Assembly (NCBI GenBank): GCA_031763025.1
Contig: JASSKH010000001.1
Coordinates: forward strand, 9,357,024-9,421,023
Source of the DNA: Macrocystis pyrifera
Lineage: Eukaryota; Sar; Phaeophyceae; Laminariales; Laminariaceae
Direction: 5' to 3'
Length of the DNA: 64,000 nt
The notes beneath the pieces were generated by a model that was given only the letters and a program-made list of their open reading frames with translations, had not been told where the DNA came from and made no database searches. Below are positions 1-64,000 of the stretch, piece by piece. The first letter of the stretch is position 1, and every line of letters begins with the position of its first letter. A program made the position numbers and the translations under genes.

Positions 1-578
1 TTGTTGTGGCGGGGAAGCTCCGGCCGAAGTATACCCACCACTGCCGTAGGGCGTCTCCTGCAGCCAGCCACCTCCGTAGTATGTTTGTTGGGCGGGTTGG
101 GGAGAAGCGGCACCCGGGATAGCGACGTTCATTTGCGCGGGAGCTACCTGGCATCCCGCGGCGTGGTGGCCCGGTCTGCCGCACCGGAAGCAGGGCCCCT
201 TGCGCTTTCATGGCGTGTTGTTCGGTGGGGGACCCCAGCCTGCCGGAGTCGCTACAGCCGGCGGGGGCATCGGCGGCAACGTCTCTGGTGGTGGGTCGGT
301 AGGTACCCAACCCATGGGGGGGACTACTCCACCCGTACCGAAGGGGTCTGGGCCTGAGTCATCCCAACGGTACCTGCAGGCCACGGCATCCCAACGCCAT
401 TTGGGGCCGGTTATCCCCCCCGACGAAGCTCCTCCTCGGTTGCCACGTTGCTGATGGGGACGGTGCTGTTGCTGCTGTTGCTGGGGCTGCTGCTGCTGCC
501 GTTGATGATGCTGCTGCTGCTGCTGGGGCTGCTGCTGCTGATACTGCTGCTGCTGCTGCTGCTGATACTGTCGCTGGA

Positions 579-615
<37 letters not shown>

Positions 616-1800
616 ATACTGCCGTGCTGTTGCTGCTGCCCATCCTAGAACTTCCCGCCTCTCCTGTTCCTCCTTCCCCCTCCTGGACGCGCACATCCAC
701 CACCGGCAGGCTGCGCACCTCCGGTGTACAAGGCATGTTAATCTACCACTCCCAGCACGCCAACGCCCTAGAAACCATCTCCTTCTCTACCTTGTCGTTT
801 GCATACGCGTCACGGATGATCTCATCGATCTCGGAACGGGGGATGGAAGGGCGGGAAAGAATTGACTTGCTTTGAATAGTATACAAAGATGAGAGGTTGG
901 TAACTATGTGATGGTTCACTTCCTCTGCACTCTTACCATATCCCAACATCGCCAGCTCATCTGCTGCCTTGTCCACCCTTCCTAGGAACAGCAAGGGGTT
1001 CTCGTCCTCAGCCATTCGGATGGTATCAAACTCTCTCCTCAATCTATGTGTTGCAGCTATCGTCTTAGGCATGTAGTAGTCCTCCAAGTCTTTCCAAGCA
1101 CCACTCGGAGACATTGCCTTTTGCATCCTAAATTCTGCCATATCGTATCCTGTCATGGCCTCTATCATCAATCCATATACCAATCGCGCGTCCCTAATCT
1201 CCTGGGGGGAATGTCTGGAGGCTAGTTCCTTCGGCGAAACCCTCATGTCGCCTACCATAACTGGGTTTGCTGTGCTACTGAGTACATGCAAGCACCCAAG
1301 CGATGATAGGTATGCCAAAAACTTGCTATCCCACATGCTAAAGTGGGCCTCTACATTATCGAACTTTGGGGGTCTCGACTGGGACAAACTTGGGCGGTAC
1401 AAAAAAGGTAATGGCATGCCTGATTGGGCCTCCAGCCCAGGTGTCGGCACAGTCGACGTTGCTTGTTGTCTTCTAGCGGTTCCTTCTCCTCTCGTCCCCC
1501 CCGCCGCCCCCCCCTTCCGTTCCTGCTCCTTGCGCGTCCCTCTCGGCGCGCAGTCTCTGCTCCTCCATCGTCCTTTCCAGGACCTCTATTTTCTTCCTCA
1601 TCTCTTGTATAATCTTCTCCCTCTCCACGCTGGCTTCTTGACTGGGCACATCCTCGAAACTAGGCATGCCGAAGCAGGTTCCCACCTCTCTAGGTTGGCC
1701 TTGGCTACGCTTGCCAATACAATATCACCGGACTCACTAGTGTGTTGATTGATCTCTAAAGGTATAGGCGCAGCTGGCACGGGAACGCGTGGTTGACTCC
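1..1800 (-). mobile_element. Copia-type LTR retrotransposon fossil, gag end
   Basis: This is the Gag-coding end of a Ty1/Copia-like element on the minus strand that continues past the left window edge; any pol region would lie outside. The stretch about 743-1450 encodes a Copia Gag core (UBN2-like), with the typical order of an early tryptophan segment, a central helical block around the residues GAWKDLEDYY, and a late helical block around FLGRVDKAADELAMLGYG. A glutamine-rich linker made of CAG/CTG repeats follows (about 440-640 on the plus strand). A CCHC zinc knuckle of the form C-x2-C-x4-H-x4-C lies at about 151-192. Upstream (1470-1780) there is a short charged coiled-coil-like segment. 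The element looks broken, with at least one frame break, and is incomplete in this window. I could not identify its LTR. Family assignment rests on the Gag core plus the knuckle. Confidence 0.75.
440..640. repeat. CTG/CAG trinucleotide repeat tract
   Basis: Interrupted CTG repeats on the plus strand, equal to CAG on the minus strand. In the minus frame of the Gag-like region they encode glutamine runs. The repeats are imperfect (CTG mixed with TTG, GGG and ATA triplets), so this is an old tract and not a fresh expansion. Several apparent reading frames here are only low-complexity shadows. Confidence 0.9.
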
Positions 1801-2029
1801 AGACAGTAACACGGAACTCCTCTTATATTATATCCGAACTGTCGAGTGACAGCACATGCATCGTATGCAGGTTATTATCCAACAGGTTGCGGGAATGATA
1901 AATCTCCCGTTTATCCCCCCGAATATCCGACTAAATATCCTTCTCCTATAATCCCATATCACTATATGGAACTCCCTAATATTAGATGTAACGTCTCCGT
2001 CGTGTTTCTGAGCACAATTAATAGGCCTC

Positions 2030-3410
2030 TTTCAGGTTTGGGAGGATATCGTTGGACGCCGCCGGTAAGCTCTTGCCCCCTAGAGCATGCATCCACCTCA
2101 TTTCTTCGAGTCCGTCATCTATACTAGTTGATCTTGCCCGCCACCGCGCGGGTTGCCCGTGGGCTGAGTCTCTGTCGAGATCGAGCGTCTATCGTGTATC
2201 GTCGCACCAGCTGAAATAGTACTTTTTTGGTGTACTTCGCGTTTCCATTCGCATATTATAGCAGGGCTTTTACAGTACAACAGGAGTGGGTTATTTTTTG
2301 TGCCACAACAAAATTATCGACGAGTACTACTACTGTAGTAGTGCTGTATCCGTCTCGAATGGCAAAAAAAATGCATACTATCGCAGGTCTTTTACAGCAG
2401 CGAAGGGCAAAAAATGTTTTTTTTTTTTTTTTTTTTGGGAGGATACCGTTGGACGCCGCCGGCAGCAGTGGATTACTTTATACTTTTCGCCTTTATTTGT
2501 TTGAGATCCTCATCGTATGTTTCGGTACTCACAAACAACAACCCACCAGTTGAAAATGCATGTCAATCAATCTGTCGAATGTGTCACAACCCAGAAAATG
2601 TTTTTCATTGGTCAACAAAGCGTCGTCATTCGCATACTATAGCAGTAGAGCCTGGTATCGGTATAGATCGGGCTACCCTATATATACCCCCTACCAGGTA
2701 TACGATATGATATTTCCATGCACTTAGTAATGTTTTTTGCCCCCTAGAGCATGCATCCCCCTCATTTCTCATTTGGCTAACAACAACTTCGCATACTATA
2801 GCACAAGCAGGTACCTTACATTACAACAGCACGAGTGAATTACTTGTTGTGCGACAACAAAATTTTTCACAAGTACTATTAAAAATTGCGTACTATCACA
2901 GGGGTCCATAGTTAACGGGACCAAATTTTGTTAGTAAAAATAGGAAAATATAAAGGTTTTTATGTGCACCATAGGTCCTGTTAACTATGGACCCCCGTAA
3001 TACAAAACTATTGCATACGAACTATCGTAGGTCTTTTACAACATCAGCAGTTAGTTGATTACTTTCTACTTTTCGCCTTTATTTGTATTTTGCGATCCTC
3101 GTCGTATGTTTCGGTACTCGCAAAAAGAATGACCAAAAATTGCATACTATCGTAGGTCTTTTACAACAGCAGTTAGTTGATTACTTTTTACTTTTCGCCT
3201 TTATTTGTATTTTGCGGTACTCATCGTATGTTTCGGTAAACGCAAAAATAATAACCCGGCAGCTGAAAATACGTCAATCTGTCGAATGTGTAACAACACA
3301 CAAGAAAAAAAGTTTTTTTTTTTCAGGTTTGAGAGGATACCATAGGACGCCGGTGGCAAGCTCTTGCCCCCTAGAGTACATGCATCCACCTCAGTTCTCA
3401 TTTCGCCAAC
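2030..3410. repeat. cluster of degenerate short repeats
   Basis: No gene is seen here. A ~80-bp unit beginning CAGGTTTGGGAGGATA and ending in a GCCCCCTAGAG...CATGCATCC motif occurs at 2032-2105 and 3324-3405, with partial copies at about 2436-2470 and 2735-2785. A second unit of about 126 bp, with landmarks GCATACTATCG, CTTTTCGCCTTTATTTG and CGTATGTTTCGGTA, occurs at about 3011-3139 and 3140-3290, with a diverged copy at 2369-2600. Poly-T tracts interrupt both. Confidence 0.75.
2897..3000 (-). mobile_element. short inverted-repeat MITE, copy 1
   Basis: About 104 bp with terminal inverted repeats of roughly 25 bp. The right end (GGTCCTGTTAACTATGG then ACCCCCGTAA) is the inverted complement of the left end (GGGGTCCATAGTTAACGG), with one or two mismatches. 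The interior is AT-rich. The same element occurs in opposite orientation at 45,216-45,323, which shows that it is mobile and not a chance palindrome. It has no coding capacity. The superfamily is not clear from two copies. Confidence 0.75.
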
Positions 3411-3794
3411 AACAACTATTTCGCGGTACAGAGATCTCCTGTCAATCTGGCGTTTGCTTGTTGTAATATACAATCGATATGTTTTGCTTTGGCCAAGAGA
3501 GCGTCGTCAGCTTTCTGACTGATTGTTGGAGATCTCTCCCCGTTCATGTTTCGTTTTTCATTGGCCAACAGTCTTGTATTTAGCCCCGCAACCCCAATTA
3601 CACCTCAATGGTATCGATCCCATTGCTGTGGTACTGGTGCGGGTGCGGTGCTTGTTCCGTTCTGCTGGATATATGTCCCCGCCGAGTACTATAACAAGTG
3701 GTACCGGTAGTCAACAAGTAGGCGCTCTGCCTGAGACAAACACAGCACTATGGGGTTCTGTCTGTGCTGGTCCCGACCGGCCTCTCCCGTAACT

Positions 3795-3890
3795 CTCAAC
3801 AACTCCACCTGCGACTTCACGAAAAAAGAGACAAGCAAACTGAGAACAGCGCTCGAATGCATTTCATCGAGGGCAATAACAATTTACGAT
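3795..3890. repeat. dispersed repeat, copy 1 of 2
   Basis: A segment containing GAGAACAGCGCTCGAATGCA followed by TTTCATCG and GGGCAATAACAA occurs here and again at about 14,300-14,378, with the same upstream words (CTGCGACTTCAC). The two copies are close in sequence over roughly 75-90 bp. No coding potential is seen in either. Confidence 0.7.
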
Positions 3891-3897
3891 ACAAGAC

Positions 3898-4790
3898 ATG
3901 AATACCAGTAGATCAGGGTACACCAAAGCCCAGTGGGATGATGTTTTCTGTCAAGGTATACCGTTTTCTGATAATAATACATGTCTGTTCAAGTCACAAA
4001 AAACGGTACAAAAGTGTCATTTTGCCATTTTACGGTACGAAAAAAATAAAAGGCATCAGGGCACACCAAACCTTAGTTAGATGACGTTTTCTGTTAAGGT
4101 ATACCGTTGTATGGTAAAAAAGCATGTCTGGTGTAGCTTGTCATTACGAACAAAAACCGCGTTCATGAATACAAGCGAGTATTCATGCGAACATACCAGG
4201 TACGAGTCAAGCGTAACTTATATTTCTGAAGAAATTCCATTTCGTTTCGTGCGCGTGCGTGTACTCAGAGCACGACATCGCGGGCGAGCCAGGCGCCGGC
4301 GCGGGTGTCAGCGGGTCCTGGCGGATAGAGGGGGGGTTGCAAGTAGCGCGTTCGCGGCTTTCGTCGCGAGGCGTCGCCTGTGCCTCGAGACACGAGGGAA
4401 GCACGAATGAACTCTGTCCGGCCTCCTTGTTAGGCTTCGCGTGTACCATGTACGGTCTACAAGGGTCCTTCGGGATTGCAATATAATATTCAAGCGGTGC
4501 TTATTTTTGCGGCCAAGGTAAAATTCACAGAGAGCGACGCAGTCTGAGCACTAACTTTGTCTAGCTGACAAATGAAGGCCACGGTGAGCACCAGGCTTAC
4601 GCGAGGCGGGCGTCAGGGCTCACTGTAGCAGAGAGGGAGGAAAGCTTTACCTGGACCGAATCGGTGGTGAGGTGGTCGCGAGACGGGCGGGCGGGGTACG
4701 AAGCTGAGAGAAAAGCTCTGCTGTTCGAGTTTTTCTGCAAGAAGTTGCAATCAGGCAGAAAATTATTACATGAGTTGTCTACTGTGCTCC
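3898..4790 (+). repeat. long dispersed repeat R1, copy 1 (uninterrupted)
   Basis: This ~0.9-kb unit recurs at 60.6-62.5 kb (same strand, interrupted) and at 41.2-41.8 kb (opposite strand, lacking the first part). Its first part holds two diverged sub-repeats about 142 bp apart that share GGTATACCGTT and an AACGGTACA word. A GC-rich middle follows (about 4250-4440, with GTGTACTCAGAGCACGA and CCTCGAGACAC). The last part runs through GGCCACGGTGAGCACC to a CAATCAGGCAGAAAA end. There is no convincing protein. It behaves like a non-autonomous transposable element, but I see no clear terminal repeats that would place it in a family. Confidence 0.75.
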
Positions 4791-4907
4791 GTGCCAGGTA
4801 CGCCTGAAGGGAAGCATGATGGTTGATAAATTATAGCGGGTTGATATGCATCAGGTTTCATGGGGTGTCATATTGAACCGTTCTTTGTACCCATCGACTC
4901 AAGCACA

Positions 4908-4966
4908 ACCAGTGTCCGTCCCGATATTTCATCCTAGAGTGATACAAGTTCTATGGTCACAAAATT
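4908..4966. repeat. small dispersed repeat shared with 18.06 kb
   Basis: A ~60-bp stretch with the words CCAGTGTCCGTCC, ATCCTAGAG and TATGGTCACA is matched at about 18,065-18,122 with scattered changes. No other structure is visible around it. Confidence 0.5.
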
Positions 4967-5045
4967 ACGCCACATAAATACTACATTGTTACGTATGGAG
5001 CAAGCAAATGAAGGAGAGAACATGAAACAAAACAAAAAATCAAAG

Positions 5046-5370
5046 GAGGAAGGTTGTCGTAGGGGCAACCTGGTGTTTGGGGGTAACGGGTAGAAAAGAT
5101 AAACCAGTGAAGGAATGAGACGGTTTCGGAGGGTTTCCCATATAATAACAAGGGATGTTTAGTACGGGGGTAAGAATGAAAAATAATAGAAATCCCGGAT
5201 GATTGAGGAAGAAAGACCAAAGCAGTTCAGATACGAGCAAGCAGCGGTAGAGCGGTGTGAAGCGGGGTCGTCGGGCAGCGAGTATCCAGAATAGATTGCG
5301 GACGGGCAAGGCCCTGCACGAGCTGAATAGAACCGGGCAGGGGACGTCAGGGAGTCATCTAGTTGTTTTT
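5046..5370 (+). repeat. A1 split direct repeat of the YR retroelement
   Basis: This ~325-bp sequence is repeated at 11,587-11,911 with one or two differences. It marks the left end of the element; the flank to its left does not match the flank of A2, while A2 joins directly to B1, as expected for split direct repeats. Confidence 0.9.
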
Positions 5371-5420
5371 TTAGGACGTCAAGGAGTCGTCAAGTGGTCA
5401 GCAGTCGTTGAGCCTGTGCG

Positions 5421-7660
<2,240 letters not shown>

Positions 7661-8149
7661 GAGGGACGGAGGCGGTTTGGGGAAGCGTAAGAGGGAAGGG
7701 GACGGGGGAGGGTGGGGGGGGGAGGAGGACGGGAGACGGAGAAGGAGGGGAGGGGAACGACGGGCCGGCGAAGAAATGAGGACACGGGCTCCGCGGCACA
7801 GCGGAGCCAACCAAGCGAGCAATCGTCACGGGCTCGGGGGACGACGGCGACGAGGGCGACGGCGGGGGGTTCGGGTTGGGCGCTTGGCCAGAAGGGGGGT
7901 CCGACTCCGGGGTCGGTGGTTTTGTCACAAACAGGTGCGATATCCGGCCGGCGCGTTGAAGATCAGAAGCGTTGGGAGGTTGCACAGGGGTTGTTGGGGA
8001 AGGTGTCGGGGAAATCGGTGAAGGCGGCAAGCTTAGTGCGAGTTTTAGCTACGACGGCTGGGGCAGTTTTGTCACGAGTAACCGAGGCGGGGGAAGGGGG
8101 GGTAGGGAGGGTGGTGCAATGGTTGGGGGGTTCGTTGACAGCACCCCAC

Positions 8150-10020
8150 ATGGATCCAGAGCGCGTACAAGCGTTCTTCGGGGACAAGCACCAATTCCCG
8201 GAAATCGACAAGTTGAGGCACATAGCGCGCGTGGGGGTACCGGTAGACGTTGGGCCAGGGGGGGACCTTGCACAGGAACTAGCATATGGAAATCATTCAA
8301 GCGCGCAGAAATTTAGCGACGCAGTGTGGGGAAAAAAAGCGGTTGCGGACGTGGCGGGGGGAAGGGCGATTGCTTTCCCAAAGAAGGAAGCAGAGAATAT
8401 TCCGGGGCTGCGGGTGTCCCCAGTTGGGGTAGTAGAAGAGCGCGAAAAGATAAGGATAATCCACGACATGACATTCGAGCACGAAAATGGACGCGGGTCG
8501 GTGAACTCGACGACGGATTGGGATGAGATTCCGGCATGTGCGCTGGCGGGGGTGATGCATGAGGTTTTACAAAGGGTACTGGGGTTGAGGGTTAAGTTCG
8601 GGGATCGAGCGCGAATTCTTATTAAAAAAATGGACGTCAAAAATGCGTTCAGACAGATCCCAGTAGACCCTGACGGTGCAGCGGCTTTCGGGTATGTACT
8701 GGGGGAGTACCGTTTCGTCGATTTGCGCTTGCAGTTTGGGTGGAGGGGTAGTCCGGGGTGGTGGGGAGTGATATCAGCTGCGATGCAGCATCCTCAACGT
8801 AACACCACGAGAGCATCCGCGTCGTTCTCGAGGGCGGGAGACCGCGCGGTAGAGCACGTGACCGTTGCGCAGGCAACGGGGTGTCCGATAGCACAGTGGC
8901 CGGCAGAGTGCGTAGTGCGGCCAGCGCACGGGGGAGGGCCGGACGACCCAGCCTTTGTGTTTTTTTTTATGGATGATGCCATCTCAGTAGAGGTTCAATG
9001 GGATCCGGAAGGGGGCGCTGTGCTTGGACTTGTCTCGATCGCTAGCGGGAATCCACGAGCAGGCTATGGGCGAGAGGCCAGAAGGGGAAGAGCCGTTACT
9101 TTCGGGGAAAAAGGTGACAGGCTGGGTAACGCGACAAGAGGTGTTGGGGTACGATGTTGACACAGAGAGCATGACTATTGCCCTCCCGAAACGAAAGGTA
9201 GACGAATTACGCGCGCGATTGGCACAGTGGCCAGCAGGGCGGCAGACGGCAACGGTGAGGGAGGTGCTAGTGTTGGCAGGGAAGTTGCACCACGCATCCT
9301 TTGTAATCCGGCCCGGACGGTACTTCGTCCGTCGGCTTCTGCAGTTATCTAATCTGCATCTTGATGGGGTGGAGCGGGCCGGGGGGGGGGGGGCGTGGGG
9401 TAGGTTCAGAAAGCAGAAGGAAGCGAGACGAGTTTTACGGTTTTCGCGGGAGTTCATGGCAGACGTGGGATGGTGGAGATGGTTTTTGGAGACGGGGAGG
9501 GGGGGTACGGGGGAGAGAGCATAACAGCGCCGTCTTTCAGCTTCGTGAAGCAACGGCCGAGTAGAACCTGGTTTTCGGACGCTTCATTGACAGCGATAGG
9601 GGGGTTGTGCATGGAAACGGGGGTGTACTGGAGATTCGCCCTGCCAGAAGAGGTGCAGAAACGTACGATAAGGGGGGGGCAGGTGGTAGCTGATTTAATT
9701 TCCATTAACCTGCTGGAGGTCATGGCCATGGTGGTGACGGCGTTCGTAATGGTGGACATGAGGGGGGAGAGACCGGGTAGGAAGGGGGAGGCAGTTTTGA
9801 TGAGGGCAGATAACGAAGCAGCCGTAACCTGGGTAAAGAGGTGTCGAGGGGGGGGTAAGAAACAAGCGAGAGTAGGGGCATTGATGAGAATGATGGGGGC
9901 GTTGGAAGCAAGGGGAAGGTGGTGTTTTCAGGCAAGGCACGTACGGGGGGTCAATAACAGGTTGGCAGATGGTCTGACTAGGTGGCGGGAGGAGCAGATT
10001 CCCGAGAAACTGAACGTAGA
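8150..10020 (+). mobile_element. reverse transcriptase and RNase H region of the YR retroelement
   Basis: Reverse-transcriptase signatures run in the expected order: a KIRIIHDMT segment, the palm block MDVKNAFRQIPVD (about 8630-8670), and an FFMDDA segment (about 8960) that corresponds to the YxDD box. After the connection domain, an RNase H begins near 9550 with WFSDAS (catalytic aspartate), includes an INLLEVMA glutamate block and the ADNEAAV aspartate block, and ends near 9990 with a RGVNNRLADGLTR segment. This RT/RH order followed by a recombinase is diagnostic of the DIRS order and not of Gypsy or Copia. It is part of a fossil element and its frame is broken in a few places. Confidence 0.85.
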
Positions 10021-10176
10021 ATGTCCCGAAATCGCTTGGCAGGTGCAGGAACTGGGACCGGGGGAGCAGCTAATGTGTTCGGAGATATTGCGAGAGAGTA
10101 CGCATTTGGAAGAGTTGCAGCTTCGTCTCGAAAAACTTACGAGGCGAATTGGAGGATGAGGGTGAGCTGGTGATCG

Positions 10177-11166
10177 TTGGTCGGGAAAGGGTGTTGGCTG
10201 CAGAAAGACATGGGGGAGATGGAGTTAGTGGGGGAGTTGGTCGAATTCATGGGGTATTGCTGCGCAGAAAAAGGGAACAAGGAGTCGACGGTAGTAGGCA
10301 AGTTAGTGGCGATTAACTTCTACCATGAGCAGTTCGTGGGGCTTTCGGTGCCCATGAGTAACCCACTGATCAGATCGGTGAGGCAAGGTATCAAGAGGGC
10401 ACACGTAGAGACGGGTAGTCAGCAGAGGGTAAGAAGACCATTGACTTGGGGGATGCTGAGGGGGATGCAAGGAAGCACTGCATCATGGGGGGAAGGGGGG
10501 AGGGTGTTATGGATAGGTCTGGCACTGTCCTACTTTTTGATGTTACGAGCGTCAGAATTGTTTGCCAAGGAGAGAGGGGTGTATCATAAGGTATACTGCT
10601 TAAGGAGGGGAGATGTTGCGTTTTTCAGAGATAACGATCAACTGGCGGAGGGTAGCATTCGGGAAGCAAATAAGGTAGAGGTGAGGTTCAGGGGATCGAA
10701 GGGAGATCAAGGAGGAAAAGGGGTGGTACTAGTCAGGACAAGACCAGGCCGGGGTGGAGGAGAGGAAGGGGGGGCAGTGGGGCTATTGGTGGAGCTTTTC
10801 GAGATGTACAATGACGGGGAGTTGACAGGGGAAGCCCCTTTGATGACATACAGAGGAACGGACGGTTGGAGGGTCTGGTCCAGGGGGAAGGCAACCCAGT
10901 GCTTGAGGAAAGGTCTCGCCAGTGTAGGGAGGAGGTGGAAGGAAGAGGGGAGAGGAGCGGGGGCAAGTCTGATTCCGGAAGAATTCGCGTTGCATTCGGG
11001 GAGAATAGGGGGGGCAACCAGACTGGCCGCGAGAAGAGTGCCAGAGGCCGTGATTAAGAAAGAAGGAAGGTGGTCGTCGGACTCGTTTATGGTGTACGTT
11101 AGGGCTAATATAGAAGACCCGGTATGGGTATCAGAGGTGTTGGAGCATGGGGGGGGGGGAGTTTGA
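10177..11166 (+). mobile_element. tyrosine recombinase of the YR retroelement
   Basis: An open stretch of about 330 residues resembling the recombinase of DIRS/Ngaro elements, the enzyme these elements use for insertion in place of a DDE integrase. The first catalytic arginine lies in LMLRASELFA. The box HSGRIGGATRLA gives the H-x2-R pair, followed by a GRWSSDSF segment and a tyrosine in FMVYVR, so the R-H-R-Y set is visible. It directly precedes the B1 repeat, the normal position. Confidence 0.88.
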
Positions 11167-11315
11167 GATACAGCCAGGACAAGGGACGAGATGGGGTTGA
11201 ATACTATAGGTGCTACTTCGCCCGGTATAGTAAGGACCGCTTGGGAGGCTGCAAAAGTACCCAAACAGTCCTTACACATATCCGGACGAAGAAGGAAGGA
11301 ACCGCGGTCTCGTGA

Positions 11316-11586
11316 GGGGAGGCGTTCCACTAGCGGAGCGCGACCGGTAAGGAGGTCGACCGCGTTTCGTTGGTGTGGAAGGGGGTGGGAGGCGTAAGCA
11401 AGCGAAAGGGACAAGGCAACCCCCCCTTTCTCTCTTCCCTCCGGCTATTTTATATAGGGGTAAGGAAGGCGTACGCATGCGGGGGGGGGGGGACGGGCCA
11501 GGGCACCCCCCCCCCCCCCCCCACCACCACCACTTCGGCTTCTTCAATTAATATCAAGCATTTTTTCGTGGAAGTGGACAACCAAA
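11316..11586 (+). repeat. B1 split direct repeat of the YR retroelement
   Basis: About 270 bp repeated at 12,654-12,924, differing mainly in the lengths of a G run and a C run. It starts GGCGTTCCACTAGCGGAGCG and ends AGTGGACAACCAAA, where it abuts A2. Confidence 0.9.
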
Positions 11587-11911
11587 GAGGAAGGTTGTCG
11601 TAGGGGCAACCTGGTGTTTGGGGGTAACGGGTAGAAAAGATAAACCAGTGAAGGAATGAGACGGTTTCGGAGGGTTTCCCATATAATAACAAGGGATGTT
11701 TAGTACGGGGGTAAGAATGAAAAATAATAGAAATCCCGGATGATTGAGGAAGAAAGACCAAAGCAGTTCAGATACGAGCAAGCAGCGGTAGAGCGGTGTG
11801 AAGCGGGGTCGTCGGGCAGCGAGTATCCAGAATAGATTGCGGACGGGCAAGGCCCTGCACGAGCTGAATAGAACCGGGCAGGGGACCTCAGGGAGTCATC
11901 TAGTTGTGTTT
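11587..11911 (+). repeat. A2 split direct repeat of the YR retroelement
   Basis: Second copy of A1, joined directly to B1 on its left. On its right it passes into about 70 bp of unique sequence and then the 282-bp array, whereas classic elements of this type have B2 immediately after A2. Confidence 0.9.
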
Positions 11912-11978
11912 TTCCCGCCCACCCTCCCGCAACAATTTTCCACGGCGGATGGGCAAACGGAGGGGAAGGAGACACAGT

Positions 11979-12640
11979 GGTCGATTAGTAATGGCTTAAT
12001 CCCGATCGCACGGGCCGTTTGAAACGGAATCATTACATAATAATCGTTTGGTTTTCGTGGTGGGTCCCGATCGCACGGGCCGTTAGAAACAGAACCACTA
12101 GAAAGCACGCGTAAGTGGTGGTCGACTAAGTGATGGCATAATCCCGGTCACACGGGCCGCTAGAAACGGAATCATCACATAATCGTTTAGCAATCGTGGT
12201 GGGTTCCCGGTACGAACGGGCCGTTAGAAACGGAACCACCCGAAAGCACAGGCACATAGTGGTCGATTAGTAGTGGTTTAATCCCGATCGCACGGGCCGT
12301 TTGAAACGGGACATTACATATTAATCGTTTGGTTTTCGTGGTGGGCTCCCGATCGCACGGGTCGTTAGAAACGGAACCACTAGAAAGCACGCGTAAGTGG
12401 TGGTCGATTAAGTGATGGCATAATCTCGATCGCACGGGCCGTTAGAAACGGAATCATCACATAATCGTTTAGCAATCGTGGTGGGTTCCCGGTACGAACG
12501 GGCCGTTAGAAACGGAACCACCCGAAAGCACAAGCACGTAGGGGTCGATTGGTAGTGGCTTAATCCCGATCGCACGGGCCGTTTGAAACGGAATCACTAC
12601 ACTCATAATCGTTTGGCAGTCGAGGTGGGTCCCCGGCGGG
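11979..12640 (+). repeat. 282-bp tandem array of hairpin-forming units
   Basis: Two full 282-bp units start at 11,979 and 12,261 and a partial third at 12,543, each beginning GTCGATT. Each full unit contains four related ~70-bp sub-units centred on ACGGGCCGTT followed by GAAACGG or AGAAACGG. The core CCGTTTGAAACGG or CCGTTAGAAACGG is a perfect short stem with a one- to three-base loop, and outer arms (for example TAATG...CATTA, GTGGT...ACCAC) extend it, so every sub-unit can fold into a hairpin or cruciform. It lies between A2 and B2 of the retroelement. Confidence 0.9.
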
Positions 12641-12653
12641 GAGGCGTCTGGGG

Positions 12654-12925
12654 GGGGAGGCGTTCCACTAGCGGAGCGCGACCGGTAAGGAGGTCGACCG
12701 CGTTTCGTTGGTGTGGAAGGGGGTGGGAGGCGTAAGCAAGCGAAAGGGACAAGGCAACCCCTCCTTTCTCTCTTCCCTCCGGCTATTTTATATAGGGGTA
12801 AGGAAGGCGTACGCATGCGGGGGGGGGGGACGGGCCAGGGCACCCCCCCCCCCCCCCCCCCCCCCCCACCACTTCGGCTTCTTCAATTAACATCAAGCAT
12901 TTTTTCGTGGAAGTGGACAACCAAA
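12654..12925 (+). repeat. B2 split direct repeat and right end of the YR retroelement
   Basis: Second copy of B1. It ends at ACAACCAAAA, after which the sequence changes to an A-rich flank not found after B1; this gives the right border of the element. Confidence 0.88.
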
Positions 12926-13063
12926 ACGAAGAAAAAAAATCGAAAGAGAAAAAATACAACGAAAAAAGAAGAAAGAAAAATGTCGTGCCTCCCAAGGTTT
13001 TTTAGTAAGAGAGATGCGTTGGATAGATCAAACAATATTATGCTGCTGAACCAGATGTCAATT

Positions 13064-14070
13064 GTGTAACCCTGAGCTGTACGCCGTGTACCATGGCACT
13101 AACATGAACATACGATATTGGTACAGGCTAGGTACGTGGTGCTTTTAATCCAGATGGTATCACTCACAAGGGAATACGGGGAGGGGGGGCAACATCAGGA
13201 GTAGAAGGGAAACCGCGGTGGACGAATGTAGGAAGGAGATGGCAGACAGGGTAGCCAGGCACAAAGTCGACTACAGTAGTACGTAGAGCATATGCTCCTC
13301 TTGCCGCCAACTGCTGCAGCTGGTTCGAAAGTGGTATTTCTTAGTCTTTTTCTTCTTCTGCGCTTGATCCTCTGGTTGATATGATGATGAGAATTGTGGA
13401 AGCTTGAGATTTACCATGGCAATACCATGAAGATGCCTGGTACACGATATTGGTACAGGCTAGGCACGGGGTGCTTTTAATCCAGATGTTATCACTCACA
13501 AGGGAATACGGGCAGGGGGGCAACAGGAGGAGTAGAAGGGAAACCGCGCGGTGGACGCGAGTAGGAAGGAGATAGCAGACAAGGTAGTAAGGCGCCAGGT
13601 CGACTAGTAAGTAGAACGTGTCTATGCTGGTCGTGCCGCTAACTGCAGCAGCTGCAGCTAGTTCGCACGTGGTCTTCCAATGTCTTCTTTTTATTTTGCG
13701 CTTGATCCTCTGGTCGCTTTTATGATGTGAATTGTGGAACCTTGAGCTGTACACCGCGTACCATGCCAATACCACGAAGATACGATATAGGTACAGGCTA
13801 GGCACGGGGTGCTTTCAATCCAGCTGGTATCACTAACAAAGGAATACGGGGAGGGGGGGGGCAACAGGAAGAGTAGAAGGGAAACTGCGGGACGTATGTA
13901 GGAAGACGATGGCAGAGAGGGTAGCAAGGCACCAGGCCGACAAGTAAGTAGATCATGTCTATGCTACTCGTGCCGCCAACTGCCGCAGCTGGTTCGCACG
14001 TGGTCTTCCTTTGTCTTCTTTTTTTTTGCGCTTGATCTTCTGGTTATTTTATGATGGTGTAGTTTTGTTA
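13064..14070 (+). repeat. three-copy tandem repeat of about 335 bp
   Basis: The landmark ACGATAT followed by GGTACAGGCTAGG occurs at 13,112, 13,444 and 13,782, giving periods of 332 and 338 bp. Other shared words are GGAATACGGG, AGTAGAAGGGAAAC, GCTGCAGCT and GCGCTTGATC. Copies differ by substitutions and small indels. No protein is supported. A following ~90-bp duplication (TTCCTTAAATACCTG at about 14,095 and 14,182) continues to 14.26 kb. Confidence 0.88.
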
Positions 14071-14299
14071 AGGATGACTGGATTTTTTGTTGAAGTTCCT
14101 TAAATACCTGGCCATTTACTGCTGTGTCAATGTGTCCGTCAAAGTAAGGGCCGCTGGGCAATTCATAGTATACAAGTAACGTTCCTTAAATACCTGACCA
14201 TTTACCGCTGTACGGCTACCAGGTCTGTCGGTGAAAGTAAGGACTGGGACGATTCAATACCTGACAATTTGCTGTTGGACAACTACTTTATGACCAACT

Positions 14300-15060
14300 C
14301 TAACTGCGACTTCACACAGAAAAAAAACTATCAACTGAGAACAGCGCTCGAATGCATTTCATCGGGGGCAATAACAAGGGCATAAATACCTACCAAAAAC
14401 GGACCAAACCGAGGAAGCAATCAAGAATCGGCAAAAAAAAAGAAAACAAAAAACCCCGAAAAATATCGAAGCAGTTGATCGACCAAAACTCTAAAAATGG
14501 AAAATAGTCATAACTGAGCGGGATAAACGCGAAAAACGGACAAACAAACACGACAAAAAAATCGCAAAGATGGGGTAAACGTCGCGAACTCTTCGACAAC
14601 GAACATGCAAACAAGCAATGCTTTACGTACGTCCCCTTCAATAATCCCCCACCCAATATAAGCCTTATAACACTCTCCAACCCTTTAGAACAGCGGGGTC
14701 CTTGGTCTTCGTATGGGGCCGAACGTGCCAATCCGCAGTTCTTCACAATCTCTGGGGACCCTGGAAGAAGAGGGTTTTGTCAGCTTCTTGACGTGAGGAA
14801 ATTCACTCTTCTATTAAAGGCGCTTTCATGGTGATCCTGAGATTCGAACTCACGACCGACGACCCATGTCCCGCCGATAGATGCCTTACAACAATCCCCC
14901 CCCCCACTGGGTGACGTGGTACGGGGGAGATTTCTGAATCCATCGTGATTTCACCCCAGGCTCGTGTCCTGCGGTCGACGCCATTGGTTAAGGTCTTCTG
15001 GTAGTCCGTTGGGCTACTGATAAAAGGTTAACCTCCACCCAATCTAAGCCTTTTCCACCC
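14300..15060. other. gene-free stretch with a tRNA-like B-box word
   Basis: It opens with the second copy of the small repeat seen at 3.8 kb. The remainder is unique, AT-rich sequence. On the minus strand at about 14,825-14,850 a GAGTTCGAATCTC word resembles a tRNA T-arm, but the stem is imperfect and no acceptor or D arm can be placed, so I do not call a tRNA. Confidence 0.5.
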
Positions 15061-15840
15061 TCGATAGTCGTAGGTACATATCACACGACGATAAAAGGAT
15101 GGTGAACATATCATCTCAAAATCGAGAAGAGAAATCGAAGATACGGCTATCCCACATAGAAAAAAGGTGATATATCTACCCCGCAAATCGTAGTGAGGCT
15201 TCGACGCCTCACTCGCGAAATAAATACGGGTAGTAAGCGACTACCCGGAAGGAGAAAGAAAAATGCAGGAAACCAGACTAGGCGCACCGGCGCGATCATG
15301 TGGGTGCAGCTCTAACATCAATACATGTTGAACAAAATTGGCTCTAAACTCAAAAATCGAAAGCCTATCATGAAGATGCTCACAGGGTGAACAGGAGTCT
15401 GGGAGGGTAGAAGAAGGCTATGAGAAGCAAGTGCGTCTAGCTCAGCGGTGACCAGTCCTTGCCGACATCGCCAAAGGTGAAGAGGGTGCAGATATACATA
15501 AACTGCTAAGAGGCACAGGCATGTCGATGCTGGGTATTACTGCTTGTGGTTCACGAATTTCTTGTTATTGCCCCACAAGTGAGGTGGGGGAGAGACATGT
15601 CTCGAGTGAACAAGGTGAGTTTCATCGGGAGCACAACTCAGCCCAGACGTTGACCAAAGCCAACCTGTAGTATTCAGATACGAGAATTGCAATAAAGATT
15701 CCCAAAGCGCCACGTACGTGTAGCCATATATGATTCGCATGTTCCCAAAACACTACGCGTAGCTGTATAAAACCCGCAAACGGGTATGTACGTCCCCACA
15801 CGGTGGATGTACTAATCCATCACATAATTACCGATACCTG
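15060..15840 (-). repeat. dispersed family Y-X, copy A
   Basis: On the minus strand this holds block Y (15,840 to 15,537) and then block X (15,245 to 15,060), the same order as copy B at 18.2-18.9 kb on the plus strand. Y shares TGGATGTACTAATCCATCAC-like and CAACTCAGCC words. X shares a small inverted repeat (GTGAGGCTTCGACGCCTCAC) and a CATCTTCGAT-like word. It may be remains of an LTR-type element, but no coding sequence or complete termini are visible. Confidence 0.55.
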
Positions 15841-17380
15841 ACGTGAGAGGTTAATTGTTTCAAAATCTGAGGTAACTTGTGGCCTCCCCTGCCTCCATAA
15901 AATATTGCAAACCCAGATAAAATTCTAAGGTCTACAAAATGAACGAAATGTAAGCGCTCACAGCACACAACAGCACATCACACTCATGGTAGCTTATTAT
16001 GGGCACTAAGACATGACTGAAGGTGGACCCCGGTCTTGGGGGTTTGTAGGAACCGTCACGCTTTCATATTTGTATCCGGGGGACTACCGTTTGTGAGGCA
16101 ATTACCTGTGAGTACTTGGAAAAGCCAAAGAGGCGGTTAATTGCGGGTATTGATACTAAGCATTCGGTTTAGGTCAACGTAATTATCAAACCTGTGTACC
16201 ATCAATAACGCGTGCCATATTACTGATGACTGCATCAAGAGCAGACGAGTATCAAGAAGAGAACATGTTCGCTAATCGAGCGGACGCATAATTGGAGGCC
16301 TCTCCTCAACAGCCCGGCAGCCACAGCAGAGACAAGCATGCATGTTCCGTCCATACGACAAGTTTTCCTTCCGGCGAGCATCTGCGCTTGCTGCAGCAGC
16401 TGCAGGCTTTTTTTTTTTTTTTTTTTTTCTCGTTACATCAGTACAGACAGCCGGAGGGTTGTACGATTTGCACGAGGATATCTACAGCATGTACGAACTC
16501 GCATTTTTGAGAGGGTGCATGTGCTTATTCTATCAATGGACGCTGTCGAGCAGAGCGGGCGGCCCACTTGCTCATAGTTTCGCTCGGCGTACGACAGCTG
16601 CTGGTAGACGATGGTGCTAGCTAGCCTGTATCCAGGTACTGGGGTACAGCAGCAGTAGTATCAATATAATTCAGGTAAAGATGAGAGTGCACGACGCAAT
16701 GGGCAGGTACATGCACGGCAAGCAACAACGATTTTACAGGCAGTATGCACGACCAAACAGGTAAGAGGCAGGTATGATATATACGACTGGTGGATGATAC
16801 GTGCTGAGTAGACATAACATTTTTTTTCTCTTTCGGACAGAATGTATCAGCACAGTTTTTTTTTACAGTACCGATACTGAGGGTACGTTTTTGTTTGCGA
16901 TCGAGTGCGACCTCGTACGACTGTATGACGATAAGGAAGTACGCTTGCATTCAATCCTGTTTTCTTGTCGCGTTGATTGGGTTTATCGAGTACAGTAGTA
17001 CCAGATAATTGAATAACTACATGAAATGTTGTTACGAGGTTGGAAACAAGAAAAAACACTTAGAACCAAATCAACAACATTCAATCATTCTATAAATATT
17101 TGTGAAATGCAAAGGTTTCAACATGTTGCAACATCATATCAATATCCCTTGTTTGGGTTATATAGTATCAGTGCGCAGAATGATTAGTTAAAATTGTCCT
17201 GTTGACCCGGGCAGCATCCAGGGGAGCTGCTGGCCTATATCTTTGACAAGGAATCACATATAGAATACGCGCGCTCGGTTTATCGCAATAATTGTAAAAT
17301 TAGGTAAAAATGGAATATAGACGAGGCGTAATACGCAGCTTGCAAAGTTGAGTATCAACTATTTAATCAGTCGAACTCAC
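15840..17380. other. gene-free stretch
   Basis: No gene, repeat array or structured RNA is supported. A 20-base T run lies at about 16,409-16,428. Short ORFs on both strands lack family features and overlap the homopolymers. Confidence 0.5.
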
Positions 17381-17409
17381 AGCTGACGTATTTCAAAATT
17401 ATATAAAAA

Positions 17410-17672
17410 CAAGAAAAAACAAAACGCCACCGGTCCGTACACCTGTTCCATTTATCAAGCCAAAAAATAAAAAAGTAAGAAGAACACGCCCCGAGGGTGA
17501 TTTGTGGCCATAAGACGTCACATACTGGTGTATACATATATCGAAAACAGCCAACAAAAGGTACACACCTGTTTCGTTTGAGACGAAAATAAGAATAGTA
17601 TTGCGAAGTAAAAGAAAACGCCACGAGTGATTTGGCCAAAAAGCAGTCATATACAGTACATACATATTTTTA
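17410..17672. repeat. degenerate tandem duplication, period about 125 bp
   Basis: Two adjacent copies (about 17,417-17,545 and 17,546-17,670) share AAAACGCCAC, GAGGGTGATTTGTGGCCA versus GAGTGATTTGGCCA, and a CATACATAT word. No gene is seen in this segment. Confidence 0.6.
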
Positions 17673-18059
17673 GCGCCTGTGAACAACTACATGCAGTAGT
17701 GAGCGTGCGGCTTATACCTGACCTTTGTTGTGTTCGTGAGGGTGTAGGTACCACGGACTCGACTCGGACCTACGGAGGGTCACCAAGCTTCGTAGTACTT
17801 AACTGGTCCACGTGCTTCCTGTTGACACGCGTTCGACCGACCGGTCTGTGCACTAAACTCGACCGATTGCTCCGCGTACACTGAAACCCGGTTCGATTAG
17901 CAGCTCTACCGCAACATTAAAGCGCCGTTTACCGGACATGGCAGCAGGAGCAGCAGCAGCAGTAGACGTACCTGAACAATGTGTTGTTCACACCAGTCTT
18001 CTACGAGCTTTACTGTGTGTGTTGTCTCCACATTAAATCGTCCTTTCTACCCAGCGTGA

Positions 18060-18122
18060 TCAGTACACCCAGTGTCCGTCCTGATTCCTTATCCTAGAGA
18101 GATAGTACAATTCTGTGGTCAC
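18060..18122. repeat. small dispersed repeat shared with 4.9 kb
   Basis: Second copy of the ~60-bp repeat described at 4908. It sits just upstream of copy B of the Y-X family. Confidence 0.45.
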
Positions 18123-18206
18123 AGCAGTAGTAATACTGCTCCTTCTGTTGCTCTGTTGTTGTACTCTTTCCTTGACGGCCTCCTGTGCCCCTGTCGGGCC
18201 TCTCTG

Positions 18207-18914
18207 TGATGAAGTAGCGCATCCATCGTATAGGAACGTATAAATTGGTATGCGAACCTTATATGGTCGCATATACCTGGTAGCTTTTAGGGAATATTCA
18301 CTGGAGCCAGTTCTGACATCCCCTTCGTCAGGAGAACATTCTGTTGTAAGTCTGGGAACCTTTTGTAGAACAACGTCTCGGTAGAGAACATTCTATATTT
18401 ACTTTAGTAATATCCTGTATGACAACGTCTCGATAGACTGTATCCACGTACCGGTTAGTTTTTGATAACGTCTGGGCTGAGTTGTATTCCCGACGAAGCC
18501 CTTCTAGCTCACTCGATATCTCTCTTTCCCTCAACTCACTTGTTGAGCAATAAGAAGTTTGTGAACTACAAGCAGTGTGCCCTGACCAGCATTGAAATCC
18601 TTGTGTCTCTTATCAGCTTATATATCTCTTGTGATATGAGTATAGTACTCCTGGGCTATATATATAGTCACCCTTTTAGTGGTTGTTCTCAGCGAACACC
18701 CCCTCTTCGTAGTGTTTGGGTCTTATTACGAGGTGTGGGGGGATCTATAGCCTCATTTCTTTTGTTTCGAATAGCCGCATCTTCGACCGCCTTTTTCCTG
18801 GCCGTTTGGGATGAACTTTGTCATCACCCTCCGACCATATTGCGGTCTGCATATACCACTATTCAGGGTGGGCTAATGTGATATGAGTAAAGTACTCATG
18901 GACTATAGATATAG
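18207..18914 (+). repeat. dispersed family Y-X, copy B, with flanking direct repeats
   Basis: Block Y (18,207-18,600) starts GTGATGAAGTAGCGCATCC and matches 19,716-20,085. Block X (about 18,690-18,873) matches 19,545-19,715. X is bracketed by two ~38-bp direct repeats at 18,630-18,668 and 18,876-18,914 (TGTGATATGAGTA, AGTACTC, CTATA). The beginnings of Y and of these direct repeats are alike (TGTGAT then an AGTA word), which suggests repeated insertion or recombination at the ends of one terminal-repeat family. Confidence 0.6.
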
Positions 18915-19544
18915 ATGATACGTTGCAGTCTTGTAGTCTCACGAATACGAGAATAATCCAAAGAATGGATTAACCCGGCGAATATTCCGTTAGTCGAGTG
19001 AAACGTTCTTTTAGGAATGTTCTCTAGGGCGGATAAGCCGCTAGACGAGAGTAATGTTCTTTAACGCAGATAGGACTACGAAGTGAGAAGTTCTTATATT
19101 AGCAGAAGAACGACCGGTAGCCATAAGAAGGTTCTGTAGACGTACATCAGATAAGAGGAATTTTGGAGAGCTTGTGGCGTGGGGTGGGACGAGTATATCT
19201 GGGCGTCGAGTCCCGCCCCCCTACCTCTCACTGCTCTACCAGAGCACCTCTTCAGCTCTCGCCATCAATAAGGTCTAAATCAGAAGAAGCGAAGCACTGC
19301 TTTCCAGCTGCCAGAACCACCTGCGTCCCTTACCACTACCCTTACCACTACCCTATAGCGGTCTCCGCTTCACACTCTGCACTCCTCTTCACATTTGGCG
19401 ACGTCGGCAAGGACTGGTCATCGCTGGGCTAGACGCACCTGCTCCTCAGAGCCCTTTTCTACCCTCCCCGTCTCCTGTTCACACTGTGAACTTCTATTTT
19501 TGATTTCCGACTCATTTTTTTTAACATGTAGTAGTTTCGCTTAT

Positions 19545-20085
19545 TTCTTGAGTGAGGCGTCCAAGCCTCACTACGAGGTGTAGGGCAGATCCACCACTTC
19601 ATTTCTTTGTTGAGTAACCGCATCTTCGATCCCTCTCGATTTCGGGATGATATGGTCATCATCATTTAATCGTCGTGTGGTCTGCATCTACGACAGTGTA
19701 GGGTGGGCTAATGTGATGGAGTAGCACATCCATCGTATAGGAGGGTATACATTCGTATGCGAGCCTTGTATGGCTACATATAGCTCTTTGTGGATATTCA
19801 GTGGAGCCAGTTCAGACATCCCATTTGTGAGCAGAACATTCTGGTATAAGTCTGGGAACCTTCTGCATAACAACGTCCCAGTAGAGAACATATATTCTGT
19901 TTAGGGTTGGGAATCTTCTGTATGACAACGTGCCGACAGACTGTATTTGCATACAGGTTAATTTCGGTCAACTTCTGGGCTGAGTTGTGTCCCCGACGAA
20001 ACCCTCCTGGCTCGCTCGAGTTCTCTCTTTCCCTCAACTCACTTGAAGAGCAATATTAAGAAGTTCGTGAACTAAGAGTTTTAGA
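19545..20085 (+). repeat. dispersed family Y-X, copy C
   Basis: Here block X (19,545-19,715) is joined directly to block Y (19,716-20,085), the reverse of the order in copies A and B. The X to Y junction is GGTGGGCTAA then TGTGATGG. The segment between copies B and C (18.9-19.5 kb) has no supported gene. Confidence 0.6.
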
Positions 20086-20515
20086 GCTCGTGGGGTAGGT
20101 GACTGCGGCCGCTTGGCTGTCCCGTAAGAACCTTCTGTTTCTCGGAGTCACCGCGCTGCTGCGGGGCTCCGTTGTGCTGATTCAAGGGGTTGGTGTTGGC
20201 CGAGGACTTGGCGCGGGTTTCACCCAACTCACGTCAATATTGATTCACGATCATCTTGCCTAATATAATTGCGCATGGGTAGCATGGTTGCGACCGCCGG
20301 GCTGCCTCGTAAGAGTACGAAAGCTTGGTGTATGCCGTGCGCCTTTGGTAGGCGGCTTGAGCACACCTTTCGCCACGGTTTTCGGCTTTGAAATGCGTCC
20401 GTTGGACGTCGGGGGGGGGGTAGAGAGAGAAGATAAATGATTCGCTTGACTCACGGTACTATTGGCTCACTGAAATATTCCGTTTTTTTTCTTTTCTTCT
20501 CTTTTTTTACTATTT

Positions 20516-21419
20516 ATTGGCGGGTCACGAAACGTCCGAATTCACTCTGTCACTAACGTGTCTTGTTTTACTTGTTTATGGTGACGGACCTGACGTACTC
20601 AGACGCCAACGCAACTCGTTATCAACAATTTCATGCTTACTGCAGTGTATACTTGAAGATTTGCCAGGAGTTGCGTTGCCAGTGTCTGCGCAATCGTCAT
20701 GTTTTCTTGGCCGCCTGGATGCACAGCATCGCTTCGACGTTTAGTTCAAAAAATGAAAAAAAAAAACTTGCCGACGGTGCATAAGCCCGCCCCTGCGCGA
20801 AACAGACTTACCTCACCGCGGAATACACGTAGGGGACACGACCTCTCGTCTACTCTGCGGCAGCGAATTTTGAGGCTCCCAGAGTCTAGGAGCTTCATCT
20901 TTAATTTTCAGTGTGAGCAGATTTTTTGGGCTTTTAGCGAGGCGTGCGTAGCGTTGGCAGACAGGGCCTACTCGGGGACGTGCGCGTGCCGAGCGCATAC
21001 GGCGTACATCTCCGCCGTGTAGCAGAGTGGGTGGGATTTAACCGCCGGGCATATTTTCCCCGTGGTTACGACGGAGGGTGGCCGGGGTTCTCGGCCCCTC
21101 TCCGCAGCCCGAATGGTCGCTTCCCCTGCAAGCCCATTTGCGGGAGGCAGGCCTGCCAGACCATATCACGATGCACTCCTTTCGAGTGGGAGGCTCCCTC
21201 ATCAGATCTCTGGCCGGGACAGCGGTGGAGAAGAATTTGAAGATAGGAGGCTGGAAGATGCAGTCAATAGCAAAGTTCTACATCGGTGGTACTTCTAGTG
21301 GCCGGGTACGGGGAGGCAACAGAAAACGCGGCCAGAGCTACGCGAACGCTAGCCGACTTCCTCTGTCGCCCGAGTTCGAGAAAGATTTCGCAGCATGTGC
21401 GCGAGAAAGGCAAGAGTAA
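20516..21419 (+). mobile_element. tyrosine-recombinase element relic (DIRS or Crypton type)
   Basis: The stretch 21,078-21,419 encodes the C-terminal catalytic part of a eukaryotic tyrosine recombinase: an ITMHSFRVGGSLIRSLAG block with the H-x2-R pair, a LKIGGWK block, then a YIGGT segment carrying the likely nucleophile tyrosine. Upstream reading segments (20,563-21,022) look like helical parts of the same kind of protein in other frames. No RT, direct repeats or complete ends are visible, so it cannot be decided whether it is a DIRS fragment or a Crypton-like DNA transposon. The box differs from that of the 10.2-kb element, so it is not a copy of it. It looks broken, with several breaks. 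Confidence 0.6.
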
Positions 21420-21429
21420 GGAAGTTTGG

Positions 21430-22750
21430 GTGCGACAACTACATATTCGACCAGTGGTCCATTGCGATCACGAAAGAAAATACTGTCCAACCAAACAACG
21501 AAGTATGGGCGAGACCACGGGTCGGCGCAAGAGGCCTCATCTAAAAATCCTATACGTACATCAAATGATCCAGGGCATTGAGACATAATGCTACTGTAAA
21601 ATTGCTGATGCCAACAAAGGAAGTTATTTGACACAGATTATGGAATTATGCGTGCCATCAACAAATGCCTTGAATATGTATTGTCGAGTGGCCGCTCACG
21701 ATCACTCGTCATTTTCGTTCCCAAAACCTCGTGAGCAGAGATGTGGGTACGCAAATATTTCTTGAGACCATCCCACCCACCCTTCAGTAGAATGAGTATT
21801 CATAGGCTTGGATTCACAGATCATTTGCAAGTACTAATCCTGCGCAGAGCATGCGATGCGATCGTCCACTCAGCGTGGGGCGAAATACCCGACGACGACC
21901 CCTGCCGGTGCAGGAGGACTCATCCAAAAAATCCAATTTACATCTAATGCTCCAGGACATCGAGACAGACTACCACAGACTAGTGTGCCGAACGGGTGCT
22001 CTACATGCACCTCATACTTCGAGTACAACACGGTCGTGTCCGGCCCATTTTATCAACACCTCCAGCCAGGTCGAGCACAAACATCGCCTCCGTACTTCTT
22101 TGGCTATTTTTTTTCAAGAACGCGGCATCTACAACCCCAAACAGAACCTCGCGATACTCCACGCCAAGATTTGCTTACTGATCGCCGTATGCAACAGAAC
22201 TGCTGCACCAAAAACATTCTATTCGAAACGTCTACTACTGCATGTTTTGCTGCATCCATTTGTGTATGATTCCAAGGAGAGCATTCCCCAAACTGGGCTG
22301 CGATCACGGTGCCAAAACGCCCTATGTGATTCCAACACGAAAATATTACAACTGTAGAACTACTGTAATCGCCTTGTTTCGTCGTCCAGGTTGCAAAAAT
22401 GTCGATTAGCACGACCGACAAGAGAATAGGTACCTAACAGCAACTTGTGGTGTTGTTTGTCTTGTAGCTGCAGGTATGGGACGTTTCGTGTATTTCACAG
22501 CACGTTTGGAACATGAAGCAGACAGCTGAGCGAGCCACCGCGCGCTGTACTTGACTGCATCCATTTGTTGTTCTAGCCTAGTGCGGAGCAGCTTCTTCTA
22601 GGCTTGCGTTGTGGGAACCACACCATGTCTTGCGTTCCCACTTTTTTTTAGCTCTGCTGGCATCCACAGAAATTCCCAAAGTTTTAGTCCCACGAAAAGT
22701 ACGGAGAACCTAGAGTAACTGGCCTTTGCTGCGCAAATAGTGGCTTCATG
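21430..22750. other. gene-free stretch with a weak 379-bp duplication
   Basis: A ~60-bp word series (CTCATC, AAAATCC, CATC, ATG.TCCAGG, GAGACA) at about 21,529-21,587 recurs at 21,908-21,966 with changes. ORFs of 100-170 codons on either strand show no family motifs and overlap each other, so none is called. Confidence 0.45.
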
Positions 22751-22757
22751 TATCACC

Positions 22758-23182
22758 CTACTTGGCCGCCTTCCCGATTACTACGTCCAGTCTTTGTTCA
22801 ACAGCACCCAACCGCGCATCGACGAGCGTCCTCATCCGTTCCTCTATCTCGGCCGTCTTTGCAATCAAATTTTGGTCAAATGCGTCAAGCTTGGTGCTCA
22901 AAATACCCTCGAGTTCGTTCTGCCTGGCCTCATCTCCGTTCTGTTTGTCGTTTCGACGCCCGTTTGCCTCCGCCGCATCCTCTACTTGCCGGGACAGATC
23001 CTCCGTCATCCGGATGAGGTAGGACTGCAGCTCAGCAATTGTCTCCTGCGTTGTCGCCTCCAGCCTGTTCCTCAGCAACTTTACATGTTCCACGGTCGTG
23101 CTTTGTGTCTGTTCACCGCGCCGCACGTAGGGATCACTCATAGGATCGTCCAGGTATCTCTGCAGCTCGCTAACGGGTAGGC
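22758..23182 (-). CDS. last exon of a coiled-coil protein, function unknown
   Basis: A terminal exon on the minus strand. A good 3' splice site (GTTGTTGACAG) precedes 23,182. The exon supplies two bases and then 140 codons to a TAG at 22,758-22,760, so upstream exons must exist at higher coordinates; I could not identify them. The protein starts LPVSELQRYLDDPMSDPYVRR and then forms one long charged amphipathic helix with heptad-like spacing (segments HVKLLRNRLEATTQETIAEL, IRMTEDLSRQVEDAAEAN, IEERMRTLVDARLGAVEQRL), ending KAAK. An internal methionine (MSDPYVRR) could also start a short protein. The helix suggests an oligomerising or scaffolding role, which is inference. I do not recognise the family. 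It sits in a repeat-rich area and has no plausible partner gene next to it. Confidence 0.55.
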
Positions 23183-23634
23183 CTGTCAACAACAATTCAA
23201 CGGGCAACAGGTGTAAAGTATATATACCACAATTTTGGCACATTCAGAATATTGGAAATGTGGGGACCCCAGCATGTGCCTGTCAAGCTATATAAGGCTG
23301 TGTATGTTTGGCCGGCACACTACCCGGGGAAGGGATGAAGGGGTTGAGGAGTTGGTATTGACAGCGTGTTTTACTTTGGAGCATCATTATTACGAGTATT
23401 GTTGCCGTCGGAGTTCAAGGGTAATCACAATACTATGTGTTGGAAAGTCAACGACACACACGCGCTCCGGGACAAAACGCGAAAAGCCATGTCGACACAA
23501 TATAAGGTAGCAGGATACTGCTATCGGGCGAGTACTGGTGTTGCAACGTATACGTTTCCGCTGCTTCTGTTATTGTGTCCATATTATATGATACGGCGGC
23601 AGCAGAGGCAATGGTGGCGATGGAAATATTTAGC

Positions 23635-24205
23635 CGGTTGGGCACTTTTCCGACTTTTGTTTTGGTTATTACTCCCATCTATTATCTTCACCCTTGTTTT
23701 CTCTCCAATCCTCCTATATTAGTCGTGACTTATTTCCGGCGTCACCCAGCAGACCCTTGTCTCCCCTCCCCACTACTTTTAGTGCCCTGCCGTTTAATCG
23801 CGAGAATCCTTCAGACCCTTTCCCCCTCGTCTGCTCGCGGCGAAATGTGTGCCTATACCCTCCCTCGTAACTTTGATTATTCATGCGAAATAATATATTG
23901 AAATAGCCGACCATGGTGAGATCTAGTGCCAACAATCAACTTCTAACACTGCATTATTAAATAGCATTTATTCGAGGGTAAGTACTAGACCACCGGAGCG
24001 GCCTCCTTCCTTTTTGTTGGTTTTTTTATTTGCGTTACCCCTCCTTGAACGATATTCGCCCTTGTTTTCTCTCTCCCTCCTGCAGTTAGTCGTGAGTCAG
24101 ATCCGGGATCACATAGCAGGCTCTCCTCCCCCCTCCCCATTACGGTTCGGGCCTTCGTTTTCATGGTTCGTGCCCTTTCTCCCCTTGTCGACTCGCATCG
24201 ATTTC
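23635..24205 (+). repeat. tandem duplication, period about 375 bp
   Basis: The segment 23,635-23,850 (TTGTTTTCTCTCC, TTAGTCGTGA, CCCTCCCCA, CCCTTTC.CCC) recurs at about 24,010-24,200 with the same order of words. No coding sequence is supported. Confidence 0.6.
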
Positions 24206-24925
24206 GACGACGGGCAGTAATCCAAATACCAGCTAGTTGGTAGCGAACATCTGAAACGCGAGTATCTTTGGTTTCTATCTGCGTATTTCGTATTTCGGCA
24301 ATCAGGCTGCAACATATTTAGGTCCTGGCGACTCGAAAACATCCGCACAGCCCAGGAGACGGAGAAGAGCAGAACGACTCTTTTGGCATGACAGTTGCAG
24401 CAGCAGTGCACAGCTCGCCAAACTCCCAACACGCCCAAACCAAGTGCCGCAAGCTGCTTGAAGCACTGTGGTATGAACCTGCACAACGTACCCGACGCCC
24501 AACAGCAACAATGTCACCGATGTTGTGACGCATCTCGCATGGGTGACCGCTGCCCTTAGTATTTGGAACACATCGACCTGCTGCTCTGCTCCAAAATCTT
24601 CACAGCAGCTATTAATATCACAGGCGAAAAACTCGTCTCGTATACCCCTATGTTTGACCGTACATAATTGAAAATATAGTTATATTTACGTACTGAGTGG
24701 TATACAACAACAGTAGTAAACATCAGACAGCGGGCATCTTGTTTGCTCGTGCTGTGTGCAACAATCATCACACTATAACACCCGAGAATTCTTACACAAC
24801 CAACCATGGTGACAGACACCAGGCCGCACCAAACCATGGGGACAGCGGCTGTGTCTCCAACAGCAGCACCTGCCAACGTTGGAATGCTGAAAGAGCGTAT
24901 ACCGTATTAACCCACCACATAAGAC

Positions 24926-25345
24926 CCGGGGCTGGTGGCTCCGATGTGCTGTGTTGCATATACGACAATGATACTAATATGTGTGGGGTCTGATGGCTTA
25001 TCTGACAACTTTGGCTTAGATTTTGATCCAAGGCACGACGGCAGACAACAAGCAGCACCCCACAACCATATGGGGACAACGACAGCAGTGCAGCTTGAGC
25101 TCAACGGCACCGGCAAAGGTTCAAGTTTCGATAAAAACGCAGGAGCCGACGACCGGTGGTCTAAGCCGTGGTGGCTCGGAGGTGCTGCTGTGCATTTTTG
25201 TACGATGATACGTACGTATGTGTTTGGTTCTTGTGGTGATAATAACGTAGGCAGATGGTCTGGAGGGCAGTGGCTCGGAGGTGTCGCTGTGCATTCTTGT
25301 ACGAAAATTTTATACCTATTATGTGCTGTGTGTGATGGCATATGG
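24926..25345 (+). repeat. degenerate ~100-bp repeats
   Basis: The words GTGGCTCGGAGGTG, CTGTGCATT and TTGTACGA occur at about 25,171-25,210 and again 100 bp later at 25,270-25,310, with a more diverged copy at 24,930-24,968. The rest of 24.2-25.9 kb shows no gene. Confidence 0.5.
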
Positions 25346-25965
25346 AACAAGTTTGACATTAAACCAAGAAGTTCTCCCGGCTGCCTTTCACAAGATCGTA
25401 TCTCTAAGGATGTCGTCCAGAAGGCGCACGCCTCGGGTTTCTACCCCAACTTGGATCCTTGAGGGCTCCACCCACCTGACGCGCGCACGTGGGGGAGTCT
25501 ACGCTCCCTGCTCGGGGGGACCCACCGGTCAAGTGAGCGGAGTCTCGAATTCTCGCGACATTGCCCTGGCGGATGTCTGCTTTTTGTAGGGGGTTTGGAG
25601 TGAGCAAATGTGCTGAATAGCGTCCTCTCAGCGATCTAGGAGAAAGGTTAATATATACCTGGTATACATATCGCACCCCCCACGCGACACGGACGTCACC
25701 AAACTCACCAATGCCAAACAGATTGTCATCCAACAGCAGTACCGCCCACCACTACTCCCGAAGCGATCCAGTTTAACCTACGTGCATTACCATAAGCGCG
25801 GATGCTCGTAGATCATAGTGCGTCCATCCCTGCGCACAGGAACCCAAACCTGTACCAGGTACGTATGTGGTAGTGAAGCAGCATGTTCCCGGAATCTTAT
25901 TCCCCAAAACCCGACCCTCTATCAAGACAACACAGGAACAGGCCGTACAGGTAAACAGGCGCGTT

Positions 25966-26541
25966 TCACTGACCTCTATCTGCCTTTTTTAGCACGACCA
26001 CGACTACGTCTTCGCGCCCATCTTCCGGCACTTGGGTGGTGTAATCGTTCTGGTGCTGAAGAAGCGTAGGTTTGGACTTTTCCACCGTCTTCGACCTGTC
26101 CCTTCCGCGACAGCGCACTCGCCCGCGCCAGTTTCCCAACAGATGGACAAGCCTCCATATCCCCTCAATACCGCTCTTGACCCACAGGACGAGTAGCCAG
26201 AACGGAGCTACCACCGTGCAGCAGACCACGGCAAGGAGTACCCTTATGACTTTCCCCATAAGCGGTTTATCTGCGGACGTCCGCCAAACCACGTTGACGG
26301 CCTTTAGCACTGATGCAGTCCACAGCAGCCATCCCGCTGCTACAGCGATGGGCCCGAGAATTGTCCAGAACACGGCGCGCCCGACGACGCGCTTGGTGTC
26401 CTTGTAGAGCGTGGTGGAGAAGCACAGGTCAGCTACGAACATCGGGGAGCTGACAATCAACTGAAATAAATTAAATGGCGCCGGAAGGTCGTCGAGCTCG
26501 ACCACGGATACGTAGTGTCGGATTAACCGCGCCTTGGAAAC
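25966..26541 (-). CDS. channel exon 16: TRP-like post-S6 segment, two extra helices, C-terminus
   Basis: The exon follows a 3' splice site (GATCGAACCAG) and runs 191 codons to TGA at 25,966-25,968. Its first residues, VSKARLIRHYVSVVELDDLP then APFNLF, continue the preceding exon's DENADQEFK and match the conserved region after S6 of TRP channels (charged DE..E.K, KARL, then LP.PFN). Two strongly hydrophobic stretches follow, around GRAVFWTILGPIAVAAGWLL and KVIRVLLAVVCCTVVAPFWL. They are not part of the standard six-helix channel and would add two membrane passes or a hairpin. The tail is basic and then acidic and looks disordered. Confidence 0.85.
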   Translation of the reverse strand, partial: VSKARLIRHYVSVVELDDLPAPFNLFQLIVSSPMFVADLCFSTTLYKDTKRVVGRAVFWTILGPIAVAAGWLLWTASVLKAVNVVWRTSADKPLMGKVIRVLLAVVCCTVVAPFWLLVLWVKSGIEGIWRLVHLLGNWRGRVRCRGRDRSKTVEKSKPTLLQHQNDYTTQVPEDGREDVVVVVLKKADRGQ

Positions 26542-29500
26542 CTGGTTCGATCGATCATTTTTCATGGTGCAGATGGCGGGTATTCAACGAAGGGTGTGAG
26601 CGTATGGCGTTTACCGTTCCTGACGTTTCGATTCCTGATGACGTTCGTCCCTGGTCTGATATGCGTCTTTCGCATACGTCATCGCGATGGCTTGAGACGA
26701 AGTTACGATGCGTGTACTTCGAAAGAGTAGGCAAATATTCTACATCGTCTTGTGTCGTGCTCCCATCTTACTGCCCTTAAACGCCATTTGTAGGCTCCGG
26801 CAAGGCTGGAGAGTGCTATCATTTACTCGATGCGATGCGGTGCTTACTCGAATTATAACGTCCACATTGCGCACGATTTGTTTTGAACGCCGCCAAATCT
26901 GCAATACATGGCCGTACGTGCATCTGCATATTCGCAGTCGGCAATTCACTCCATTGTACCCCCCTCCGCCAACTTCACAACTGCGATTCAACACCTGCCA
27001 CTATGTAGAGCATACATGTGGAGGTGCGCTGCGGTCTGGTTTGACAACGTAATTCGAGACACCTGACCGACCTTGAATTCCTGATCGGCGTTCTCATCGA
27101 CCTTGGCGTGTGCGGTGGTCAGCACCGCGACGAGGAGGTTGAGCATCATGATGGTAAGGATCACGAGGTACATCACCAAAAGCGCTGTCGCTATGGATTC
27201 AAACTCCGTACCGGCGAACTCGTCGAAGAACTCCGTCTCGCCGATCATGGACCTGAACACCTCCGTCCATACCTGGGGTGATCGAAAGGCGGAGATCAGA
27301 TAACGTTTTTTATCCCATCAAAAGGGACACCACCCATGATACAACGAAAGGTGTGACGCTGCCGAATGTGATCGCTTCAGACCGTCCGTGCCACCACGTT
27401 GGCACAGGTGACCCCTTCCCCTCGGGCACAACAATGCGTTGCGCATTCCACACGGGACAACAGACAATACATGCGAAAAAGACAGAATACTTCACCTAGC
27501 GCACGTTGGGATGCTGTTGACACCCTCACCTCTGCGAAGGTCAGGTTGTCTCTTAAGATGCAATAAAAAGACAACACGAAGCCACTCATGACCACGAGCA
27601 TCACCACTCCGAACTTGATCAGCTCTCCCATCAGTGAAAATATTGCCTTTCCCAACGTCGACAGCGAGCGAGGTGTGGGCGTGAGCATAGTGAAGGTCAA
27701 CAAGATGAAAAATACAATGTATGCCCTGCGACGTGTTGTCAAAATATGGGAGCGGTTGTTAGCCACACAGCCACATGCCTGGTTTGAACGTTTCAGGCGT
27801 CGCGAGCGATCGAATATGCTTGACGCTAGAGGCCATCTCTGCGGACGTTTGGGCTGTGTTTACGGTAATATGTTGATCTCTGTCTTTCTGAACAGACGTT
27901 AGGCTTCACTATCTTCCTCCGCCTAGGTTTGTGCACGACCGTGTGTTGGCACCCAGGGAGAGTAAATCTCTACGGATTCCATCCCCGCGCAAGAGAACCC
28001 AGTCCCTGCCCTGCACGGAGGTTTGTGTGTCAACTCCGTCTAATGTCCAGGCGCGGCCTGACCGGAACCTACAATGTTGGCCGTCATCGGCCACATTCAT
28101 GGCGGCAGAGGCCGAAGAATTCATCAACCACTTCCTCCAGATTGATGATTCCAAGCCTTCGGCGCCGAAATTCATCCATAGTAAGCAGCGCGTGAGGCCC
28201 TTAGCTCGTACACCGACACCATCCACTGTCGTTAGCGGTTTCGGACAATCAACCCTAACTTGTCCATTTTAAAGCGGTACGCACGCTGGTTGCAAATGTT
28301 GTGGATGGCCGTATGGCTGTTCTTTCGGCGTCCGAAATTGACAACCAGGTAAAAATGTGTGCTACACAATTCAACGAGTGAAGGATTCACGTGAACACCT
28401 ACGCGTACCTCTAGCCGAGAGAGTTTCCGAAGTCATACCTTACGCCTCTAGCAGCAACGCAGGTGCGCGGGGAACAGAGCCAGCCACAACAAAGCGGATA
28501 TCCAACCCAAACATTACCGACCGAATCTACAATAATCTACCGTCCACAATCAGTTTTATTATGTAGGCGACAATTTCTGAATCCAACTGTGCCACCGTCA
28601 CCGCCCTGTCTGATGGATAAGCCGCCGCCGCCCTGGTTGCTGATCACCTGGATCATGGGTCCCTGGGAGGGGAGTATCTGGGCGAAGAACAAGACCCTAG
28701 AGACAGCCAGAGGTGCGCTCAGGGCGTACATCGATCTCGCTTCGATGGAGTGGACGTCCCGGGCATACCCAAAACACAGGCTCGTGAACATGAGGAAAAG
28801 ACTCGTTACATCAAGCACATTCCATTTGTCACGGGCGTACTCCCACGGTGCTGTCACGATCTCTTGTACCTCTGTCTTGATAGCTCCCTTTTTCAAATCG
28901 TGATGTAGGTTACAACCAAGGGACGAAAGAGGGGGGCGGGCAAGGGACGGTACGGGAGGAGTCCAGGGTGAGCCAAGTGCAGGGGTCAGGTCAAGCACGC
29001 CATGTGCCTCTGAGCACCAACACCGTGGTGTCGGTGTGTATGAAAACGGTAGCAGTGTGACCCCTGCTGCAACCACGCTTAACTAGACCCGCCGGACTGG
29101 AATTTCCGCACAATTTGTCGTCCCTTTTCGTCGGTCGGTGCGACTAAGGGGGAGAACGTTATTCGATGACTTTAAAGCGAAAGAGGCAAGGAGCAGGGTT
29201 GGTTGGCAACTTTTCAAACAACCATCCTGATGACTAAACGGTGCAAACTAGGTATTCTGGGCACGAAGCGGGGCTATTATTAAGCTAGGTCAACGTTCTA
29301 AAACGACAGATGCGGGTAGTGCTGTTGAAGCTAAAACAATACCGCACCCTCACATTCTCCAGGAATCGCCTGCAGACTGGTGCACACCAAATCTAATTCC
29401 AAGATGAACTACAAAAGGGAGCACTCACGATGATGTAGAAGGTGAAGACGATATGGGCCCAGTGAAAAACCCCTTCGTCGTTCAAAAGTACGAAGCCTCC

Positions 29501-32500
29501 GAATATAGCCATCATGAACAGGTATGTCACTAAATGGAGCACCATCCGCAGTACTGGTACCTATGGCGAAATACGTAAGATTGAGGGGGTGGTGGCGGAC
29601 GGGTCCGATCTAATGGGTTGCTCACGATAGCGAAAATCTGCGATACGAAACGAAGAAGCGTCCGTATCAGGACTCGAGCAAAAGTTCTGATGTGCGGCAC
29701 TTTTGCACGTCTCCTTGGAGCGATCTCGGGCGGCAGCCCAATCCGTGTCTAGTCGCCGATGAAATATGATGAACTACATCGTGTATGGTTTCTTGGGTTG
29801 GTGTTGGGATGGGTTGGATTAGGATTGGATGGGTGCCTCGACGATCGTTGCCGCCCTTTTGTTTCACTAAGATCACGCTCACTTCTGGGGTAGCGTTTCC
29901 ACCACGAGAACAAGCGGCTTCAGCGATGGGAACATATCTACATGAGGCGTTGGACCCCATTCCCCGTTCGTCCTGGATGGAACATGACATAGCTCACTTT
30001 ATAGTAGTTACTGGGTCGTGAAAGGATTCCGGCGATGATAAACCTCGCCCCCGGAAGGTAGGTGATACTCGATAGCTTGCTTCCTCCGTAGCCTCTCTGC
30101 AGCGCCATCCCAAGAAAGATGATCGTACCATCTGCGAGCAAGCCATTGCCTGAACGAGCAAGCGCGAACAACAAAAATATGTTACTTTGTTTTATCAATC
30201 CGCCCGAGGATAAACAAAACACAATGAAGACGAGAAAATCAAAACAAAGTCGAGTTCGTTGAGAGGGGCACCGAACGAAACTTCTACGCACCGCGGTACG
30301 GTGGCCATACAACGACGACATGTATTGAGTTGGGGCAGAGTTCATTGTCCTCGGAAAGTGCTTAGTCGACGCGGTATTTAAGTGACGGACGCGATGATTG
30401 CCATATCGACATTGCCTAGTAGTCGTACGCTTAATATGAAACCAATGACAGAGTCAAACCCAGATATTTTCCTTCAGAAACGCAAACTTCGTCTTGTACT
30501 TTCAGACACAACTTGTGATATGTGCGGTGGAGCAGCTTCGCGGTACTTGCCGTACAAGGTCTGCCCGGGGTTTGAAAGCTCAGCGTTGTTCTCCAGCACC
30601 CCCTCTGTGTCTCGCAAGCTGGGGAGACCCTTCGTAAACTTGCGAGACATGAAGTCCAGCACCAAGGGAAGCGTGCAGTAAGTATCCATCTGTTGGCGCC
30701 TTCGGAGGGCTACGCCAAGTGGCCCCACCGTGCCCTTGTGCGTCGAAATGACGGTTTCGGGCTCGAATACCGCTGAGCATGACTTCATCCCTCCCTCCAA
30801 ACCCCTCACAGTCTGCGGCAAGTGCTCAAGCACCTCAAGCAGCAGCTCGTCTACGGCCGCCTGCGTGCGTCGAGTTGAATTCCGGTGTTGAAAACCGATG
30901 TTGTTTTTGTGCTTGATCGGTAACATTACTCGTCCTGCATGCGAGTGGTGCCAACCGGCCCCTCGAGGCTCGAGGGCGAATTGACGACCACACTGGGTTT
31001 GTGGGAAGGGGCTGTACACGTCGGCTTATAGCGCCCGAACGCCTGAGAACCCTAACACGAAACACGCCACAACCTAGGCATTTCACTCCTCCACACTTTT
31101 CCTTTGTATCCCCCGACCCACCTAGTCAATCCCCGATTTCCAACCGATAACAAAGCCAGCGGCCAACCCAGTATAAACAGCAAGATATCGGCCAACCTGC
31201 ATCGAGAGCAGAACGCGTTTCTCTCCCTCGACGGATCTTCTTGCAGCCACAGCGAAGGCGGCGGAGAGGTTCATCCCCGGAATAAACGGGTTGTTAGCCG
31301 ACGACACAGCTCCTAATATATTCTCCTACAAACGCCGACAAGAGGGGTTAGGCAAGGGATATCGAACGCTCGGCGAAGGCGACAAAAAGAGAATGGTCAA
31401 GAGAACGGGATGACAAAGCGTCTGGAATTTCAATAGCAAAAATAAGTGAAACAAGGCAATGGCTAAAAGCGTTCAAGTAGTTCCTGCTTCAAGCGGGAAC
31501 GTGCACGGTGAGGAAGGTGCTGGAGATCAGGGGTGCAAATACGCACGAAACGAGGGGTCCGTGTTCACGAACAAGAGCCCGAAACATAAAGAAGCTAATC
31601 GAGAAACGAATGCCTGTATTTCCATCCGATTTCCTAACTATTTGGGGTTCCGTCATGTTTTTCTTGAGCGTCTGGTATCGCAGCGCAGCGGACGAATACC
31701 AAACGATATACCAGTATGAATAATATTAAGGCAAGGCCGAGTGCGAAGTCCCTCATTGCAAGATCTAATGACCCCGCCGGCAGTCATTCGTGCCCTAGAG
31801 CAAGACCGAGGAATCACCGTGGGAGGTATTGTCTCAATGTACTGGTCGTGTGAGATCGTACGCGCATTGAGCTGGGTTAGATATAGATCACAATCCAGGG
31901 ATCAATCGTGAATACGCGATGATGAATGCGGTACTTTGGTCGCACTTCTCAATGCTGCACCGTATTTCGCCTAGATCTTGCTTCAACACCAGGTGTAACG
32001 GAACGTCACCAACGTCGACTTCAGATCGTCCACAAAATCACAATGCCGGTCGACACCGACACTGTCAAGAATATGCCATAGACACCCTTACTCTCGGAGC
32101 CCTCGATCACCCTCACACAAGGTGTGTTGATCTGCACGAAACCCTAGGGACATAAGAAACGTTCGGTCGACGTTCTAGCTTACCCTACAGTACAATAGTC
32201 CGTCAGTAGAGTGCTCTCGATTGTTGCTGTTCTCTCACACATATTTCACGTTGCCAATACACCTCGGTCAACGGCATCAACGACTGCGCCATGCAATCTG
32301 AACGTGGCGCGCTCGGTTGGGGCTCTGACCTCACCTAGGTTCCCTGTGTTCACACCATTGCGGGTGACACTTGGCGTGCGCCGGGTAGCGGTTGATCTAA
32401 TATATATTTGTTATGGCCGTGGTGTTTGCAAAGTAGAACACACAGATTGTCGACCGCTTTCGAGAACAAAAATCTCGACGTTTTAGTCAAGAGCGAATGA

Positions 32501-35500
32501 CACTTCCGGTAGCCTCTCATCTCCTAGAAGACAGATGACCATACAACCCTTCGTGTATGTCGTCTCATTATTTGTATAGGTGTTGCCCGACGCCAATCCG
32601 ATTGACGGCATGTTGCATATATTCGAAGATCGAAGGACTCGCGTGACATGAGCTATCGCACCCTGTCTGTGATTTGATTTCGCCATTTTCGACGATGACG
32701 CCTCCTCGCTCGGTCTAACCTCGCTCTTAAAAATGGGCATATTTTACCGTTGCCGATAAAGGCTTTCGTTCGTCATCCAAAGCGCAATCGGTGAAGGCAC
32801 AGCTGAATTTATGTCGTAGCATCTCAAGTATATATAATAGTTCAGACAATGACCAACTACTATACATTCACACTACGAGGCAATGAGCAGTCTATATTCT
32901 AACAAGTTGCAGAGTGCGTGTGTTTGAGCTGTGTACTAAAATTATCGTAAACGATTTCACTGTACTTCCCGTGAATACGATATGCACTGAAACTACCATT
33001 ATCGCCCTACTAGCCACTACTGCAAGCTCTTGGGGCACATGCCTACCGAGAAACTAAACACACATGCGACACGGTGCTTCCTTCAAGTTATGAAACTTGG
33101 CATGAAGTCGTAAGTGTAGCACCACGGGCGAAGACGAATAACGAAATCAACGACGGAGAACCGGACAAACCTTTAAGCGAGGAAACGATGTGCGCGTCGA
33201 TAGCCGGATGATGTCGAGAGTCCCCGGCTTTGCGCCGAGCTGCAGCAAGTACGATATCACATCAAGTAGCTCGCGGTCCACCTGATGGTCGCACCCAACA
33301 GAAAATTAATCGAGCAGCTTGGACTGAAACGTTTAAAATCGACGAGCATTGTTCACGGGCAGCTCGCGCATTGTACTTGTTTCTAACGAGTATATACGAC
33401 TTCACAAACGGATTTGTTTACCGTCGTTTGAGACATAGCGGTGTCGACAGAGTGGGCGAATTGAATTGACGCAAGAGTTATCCATTGAACAGGAAACCTC
33501 TTGCAGGCGTTTGATCTATCAGGCGGTGGATTGTACCAACAATCAGATGAATGGTTAGCACACGCATCCATCACCAACGTATTTGGTAAGCAGATTGCAG
33601 ACCGGCGTTTAATGTATTAGGCATAACACTTATGGCCACGGTGACGGAGGCAGCAGCAGCGACGCAAAAACGCTGTCGAATACCGCTTCTCCCGGGAAGA
33701 GCCACCGCATGATGATTTCGGCCAGATGCGAGGCAAAAGACTTTGTTTATTAGTACTTTCACACACAGAGATATCCGGACTTGATAAAACCCAAGTATAC
33801 ACACACAGCCCCGGCCCCGTTAGAGTCTGCCACTCCACGTCGGGTTGTCAGTGCTCGACCAATTCATTGTCTAGGGGTGACTGCTTGCCCGATCTTAATG
33901 AGTTTCCCAGCTTGAATATCGTTGTTATTCAGGCGGCGAAATGTACGAGCAGTGGCGTGCTTGTCTCGGCTTGATCAGTACGCTGTTAACCCAGTGTTTC
34001 GTGTAAGGTGGAGAATGATGCTACGCCTCGATAGGTGACAAACGTTAGGCAAAATCTTCCGTGTAGATTTGTTTTTCAGACTATGACTGGGGGTGAACGC
34101 CTACACGACCCAAGCACAGCCCGCGTTCCTTTAACCCCATGTCACGCTGGGCCAACGAAGTGCGCGCCATGTGGCCACCTTGCTCATAATCTATTCCCTG
34201 TCAGCCACGAGCGTTGGGTGCTTCGCGCCGAACGTTCGAGAACCATCAACCAACTCGTCGTTTGAAACAAACGTCCCTGGATATATCAAACGTAGGTTAA
34301 CTGCTCTTGTCCACTCACCGGTGTGCGAAGATTGGCACAGCAAGTGGCTAAGGATGAGCTGTACTCGCCCAACATCTTTGTTTGTTGCACGTGTTTGGCG
34401 AGTCAACGAGCCGTTGAAGTCGTCGAAGGTGACGAAGAAGAAATTTCGGATGCGATTGTAGCGTCCATTGGTGTGGAACCAAACAGGACCAAAACCGGAC
34501 ACGCCGTACCGAACCGACGACCCGAACCAAGCCGCAACATGCCGGACCGGTTGAAAGAAAGTTAGAGTGGAACATAGCACAACAGACTCGGCAGAAGCTA
34601 TAGTAATCAAAATAAGGCACATCCGCAGACGAGGAAACAGTGGCGGGGGAGCACTTGTAGGTGAACCGGCTTATCCTGTGAATCAACCGACTATGCAGCT
34701 AGGCAATCAAGCCCCACTCGTTTGACATCGATGTACGCTTGCTACCCGCCACCACATTGGAGGAACACGGTATCGTCTGGTTCGTCCTTTGCCTGCTTTT
34801 CGTCCGGGAACAGGCAACACTCAGACGGCAACAGACGGCAGTTACACAGAACATCTCCCCGCCTTCGTAGATTCAACGCCCAAAACCAGCAACACAATAC
34901 TCTTATCACAACAACATGGGCACCAAACACACCACTCACGCATAGCCGGTGCCATCAAGGGTTGCAGCCCACTAGTAGGTTCTGATCCCCAACCATCTGC
35001 AACATACGACTGACAAATAGACCAAAGAAACCCAAGCCCATACCTACTAAAAACGAGATACCAAGCAAGCAAGGAAGACTCCTCGCCAACCAAATTCGAC
35101 AAATCTTCCAGACTCCACCTTATTCCCCCGCAGGTGTATGTGGAAAACGCATTGTGCTATGAAACCCCGCGCGAAACGACACGTTTCAATCTTGCAGTAC
35201 CTGCCGTATATAGAGGTACCTGTCTACACGAATAATTGAGTAGCAAATGTACCACAATGAGCTTAAGTTTGCTTCGGTTAAATGATACCCTCCGGCGCGA
35301 ACAAGGCGTACAACTCCACGAACATGGCGAAACCACAGTTTTGTCGTTTATGGGAGCAATGTATTTGTCTGGCATTCCCGGCGCACACAAGTACTAGCAA
35401 CGATGCGATGAAGACGATACGACGGAGTACTACTACAACGCACCTGGGGGGCGGAAATATGACGGGCCATCGACGTTGACACAATTCTGACAATCTCCAC

Positions 35501-38500
35501 CACGCCGCTCTTTGTTGCGTAGAATAGGGCGGTGTTGCCGTGGAGGTCCTTCGCTGTAACCATGCCACGCTTGCGTTTGTGCCGTATATTGTATAGCAGT
35601 AGGGTGTGGTAGACACACGGATCGTCCGATTGGTCAAAGGAGGTCGGGGTGAAGGTGTGTGTTGGGGGAGGGGAGGCGGAGGAAGCAATCAATGTTGGTC
35701 TCTGCCCATTTGTCTCTGGGCTGGCGGCTGGGGACACGCCCCGGACGACCCGTGGGTTGGGCACAAGACCCTTATTGATGGCAAGGGGCACAAACAGTGG
35801 CTATTAATTCGCGAGTAGGAGGCACACAGGGATAAAAGTCGCAGGAATAGGTGTCGAATGTACAAGGAAAAACATGCCCGAGCGTATCTCCTGCTATGAG
35901 GCATTGCTGCTGTTGTGTTTGATGTCGTGTTGATGTTGATGGTTGCTGTTCGAAGTTAGCCTATGGTTTGCTGTGGCAGTGCTTCCTTTGAAGGGTGACC
36001 CAACCGACGCTTTGAGAAGCGCTTTAAGACATTCTTATTTATGATATTCTAGGATACTGGGGGTGTCCACCCGGTGGACCGTTGTCGTGGTGAGCTAACC
36101 CCAAGAATATTCAAGACTTCCTTGCATACACTCTTACCCCGTTGTTTCAAGGTATCTATAGTGTTCCAAGCTTCCTGTTACTTTTATTACCCTCATCGCG
36201 CCTCGAGTTCGTGATTGGTCCGCTATGAGGCAATATCGGGCATTGTTCCCACATAATCTTCCGCGTTATCCACGCTCACCTACATGACCTCCATGTCGAA
36301 AAATAGCTATCAGCCCTTTCTATCGAGAGCTCCAACGATCATATGATGTTTGAGCCGGGCCTGTGGCCTCTCGTTTTGTGCTGCTTCGTTATTGGTGGTC
36401 GGCGCGTACATTTCGCTGTCTACAGGCGTTCGATAGTTCGGTCAACATCGCGCCAGCGTACTTGCGGCCGTTTCGTTGGTGGTTTACGTCTTTATGTGAC
36501 ATATTTCATTGCATGTACACAGTTTGGTTTCGACATGCCTGAACAGCTACCGGTAGCACGTTAAACCACGACGGGTGTCTCGCCATCGACAGCGCCTCAC
36601 TGGCGTTCGTTTAGATTTCGTAACAAATGCTGGGCATGATGGCGGCAACGTTGTATCTCCTGCCTGCACACGCACGTGGAGGTGTCAACGGGGCTGCCTT
36701 TTCGGCGCTCCCTGTCAACCATACGGAACTGCACGCGCGACGAGTAGGTGAGTTTTTTAAACTTCCCTGCGTCGATTGTTTTTGGGGATGATTCAGCCAT
36801 AATCTCACAACACAAAATAATCAAGAGGTTACCCAAGTAGCAGCATTGACGTACTGCAGACCTTACCTGTTACTATCGCCCTGCCGTATCGATAGCAAAG
36901 ATGGCGTGCCTGTTGCGCACTTCACGTTGTTTGTGTTACTCGACGGTTTTATACAGGTCTGCGAAGATTGGGATATTCCATGGTGTGACGATGTATTATA
37001 GTTCTGAGACGTTTCAGGATGCCTCGTCCATGTGTACTGCTGGCCATTCATGGTTCAGTCGGATTTTAACGATGCGACCCGGGCTTTGATGCTAAAATAC
37101 TGTCCGTATATATGTGAACGGTGCAGCTGGAGACAATCTTGGTGCAGCCAGCATCCTGTGTGGTTAATGTGTTGGTGGAGCGCTGGACGACAGATACTAG
37201 CGCACTTGTGAGTGGTTGGTGGTGATGTACCATATATATATTTCTCTCCTTCCGAACCATGGTGTAGGCGCGCGTGCAACAAGCGGGCGCACTCGAGAGC
37301 GTATACAAAAATGACGTCGAGTGCCCGGGCCCGGAGTCGCTTAAGCATTTTACTGCGCTGGAGGAGGGACACACAAGAGGACACCACTGTGGTCATACGG
37401 CGCACTCGGAAGGCTCACCTGGAAAAGGGTAGTTCGAGGAAGGGTGACGGGAGAATGCGAGTACAGAACTGGAAACGGAGAGGAGGATGGTACATGCAGC
37501 GAACGAGTGCATCGGCAGCAGCTGAAGGATATGCAGTCGAAATTGGATGCCACTATTAGGAAGCAGACGAATGCCCATAGTACGGCAAGGAAACCAATGG
37601 AGAACCAGACTTTGGCTGAAGCATCGGGCATTTTTTACGGATGTGGACGTGATCGGCCTCTTTCCGTTTCCCAGATGCGATATGTGAGCGCTAACTGAGT
37701 AGCTCAGCGGTTTATCCTTTATAAACGAACACGGTTTCAGGCTGCGAGTAGGCGTTGGTGGGGCGTACCGGAGCTACGACAAGCAATGCTGGGTTCTGGC
37801 GAAGGCGAATTCGGAAGCTCAGCAGCAGCAATATTACCAACAGTTGTTGCCTGGATTGGTTTTCGAGGAGGCTGAGAGAGGAAGAGGGGTCGGGCTCAGC
37901 TACGAGTACATCATAGACATGGGCATGGCGGGGAATACTGGTGAGGTTGTTTGGGAATCAAGACAGAGAAGGAGAGCTGAAGTGCTATGGCAGCAGCAGT
38001 ATGAGGTGAGGCGATGGAGCTTGGTGTTGCTGAGCCTGACCTATCAGACTCGGTGATGCTGGTGAGCCGCTTGCAACATCTGTACACAAGCAGCATGAAG
38101 CTAAGGAGGAGGAGCTCGGTGATGTTTGTGAAATGCCCCCGCCGCATTCGTTGCCGGTGCAGCCGCACCAGCTGCGTGAGCATGACAAGGAGGGGTTTGG
38201 TGATGCTGGAGATGTGCCTACAGTCTTAATCCCGAGTAGCAGCGACCGGCCGGGGCCGGTGTGGGCGCAAAGGTTTGGTGGACCTGTTCGACCTACTCTA
38301 GGGAACCGGATGGATCTGCCGCGATCGAAGGGAGGTATGGTGATGGACGGGAAGAGGAAGGACTTTTTGGTGGCGCAGGATGGGAAGCCATAACTCTCAG
38401 GGTGTCTTGGATGGGCGGAGGGAGCCTCCAAGCGCCACGTGCGGAACAGCAACGGTGATGCAGCTATCGAGGCCTTGAGCGTATCCTCTGTTTGTTTGCT

Positions 38501-41312
38501 CGGTTGCTCGGTTTTCGAGATGGTTGGTCGATCGAGCAGGCTGAAAAATTGGGCTTGCGGCCGCCATGTTGTTTTTCGAGGCGCCATGGTCTGTGGCCGT
38601 GGGCGCGGCTATTGCTCTGGTGTCCTCTCGTTGAGGTTTGCGCTTTATCGCCTCGGTCGTTGTCACCGAAGTGGACAAGAATCACCCCATACTCCACCGG
38701 GAGTGTTGACCCACCATGAACATGCTACATCAAGGCTGATCAACTACCAAATTCGAAATTGAAATTAGGGAAACCACGCGAAAAAAGTCCCAAAAGACTT
38801 TTCACCTTTCATTCTCAAATGGATTTTTTCTAATTTGACTTAAGATTGCCTGCCTGGTGATTCACTCTTCGGCCAATCAGATGCAAATTAAAATAAAATA
38901 AAAACAAAATTAAATAGGAAAAAAAAATGTCCTCGATATGATGGGCTCTTTTTAGTATTAGGGCCATTCCTAACGAACCGAAAAAAAAATCACGATTCGT
39001 GATTTTTAGGCATGCCAAAAGATCACGATCCGTGACATTTCAGTTCTAACGAAAAAAAGCCGAAAAACGTCGCGTTTCGTGATATTTTCAAATAGTTAAA
39101 GTTCTGATATTTCAAACCCAACGTTTTTTGGGGATGTGGAGCAAACTCTCGAGAGTGGGGCACGGCCAGGCCGGGCTGGGCCGTCCGCACCTGGCCCAGC
39201 CCGTGACATACTCGAATCGCGGGCCGAAGTCTGACCCAGCCTGCGAGATTCCAACTTCACCGGCCGTCGGCCAAGCTCGTTTCGCGAGATTCCATCTCGC
39301 AGGCCGTCTGCCCCGCCTGGCCTGTGACATCCCCAGGGTCATTTTCGCTTTTGTCTTCCAGCAGTGGCTCCTCCTCCTGGAAATTTCGAGGCCACAACCT
39401 CCTCGTTAGCCCGCGCCCAGCGGTATCTTTGGGCAGCCGCCCGTTGTCCACAAGCGGCGTACGAAGCAGAGTCTGCCATGCCCCTATGCCGACCATCGGA
39501 TACCGTTGGTGCACGTGGGTTGTGTAGTGCCTTGATCAGGCGTATTTTGAGACACGACAAATGTCACGAGTCGTGATTTTGTTTTTTTTTAGGGAAAAGC
39601 TAAAAAAATTGGTGTCATGAATCGTGATTTTTTTTTGTTCGTTAGGAGTGGCCCTTAATAGGTGGTCCGCGTGCCTGTAGAGATCAATTTCGTGGGTTCA
39701 ACTCCCACCGAGTGCATGCTCGTAGAGACTTTTTCTTGCCAAAAATAACGATAAGCGGAAAGCGCGAGAGCGTGAGTTAGCTACATTGGATGAAAGTCGA
39801 CGACCAGTGGGAAAGCTGCACCGTATGCGCGACAACAAATAAAGGCACGTATCGGGGGGGAAAAGGAACGACACCTGTGACCACGGCATGCTCAGAAGAT
39901 CGCTGAGGGTAAAAAAGCTCCTGCCAGTTACGCTGGAAAGTAAAAGTGATGATGAGAAAAAAAAAAATGATCACGGGTGATGGCTTGATTCTGCAGCAGC
40001 AGAAGTGAGGTATTCTTGTGCTGATGTCTGTCACCGATTTGTGAAGGACTGATTCTACAGCGGGAGAGCATGATGATCTATGATGCCTTGGTTCTACAGT
40101 CTACGGCAGTGTATGATGTGTTATACTGCTGTGTACGCATAACTATAACTAAGTAACTAAAACACCAGATACCAGATATATCAGAGAGCAGAACTTGAAA
40201 ATACAACAAAGTTTGCAGATTCCAGTAAGCAGAGGTTTCCCGAAGAGTTTGGATGTTCGCAGCAGAGTGGCAGCAGCTCCCCACAGAGCAGAGCAGGACC
40301 TGTCCCCTTCCGGTGATGCTCTGTCTTGCGTTATCTCTATTTTGAGTTTCGTAAAGAAAGATGCGGGTTTGATTGGTAAACCGTACATAGTGGGTTTGCT
40401 GTCATAGCTGTCAGGTCACACGTTGCAGTGGTGGCGGAATTGCGGGTGAAAACACCGAACGCAACAACAAAGAAAAAACGGGGAAAAACCCCCCGGAAAT
40501 CAGCAAGCGGAGTTACAGACACACCAGTACAGCAGAAGCAGACCAGCAGCAGCCGCAGGAAGAGCAGAGCAGGACCTTTAATATCCTCCTTTCCGCCGTA
40601 CTCATGCTCCCCTGAAACATACAGCAGTATCACGGTGGCTCTGTCCTCATATCGCTAGTGTTTCCAAAAGAACCCAGGAGTTTGCTCTATTTATTAGAGA
40701 AGATACATACAGCAGCAGCAGTACGTACGTACGTACGTACGGGTACGTTTGTTTATTATTGCTGTCACAGCTATCAAAACACAGCAGCTGTCCGTGGAGA
40801 CAGAATGCGCGCAAACCTGACAATGTTGCCTCGGAAATACATACGGTACAAGGCGCTTCGCTCCGCGGGCGGCGTCCCGCTACGCTCGCTGAGAAAGGTA
40901 CATCAAACTGTGCGAAGCGGGCCGAGGTCCATGATTGAATATTGTTTTTTTTCATGATGACGGTAGTTGCAAACTGGCGACTTGATATTGCCAAGAGTCC
41001 CGCCGCCATGCTTCAGGAGAAAACAGCTCGGATGCCACATACGCTTCGCGTCGCGGGAGGTTTTGCGCTACGCTCGCTCACACGTCGTACGTACGTACAT
41101 ACCCCAGTTAGGGTACTTAATTTCTTCTTTCGGTATGCTCTGTGTCTGTACTCGTATGTACGAAAGATAAAGTACAGCGGGGCACAGCAACACAGTAAAA
41201 ACAATGAAAATGAAACCGAAAAATTCCGAAAGAAAAAAAAATCCCCGTCCCCTTTCGTGTAATACTTTACTACCTGATTGGAACACCTAACATTTGTCAA
41301 AAAGAAAAAAAG

Positions 41313-41354
<42 letters not shown>

Positions 41355-44300
41355 AACAGCAGAGCTTCCCTCTCAGCCTCGTACGCCGCCCGCCCCTCTC
41401 GCGACTATCTCGCCACCGATTCGGTCCGGGTAAAGCTTTCCTCCCTCTCTTCCACAGTGAGCCCCGTCGCCCGCCTTGCGTGAAGCCCGGTCCTCACCGT
41501 GGGCCTCGTTCCCCAGCTCGACAATGTTGGTGCTCATACTGAGTTTAATTTTCATCCCGGTCGCAAAAATAAGCACAGCTTGAATATTGTCTTACCCGAA
41601 CTACCCTTCAATACTTGTACGTACTCTATCAAAAATCGCAAATGAGGCCAGACAGAGCCTATTATTGATGCATCCCTCGTGTCTCGAGGCACACGCGACG
41701 CCTAGGCACGAAAGCGGCGACCGCGCTCCTTGCAACTCCCTGTCTACTCGCCAGCACCCCCGCTGACACCCGCGACGGTGCCGGGTTCGACCGCGGCGCC
41801 GTGCTCGGAGTACACGCACGCACACGAAACGGAAGAAGAAAAAAGGAAAGAAGGGACTGCAAGTACGAAGAGAAACTGAGAATAACAAAGACCCACTGGA
41901 AAGGTCCCGCAAGTAATAAAAGGAGGCGATTTCCAAGTGGGAGCTCTGAGAGGCCAGGGATGTACCAACCGAGCACGCTCAGAGATCGAGATATCTGTAA
42001 GTAGTTCTATAAAAGGAGGCGATTTCCAAATGGGAGCTCTGAGAGGCCAGGGATGTACCAACCGAGCACGCTCAGGGATCGAGATATCTAAAAGTAGTTC
42101 TATAGTCGTGCCGTGCGTACGTTACCTCAGATGGCGACGCTAAAAGCCCGCCCTCTGCAGGCTTTGTCGTGCTGTGCATCGTTGCCCGCTGTCAGCTGAC
42201 GCTAAAAGCCAGTCTGTTTGGGCTTGTCGTATCGACCGATTGTGGTACGAACCGAAGAGCTGGCAAGTGACACCGACCCTAAATCCTGTATTATGCATGC
42301 TATTTGTCACCAATGTTTTGCCGTGCGAGAGTAGCCAGATATCTTTTTTTCACTGTTTTTTTTTGCGTTCGGTTCGTTATGGGCTCTCATGATTCAAGCA
42401 CCGATTGCCGTTTTGGCTCTCCGAGGCAAAGATGTAAGGAGGCAGCACTTTCACCCGCTGACAGACAGCAAGTTTGTCTTGATATCCCTTGACTGACCGA
42501 CATCAAATTACCATGCTATGTACAGTGTGCGGAACACTCGTGCCTGTGACAGAGCATGTTTCGCCTTGATTGACATGCCTCCTGACATATTTGCTCCTCC
42601 TGTAGGTGCCGACTCCAATTTGGCAAATATGCTTTGGATGTTTTACTACTTGTAGTTTACCGCGAATATTAATTCATTTTCGACACTGCTGCTTTGCTGT
42701 TGTTGCCGTGGTCTGCTTGTAACAACACCCTCGGTGACCCCAACGAAAACACGGTCGCCGATGAAGACCTCGGCGAGCGGGGGGCGCGGAGAGGCGCTGT
42801 CCCGGGAACGGTTCGCTCTCTTCCCGGGGGCGGGAGCGGACCTCCCCTTTTGATGGATTGATTTTGACGAACCAACCCACACGAATTTGACGACAATGTT
42901 TGCACACTAATTCCAATACGTTTTTTTTTTTCGAGCAGTCGAACATAAAGCAAACACATAAGAGCCCCAAAACTCCAGTCAGAACAAAAAACACGCCAAA
43001 ATATGCGAGATAGCCGCTCCTACCCTAGTATCCAAGAGGAAGAAGTCTCCAAAGTCAAAATCGCTAAAGGGTATCCCTAAAATATATATATGATGTCAAA
43101 ATATATTGTCGACGGGGCGCTCAATTGACGATGGACGAGACGTGAGTGCGCTTCCCATTTGCATTCACTGCGTTTTCGGGGGTGGGTAGCTATTACCTCG
43201 GTGTATGGGCTAAATTACAGTAGTGCTGCTTTTTTGCGTTTTGGGTACAGCATTTATGTGTATGTGGGTTTGAGTAGTACTACGTGCGGATTCCACCGTA
43301 CAGCTGTACTTTGGGCAGAGCGTTGTGGGTGGGTGCATCTGCTGGCGCCTTTGTCGATGATTCGTGGGTGGGTGTGTGGGTGGGTCGGTCGGTGGGTTCG
43401 TTCTTGGGTGAGTCAATGATATCTACGTGCATGTGGGTCGTAGTGGTGCTGTTATTTTTCACTTATTAATCGTTTTTTGTCCGATATTATACCGACCCCA
43501 CCATGGCATACTTCAGCGTACGACTGCTGTTCATACCTGGTAGTTTTTTGTAAGGAAAACCGTGTCCACATGCACGATCCAAGTATAATATATTTTTATA
43601 TGTAAATACACAAACAAGTACTCAATTCAGTCACAAAATCGATGGGGGGCTTTATTTCTTGCGTCGGCGTCGTTCCTGTTGTAACAAGATGACTCCGAAG
43701 GGTGAACTCTACGATAGAAAGTACCTGGTAGGAACTATCGAAATGGTGCCCCCCCAACAACTGCTGGACGAAATTTCCATAAATAACCACTGTTGTTGCG
43801 GGCACTGCTGCCTTCCCCCCCCGCACCGAGCCCTCCTCTAACCAATACGATCTCCGCTATACCACACTACTACTCAATCCTTGCCCCGGACCAAGTAGTA
43901 CCTGAAATTAAATATCCCGTTGTTGCTTGTCGGGTTCAAACCTTACCATCACGTCACCCGCTCATCGGTCACACTATTATAGTAGCTGCCAATAAAAAAA
44001 ATACGTTTCCTGCACAACAACGACTTTGTTTAGTTGGCTTTTTTTCAGGCTATGTATTACCCCAATTGCAGCATATAACCAGCGATAACTGGCGGAATAG
44101 AGCCAACCGAACGAAGTCCTATTGGTACAAGAAGCGGCTCCGTCTTACTGCCACTCCGAAGGAAAGCCTTGTACCTTTTTATCTCTTGAGATTGAAACGT
44201 GCACCGGAAATCTGCTGGAAATCTACTGACTGCGTGATATGTGGATACATGCTACCCGTACTGCTGTGTGTATCCAGTCGTTCTTTCGTAACTAATACCT

Positions 44301-47300
44301 GACATATTGTGTGAAGAACATCGGGGAGTGGGGTTTACGGCTTTTTCTTTTTTACAGTTCACAATGGACGTGTTGGAAAGTACCTTTTGATTTTTGGATG
44401 CATGTTTCATGTACTGCGGTGTTTTTGTCTACAGGGTTCGTGTTGGCAAGTTGTAGTGATCAAACCGAGGTAATGTGTATTACCAGATCGGCAAATGTGC
44501 TGTAAATATCCGAGTATCTGTTGCACCATGTGACATGGCAACGTGCGACATGCAACACCCTCGTGGTTGCATTTTGTGGTTATCGAGACCGACGTCAATA
44601 TGAGGCAGGACGATCAACCATAAATCGGTGCTGACGACGTTGTTTCGTCACTATTGGTTTTGCTGTGAAGAATCGCGAAAGGTGGGCTGTGATGGCATTG
44701 TTCTGTTCGCAGACATAGTGCAGAATGATGTGGTTCTTTATCTAACCGTTTTACTTGGCTTTTGAGACCAAAGCTGCCATCACTCTGCGGATGTACCATC
44801 TACGACAGCGAGTCAAGCGGCACCCTCACTCTGCGGATATAACAGACGTAGTCCATGCCTCGGCGACGTAGGGCCAAGGCGGGAGACATATATAAGCTCG
44901 ATGAGTGGGGTTCGTTTAGTGCGAATTTGACAAATGAAGTATTTTCGAGTCGTTTGTCGGACGTTACGTCATGCTTGGACTATGATGTGCTTGTATTGCA
45001 TATTAGAGTTCAATGACGTATGCTGGTGTACCTGATATTTGGCATTTTGATTTTTGTAGCATGACTTCTGTCGTACCGTGTCAGCACTTTAACAGCAGCA
45101 ACAGCACTATATTGCCACGTATTGGCTGTGGAAGATCGTTTATCACGACTTTGGGTATAATAGAAAGATGATACTTTACCTGGTAAATCTCGAGGGCCAA
45201 AAAGTTTGTGTTTATTTACGGGGGACCGGTGTAAATAGGACCTACGGTAAACACAGAAACCTATTTATTTACCTTTTTTATCAACAAGCAGTATTTAGTC
45301 CTGTTTACTATGGCCCCCCGTAATAGTAAAGTGTGCCGATGGAGAAGAGCGCGCACGATTAGCTGCTCCGGCTATTTGGCTCTGCTCTGTGAAATACATA
45401 AGCATGGAACATATGTTGACATGATCAACGAAATAATGAAAAATCCTAATATCTGAAGATAAGAACGGCTAGACGACGGATATGATGAAAGCGTATGGGC
45501 AGATAGATGGCGGCTGAGAAACTCACGGACGGATTGCTGCCAAGGTGGGCAGCCGACGTCGCCTTTATGACGGACGTCACTGCCTCCACGCTTCCACTGT
45601 CGGCCGCTACCATCAGTACTGACAAGCGCCGCGACCCGGCCGTCGATGCCAGCCCGGCTAACACCTACAGGAATTAGAAAACACACGAAACAGAGAGGAA
45701 AGGGAGGTAGAGGTGGCTGGCTCGCATGTCGTATATAGGGGATCGAAACCGTGGCCCGATGAATACAGTACGTCGTGAGACAGAGCAAGGAAGGGACGGC
45801 GAAAATTGGGCTCATGCTATAGGAACAGATCAAGGGACCGATGGGTTTGATGTCACTTTGACGCGTGGGGGAGTCAGCGCACGGGCAGAGCCGATATGCG
45901 GGCATCCTACTCCCTCTCGTCTGACCGACAACTTGATGTTGACCCACTGCTTCTTGCTTCCCCGCCCCACTCATATTCAGCTGTTGCTCTAGTAATAGCA
46001 CACAGTGAAAACCTTCGTCCGAGCACAAGACGTACACACACCCTCTTTTCTGTGAGCAGGTCGACCATGGCTGCCGCAACGGCATCGATCATTGCCCCGC
46101 TCCCGCCTCTCGCCGCCTCAGCCAGAGCGCTCGTTTCGGTTGGATCTGTACTGACGTCGATCGCACAAGCGCCCGCTTGCTGACAAAACACACCGGTACA
46201 AAGAAAGGCGGGGGGGGCGTCGAATTTACGGGGTGGGAAAGAGCATCTATTACCCTCGGGTATGGGAAGGATGGGAGAGAGGGGTAGGGGTGTCTGGGAG
46301 ACACGATTTGATGTGTACCCGATGCGCCAACATCATCAGACGAAATATTGCATGCTTGTAGAAACAGGCGTATAATGTCCGGCTCAATCTCAAGGTGTTG
46401 TGGGTACACGTTGCCGAGGGAACAGCGACCCCAAGGACGAACCAAGAAACCAAATCAAAACCCCTTGTTAACGTTGGAATAGTACAAATCTACAGTAGCA
46501 CCTTACAACACACTCAATGTGCAACCTCGACCGTCTTGCCGCAAAGTAACGTCTCGACGTTCTGGCGGTTTTGATACTGCGGTTTTTCCAAGGACCCGAG
46601 TGTTCCCAGAGAAGTGGCTTGTCTTGAAACTGAAAGGAGACAATGTGAGTGAACCCGGAGCAACTCGGCGTGATAATCGAAGGGGACAATGTGATTGAAC
46701 CAGGACTAAACCACGCCTGCCCGTAAGAAACAATATGCGGCCGATGCAGCCCACAATCTCCCGTAGCTCCCACTGCAGCCTAGTGTGCTACCGTCGGCGC
46801 TCCACTACTTTAGAAAAGCACCGATAAAGACAGCCTTTGAGATGGATCACCAGTAAGGACCGCCGCCTTTGTGGTACAATGGTCAGTCTATGCGTGAACT
46901 TGGGCAGAGTATCAACGTGGCATGTGTGTCCAGCATTGTGCGTGGAAACTAATCCAAGGCTTGGTGCGAAAACAGGCGCTCTATAGATCAAGGCGGAAGG
47001 GCCCGGGAGAAGGAGCTTCTATCATGAGCGTTATGCATCCAGGTGTTGTGACTATTCTCCTAAAACTGATACATGCACGTCATTTTTATTTGTGACAGCT
47101 ACCCCTGTCACGAACCCCACGCTCAAGCCGCTGTTCATACCAGCACACCCACACTCTGCTCGACACATATTCGAATGCGAGACACTGAGTAAAACGCGAA
47201 ATGCAGAGCGATGCCTTCATCCGGTGGCTCGTGGATACACACAGGGTCGTGCGTAGAACATATTGCGGACTGTGGTGCGTGAGAGTTCTGCGTTCATGCC

Positions 47301-50300
47301 GAAGCTCGGTCACGCCTCCGATTGAGCAATGGTTGTAAATGAGCACACGGGTTGGGGAGTCTACGCGGGAAGTTTAGCTGCAAGACCGTCTCAGCTGAAG
47401 ACTGGCAGGTGGAAATAGCGATTGACGGTCAAGTTCCATCGAAGACAAAACGGGGAAGACAGTTTATAATCTTCCAACTATACTGAGATCCCCAGCGATG
47501 TCTACATTATTGATCCCCCCCCCTCCGCATGTCTGACTAATACCAAACCTATCCAGTGAAGCAATCAGGACAAGCTCCTCTCCCACAGGCATCCTGCCAC
47601 GCGAAATCTGAAGCAGGTTACGCCACGATCACACGACCGATAAGACACTACCAATTTTGAATATGATCTGTCTACGTCTGAACAGCTATCCGCGGACTCT
47701 GGGGTTGTTCTCGCGAGTGCGAGTCCGTTTCACCTTTCCCCTCAACAGCACGATCTTCATGGCTCTGTTGAAGACTCCCACGTTCCCGCTCTTGGCCGCC
47801 ATCCTAATGAGACAACGAGCTTCCACCGCTTCTACTCCTTCCCAATCCTTGTCCTTGGTTACCTGCCGACACCAAGCGAGGTGGACAACATGTATGAAGA
47901 TGCCCAGGAAGACATAACTGATGTTCCCACATGTCCTGCGTACCCCACGAAATATCAATTGCTTATCCATACAGGTTTATAGGTGGCATCGGTGTACCGC
48001 CCAACGTTCGGACTATAAACTTATATCTCACTCACTGAGTCGACGACACACACTTGCATTCTCAATGCGGTGAGTGGCGTTCACGTTTGTTGTCGGGATA
48101 CGAAGACCTGGAGCTCGTTCTATTCGTCTGCGAAACAGGCGCGGCCTCTGGGCGTGCGCTGTCTCTCTCTTTTACAGTATCCTACGTTCCTCCCCTATTC
48201 TTCGCTCTGAGGCCAGAGGGTATGGCGACGTATCGTGGGTGACAGAAGCATTTACGTTGAATGCTTGTTTCGCTCGGAACTCGAAGCGTAGGGTTCCTAC
48301 CTGAAGAGCATCCAGCTCTCCCCCCGAGAGGCATGTTGTGATTCTGTAGGGGCCTAGTTAGGAAACTTTTGACATTGGCGGAATAGTCGAATCAGCACCT
48401 GACATTCGACAAACGAGGCCCTAAACAGTCGAATGCATGTACAGCGACAAACCAGCACGCGTCTGGGGTGATGGTAAACGAAATTCAGGCCTCTCTAACA
48501 ACCCTCTCTTACTTTGGATTCCCCCCGGAAATAGTTGGCGCTGCATGAGGTATGCACCTTTGGTTTCGAGGTCCCGTCAAGACAAAGGCGTTCCAAGTCA
48601 CCATTTCGGACTTTCCCAGTATGTTTCCGTACCCGTTGATCTGCTGCAGTTCAGAATATCTCTACTGTTTCCCTCCAACGTTCAAGCCCGTCTCCGCCAC
48701 GCGACAGCCGTGGCATCAAACACAGATCCCGCGCTTTCATACTTTTTGCGCTGCGCAACGATTCGAGGACTTCCATCGACTATCTCCGCTGCCGCTCACC
48801 GCACCATCCCCGACCTACTCTCGGTATCGGAGTTGCCGAAGATATTTTGGTGTTGGTCTCGGTATTGCTGCAACGGCTGCTGCAGCTGTTTGTGCGGGTG
48901 CTACCGGAACGAAACCAGTCCACGCTCCCGCGTTGAATCGGATGAATGGCTCTCATCAACCCGCGCCGCTTACCTTGCCCCTCATGAGATTAACCACCTC
49001 CTCAACCACGGCGTCATTGCCTCCCTCAGCTGCTGCCGTCAACAGCGAACAACCATCCTCTCCGCTGGCCTCAATCAATTCAGCGACCTGTTTGGGGTCA
49101 CGAGGTATATACTGTTGTGAGACCGGGTTTGAAGGTACAACATTAATGTACTCTGCAGGGACCGCCTGTTGAGTTTTCACGGGGTGGAGACGACAGCTCG
49201 GGTCGGAGCGCCATCACGCTGCGGTCCCGGTGGCGTTCGGCCGACCTCAGTGAAAGCATTACCGTTTTCCGAGGCAAATACCTTGCTCGTGTGGGACGGC
49301 GACTACATCTCCATTAACCCTCGACACTGCGATAAACGTCGAGTTCACGCCAACGGGTGAAACGAGTGCTACGAGTTTATCCGTTGTGCTTTTTTCGACG
49401 GCGTATTTCCAGTAACAGCTTCCACCGACGCGGTCCCCACCATGACCACCACCACCACGACTACCACGCCGATCCTTACAAACCACCACCACGGCAATCG
49501 CAACTACCACCAGCAGTACCATCACAATCACCAGTAACAACACCATCGCCAGGAAAGTGCATACATATAGCGAAATGGCCGGGACTAATAGGCAGCGTGA
49601 CGTAAACGGCCAGGCTATTCCACCACTGCGGTATACAAATGAAAATCATTGACGGCGACAGGAAAAGACAAGGCAGCAGAATTTTACGCATCTCGCACGC
49701 AACGAGGTGTTGAGATGTCTGAAAGTTGAGTGCCTGTTGCCCCAGTGTTTTTTCCGCGGGTGGTTGAGTTGATTGTGCCTAAAACACATAGTGTTAATAG
49801 CTTCGGGAGGTTGGGGCGTTTCCAGTCATTGCTAGACGTTGCTACTCATTGCACCGCATCGTACAATGCGAAAATGATAGTGTCTTGGACGAACTTGATG
49901 TGACTGGAGGCCTTTAAGCAGAAATCTGTCACCACCTTCTCTATCTGCTGGCGTTGATGTAGAGGTCTAGACGAGATGTACGGTACAACTGTTTATACGA
50001 TCTGCTGCCGGCTCCCGTAGCACCGCTCCGGCTGTGATACGAACTGTCTGACTTGAGGTAACCAGCAGCTTGGTCTCGTCTAGGGACGAAGTTGTAGAGC
50101 CCTACGTCATTTCCGGGGGCTGTAAAACACGCGCACTCCGGTGCAATACACTGCCTTCAAAGCTGATTATCGCCCATATCCGTCAGATGAACGGCTGATA
50201 TACTAGCACTACCATTGAGGACGGGTGCCAGTAAACGTGCATGCCCAAACTGCTACCGAGAATATAAGCAGTGACTGGTTAGTCCAACGGCCACGAACGT

Positions 50301-53300
50301 ATGGAACGGACCAAGTACGGACCGGTGTTACAATAAAATCTAGATGCTGCTGCGCCGACAATTACCAACGATGCTGGAAAACCGTCATGGAAACAGGCTG
50401 ACGATGAGGTATCTCGTCTAGAGACTGGCAGATGGGCGATGGCACAACATATTCTACATCACTCGGCGCCCCTTGTATCTGTACCCTCTGATTTAATACC
50501 CTACGACGACGTTCACTGTTTGTCCCACTGACAATTACCGTATATCACCGTAGATATGCTGAGATCGGAATGATACACACTCATGCAGCAGTATCGTATA
50601 TTCTAACAAACCTAACGAAACTAACATTGCACGATACAACGCGGTATCCTAAAGTATTGAAATTTTCCTCTCGCCTTCCCTTGCACCCCCTCCCCCTTCC
50701 CCCCTGTGTGACATAATAGAGGTGATCAAAGACACTAAATTCGACGAAAGCATGTGTATTAAGATTCCAGGGGAGCGGGGAGCGAATTATTACTTCTTGG
50801 GAAACATATATGCCCCCAGAGTCGAAGAATACGATAAAGATATACAGAGGAAGTTCGGAGAAGTAGCAGTAGATGTACAGAAGTATAAGAGGCAAGGAGA
50901 AGTAGTACTAGTGGGAGATTTTAACTCAAGAATTGGGAAGGCAAGCAAACTGAATGAGAATATTGGACAATATGGAGAAGTAACAAAGAATAAGAATGGG
51001 GAAAGAAATGTTGAAGCTTCTCAAGCACAACGAGATGAAAACGTTGAACGACAGAGTAAAAAAGGCAGAACCGGAACGGACTAGACAGTGCATACAAAAG
51101 GGAGAAAGCTCTATCCTTGACTTTATAGTACTAGAAAATGGAAGTGGTAAGGAAACGGAACTACATGTATGCGCAGCGGACATAGGAACCACGGGTCACT
51201 GTCTAATATGGACAGACAGTCAACAGACGAGAGTTATCAAACATAAAAGAGGTAGGAAATTATATCGACGGAGAATAAATATACTATTAATAGAAGTAAA
51301 AGAGAAACGGGAAGAGTTCCAAGAAGAGATGGCCAAAAATGCAGAGAAATTTTCCGAGCTGTTGGAAAGAATAGGTACAACAAGGAATGATATAGAAAGG
51401 GATGATACAGGAGCTAGGATAATAGAAGGATGGGAGCAGTTGGTCAAGACCACAGCAAGTAAGTAATAGGGAAGAAGTTGATAGTATGCAACAGAGCAGT
51501 AAAATGGTGGATGAAGAAGTGAACGAGGCTATAAGAGCAAGGAGAAAGGCACACGCAAGGTATACATCGAGTAAACCTTCGACAGGGTGGGAGGAATATG
51601 CTATAGCTAGAAAGAAAGTAAAATATATGGTAGAGAAGAAGAAAAAGGGATATGGAAAGACGTAGTAAATAAAACGAATGAAGACTTTGAGGGCGGGATG
51701 AAGCAGATGTGGGTAGGGATAAAAGGGATACTTGGCAGACAAGCAGGAGAGGCAGACACGGGAAAAGCTACTCTAAGAGCACAGAACGGTTTAATGGTTA
51801 GTAGTTCGAAGGGGAAAAGGGAAGTACTAGTAGAGCATTTCCGAAAGCTAGGAACACTCACAGCCAACGAAACGTTCGATGCAGAATTCGAGAAGGAAAT
51901 CAACGCGTGGGCAGAGGCGAACGTAGATACATCAGAAATGGAAGCCATTGGTTCGGGAGGAATGAATTTATGAAGTACGGGGGAGAAGGAATGCTTACCA
52001 TGATGGTTATGTTGTATAACTGGATTCGGAAAATCGAGTACGCACCTTGGAGGTGGAGAGAAGCAGTAGTAGTAAATTTATTCAAGAAAGGAGATAAGGC
52101 TAATCCGGGGAACTATAGAGGGATAACGCTACTAAGCACAGTAGGCAAAACATTTTGTAAGGTTTTGAACGACAGAATGGGAACGATGATGAAGGAAGAC
52201 ACAACAAGCGAAGGGCAAGCAGGGTTTAGGCCAAACCGTAGCTGCAGGTCATGTGTACACCTTAGGTACGATTATTCAAGGTAGGAAAGGCGCGGGACTA
52301 ACAACGTACTGTTTTTTTCTAGATGTGCAGAAAGCCTACGACACAGTATGGAGAAATGGATTGTGGAAAAAAACTGTAGGAAATAGGAATCAGAGGAAAG
52401 ATGTGGAGAATGATGAAAAAGATGACGGAATGTGCGAGACGTGCTGTGATGCTGGACGGGGAAATATCGAAGTATGTTGATACTTTACAAGGTGTTGCAC
52501 AGGGATGTACGTTTTCACCTAACTTATTCAAGATGTATATTAACGACCTGATAGTAGCAGTCGAGGGAGCAAGGCAGGGAGTCACGGTAGGGGAAGATAC
52601 GGTGTCGGGATTGATGTTTGCGGATGACTTCGTGGGGATATTAGAAACACCCGAAGGATTGCAGAAACAAATAGAGAAGGCGCTAGAATACACCAGGGAA
52701 TGGAGGGTGACGGCGAACGTCAAGAAATGCGCAGTAGTTGTTTGCAACGAAGATAAGGTAAACCCGGTAAGTTTTAGTTGGAAGTGGGGAGAAGATGAAT
52801 TGCCGATCGCAGACCAGTATACATACCTTGGCGTAGAGATCTCAAAATACTGCTCTTGGGATACACGTATAGCAAAAGTAATAGGAAAGGGTAAGGCACA
52901 AGTAGGCAAGATGGATGCGATCCTAACAGACCCGAACCTTGATACTGGGATTAAGAGATGTATCTTGATGAATGTGATAGTACCAAAGCTAGAATATGCA
53001 GGAGACGTATGGCAAGGGAACGCGAAACTCGCAAAACAGTTGGAAACAGTACAAATGACAGCAGCTAAAAAAATCCTAAGATACTCAAGTACGACTAGTA
53101 ATACAGTATTAAGAGCAGAACTGGGAAGGCGCCCACTCAAGACAAGTAGAGACATGAGAAAGTTGAGCTGGCAATATAAAGTAAGGAACGTACCAAAAAA
53201 GAGGTTGCCAGCCATAGTTGATAGAGCTATATGGAAGAAAGTAACAAAAGGGCGAGCTGGAATAAGGTGGGATGGCGTAGTTGAGAAAGTAAGGAAGGAT

Positions 53301-56300
53301 ATAGGAGGAAACCAAGAAGAGATGATGTCCGCCGGGACGTTTGGGAGGTACCAGGCAGAAGTAGAAGAAAGGATAGAAAGAAGGAAAAGGCTAGCGCTAA
53401 TAAACAAGGTGGAATCGGAAAAAACACTTGGAGATATACGGGGGATTGAGGGAAGGACTAGGAATGAAAACGTATTTGCATGGCCCAATGGACTTCGCGA
53501 AAACGCTGAAACTGCGCTTTCGTGTAGGGGACCCGGACCTGCCAGAAAGAAGAAAGAGGTACACCAGTAGCCGGGAGGAGGAGGACGTAGACGCACAGAT
53601 GTGCCCGTGTGGCAAAGCAATATAGAGTAGAACTCACATACTAGGAGAATGTGAAATATACAAGGAGGAACGGGATGTGCTAGAAGAGGAGATGAGGAAA
53701 ATAGACGAATGTGACATGGAGGAGTTTGATACAATGAATAGCAGCGAGAAAACAATCGCTATCCTAGGAGATAGATGGTGGCCACAGGAGGCCAAACAGG
53801 AAGGGGATACGACTAGCAAAAGGTTTCTATGTAATGTATGGAAACAACGTAATGAGCGCCCAATTGTTGGAGGTGTCTCTATTAGGAGTAGGAACGGTGC
53901 TCGGTCTCGAAAGGGATGCGTGGTCAATGGTCCAAAGACTAAGGCAAGCAATAAATGAGTACGCCCGTCCCCTTCCCCCCCCGTCCCCTTTTTTTGCTTT
54001 TGTTTTTGTGGCGGTTACTACCGCTGGCGGTTAAGTTAGATCACCTTTGTGCGTGGAGAACTTTTACTCCGCACGAGGGGGATGATTGTATCACACAACA
54101 CAGTGTGTATATGATGAGGCGCTCACGAGGGAGTGAAATAGTACACCCATTGCTGTCTCTGGAAGTGGCCGCACCAGACATTAAATCAATTCATTGATGC
54201 TGTCATCCATATGCAAGAAAATCCGCCTCTAAAGCGGTTTTTAGTGGGATGCAGCTCACCCTTCATGCATATTTCTCACCCCCCCCCGGCGCTTCGCCAT
54301 TGGTGCAAGCAATGTCTGCCTGGTCGATGAAAATCCAACGTGCTCCGTCCGGGATGCGAGGGTCTATGGCCATACGACTACTGCCATGCATGATAACGAG
54401 TACGCCCCCCCCCCCCCCCCCCCCCCCCCCCCGTCTGATCCTACGCCTTCGGTACGCACCAGCATGCATCGTTCTCAATAAAGCCCCTCCCTCCTCCTTC
54501 TTCCCGCTTCACGCTCCCACTCTTCCTTCACCACAAAATAAACCCGTAAGGCGACGCCCCTCAAACTAGGTCCTAAATCACATATCAACCATTTTTAGTT
54601 GGCGCTCATATCTGATTCAATCATCTTTTTCGCAGACCCCTCGGCGCGACACCCTCCTTAGTATATACCTGGTATATATAGGTTGGGTTAGCGTTCGTTG
54701 GCGACGACGCTGAAAAGCACGCGTCTCGCTGCGTGACATAGACTACAAGGATACAGTTTTATTTTTATTTTTCGGCGGATACCACGGCTGGCGGTCAACG
54801 TTGATCATTTTTGTGCGGGGAGAACCTTTACTCCGCACAAGGGGGATGATGGTATCACGTGGTGTGTATATGGTGAGGCATCCAAGAGGCAGTTATATAG
54901 TAAACGCATTGCTGTCTCTCGAAGTGGCCACACCAGAATATATATCAATTCATTGATGCTGTCAACCATATGCAAGAGCATCCGCCTCTAAGCGGTTCTA
55001 AGTAGGATGCAGCTCACCCTTCATGCGACTCTCCCAACACCTCACGGCTCTTCGCGCTTGGTGCAAGCAATGTCGACCTGGTCAGTCAAAACAAAACCCG
55101 ACGTGCTCCGTCCCGACATTGTAGGGACGCGAGGGTCCATGGTCATACGACTACGGCCATGCATGATAAGGAGTACACCCCCCCCTCGGCGCGACAGCGA
55201 AATAAAGGGCTACCTTCCCCGCATGTCCCACCTTATCCTCGGTCAAAGTTTCCCGGAGGCATCGAAGAACGGCGTGGAACATCTCCACATCTCCATTGCG
55301 GGCCGCCAGCATGATGATGGTTTCCACCTGTCGGCTGCGGTTGGTGCGCAATGCTGACAGCTGATTTGTTGCCTGCTCCTTCCCGATGATACCCACCACT
55401 GCCCGCACTGCACTGGGATCACCGCTTTCAACTGCTTCGAGAATGGTAAACATATCTACGCTACCAGGACCTAATGAATTCCAGCGGATGTGGCGAGGGC
55501 GCACCCAGGGGCGGGGTTGGGGGAGTGTGGTCGGGGGTTGGAGGAACATAATGGGGGGCGTTTTCGAGTGATTGTTCGCAGTCGGCTGTTCTGAGTAACT
55601 TTGGTTATAGTCAGTCGGTAGAGCACGTAGAAATGGATGCACTGGACTAGCACGAATGTTCTTCAATCACGCTACCGCGTAAGCTGAAGTCCCCGGCAAG
55701 CTTCAACCAAAAACCGTGCACAGGGTTAGTTGGGAAGCGTTTGGGAGCTTCATGGCTGACCCAGCACGTGGGATGCTGGGAACCACTCGGAGGCGGAACG
55801 AATGTTACCCTTGACAATACCCTTTGCTGCATTGCGTTGGTGAATTTTTCTGTGTTCAGCGATTACAATGCAAGATGGTGCAGCGACGCCGACTCCGACT
55901 TACGTGTTGGGGGTGTGTGCTTTTGATCCTTGCCGCCGGCTTCGTCGACGGTACTTGGTCCTGAAGCCAAACAAGGGGACATCCCACGTCGAACCCAGGC
56001 AGAAAAACACACAATGAGAAGCCAGTTAATTGTCTGTTGCCGGGGTTGAAACGGGTAAAATCGGAATATATACCAACGTCACCACATCTGGTGTGGTGCA
56101 GCGGTGCATAGAGCGTGTGTTTTCGTTAAGTTTATTCGGGCAGAGAAAGGACACTCTAAGTATCAAATATGTAAGTATCATATTCATAAACCAACCGTTA
56201 TTTAGCGAGAGAGCTGGTGTACGACGGCAAGGAAACGAAATGAAGTGAGGTTCGCAAATAGTCTAGACACTAAGCCGTGCTTACGACTCGAGATAACCGT

Positions 56301-59045
56301 CACTCCTCCTACCCCTCAAGGGTGGGACCGTTCTCGTGATCAATATAGGATGCCAAGGCCGCGAGAGGCACAACGGCCCGGTCGAATATTTGTTTCTGGT
56401 CTCTCTGCCAGAACCGGCGTCGAGTTAGCCTACACGACTTTAAACGCAGACCAGCGACGACGACAACCATGGCAGGAAGACACGCCGCTCTTTATGGCGA
56501 GAACAGCCGCAGTGTGTCACAAACATCTTGCGCCGGCGCCGACCAACTGTACATTATTTCGACCCTGAAATTCACACCAAGGAACCGTTGTAAGGGCGGA
56601 GACAGGAGCGAGAGGGGGGGGTTAGATCATTTTCACCTCGGCTCATTACGGCGCATATCATGGGCTCACATTGTACCACCTCCCGACGACCAGCGTCCGT
56701 TAGTGAGGTGGGTGGGTGTGGGGACTACGCAGTTGCGACGGCCCCGCGATGGGCGAGTCTTTCACCACCAATACTCTCGCCCGCTAACAGCGACGGTTGA
56801 CGTTTTGAATGGGAGAATTGTACGTGTGCGCTAAACTCGCAAGACATTGCCGCTGTAAAACAAGTAATGTACATCTCCTGTCTACATCCTGCAAGAAAAA
56901 GGGGGGAGCATCAGCGCCGGTCACACGGCGTGGTTCTTTCTAGAGGAAACAACAGAAGTAATCAACCGAAGAGTGGTAAACCCATAGGTTGTATCAGCGG
57001 CAGGCCCCGAGACATGATCAACCAATAGGAGGGGGCGAGGAGTATAGACTCCGGATGACCAGGTTAATCATATGCGGAGCAGCAACGTTCGACATGGGGT
57101 AGCTTGACACCAATGCAGTTGTGTTCAATATCTCCCGATCGCATACACTATAGGACACTGTTGGGGCGATAGGTGGTATCGTGATTCATGTTCTGCCCAG
57201 AAAGCCGGGGGGGGGCGGTTTGTGCTTGTGGGTCTATTTCGGGCCGCGTCGCCCCAATTTCCCTGTTGCGACAAGCGTTATCCGGCCGGCGCGAAGTTTT
57301 TCTTATAGTATGCTAATTCGACCGACCCGTGGATCCTCTCGGGCATTTCGGTTGGGACATGCGATGTTCCCTCTTGAGGGCGCCACTCTTCCAATCCTCT
57401 TACCGTGCATTCGCATTTCTACCATCGCCAGCGACGACGAAATCGTGTTGCCGCATCGAATTGGGCACAGCCATCACTATTTATGTCATTCGCTGATCGT
57501 TCACCTACCTTCCGCAAGCTTGGCCGTCTGAGTGGTCATTGGTATGGCGTCGAACTCAGCTGTCGTCCGTCCCTTTTGGGCGTGGTCCCAGAAGATATTC
57601 GCTGCCCCCGCAAAGTTTTGCGTCTTGACATCCGCGTCCTTCTCTTCAATCGGCGCATGCCGTACGGATTTGCCCTGCGTTCCGATCGCCGTAGCCCCGG
57701 CCTTGCTCGCCTCGTCGCCCTCTACTGACCCACTTGTCGCCTTGCTGAGACGCATCGCAGCACTGATCACTTCCTGCCCACACTTCACCGGAGGGATTCC
57801 AGACCCCACTGGTTCACGTCGAACCGTTGCCAGTCTTTGCGATGTTCCCCCTAGCGAAGACGTGTCAGCATTACCCCTATCATCCGTTCGGCTAACACGA
57901 CTTCGGGGAGCGTTTGCCGGCATGTTTAAGAGGCCACACTTGATATGACGTTTCCTTCCGGTTTCCTCCTCAGCTCCAGCCGCAGCAGCCAGCACGACAC
58001 CGACGCTTTTCATCGAGTGTGCTGGTATCCGTTTGGGCGTCGCGCTCCTGTCTTGCTTTGCATCTTCCACTGTCGTTTCATCTTTCGCGGCCGCTACCAC
58101 CGCTTCGGCCGCAAACCCGATAATGCTCTTCATCGGGTAGTCAAAGGTTGCCATGGGTGTACAGCTGCGGTCTTGCCCCTCTTCTTCCGCATTCCAACGT
58201 GGGATGGATATCTCGACGTCGCCATCAGCCGAGGGGAACAGCGAATACGAGTCGTAGTTCGGCCTGCAGTCTTCGTCAGGCTCTGGCGGCGGAGGCGGCG
58301 ATAGCTGCGGTGACTGCGGCTGCAACTGAGTTGAACGTTGCGGCGAAGCGGTTGCTGGTCTGGTAGCCTTTCTAAGGCCTTTCCCTGGCACCCCAGACGT
58401 CACCTCGCCCCCCCCAGCTCGGAAAGTTTGGTCGGAATGCTCTTGAGGCATTAGCGAGGTCTTACGAGAAGGGCCCACCTCCGCCGACGTCATGATCCCT
58501 GCCGCTGCTTCCAATTCTGCAGCGATCGTCGACGGCATCAGTATTGGCGATAGTGGCGAAGTGTTTGCCGTCATCAAATCGGCGGGGGCAAAGGATACCG
58601 CCAATTGGTCACCCAACCCTTGCACTAGTTCCACCTCCGCCGCCACCGCGGCACACTTTGCCGCCGAACCCCTATACTCCTGCTGATCGGGTGTATTCAC
58701 TTTTTCTGACACTCGACCTTGCATCTCGGGCCCGGAAACGGCCGAAGCTATAGCTGACTGGGTCTTACGGCTGGGGGTGATTTCTGGGCTGCCAAGGCCG
58801 AAGTTCCACGCACCGGAACCAAGCTGCGGCGTCATCGTACTGGCCGTGGTAAACATCGACATGCTACTGGAGCTGTGAGAGACACGGATACCTTGCATTG
58901 AGGATCCTACAGAAGGATATTCTGGGGAATGGTGGCGCAGCACGGTCGCGGCAGAAGTGCGGAGTGAACCATGAGAATTAGACGAAGTGTAATGGCTGCG
59001 GTAGGTCCGATCGGGTTGGCTGCCGCCTTCTGCAAGACGTCCCAT
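25966..59045 (-). CDS. TRP-family cation channel with disordered N-terminus and ankyrin-like repeats
   Basis: This is my reconstruction of one minus-strand gene with at least 16 exons: 59045-57509, 55470-55232, 49087-48974, 47862-47734, 46179-46042, 45664-45527, 35569-35444, 33281-33171, 31312-31197, 30860-30547, 30094-29998, 29560-29429, 28887-28648, 27646-27530, 27272-27072, 26541-25966. Nearly all borders are clean GT-AG and reading phases match at every junction except between the exons at 33.2 and 31.3 kb, where one exon of length 3n+1 is missing. The product exceeds 1,440 residues: about 512 disordered residues, ankyrin-like repeats, a pre-S1 linker, six membrane helices with a pore loop, a TRP-like segment after S6, and two extra hydrophobic helices. 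It should be a plasma- or organelle-membrane cation channel whose cytosolic N-terminus senses or anchors. The channel half is firm. Whether the exons right of 35 kb belong to the same transcript is probable but unproven because a 10-kb gap separates them. Long introns hold the LINE and other insertions. Confidence 0.75.
27072..27272 (-). CDS. channel exon 15: pore loop and S6
   Basis: The exon has 67 codons, phase 0 at both ends, acceptor ATCACCCCAG and donor AAG|GTCGGT. It begins VWTEVFRSMIGETEFFDEF, a pore helix plus an acidic selectivity-filter-like GETE segment, as in TRP and polycystin channels. Helix S6 follows (ATALLVMYLVILTIMMLNLL), then VAVLTTAHAKVDENADQEFK, the family signature after S6. 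The two acidic residues of the filter suggest cation and possibly calcium permeation; this is inference from the family. Confidence 0.92.
27530..27646 (-). CDS. channel exon 14: S4-S5 linker and S5
   Basis: The exon has 39 codons, phase 0-0, with acceptor TTGGGAAAG and donor GAG|GTGAGG. It reads AIFSLMGELIKFGVVMLVVM and continues SGFVLSFYCILRDNLTFAE. Placed after exon 13 it gives GPMIQ-AIFSLMGELIKFG, the usual linker into S5. A longer upstream frame exists but would insert a foreign segment in the linker, so this acceptor is preferred. Confidence 0.88.
28648..28887 (-). CDS. channel exon 13: S2-S3 loop, S3 and S4
   Basis: The exon has 80 codons, phase 0-0, donor CAG|GTGATC. It includes APWEYARDKWNVLDVTSLFL, the conserved W-N-(L/V)-(L/I)-D entry to S3 of TRP channels, then FMFTSL, and an S4 with VSRVLFFAQILPSQGPM. 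The S4 has only sparse positive charge, so strong voltage gating is not expected. The acceptor (TTTGAAAAAG) has a weak pyrimidine tract and is the least certain border of the channel core. Confidence 0.85.
29429..29560 (-). CDS. channel exon 12: S1 and start of S2
   Basis: The exon has 44 codons, phase 0-0, with acceptor TTTCGCCATAG and donor ATC|GTGAGT. It reads VPVLRMVLHLVTYLFMMAIF, GGFVLLNDEG, then FHWAHIVFTFYII. The order of a proline-led amphipathic entry, a hydrophobic S1 and the start of S2 matches TRP channels. Confidence 0.88.
29998..30094 (-). CDS. channel exon 11: pre-S1 segment
   Basis: The exon has 97 bp, with donor AAA|GTGAGC. It reads GYGGSKLSSITYLPGARFII then AGILSRPSNYYK, leading straight into VPVLRMV of the next exon. 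The start was set at 30,094 rather than 30,096 because exon 10 ends with two bases of a lysine codon, so the junction then reads YGK-GYGG in frame. Confidence 0.75.
30547..30860 (-). CDS. channel exon 10: linker between repeats and membrane domain
   Basis: The exon has 314 bp, with acceptor CACGCAG and donor GGCAA|GTACCG. It encodes AAVDELLLEVLEHLPQTVRG, a central EPETVISTHKGTVGPLGVAL segment, and LDFMSRKFTKGLPSLRDTEG, ending in NPGQTLYGK. The leucine-rich start resembles the last helices of an ankyrin stack and the rest corresponds in position to the pre-S1 linker of TRP proteins. No separate domain is recognised. Confidence 0.75.
31197..31312 (-). CDS. channel exon 9: possible repeat or linker
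   Basis: The exon has 116 bp, with donor CAG|GTTGGC and acceptor ATATATTAG. It encodes AVSSANNPFIPGMNLSAAFA then VAARRSVEGEKRVLLSMQ. The A-F-A-V-A-A pattern followed by a helix fits the repeat modules in spacing. It starts with two bases of a split codon, which requires an as yet unseen exon to its right. Confidence 0.5.
31640..32800. other. intron sequence, exon not found
   Basis: Between channel exons 8 and 9 phase requires an exon starting in phase 0 and ending in phase 1. Candidates looked at include a minus-strand hydrophobic stretch at about 31,650-31,770 (FALGLALILFILVYRLVFV) and a frame at 31,905-32,145, but neither has both splice sites in the right phase, so none is called. Confidence 0.4.
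33171..33281 (-). CDS. channel exon 8: ankyrin-like module
   Basis: The exon has 37 codons, phase 0-0, with acceptor TGCGACCATCAG and donor AAG|GTTTGT. It reads VDRELLDVISYLLQLGAKPG then TLDIIRLSTRTSFPRLK. The LLDVISYLLQLGAKP stretch has the helix-turn pattern of an ankyrin repeat (V..LL..GA.P). Confidence 0.65.
33600..35280. other. intron sequence, nothing supported
   Basis: Short ORFs on both strands without family motifs; no repeat array or structured RNA is evident. On the present model this is intron between exons 7 and 8. Confidence 0.4.
35444..35569 (-). CDS. channel exon 7: ankyrin repeat
   Basis: The exon has 42 codons, phase 0-0, with donor CAG|GTGCGT and a long pyrimidine tract before the acceptor (ACGCAAG). 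It contains KDLHGNTALFYATKSGVVEI, the best canonical ankyrin repeat in the window (D..G.TAL..A...G), then VRIVSTSMARHISAPQ. Confidence 0.8.
37262..38393 (+). pseudogene. possible plus-strand gene or relic, function unknown
   Basis: Several plus-strand stretches have a protein-like composition: an ARVQQAGALESVYKNDVECP segment (37,268 onward), QQLKDMQSKLDATIRKQTNA (37,520 onward), INEHGFRLRVGVGGAYRSYD followed by KQCWVLAKANSEAQQQQYYQ (37,722 onward), and LREHDKEGFGDAGDVPTVLI with a stop at 38,392 (38,170 onward). They lie in different frames and I could not join them with convincing splice sites: the donor TAT|GTGAGC at 37,685 has no acceptor that keeps the next frame. It may be a multi-exon gene inside the intron of the channel gene, or a decayed one. 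The last segment ends exactly at the border of repeat R2. No family is recognised. Confidence 0.35.
38393..38948 (+). repeat. dispersed repeat R2, copy 1
   Basis: A ~555-bp unit repeated at 61,563-62,135. It starts CTCAGGGTGTCTTGG.TGGGC, passes through GGTTGGTCGATCGAGCAGGC and CGGGAGTGTTGACC, has an AT-rich second half with TCACTCTTCGGCCAATCAGA, and ends GTCCTCGATA.GATG. No open frame is kept between the copies, so it is non-coding. Confidence 0.8.
38961..39654. mobile_element. Tourist/PIF-Harbinger-like non-autonomous DNA transposon
   Basis: A 694-bp element bounded by TTA on both sides (38,958-38,960 and 39,655-39,657), the usual target duplication of PIF/Harbinger. Its terminal inverted repeats of over 40 bp begin GGGCCATTCCTAACGAAC on the left and GGGCCACTCCTAACGAAC on the complement of the right. 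Just inside lie several copies of a 13-bp palindrome, TCACGATTCGTGA, with variants TCACGATCCGTGA and TCACGAGTCGTGA, which are candidate transposase-binding sites. The ends are AT-rich but the interior (about 39,130-39,530) is GC-rich. No transposase is encoded, so mobilisation would need a partner elsewhere. Confidence 0.85.
39660..40650. other. intron sequence with a tRNA-like T-arm and CAG-rich words
   Basis: At 39,691-39,707 GTGGGTTCAACTCCCAC forms a perfect 5-bp T-arm with a B-box, but neither a D arm nor a matching acceptor strand lies upstream, so it is a tRNA remnant at most. Further right there are scattered CAGCAG words. No gene is supported. Confidence 0.45.
40715..40750. repeat. 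GTAC microsatellite
   Basis: About five GTAC tetranucleotides in a row followed by GGGTACG. A second short run lies at about 41,087-41,098. Each is close to one of two similar CGCTTCGC...CGCTACGCTCGCT segments (40,856-40,890 and 41,042-41,077), so the surrounding ~180 bp may be a diverged tandem duplication. Confidence 0.6.
41222..41833 (-). repeat. dispersed repeat R1, copy 2
   Basis: On the minus strand it runs from the GC-rich middle of R1 (CACACGAAACGG end) through GGGCTTCACGCAAGGCGGGC to GTGTTCCAATCAGG and GGGGACGGGGATT. The first part of R1 with its sub-repeats is absent. A 40-base A/T homopolymer (about 41,290-41,351) is expanded relative to the other copies. It shows the uninterrupted form at the place where copy 3 carries R2. 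Confidence 0.8.
41916..42101 (+). repeat. two-copy tandem repeat of 93 bp
   Basis: Copies 41,916-42,008 and 42,009-42,101 are almost identical and start ATAAAAGGAGGCGATTTCCA. The near identity means a recent duplication. It directly flanks R1 copy 2. No gene function is apparent. Confidence 0.9.
42130..45180. other. intron sequence without supported features
   Basis: Only low-level features: a short GCTAAAAGCC...GGCTTTGTCGTGCTG duplication at 42,140-42,232, a GGGT-rich stretch at 43,320-43,415, and scattered short ORFs. A minus-strand frame at 42,646-42,882 with GDRVFVGVTEGVV is suggestive but has no splice context. On the model this is part of the intron between channel exons 6 and 7. Confidence 0.4.
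45216..45323 (+). mobile_element. short inverted-repeat MITE, copy 2
   Basis: A 108-bp element with ends TTACGGGGGACC and GGCCCCCCGTAA. The interior words AGGACCTA.GGT, ACAC and AACCT.TAT correspond one by one to the reverse complement of the copy at 2897-3000. It lies in the intron left of channel exon 6. Confidence 0.75.
45527..45664 (-). CDS. channel exon 6: ankyrin-like module
   Basis: The exon has 46 codons, phase 0-0, with acceptor TTCCTGTAG and donor TCC|GTGAGT. It reads VLAGLASTAGSRRLSVLMVA, ADSGSVEAVTSVIKATSAAH, LGSNPS. The L.VLMVAADSGSVEAV core is aligned with the other repeat exons. Confidence 0.8.
46042..46179 (-). CDS. channel exon 5: ankyrin-like module
   Basis: The exon has 46 codons, phase 0-0, with acceptor TGTTTTGTCAG and donor AGG|GTGTGT. 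It contains DPTETSALAEAARGGSGAMI and ends MVDLLTEKR. It has the same length as exon 6. A further 19-codon candidate exon (46,388-46,332, IEPDIIRLFLQACNISSDD) lies just upstream with in-frame borders but a poor donor. Confidence 0.78.
47734..47862 (-). CDS. channel exon 4: ankyrin-like module
   Basis: The exon has 43 codons, phase 0-0, with acceptor GTGTCGGCAG and donor AAG|GTGAAA. It reads VTKDKDWEGVEAVEARCLIR then MAAKSGNVGVFNRAMKIVLL and RGK. The RGK end is shared with exon 3. Confidence 0.8.
48974..49087 (-). CDS. channel exon 3: ankyrin-like module
   Basis: The exon has 38 codons, phase 0-0, with acceptor CCCCAAACAG and donor AAG|GTAAGC. It reads VAELIEASGEDGCSLLTAAA then EGGNDAVVEEVVNLMRGK. 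An earlier acceptor (CCCTGCAG, about 49,154) would lengthen it by 22 codons. Confidence 0.8.
49100..50700. other. intron sequence with GGT/CCA-rich tract
   Basis: At 49,430-49,540 a CCACCA-rich tract on the plus strand gives a minus-strand frame that looks like a valine/leucine membrane helix plus a glycine-rich tail. It is low-complexity and has no splice or start support, so no exon is called. The rest up to the LINE has no feature I can support. Confidence 0.45.
50720..53960 (+). mobile_element. LINE (non-LTR retrotransposon), 5'-truncated and broken
   Basis: An APE-type LINE in the plus orientation, opposite to the host gene whose intron it occupies. It starts inside the endonuclease: NIYAPRVEEYDKDIQRKFGE, then VVLVGDFNSRIG (catalytic D-x-N box), and later DIGTTGHCLIWTD, which replaces the usual SDH box. 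The reverse transcriptase follows: VVVNLFKKGDKANPGNYRGI, EGQAGFRPNRS, FFLDVQKAYDTVWRNGLW (catalytic aspartate), VAQGCTFSPNLFKMYINDL, and LMFADDFVGI with the FADD box. A C-terminal cysteine/histidine segment (CPCGKA, THILGECEIY) lies near 53,600-53,660. Frame changes occur near 51,000, between 51,470 and 51,910, near 52,255, near 52,400 and near 53,570, and a TAG lies at about 53,620, so it is dead. The end is AATAAATGAG with no long poly-A tail. Confidence 0.9.
54000..55185 (+). repeat. ~420-bp repeat in two direct copies, period about 755 bp
   Basis: Copy 1 (about 53,990-54,415) and copy 2 (about 54,757-55,185) share TTACTCCGCAC, AAGGGGGATGAT, ATTGCTGTCTCT.GAAGTGGC, ATCAATTCATTGATGCTGTC and GGATGCAGCTCACCCTTCAT, and both end GAGTAC followed by a C run. 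Between them is a ~340-bp segment containing a 28-base C run (54,405-54,432). There is no gene. Copy 2 ends about 50 bp from channel exon 2. Confidence 0.85.
55232..55470 (-). CDS. channel exon 2: first ankyrin-like repeats
   Basis: The exon has 239 bp, with acceptor GAATTCATTAG and donor AAG|GTGGGA. It takes the split glycine codon from exon 1 and encodes PGSVDMFTILEAVESGDPSA, a hinge with RTNRSRQVETI, and IIMLAARNGDVEMFHAVLRC. It therefore holds roughly two modules, unlike the later one-module exons. The phase fit with exon 1 across a 2-kb intron is the main evidence for linking it to that exon. Confidence 0.8.
55700..57180. other. intron 1 sequence of the channel gene
   Basis: No exon, repeat or RNA is supported. 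Phase already matches between exons 1 and 2, so an additional exon is not required here. Confidence 0.45.
57509..59045 (-). CDS. channel exon 1: start codon and long disordered N-terminus
   Basis: The exon has 512 codons plus one base, starting at ATG 59,045-59,043 in a good context (A at -3, G at +4) and ending at donor GAAG|GTAGGT. The sequence is rich in Ser, Thr, Ala, Glu and Pro and has no recognised domain. It contains an internal duplication: EEEGQDRSCTPMATFDYPMK then SIIGFAAEAVVAAAKDE is followed by DAKQDRSATPKRIPAHSMKS then VGVVLAAAAGAEEE. The many S/T-P and R-x-x-S patterns suggest a phosphorylated cytosolic tail (inference). The competing plus-strand frames in the same place are shadows. 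Confidence 0.78.
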
Positions 59046-59709
59046 TCTTGGTTTCTTCCCTCCTTTATAGGTTTACATCCCAGGTTTATGCTGTGTGTAC
59101 GCGTTAGTACACCTCCATGACTGACAGCGACCAGTCCGGAATCGCGCTAAAACCTCTCGGCTACGCTGCACAACCTTGAGAAAGTGGGTATGGTGAAGGG
59201 GCGGGCGCGGTGATTTCAATGCCAAAGCGAATGCGATCGTCTACGTCGGTCGGCTCGACGGCAAAGACAGGTCGAAAGGCGTGCGAAGCGTACCGTGTGG
59301 TTATTTAGGCGTTACGTATAGACATGGGCAGCCAGGCGCGTTTGGGATGCGGATCGGCAAATGAACAGGAAAGCCTAAGCAGGTGACAAAACTATGCCAA
59401 AGACATTAAAAGATGTTGTAGCATACGATCACCCCCAGCTCGTTTTCACGGGGCAAGGTGCTGGCAAACTGGCCCATGTCAGCAGTTTCATAGAACAGCA
59501 TAGGACAAAATCACCGGTCCACGAACTCTACCCAGGCAGGTGAACCCCAAGAACATCTCTGCGACATGTAGCTCGTATTGATGCGGAAGCAAAACAAGTG
59601 TAGCTACGTATGTGCAAAATGTGAAACAATGACACCCCAGCTACCGCACAGGACGACCCCAACCATAATATCGATAAATATACGAACCATAACACCCTGA
59701 TACAGGTAC
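59046..59709. promoter_or_regulatory. intergenic region upstream of the channel gene
   Basis: This 664-bp gap must contain the end of the upstream gene and the promoter or 5' leader of the channel gene, both read on the minus strand. I see no TATA box or other element that I can support; the call rests only on position. Confidence 0.3.
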
Positions 59710-60527
59710 CTACACGTTAGGGTACTCGGCTAAACCTTTTGATTCGCATGACGACGAGGAATCAGACGAGAATAATAGAGGTGGTCGGCGGCGATCAGCG
59801 TCTCGTTGACTTCCATGTTGCTCGAAACTTCTCGAAGCTGTTGGTGTAGTGGTCGCCTCGGTTGGAGGCAGACTGGACGCAGTCGCCTCCGGGGACGGCA
59901 GCACGGGGCGCCCGTCGATGTATACTCCAACATGAGCCATCGTGTTTTCCTGCAGCCATAGCTCGTGCTCCTGCTTCTCCTCGGTTATCTCTAGCCCCTC
60001 TCCATTTATCCTCGTATAGTGCGTCTGGCCACCCCCTCTCTCGCGCCCATCTTGTTCACCATCCTTGATGGAATTCTGTTCTCGCGCACTCGTGAGGCCA
60101 CCTTCGTCGTCACTGAGTGACATGTCTCCGTCCACCTGACCTATTTCGTCTTCTATTGCTTGTTGTTCGTTTTGACCGGCGTCCTCGCCAGCTCGTATCG
60201 TGTACGGTCGACCGCGATTTAATGTGGGGTGGTCTTGACTCCCATCCATCTCCAGGCGGCCCCGGACAGTCCGAGAGCTTTCGTCTGGGTGTCGTAAAAA
60301 CAGCGAATAATGGGAAAAGTTGCCCTAGTGCGGTGGTGCCGGAGCAGTCAACAGTGTAATAGTAAGACAATCTTATGCCAGTCTGATCGATCGCACCGAG
60401 GGTCAGCGTGCGGACTTCAGCATGAAACGTCGATTGATTTACAATTATTGTAGACCCACCCGAAGAGTGATGACCCGCTACAAGGCCCTCACCTGAGCTA
60501 TTTGGGCTTGGACTCGTGACCCGCACT
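59710..60527 (-). CDS. hypothetical protein, at least two exons
   Basis: The terminal exon 60,284-59,710 ends in a TAG at 59,710-59,712. The preceding exon is about 60,527-60,397. The junction (donor CCTCG|GTGCGA, acceptor CGACACCCAG) is phase-consistent and gives TFHAEVRTLTL-DESSRTVRGRLEMDG. The remaining ~190 residues are acidic and polar, with VDGDMSLSDDEGG, EEKQEHELWLQENTM, HVGVYIDGRPVLPSPEA and a Ser-rich end. No domain is recognised; an alternating hydrophobic pattern at the start hints at a beta-strand. The first exon boundary (acceptor CATGGTGCAG) is a guess and the true start lies further right. It is on the same strand as the channel gene, its stop about 665 bp upstream of that gene's start codon, but it is a separate gene because it has its own stop. 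Confidence 0.55.
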
Positions 60528-60599
60528 GCACCATGGCAATTCCCTACAGTAAGTGTACCTAGGGTTACCTAGAAGCAAAAATAAAATCCTCTCCTGCGC

Positions 60600-62510
60600 T
60601 TCAAAATGACAAAAACGGCACATCAGTGCTTTGTTTGCTAGTTTACGGTACAAATTCAAACCAGGAAATCAGGGTACACCAAACCCAAGTTTGACGACGT
60701 TTTCTGTCAAGGTATACCGTTTCATGGCGAAACATCCATGTCCGTCTCACTTGCCAAAATGACGAACAAAAACGGTACACCTTAATATTTTTGCCAGTTT
60801 ACCGTACGAAAAAGTAAAACGAGGTGATCAGGGCACTTCAGACCCACGTTATTTGATGTTTTCTGACAAGGTATAACGTTTTCTGGTAACAAAGCAATGT
60901 CCTGGTATCGCTTATAATTACGAACAAAACCGCTTTCGCTTATAATTACGAACAACACCGCTTTCGTGAAGACAAGCACATTCTTGTATCTCGTGTTGAT
61001 ACGAACATACCAGGTACGAGTCAAACGTAGGTCATATTTCTGAAGACTTTTTATTTCGCTTCATGCGCGTGCGTGTACTCAGAGCACGAAACCACGGGAG
61101 AGCCCGGCACCGTCGCGGGTGTCAGCGGGCGCTAACGGGGAGAGGGGGGTTGCAAGGAGCGCGGTCGCCGTTTTCGTGGCTAGGCGTCGCGTGTGCCTCG
61201 AGACATGTGGGAAGCACGAATGGGCTCTGCCTGGCCTCCTCGTGAGGCTCCGCGTGTACCATATACGAGATGCAAGGGGCCGTATTAACGGGGAACGCAA
61301 CATTTCGGTATTTGGGAATAAAATTTCAGTATTAATGCATTTTAATTTGATTTCGAAAAAAAACCGTGTTTGTTTGTATCCTATCGGGAAAAGGCGCATT
61401 CATTGTCAAACAAAAAGGAATTCGAAACAACTTGGAATAACGCACCGCGTCAAACAACGCCCAGCCGACAAACAGCTACGAGCGTAGACGAGAGCGAAGG
61501 TTTGCATTGTCGCGTACGCGCCGCCGCCAGCCTCTTCTTTTTTTTTGGTCAGGATAGGCAGCTATCACTCTCAGGGTGTCTTGGGTGGGCGGAGGGAGCC
61601 CTCAAGCTCCACGTGCGAAACAGCAACGGTGATGCAGCTACCGAAGTCTCGAGCGTATCGTCTGTTTTTTTTCTCGTTCGGTCAGTTTACGTGATGGTTG
61701 GTCGATCGAGCAGGCCGAAAACTTAGGCTTGCGGCCGCCATGATTTATTTTGAGGCGCCACCGCCAGGGTACGATTTGCTATGGTGTGTGGCCGTGGGTG
61801 CTACTATTGTTCCGGCCACCAGTCGTTGAAGTTTGCGTTTTATCGCCTTGACGGTGGTCACCGAAGCGGCCAAGAATCACCCCAGACTCCAGCGGGAGTG
61901 TTGACCTACCCGAAAAAACATGCTACGAAGCTGATCAACTCCCACATTCGAAATTGAAATAGAAAAAATCACACGAAGAAAGTGCCAAAAACTTCCAGTC
62001 AATTTGATTTTTTCTAATTTTGCCCCTTCGAATCCTGCCTGGTCATTCACTCTTCGGCCAATCAGATGCAAACTAAATCAGAAAAAAATAATTAAATCAA
62101 ATTGAGAGAACCCACAGTCCTCGATAAGATGGACCCTAAGGCTCGTTTTGATATGCCAAATATTGTTCAAGCGGTGCTTATTTTTTGCGACCAAATCAAG
62201 TTCAAACAGAGAGCGATGCCGTTTGAGCACTAAATTTGTCGAGTTGGCGAACAAGGGCCACGGTGAGCACCGGGCTTCACGCGAGGCGGGCGACTGGGCT
62301 CACTGTGGCAGAGAGGGAGAAAATAATTTCCCGGATCGAATCCGTGGTGAGGTGATCGCGAGACGGCGGGCGGCGTACCAGGCTAAGAGAGAAGCTCTGC
62401 TATTCGTTTTTTTTTTTTCGTTTTCGACCGGTGCAAGGTGTTCCAATCAGGCAGAAAAATATTACACCAGAGGGGACGGGGATATATTTCCTTCCGCGCT
62501 TTTTCGGACT
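60600..62510 (+). repeat. dispersed repeat R1, copy 3, interrupted by R2
   Basis: The first part with sub-repeats (60,620-61,020) and the GC-rich middle (61,060-61,275) match copy 1. The last part resumes at about 62,153 with TTCAAGCGGTGCTTATTTTT and ends near 62,510. The ~870 bp in between is absent from copies 1 and 2, and includes R2. Copy 1 at 4490 and copy 2 at about 41,600 show the uninterrupted state. Confidence 0.82.
61563..62135 (+). repeat. dispersed repeat R2, copy 2
   Basis: Second copy of the unit at 38,393-38,948. It lies inside R1 copy 3, so R2 was active or transposed after that R1 copy was in place, or moved together with about 280 bp of adjoining sequence (61,285-61,562). 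Confidence 0.8.
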
Positions 62511-62579
62511 ACTTGTTCATACGGGTGTACGGCAGTAGTAAGGAGCGAGCGCGACCATACAACTAATTTTTGTACCAGG

Positions 62580-63110
62580 TATCATTAATACATAACATCT
62601 ATGCATCGTCTTTTCCACTCCTCTGCCGCTGCTGATTTTATTACGCTATACATCAACGCCATGAGCAGCACGCACCGATCCAGAGCGCGGGCATTGGCAT
62701 CGGTACATAACGCAGCAATGGACCCGACAAAGAGGAGCAGCAGTTGAGACAAATTAACGCGCCCAGGATACCCGTATCTACGTATTATCATGCACCGCGA
62801 CGGACAGCTGCCAATAAAATGGTCTGTTGATGATGCTCTGGTAACGCTCAAGAAATTGCGATGTCACGAGTCAGGAGTCACGAAACGTCAGCAGCAACAG
62901 CAACAGTAGCTACTCGTAAGAGCTTAGGCCGCCGAAGGCTTTAACCTTTTGGAGCTGCTGCTCCTGAGGAGCAGCTCCTGAGCAGCGGCTTGCTGGTGCT
63001 TCAGAAGCTGCTGCTGAGCTTTGACCACCGAGGGTTTCGGCCGTGGAAAGCTTTGGCCGCGATCGACATATATAAATACAACTATAATTACGATTTTTGA
63101 GGTCGTTGTC
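62580..63110. other. sequence right of R1 copy 3, no supported gene
   Basis: Scattered CAGCAG words and a few short ORFs. The minus-strand frame that crosses it is an extension of the tandem-repeat shadow at 63.2 kb. Confidence 0.4.
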
Positions 63111-63159
63111 ACTTGCTAGCTCTTGGCAGACAGACCGACTGGTAGACAGCTCTTCGCAA

Positions 63160-63400
63160 ACAGCCCTTCTTCTTTGAAACAGCCGAACAGTCAAACAACC
63201 TTTCTTCAAAAATTTCTTCCTTCTTTGAAACAGCCGAACAGCCAAACAACCTTTCTGCAAAAGTTTCTTCCTTCTTTGAAACAGCCGAACAGCCAAACAA
63301 CCTTTCTTCCTTCTTTGAAACAGCCGAACAGCCGAACAACCTTTACTTTCTTCCTTCTTTGAAACAGCCGAACAGCCAAACAACCTTTCTTCTTTCTTCT
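63160..63400. repeat. five-copy short tandem repeat
   Basis: Five copies of CTTTGAAACAGCCGAACAG followed by .CAAACAACCTTTCTT, with two extended by an extra AAA.TTTCTT segment of about 17 bp. Because the unit lacks stops in several frames, both strands show long apparent proteins (for example repeated AVRLFQRRKK on the minus strand), which should not be taken as evidence for coding. Confidence 0.88.
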
Positions 63401-63469
63401 TCCGCAAACTGCCAACCAATAGACAGCTCTTCGCACGGTGCCTAAAAGAGGCGTCTCGTCTTCGACGAA

Positions 63470-63849
63470 CGGCATAGATAGGTGCAGCTGTCGGCGGCCA
63501 AGCTGCTGCTGTCGGTGGAGAACCTGCTGGTGCTGCAACCCCCGCCTCTCCCTTCTCCACGTCCCCTAAGCTCACCTCCCCCTCGTCGAGAGGCGCGTGG
63601 TCCTCGCCCTCTGGCAAGAGAGCGGCAACGACAAAGACCGACCTGGTGCCGGCTGTTGTTTGCGACCAGTGCACGGACCAGCACTTGGTCAAGAACTCCG
63701 CGCCTGGTGGCAAAAACGTGGCCGTCGCCACCTGCAAGGATCTCACGTGCGTGGTGGCGGGATCATCCTGACAGGGCAACCGACTGCGAGTTCTGTGCTC
63801 GCCCGATCAAGGAAGGGACTGTCTCGTACTCCCTCGAGACTGCTGACAG
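63470..63849 (+). CDS. possible coding segment at the right edge, function unknown
   Basis: On the plus strand a frame reads KLTSPSSRGAWSSPSGKRAA, then TDLVPAVVCDQCTDQHLVKN and APGGKNVAVATCKDLTCVV, with paired cysteines. A second frame to its right reads DRATDCEFCARPIKEGTVSY and ends at a strong donor, GACAGTG|GTGAGTG (63,849). A short intron or a frame change would be needed between them near 63,768. The minus strand is also open across 62,910-63,779. The cysteine pairs and the donor favour the plus strand, but I do not recognise the protein, and coding here is tentative. Confidence 0.35.
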
Positions 63850-64000
63850 TGGTGAGTGTCTTATGTCTATTGTGCATGCTGTATGTTGCCAGTACTTTTT
63901 TGGGGGTTTTCAATTGCCTTTTTGCATACAAACTTTTTACGTCAAAGCGTTTTTTTTTTTTTTTGACTCATCCATGCTCGTTCTTTCCCCTTCGTGCGTT

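Follow-up and report, generated by a model that had tools for sequence, protein, structure and literature searches.

A 17-exon kelp gene that very probably encodes an ankyrin-repeat cation channel subunit of the TRP superfamily

We describe a gene of the kelp Macrocystis pyrifera that is very probably a single 17-exon gene for a cation channel subunit of the TRP superfamily. The gene, hereafter called A, lies on the minus strand of the 64,000-nucleotide stretch of DNA that was analysed (the window; contig C189, 9357024-9421023) and extends from 59045 to 22758 in one frame of 1,596 residues with zero internal stops. The predicted protein has a polar tail followed by about seven ankyrin repeats, with one more that is partial, and then a linker, a six-helix TRP core, the TRP helix, a hydrophobic stretch and a part encoded by a C-terminal exon (Table 1). 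The splice sites rest on consensus, phase and comparison with paralogs. The junction phases agree throughout, 13 of the 16 introns being in phase 0 and the three phase-1 introns following exons 1, 10 and 16.

Fourteen exons were first called from the sequence of A itself and join in one frame, while exons 8 and 9 were located only via a distant paralog, F, and are conserved in the neighbouring copies B, C, D and E; with these two added, 16 exons lie within 25966-59045. A preliminary description made from the letters of the window had proposed 16 minus-strand exons joining in phase in this interval, and all of them are called here in one frame with support from paralogs. It had also given a protein of more than 1,440 residues ending at 25966; the exons were right, but the residue count and the 3' end were too short because the C-terminal exon 17 had been missed. 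The stop at 25966, which is closely preceded by a splice donor (the exon ends with base 25974), was rejected as the end of the gene, and exon 17 follows. Exon 17 resembles the C-termini of paralogs on C214 and of F and, weakly, that of a paralog on C195, and the genome search with it returned six matches, one downstream of each of the five copies A-E plus one on C214.

Table 1. Exons of gene A, with window coordinates, content and length comparisons
Exon	Coordinates	Strand	Content and evidence
1	57509..59045	-	residues 1-512, Ala/Ser/Gly/Pro-rich polar tail; 523-codon open frame; donor AAG/GTAGGT
2	55232..55455	-	two ankyrin-like repeats (N-cap and one more); 224 nt also in C and D
3	48974..49087	-	single ankyrin repeat, phase 0-0; 114 nt in A, C and D
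4	47734..47862	-	single ankyrin repeat, phase 0-0; 129 nt in A, 120 in C and D
5	46042..46179	-	single ankyrin repeat, phase 0-0; 138 nt in A, C and D
6	45527..45664	-	single ankyrin repeat, phase 0-0; 138 nt in A, C and D
7	35444..35569	-	single ankyrin repeat, phase 0-0; 126 nt in A, C and D
8	33171..33281	-	partial ankyrin repeat (VISYLLQLGAKP), phase 0-0; located via paralog F and also conserved across B-E; 111 nt in A, C and D
9	31197..31325	-	linker (SSANNPFIPGMNL), phase 0-0; 129 nt in A, C and D
10	30551..30860	-	linker; most conserved exon (80-88% in C, D and E); inferred GC splice donor G/GCAAGT
11	29998..30149	-	pre-S1; 152 nt in A, 134 in D
12	29429..29560	-	S1 and first half of S2; hydropathy
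13	28648..28887	-	rest of S2, S3 (WNVLD at start), S4; start set from paralogs; 240 nt in A, C and D
14	27530..27646	-	S4-S5 linker and S5; paralog match, hydropathy
15	27072..27272	-	pore loop (MIGETEFFDEF), S6, start of TRP helix
16	25974..26541	-	TRP helix (VSKARL...PAPFNLF), then hydrophobic post-TRP stretch, probably a helical hairpin
17	22758..23182	-	C-terminal tail with a possible rib helix and coiled coil; TAG stop codon at 22758-22760; 425 nt in A, C and D

At the 5' end, exon 1 begins at the first ATG of its frame, a putative start codon, and this frame is twice as long as the longest of 40 Markov-1 simulations of the interval (523 versus a maximum of 262 codons). By a score for which exons 2-14 of the first model served as training set, and which is circular for them, its codon usage is only weakly coding-like, and the frame is without a Pfam match. 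Exon 1 is conserved weakly upstream of exon 2 in B, C and D (24-30% identity, the weakest of the 17 exons). Its link to exon 2, the acceptor of which shows no clear pyrimidine tract, rests on phase, position and this weak conservation. Just upstream, on the same strand, lies a polar open frame of 204 codons (59713-60324), which could be an upstream exon, part of another gene or a chance frame; checked as a first exon, it gave no Pfam match and no codon signal.

Exon 10 of A probably ends at 30551 with a GC donor (30545-30551), followed by a GC-AG intron. The motif G/GCAAGT fits the GC-AG consensus, and the donor yields an exon of 310 nt, the length found in D; D and E carry GT at this site. 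The first model had ended exon 10 at 30500 with a GT donor, an end that was dropped because the paralog lengths favour the GC donor.

The identification of the protein as an ankyrin-TRP channel, which the preliminary description had also reached, is borne out by Pfam searches with the joined protein from exon 2 on, which returned Ion_trans (E = 2.4e-14 in A and 1.4e-11 in D) and Ank_2 (E = 4.5e-11 in A). The ankyrin repeats thus stand upstream of the TRP core in the same protein, the paralogs indicating one gene. Searching PDB chains with the core as a single sequence retrieved Inactive (1.7e-11), TRPC6 (2.1e-9), YVC1 (1.1e-8) and crTRP1 (1.3e-7), and a profile of four family members retrieved TRPC6 (6.3e-19), YVC1 (1.4e-17), the TRPM2 chanzyme (8.3e-15), Inactive (6.5e-14) and crTRP1 (3.7e-13). 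The profile matches together span S1 to the post-S6 PFNL segment; the alignment with TRPC6 consists of two stretches, from S2 through the TRP helix to PFNL, and places a TRP box and helix right after S6, where EFKVSKARL...LPAPFNLF of the kelp protein aligns with EWKFARAKL...LPVPFNLV of TRPC6. Hydropathy peaks for S1-S6 are all seen in A, and four of the six core helices are seen in D at the same threshold. The pore loop of A lies between S5 and S6, and all four aligned members share its G and E. The motifs WNVLD, GETE and PFNLF are placed as they had been assigned before.

The matches extend across TRP subfamilies and include TRPC, TRPM, Inactive and Nanchung (both TRPV), YVC1 and crTRP1. Membership of the TRPC subfamily was considered and rejected, as the TRPC-specific N-terminal Pfam domain, TRP_2, is absent among the matches up to E = 1 in A and D. 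A polycystin (TRPP/PKD2) was rejected likewise, since PKD_channel scores 10.4 bits in A, below its cut-off of 22.4, and is not listed for D.

In the genome itself, the channel core gave 51 exon-level matches at E <= 0.001, those of the window included. Four paralogs lie on C189 within 0.5 Mb of A, namely B near 9.48 Mb, C near 9.56 Mb, D near 9.66 Mb and E at 9.86-9.88 Mb, and form with A a local cluster of five neighbouring copies; F lies near 11.387 Mb on the same contig, and weaker relatives are found on C195, C214, C202, C192 and C219. The regions of B-F were retrieved for comparison of the exons. All 17 exons were matched in B, C and D in the same order as in A. For E, whose retrieved stretch contains 2,500 N, 13 of the 17 exons were matched within that stretch and exon 2 further upstream (14 of 17), and exons 5 and 6 were not found in it. 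Between A and D, 14 of the 16 exons from exon 2 to exon 17 are equal in length, and the remaining two differ by 9 and 18 nt.

These comparisons bear on whether the window holds one gene or two, one for an ankyrin-repeat protein that ends before 45.5 kb and one for a channel that starts after 35.6 kb. The interval between exons 6 and 7 invites such a division, as no other of the 16 introns of A reaches its 9,957 nt. However, C and D have 983 and 640 nt, respectively, at this place, the added sequence in A contains elements with further copies in the window and near the paralogs, and B, C and D keep exons 2-17 in the order seen in A. We therefore regard two genes as extremely unlikely and retain the single gene, as the preliminary description had assumed. 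A different concern is that A might be a decaying, nonfunctional copy of a channel gene. Several copies show signs of disruption: exons 8, 10 and 16 of B, exon 11 of E and exon 1 of D match in two frames, and in C no in-phase donor was found after exon 16 and no in-phase GT, by eye, after exon 10. The frame breaks and absent donors may reflect decay or assembly errors, and since frame breaks occur in several paralogs, part of the cluster may be decaying. A itself has introns filled with repeats and, after exon 10, a donor with GC in place of GT. Against decay, its 17 exons read through without an internal stop, the GC donor agrees with the GC-AG consensus and gives an exon length equal to that of D, and dN/dS between A and D lies below 1 in all five parts of the protein. 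Computed after Nei-Gojobori for exons 2-17, these values are 0.317 for the ankyrin part, 0.091 for the linker, 0.299 for the membrane part, 0.543 for exon 16 and 0.399 for the tail; the divergence of A and D has thus been under purifying selection, and a nonfunctional A is unlikely. The most constrained part is the linker, not the pore, which fits a role of the linker in coupling.

For a functional single-gene channel, the following mechanism can be proposed. Four subunits would assemble around a central pore, in which the acidic residue of the pore loop (IGE) would favour the entry of cations, probably Ca2+, to judge from known TRP pores. The cytosolic ankyrin stack, together with the strongly conserved linker (exons 9-10), would take up the stimulus, which could plausibly be osmotic, mechanical, thermal or metal stress, and the stimulus would be relayed via the TRP helix to the S6 gate. 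By analogy with what has been described for crTRP1, the hairpin after the TRP helix may dip into the membrane and the C-terminal tail may aid the formation of tetramers.

In exon 16, hydropathy indicates that hydrophobic stretches continue past the TRP helix. A single-sequence AlphaFold2 model of the exon has a low mean pLDDT of 61.7, with block means of 75-82 for residues 61-140, and contains helices at residues 49-88 and 95-147 of the exon. The hydrophobic helices resemble the crTRP1 post-TRP elbow in that they fit its position. Exon 16 alone retrieved no relative from the PDB sequences up to E = 10, and a fold search with the low-confidence model gave 13 matches, none of them at E <= 0.001. 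Among the best 60 of 197 matches of the profile search, the best stretch never lies beyond position 474 of the 728 in the profile, which leaves the post-TRP part and the tail unmatched within this set. The heptad pattern of exon 17 is not significant, its best value being reached by 41 of 500 shuffles.

The preliminary description had viewed the sensor as built from single-repeat exons. This holds for exons 3-7, which carry one repeat each, but exon 2 holds two and exon 8 a partial one. A profile built from the ankyrin exons of A gave 38-87 bits for their frames and at most 8.8 bits in 40 Markov-1 simulations; as this first profile is circular for its own seven members, we relied on Pfam and the paralogs instead. 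Profile scans of the window found nothing above 6.5 bits beyond the known ankyrin exons, although the profiles also missed exons 8 and 9, which were found by homology, so that a very divergent repeat could remain hidden. The repeats and the polar tail had been thought lineage-specific, and may be so: in this genome, no relative of the ankyrin exons at E <= 0.001 lies outside the five-gene cluster, and the tail is poorly conserved even in B-D. When 34 candidates were scored with the ankyrin query, all 25 matches at E <= 0.001 fell within the cluster.

Exons 3-9 are all in phase 0-0, and repeat units of this kind might be rearranged. One reading is that A is a diversified recognition receptor with shuffled single-repeat exons, like the brown-algal LRR-ROCO genes (PMC11378527). 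Such shuffling would be eased by the one-repeat exons 3-7 and by the phase of exons 3-9, which could be skipped or duplicated without loss of frame, and F and the C195 paralog may carry fewer repeat exons. F has a part resembling exon 2 (22% identity, E = 2.9e-4) and another resembling exon 8 (E = 1.5e-4), and by eye what lies between them seems to be a single short intron with clean splice sites; the C195 paralog has weak exon-2-like (E = 0.012) and exon-3-like (E = 0.19) pieces, followed by exons 8-12 in one open frame. The sequences suggest that the cluster genes may have more repeat exons than these two, in which divergent repeats were possibly missed. Yet the number and order of the repeat exons are the same in A, B, C and D, every exon finds its best match in B, C and D at the corresponding place in the series, no additional repeat exons were seen in the window, and the significant ankyrin matches are confined to the cluster. 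Constraint is, moreover, similar in the ankyrin part and the membrane part (dN/dS 0.317 versus 0.299), and the domain-wide value of the former argues against diversifying selection on the repeats. A shuffled receptor is hence very unlikely. Somewhat less remote, though still improbable, is that the ankyrin sensor is a cassette array in which exons 3-9 are gained, lost or skipped singly, since their common phase would leave the frame intact; if so, sensor length in the family would be adjusted one exon at a time, perhaps by alternative splicing within one gene. The reading that we prefer remains a single channel gene whose repeat exons keep their order.

Several other elements were seen in the window and the genome. 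Within intron 2, on the strand opposite to the gene, 50653-53570 (+) contains reverse transcriptase frames that appear non-LTR-like by eye, with RVT_1 (2.4e-11) at 52380-53567. An alignment of 2,057 columns joins 51960-53988 to a stretch in the region of E at 93% identity, which suggests that the intron 2 element was recently active. A repeat of about 310 bp at 39659-39967 is one of several elements enlarging intron 6; copies that are 76-87% identical occur in the regions of B, D, E and F (9 of the best 12 of 46 rows). Outside the gene, 5412-11166 (+) may be a DIRS-like or other tyrosine-recombinase retroelement, with an FMDD-like box and an HSGR...Y-type frame seen by eye; its frames at 7691-9157, 9404-10156 and 10174-11163 (+) gave no Pfam match. 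A Copia-type gag frame lies at 746-1585 (-), where Retrotran_gag_2 scores 27 bits, at its cut-off. A run of 108 G occupies 6069-6176 and is followed by arrays of 141/282-bp and 338-bp units at 11972-12635 and 13054-14056. Rfam gave 0 matches in the window at gathering scores. On C221, two clusters near 1.94-1.97 Mb and 13.53-13.55 Mb contain many Ion_trans exon matches and are perhaps multi-domain voltage-gated cation channels; a tblastn search of A against the retrieved Ion_trans loci, probably including these clusters (seven of the eight loci lie in them), gave no match.

A greatly expanded TRP family is reported for brown algae, with 51 members in Sargassum fusiforme (PMC11085791), and a part played by TRP channels in how Ectocarpus responds to copper has also been reported (PMC5907779). 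A is a fairly ordinary member of this sensor family, already known as large in brown algae. Among the papers listed by a literature search, with subscription journals mostly outside its range, none describes the layout of the gene, as judged by title and start of the abstract. The present analysis provides a full gene model, including the 3' exon, for one brown-algal member, together with its local cluster of five genes. The high copy number is what A and its paralogs share with the channels of the Sargassum report, in the main text of which the word ankyrin is absent (PMC11085791).

Among TRP channels of solved structure, the animal canonical channels TRPC6 and TRPC3 are close in the core, TRPC6 being the best PDB profile match with the shared segments EWKFARAKL/EFKVSKARL and PFNL, but the Pfam matches of A and D include no TRPC-specific domain, and the kelp pore has IGE. 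In overall architecture, the likeness is to crTRP1 of Chlamydomonas reinhardtii (PDB 6pw4), for which a post-TRP elbow that re-enters the membrane, a C-terminal rib helix with a coiled coil and a tail that helps tetramers to form are described (PMC6744473). In both proteins an ankyrin domain is followed by a helical linker, the six-helix core, the TRP helix, a hydrophobic post-TRP stretch and a tail, which is helical in crTRP1 and possibly so in A (PMC6744473), and the profile match to crTRP1 covers profile positions 180-454, from pre-S1 to the TRP helix (3.7e-13). The two differ in that four ankyrin repeats are described in crTRP1 (PMC6744473) and about seven plus a partial one are found in A, and in that the polar N-terminal tail of 512 residues is on the kelp side; beyond the TRP helix, the likeness is one of position and hydropathy only. 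With the brown-algal LRR-ROCO genes, A shares one structural repeat per exon. The exons of these genes are described as 72 bp in phase 2, subject to shuffling and alternative splicing and containing positively selected sites (PMC11378527), whereas exons 3-8 of the kelp gene measure 111-138 nt, are in phase 0, keep a fixed order and are constrained. In contrast to the shuffled repeat-exon genes of the same lineage, the layout of one repeat per exon thus persists here unshuffled.
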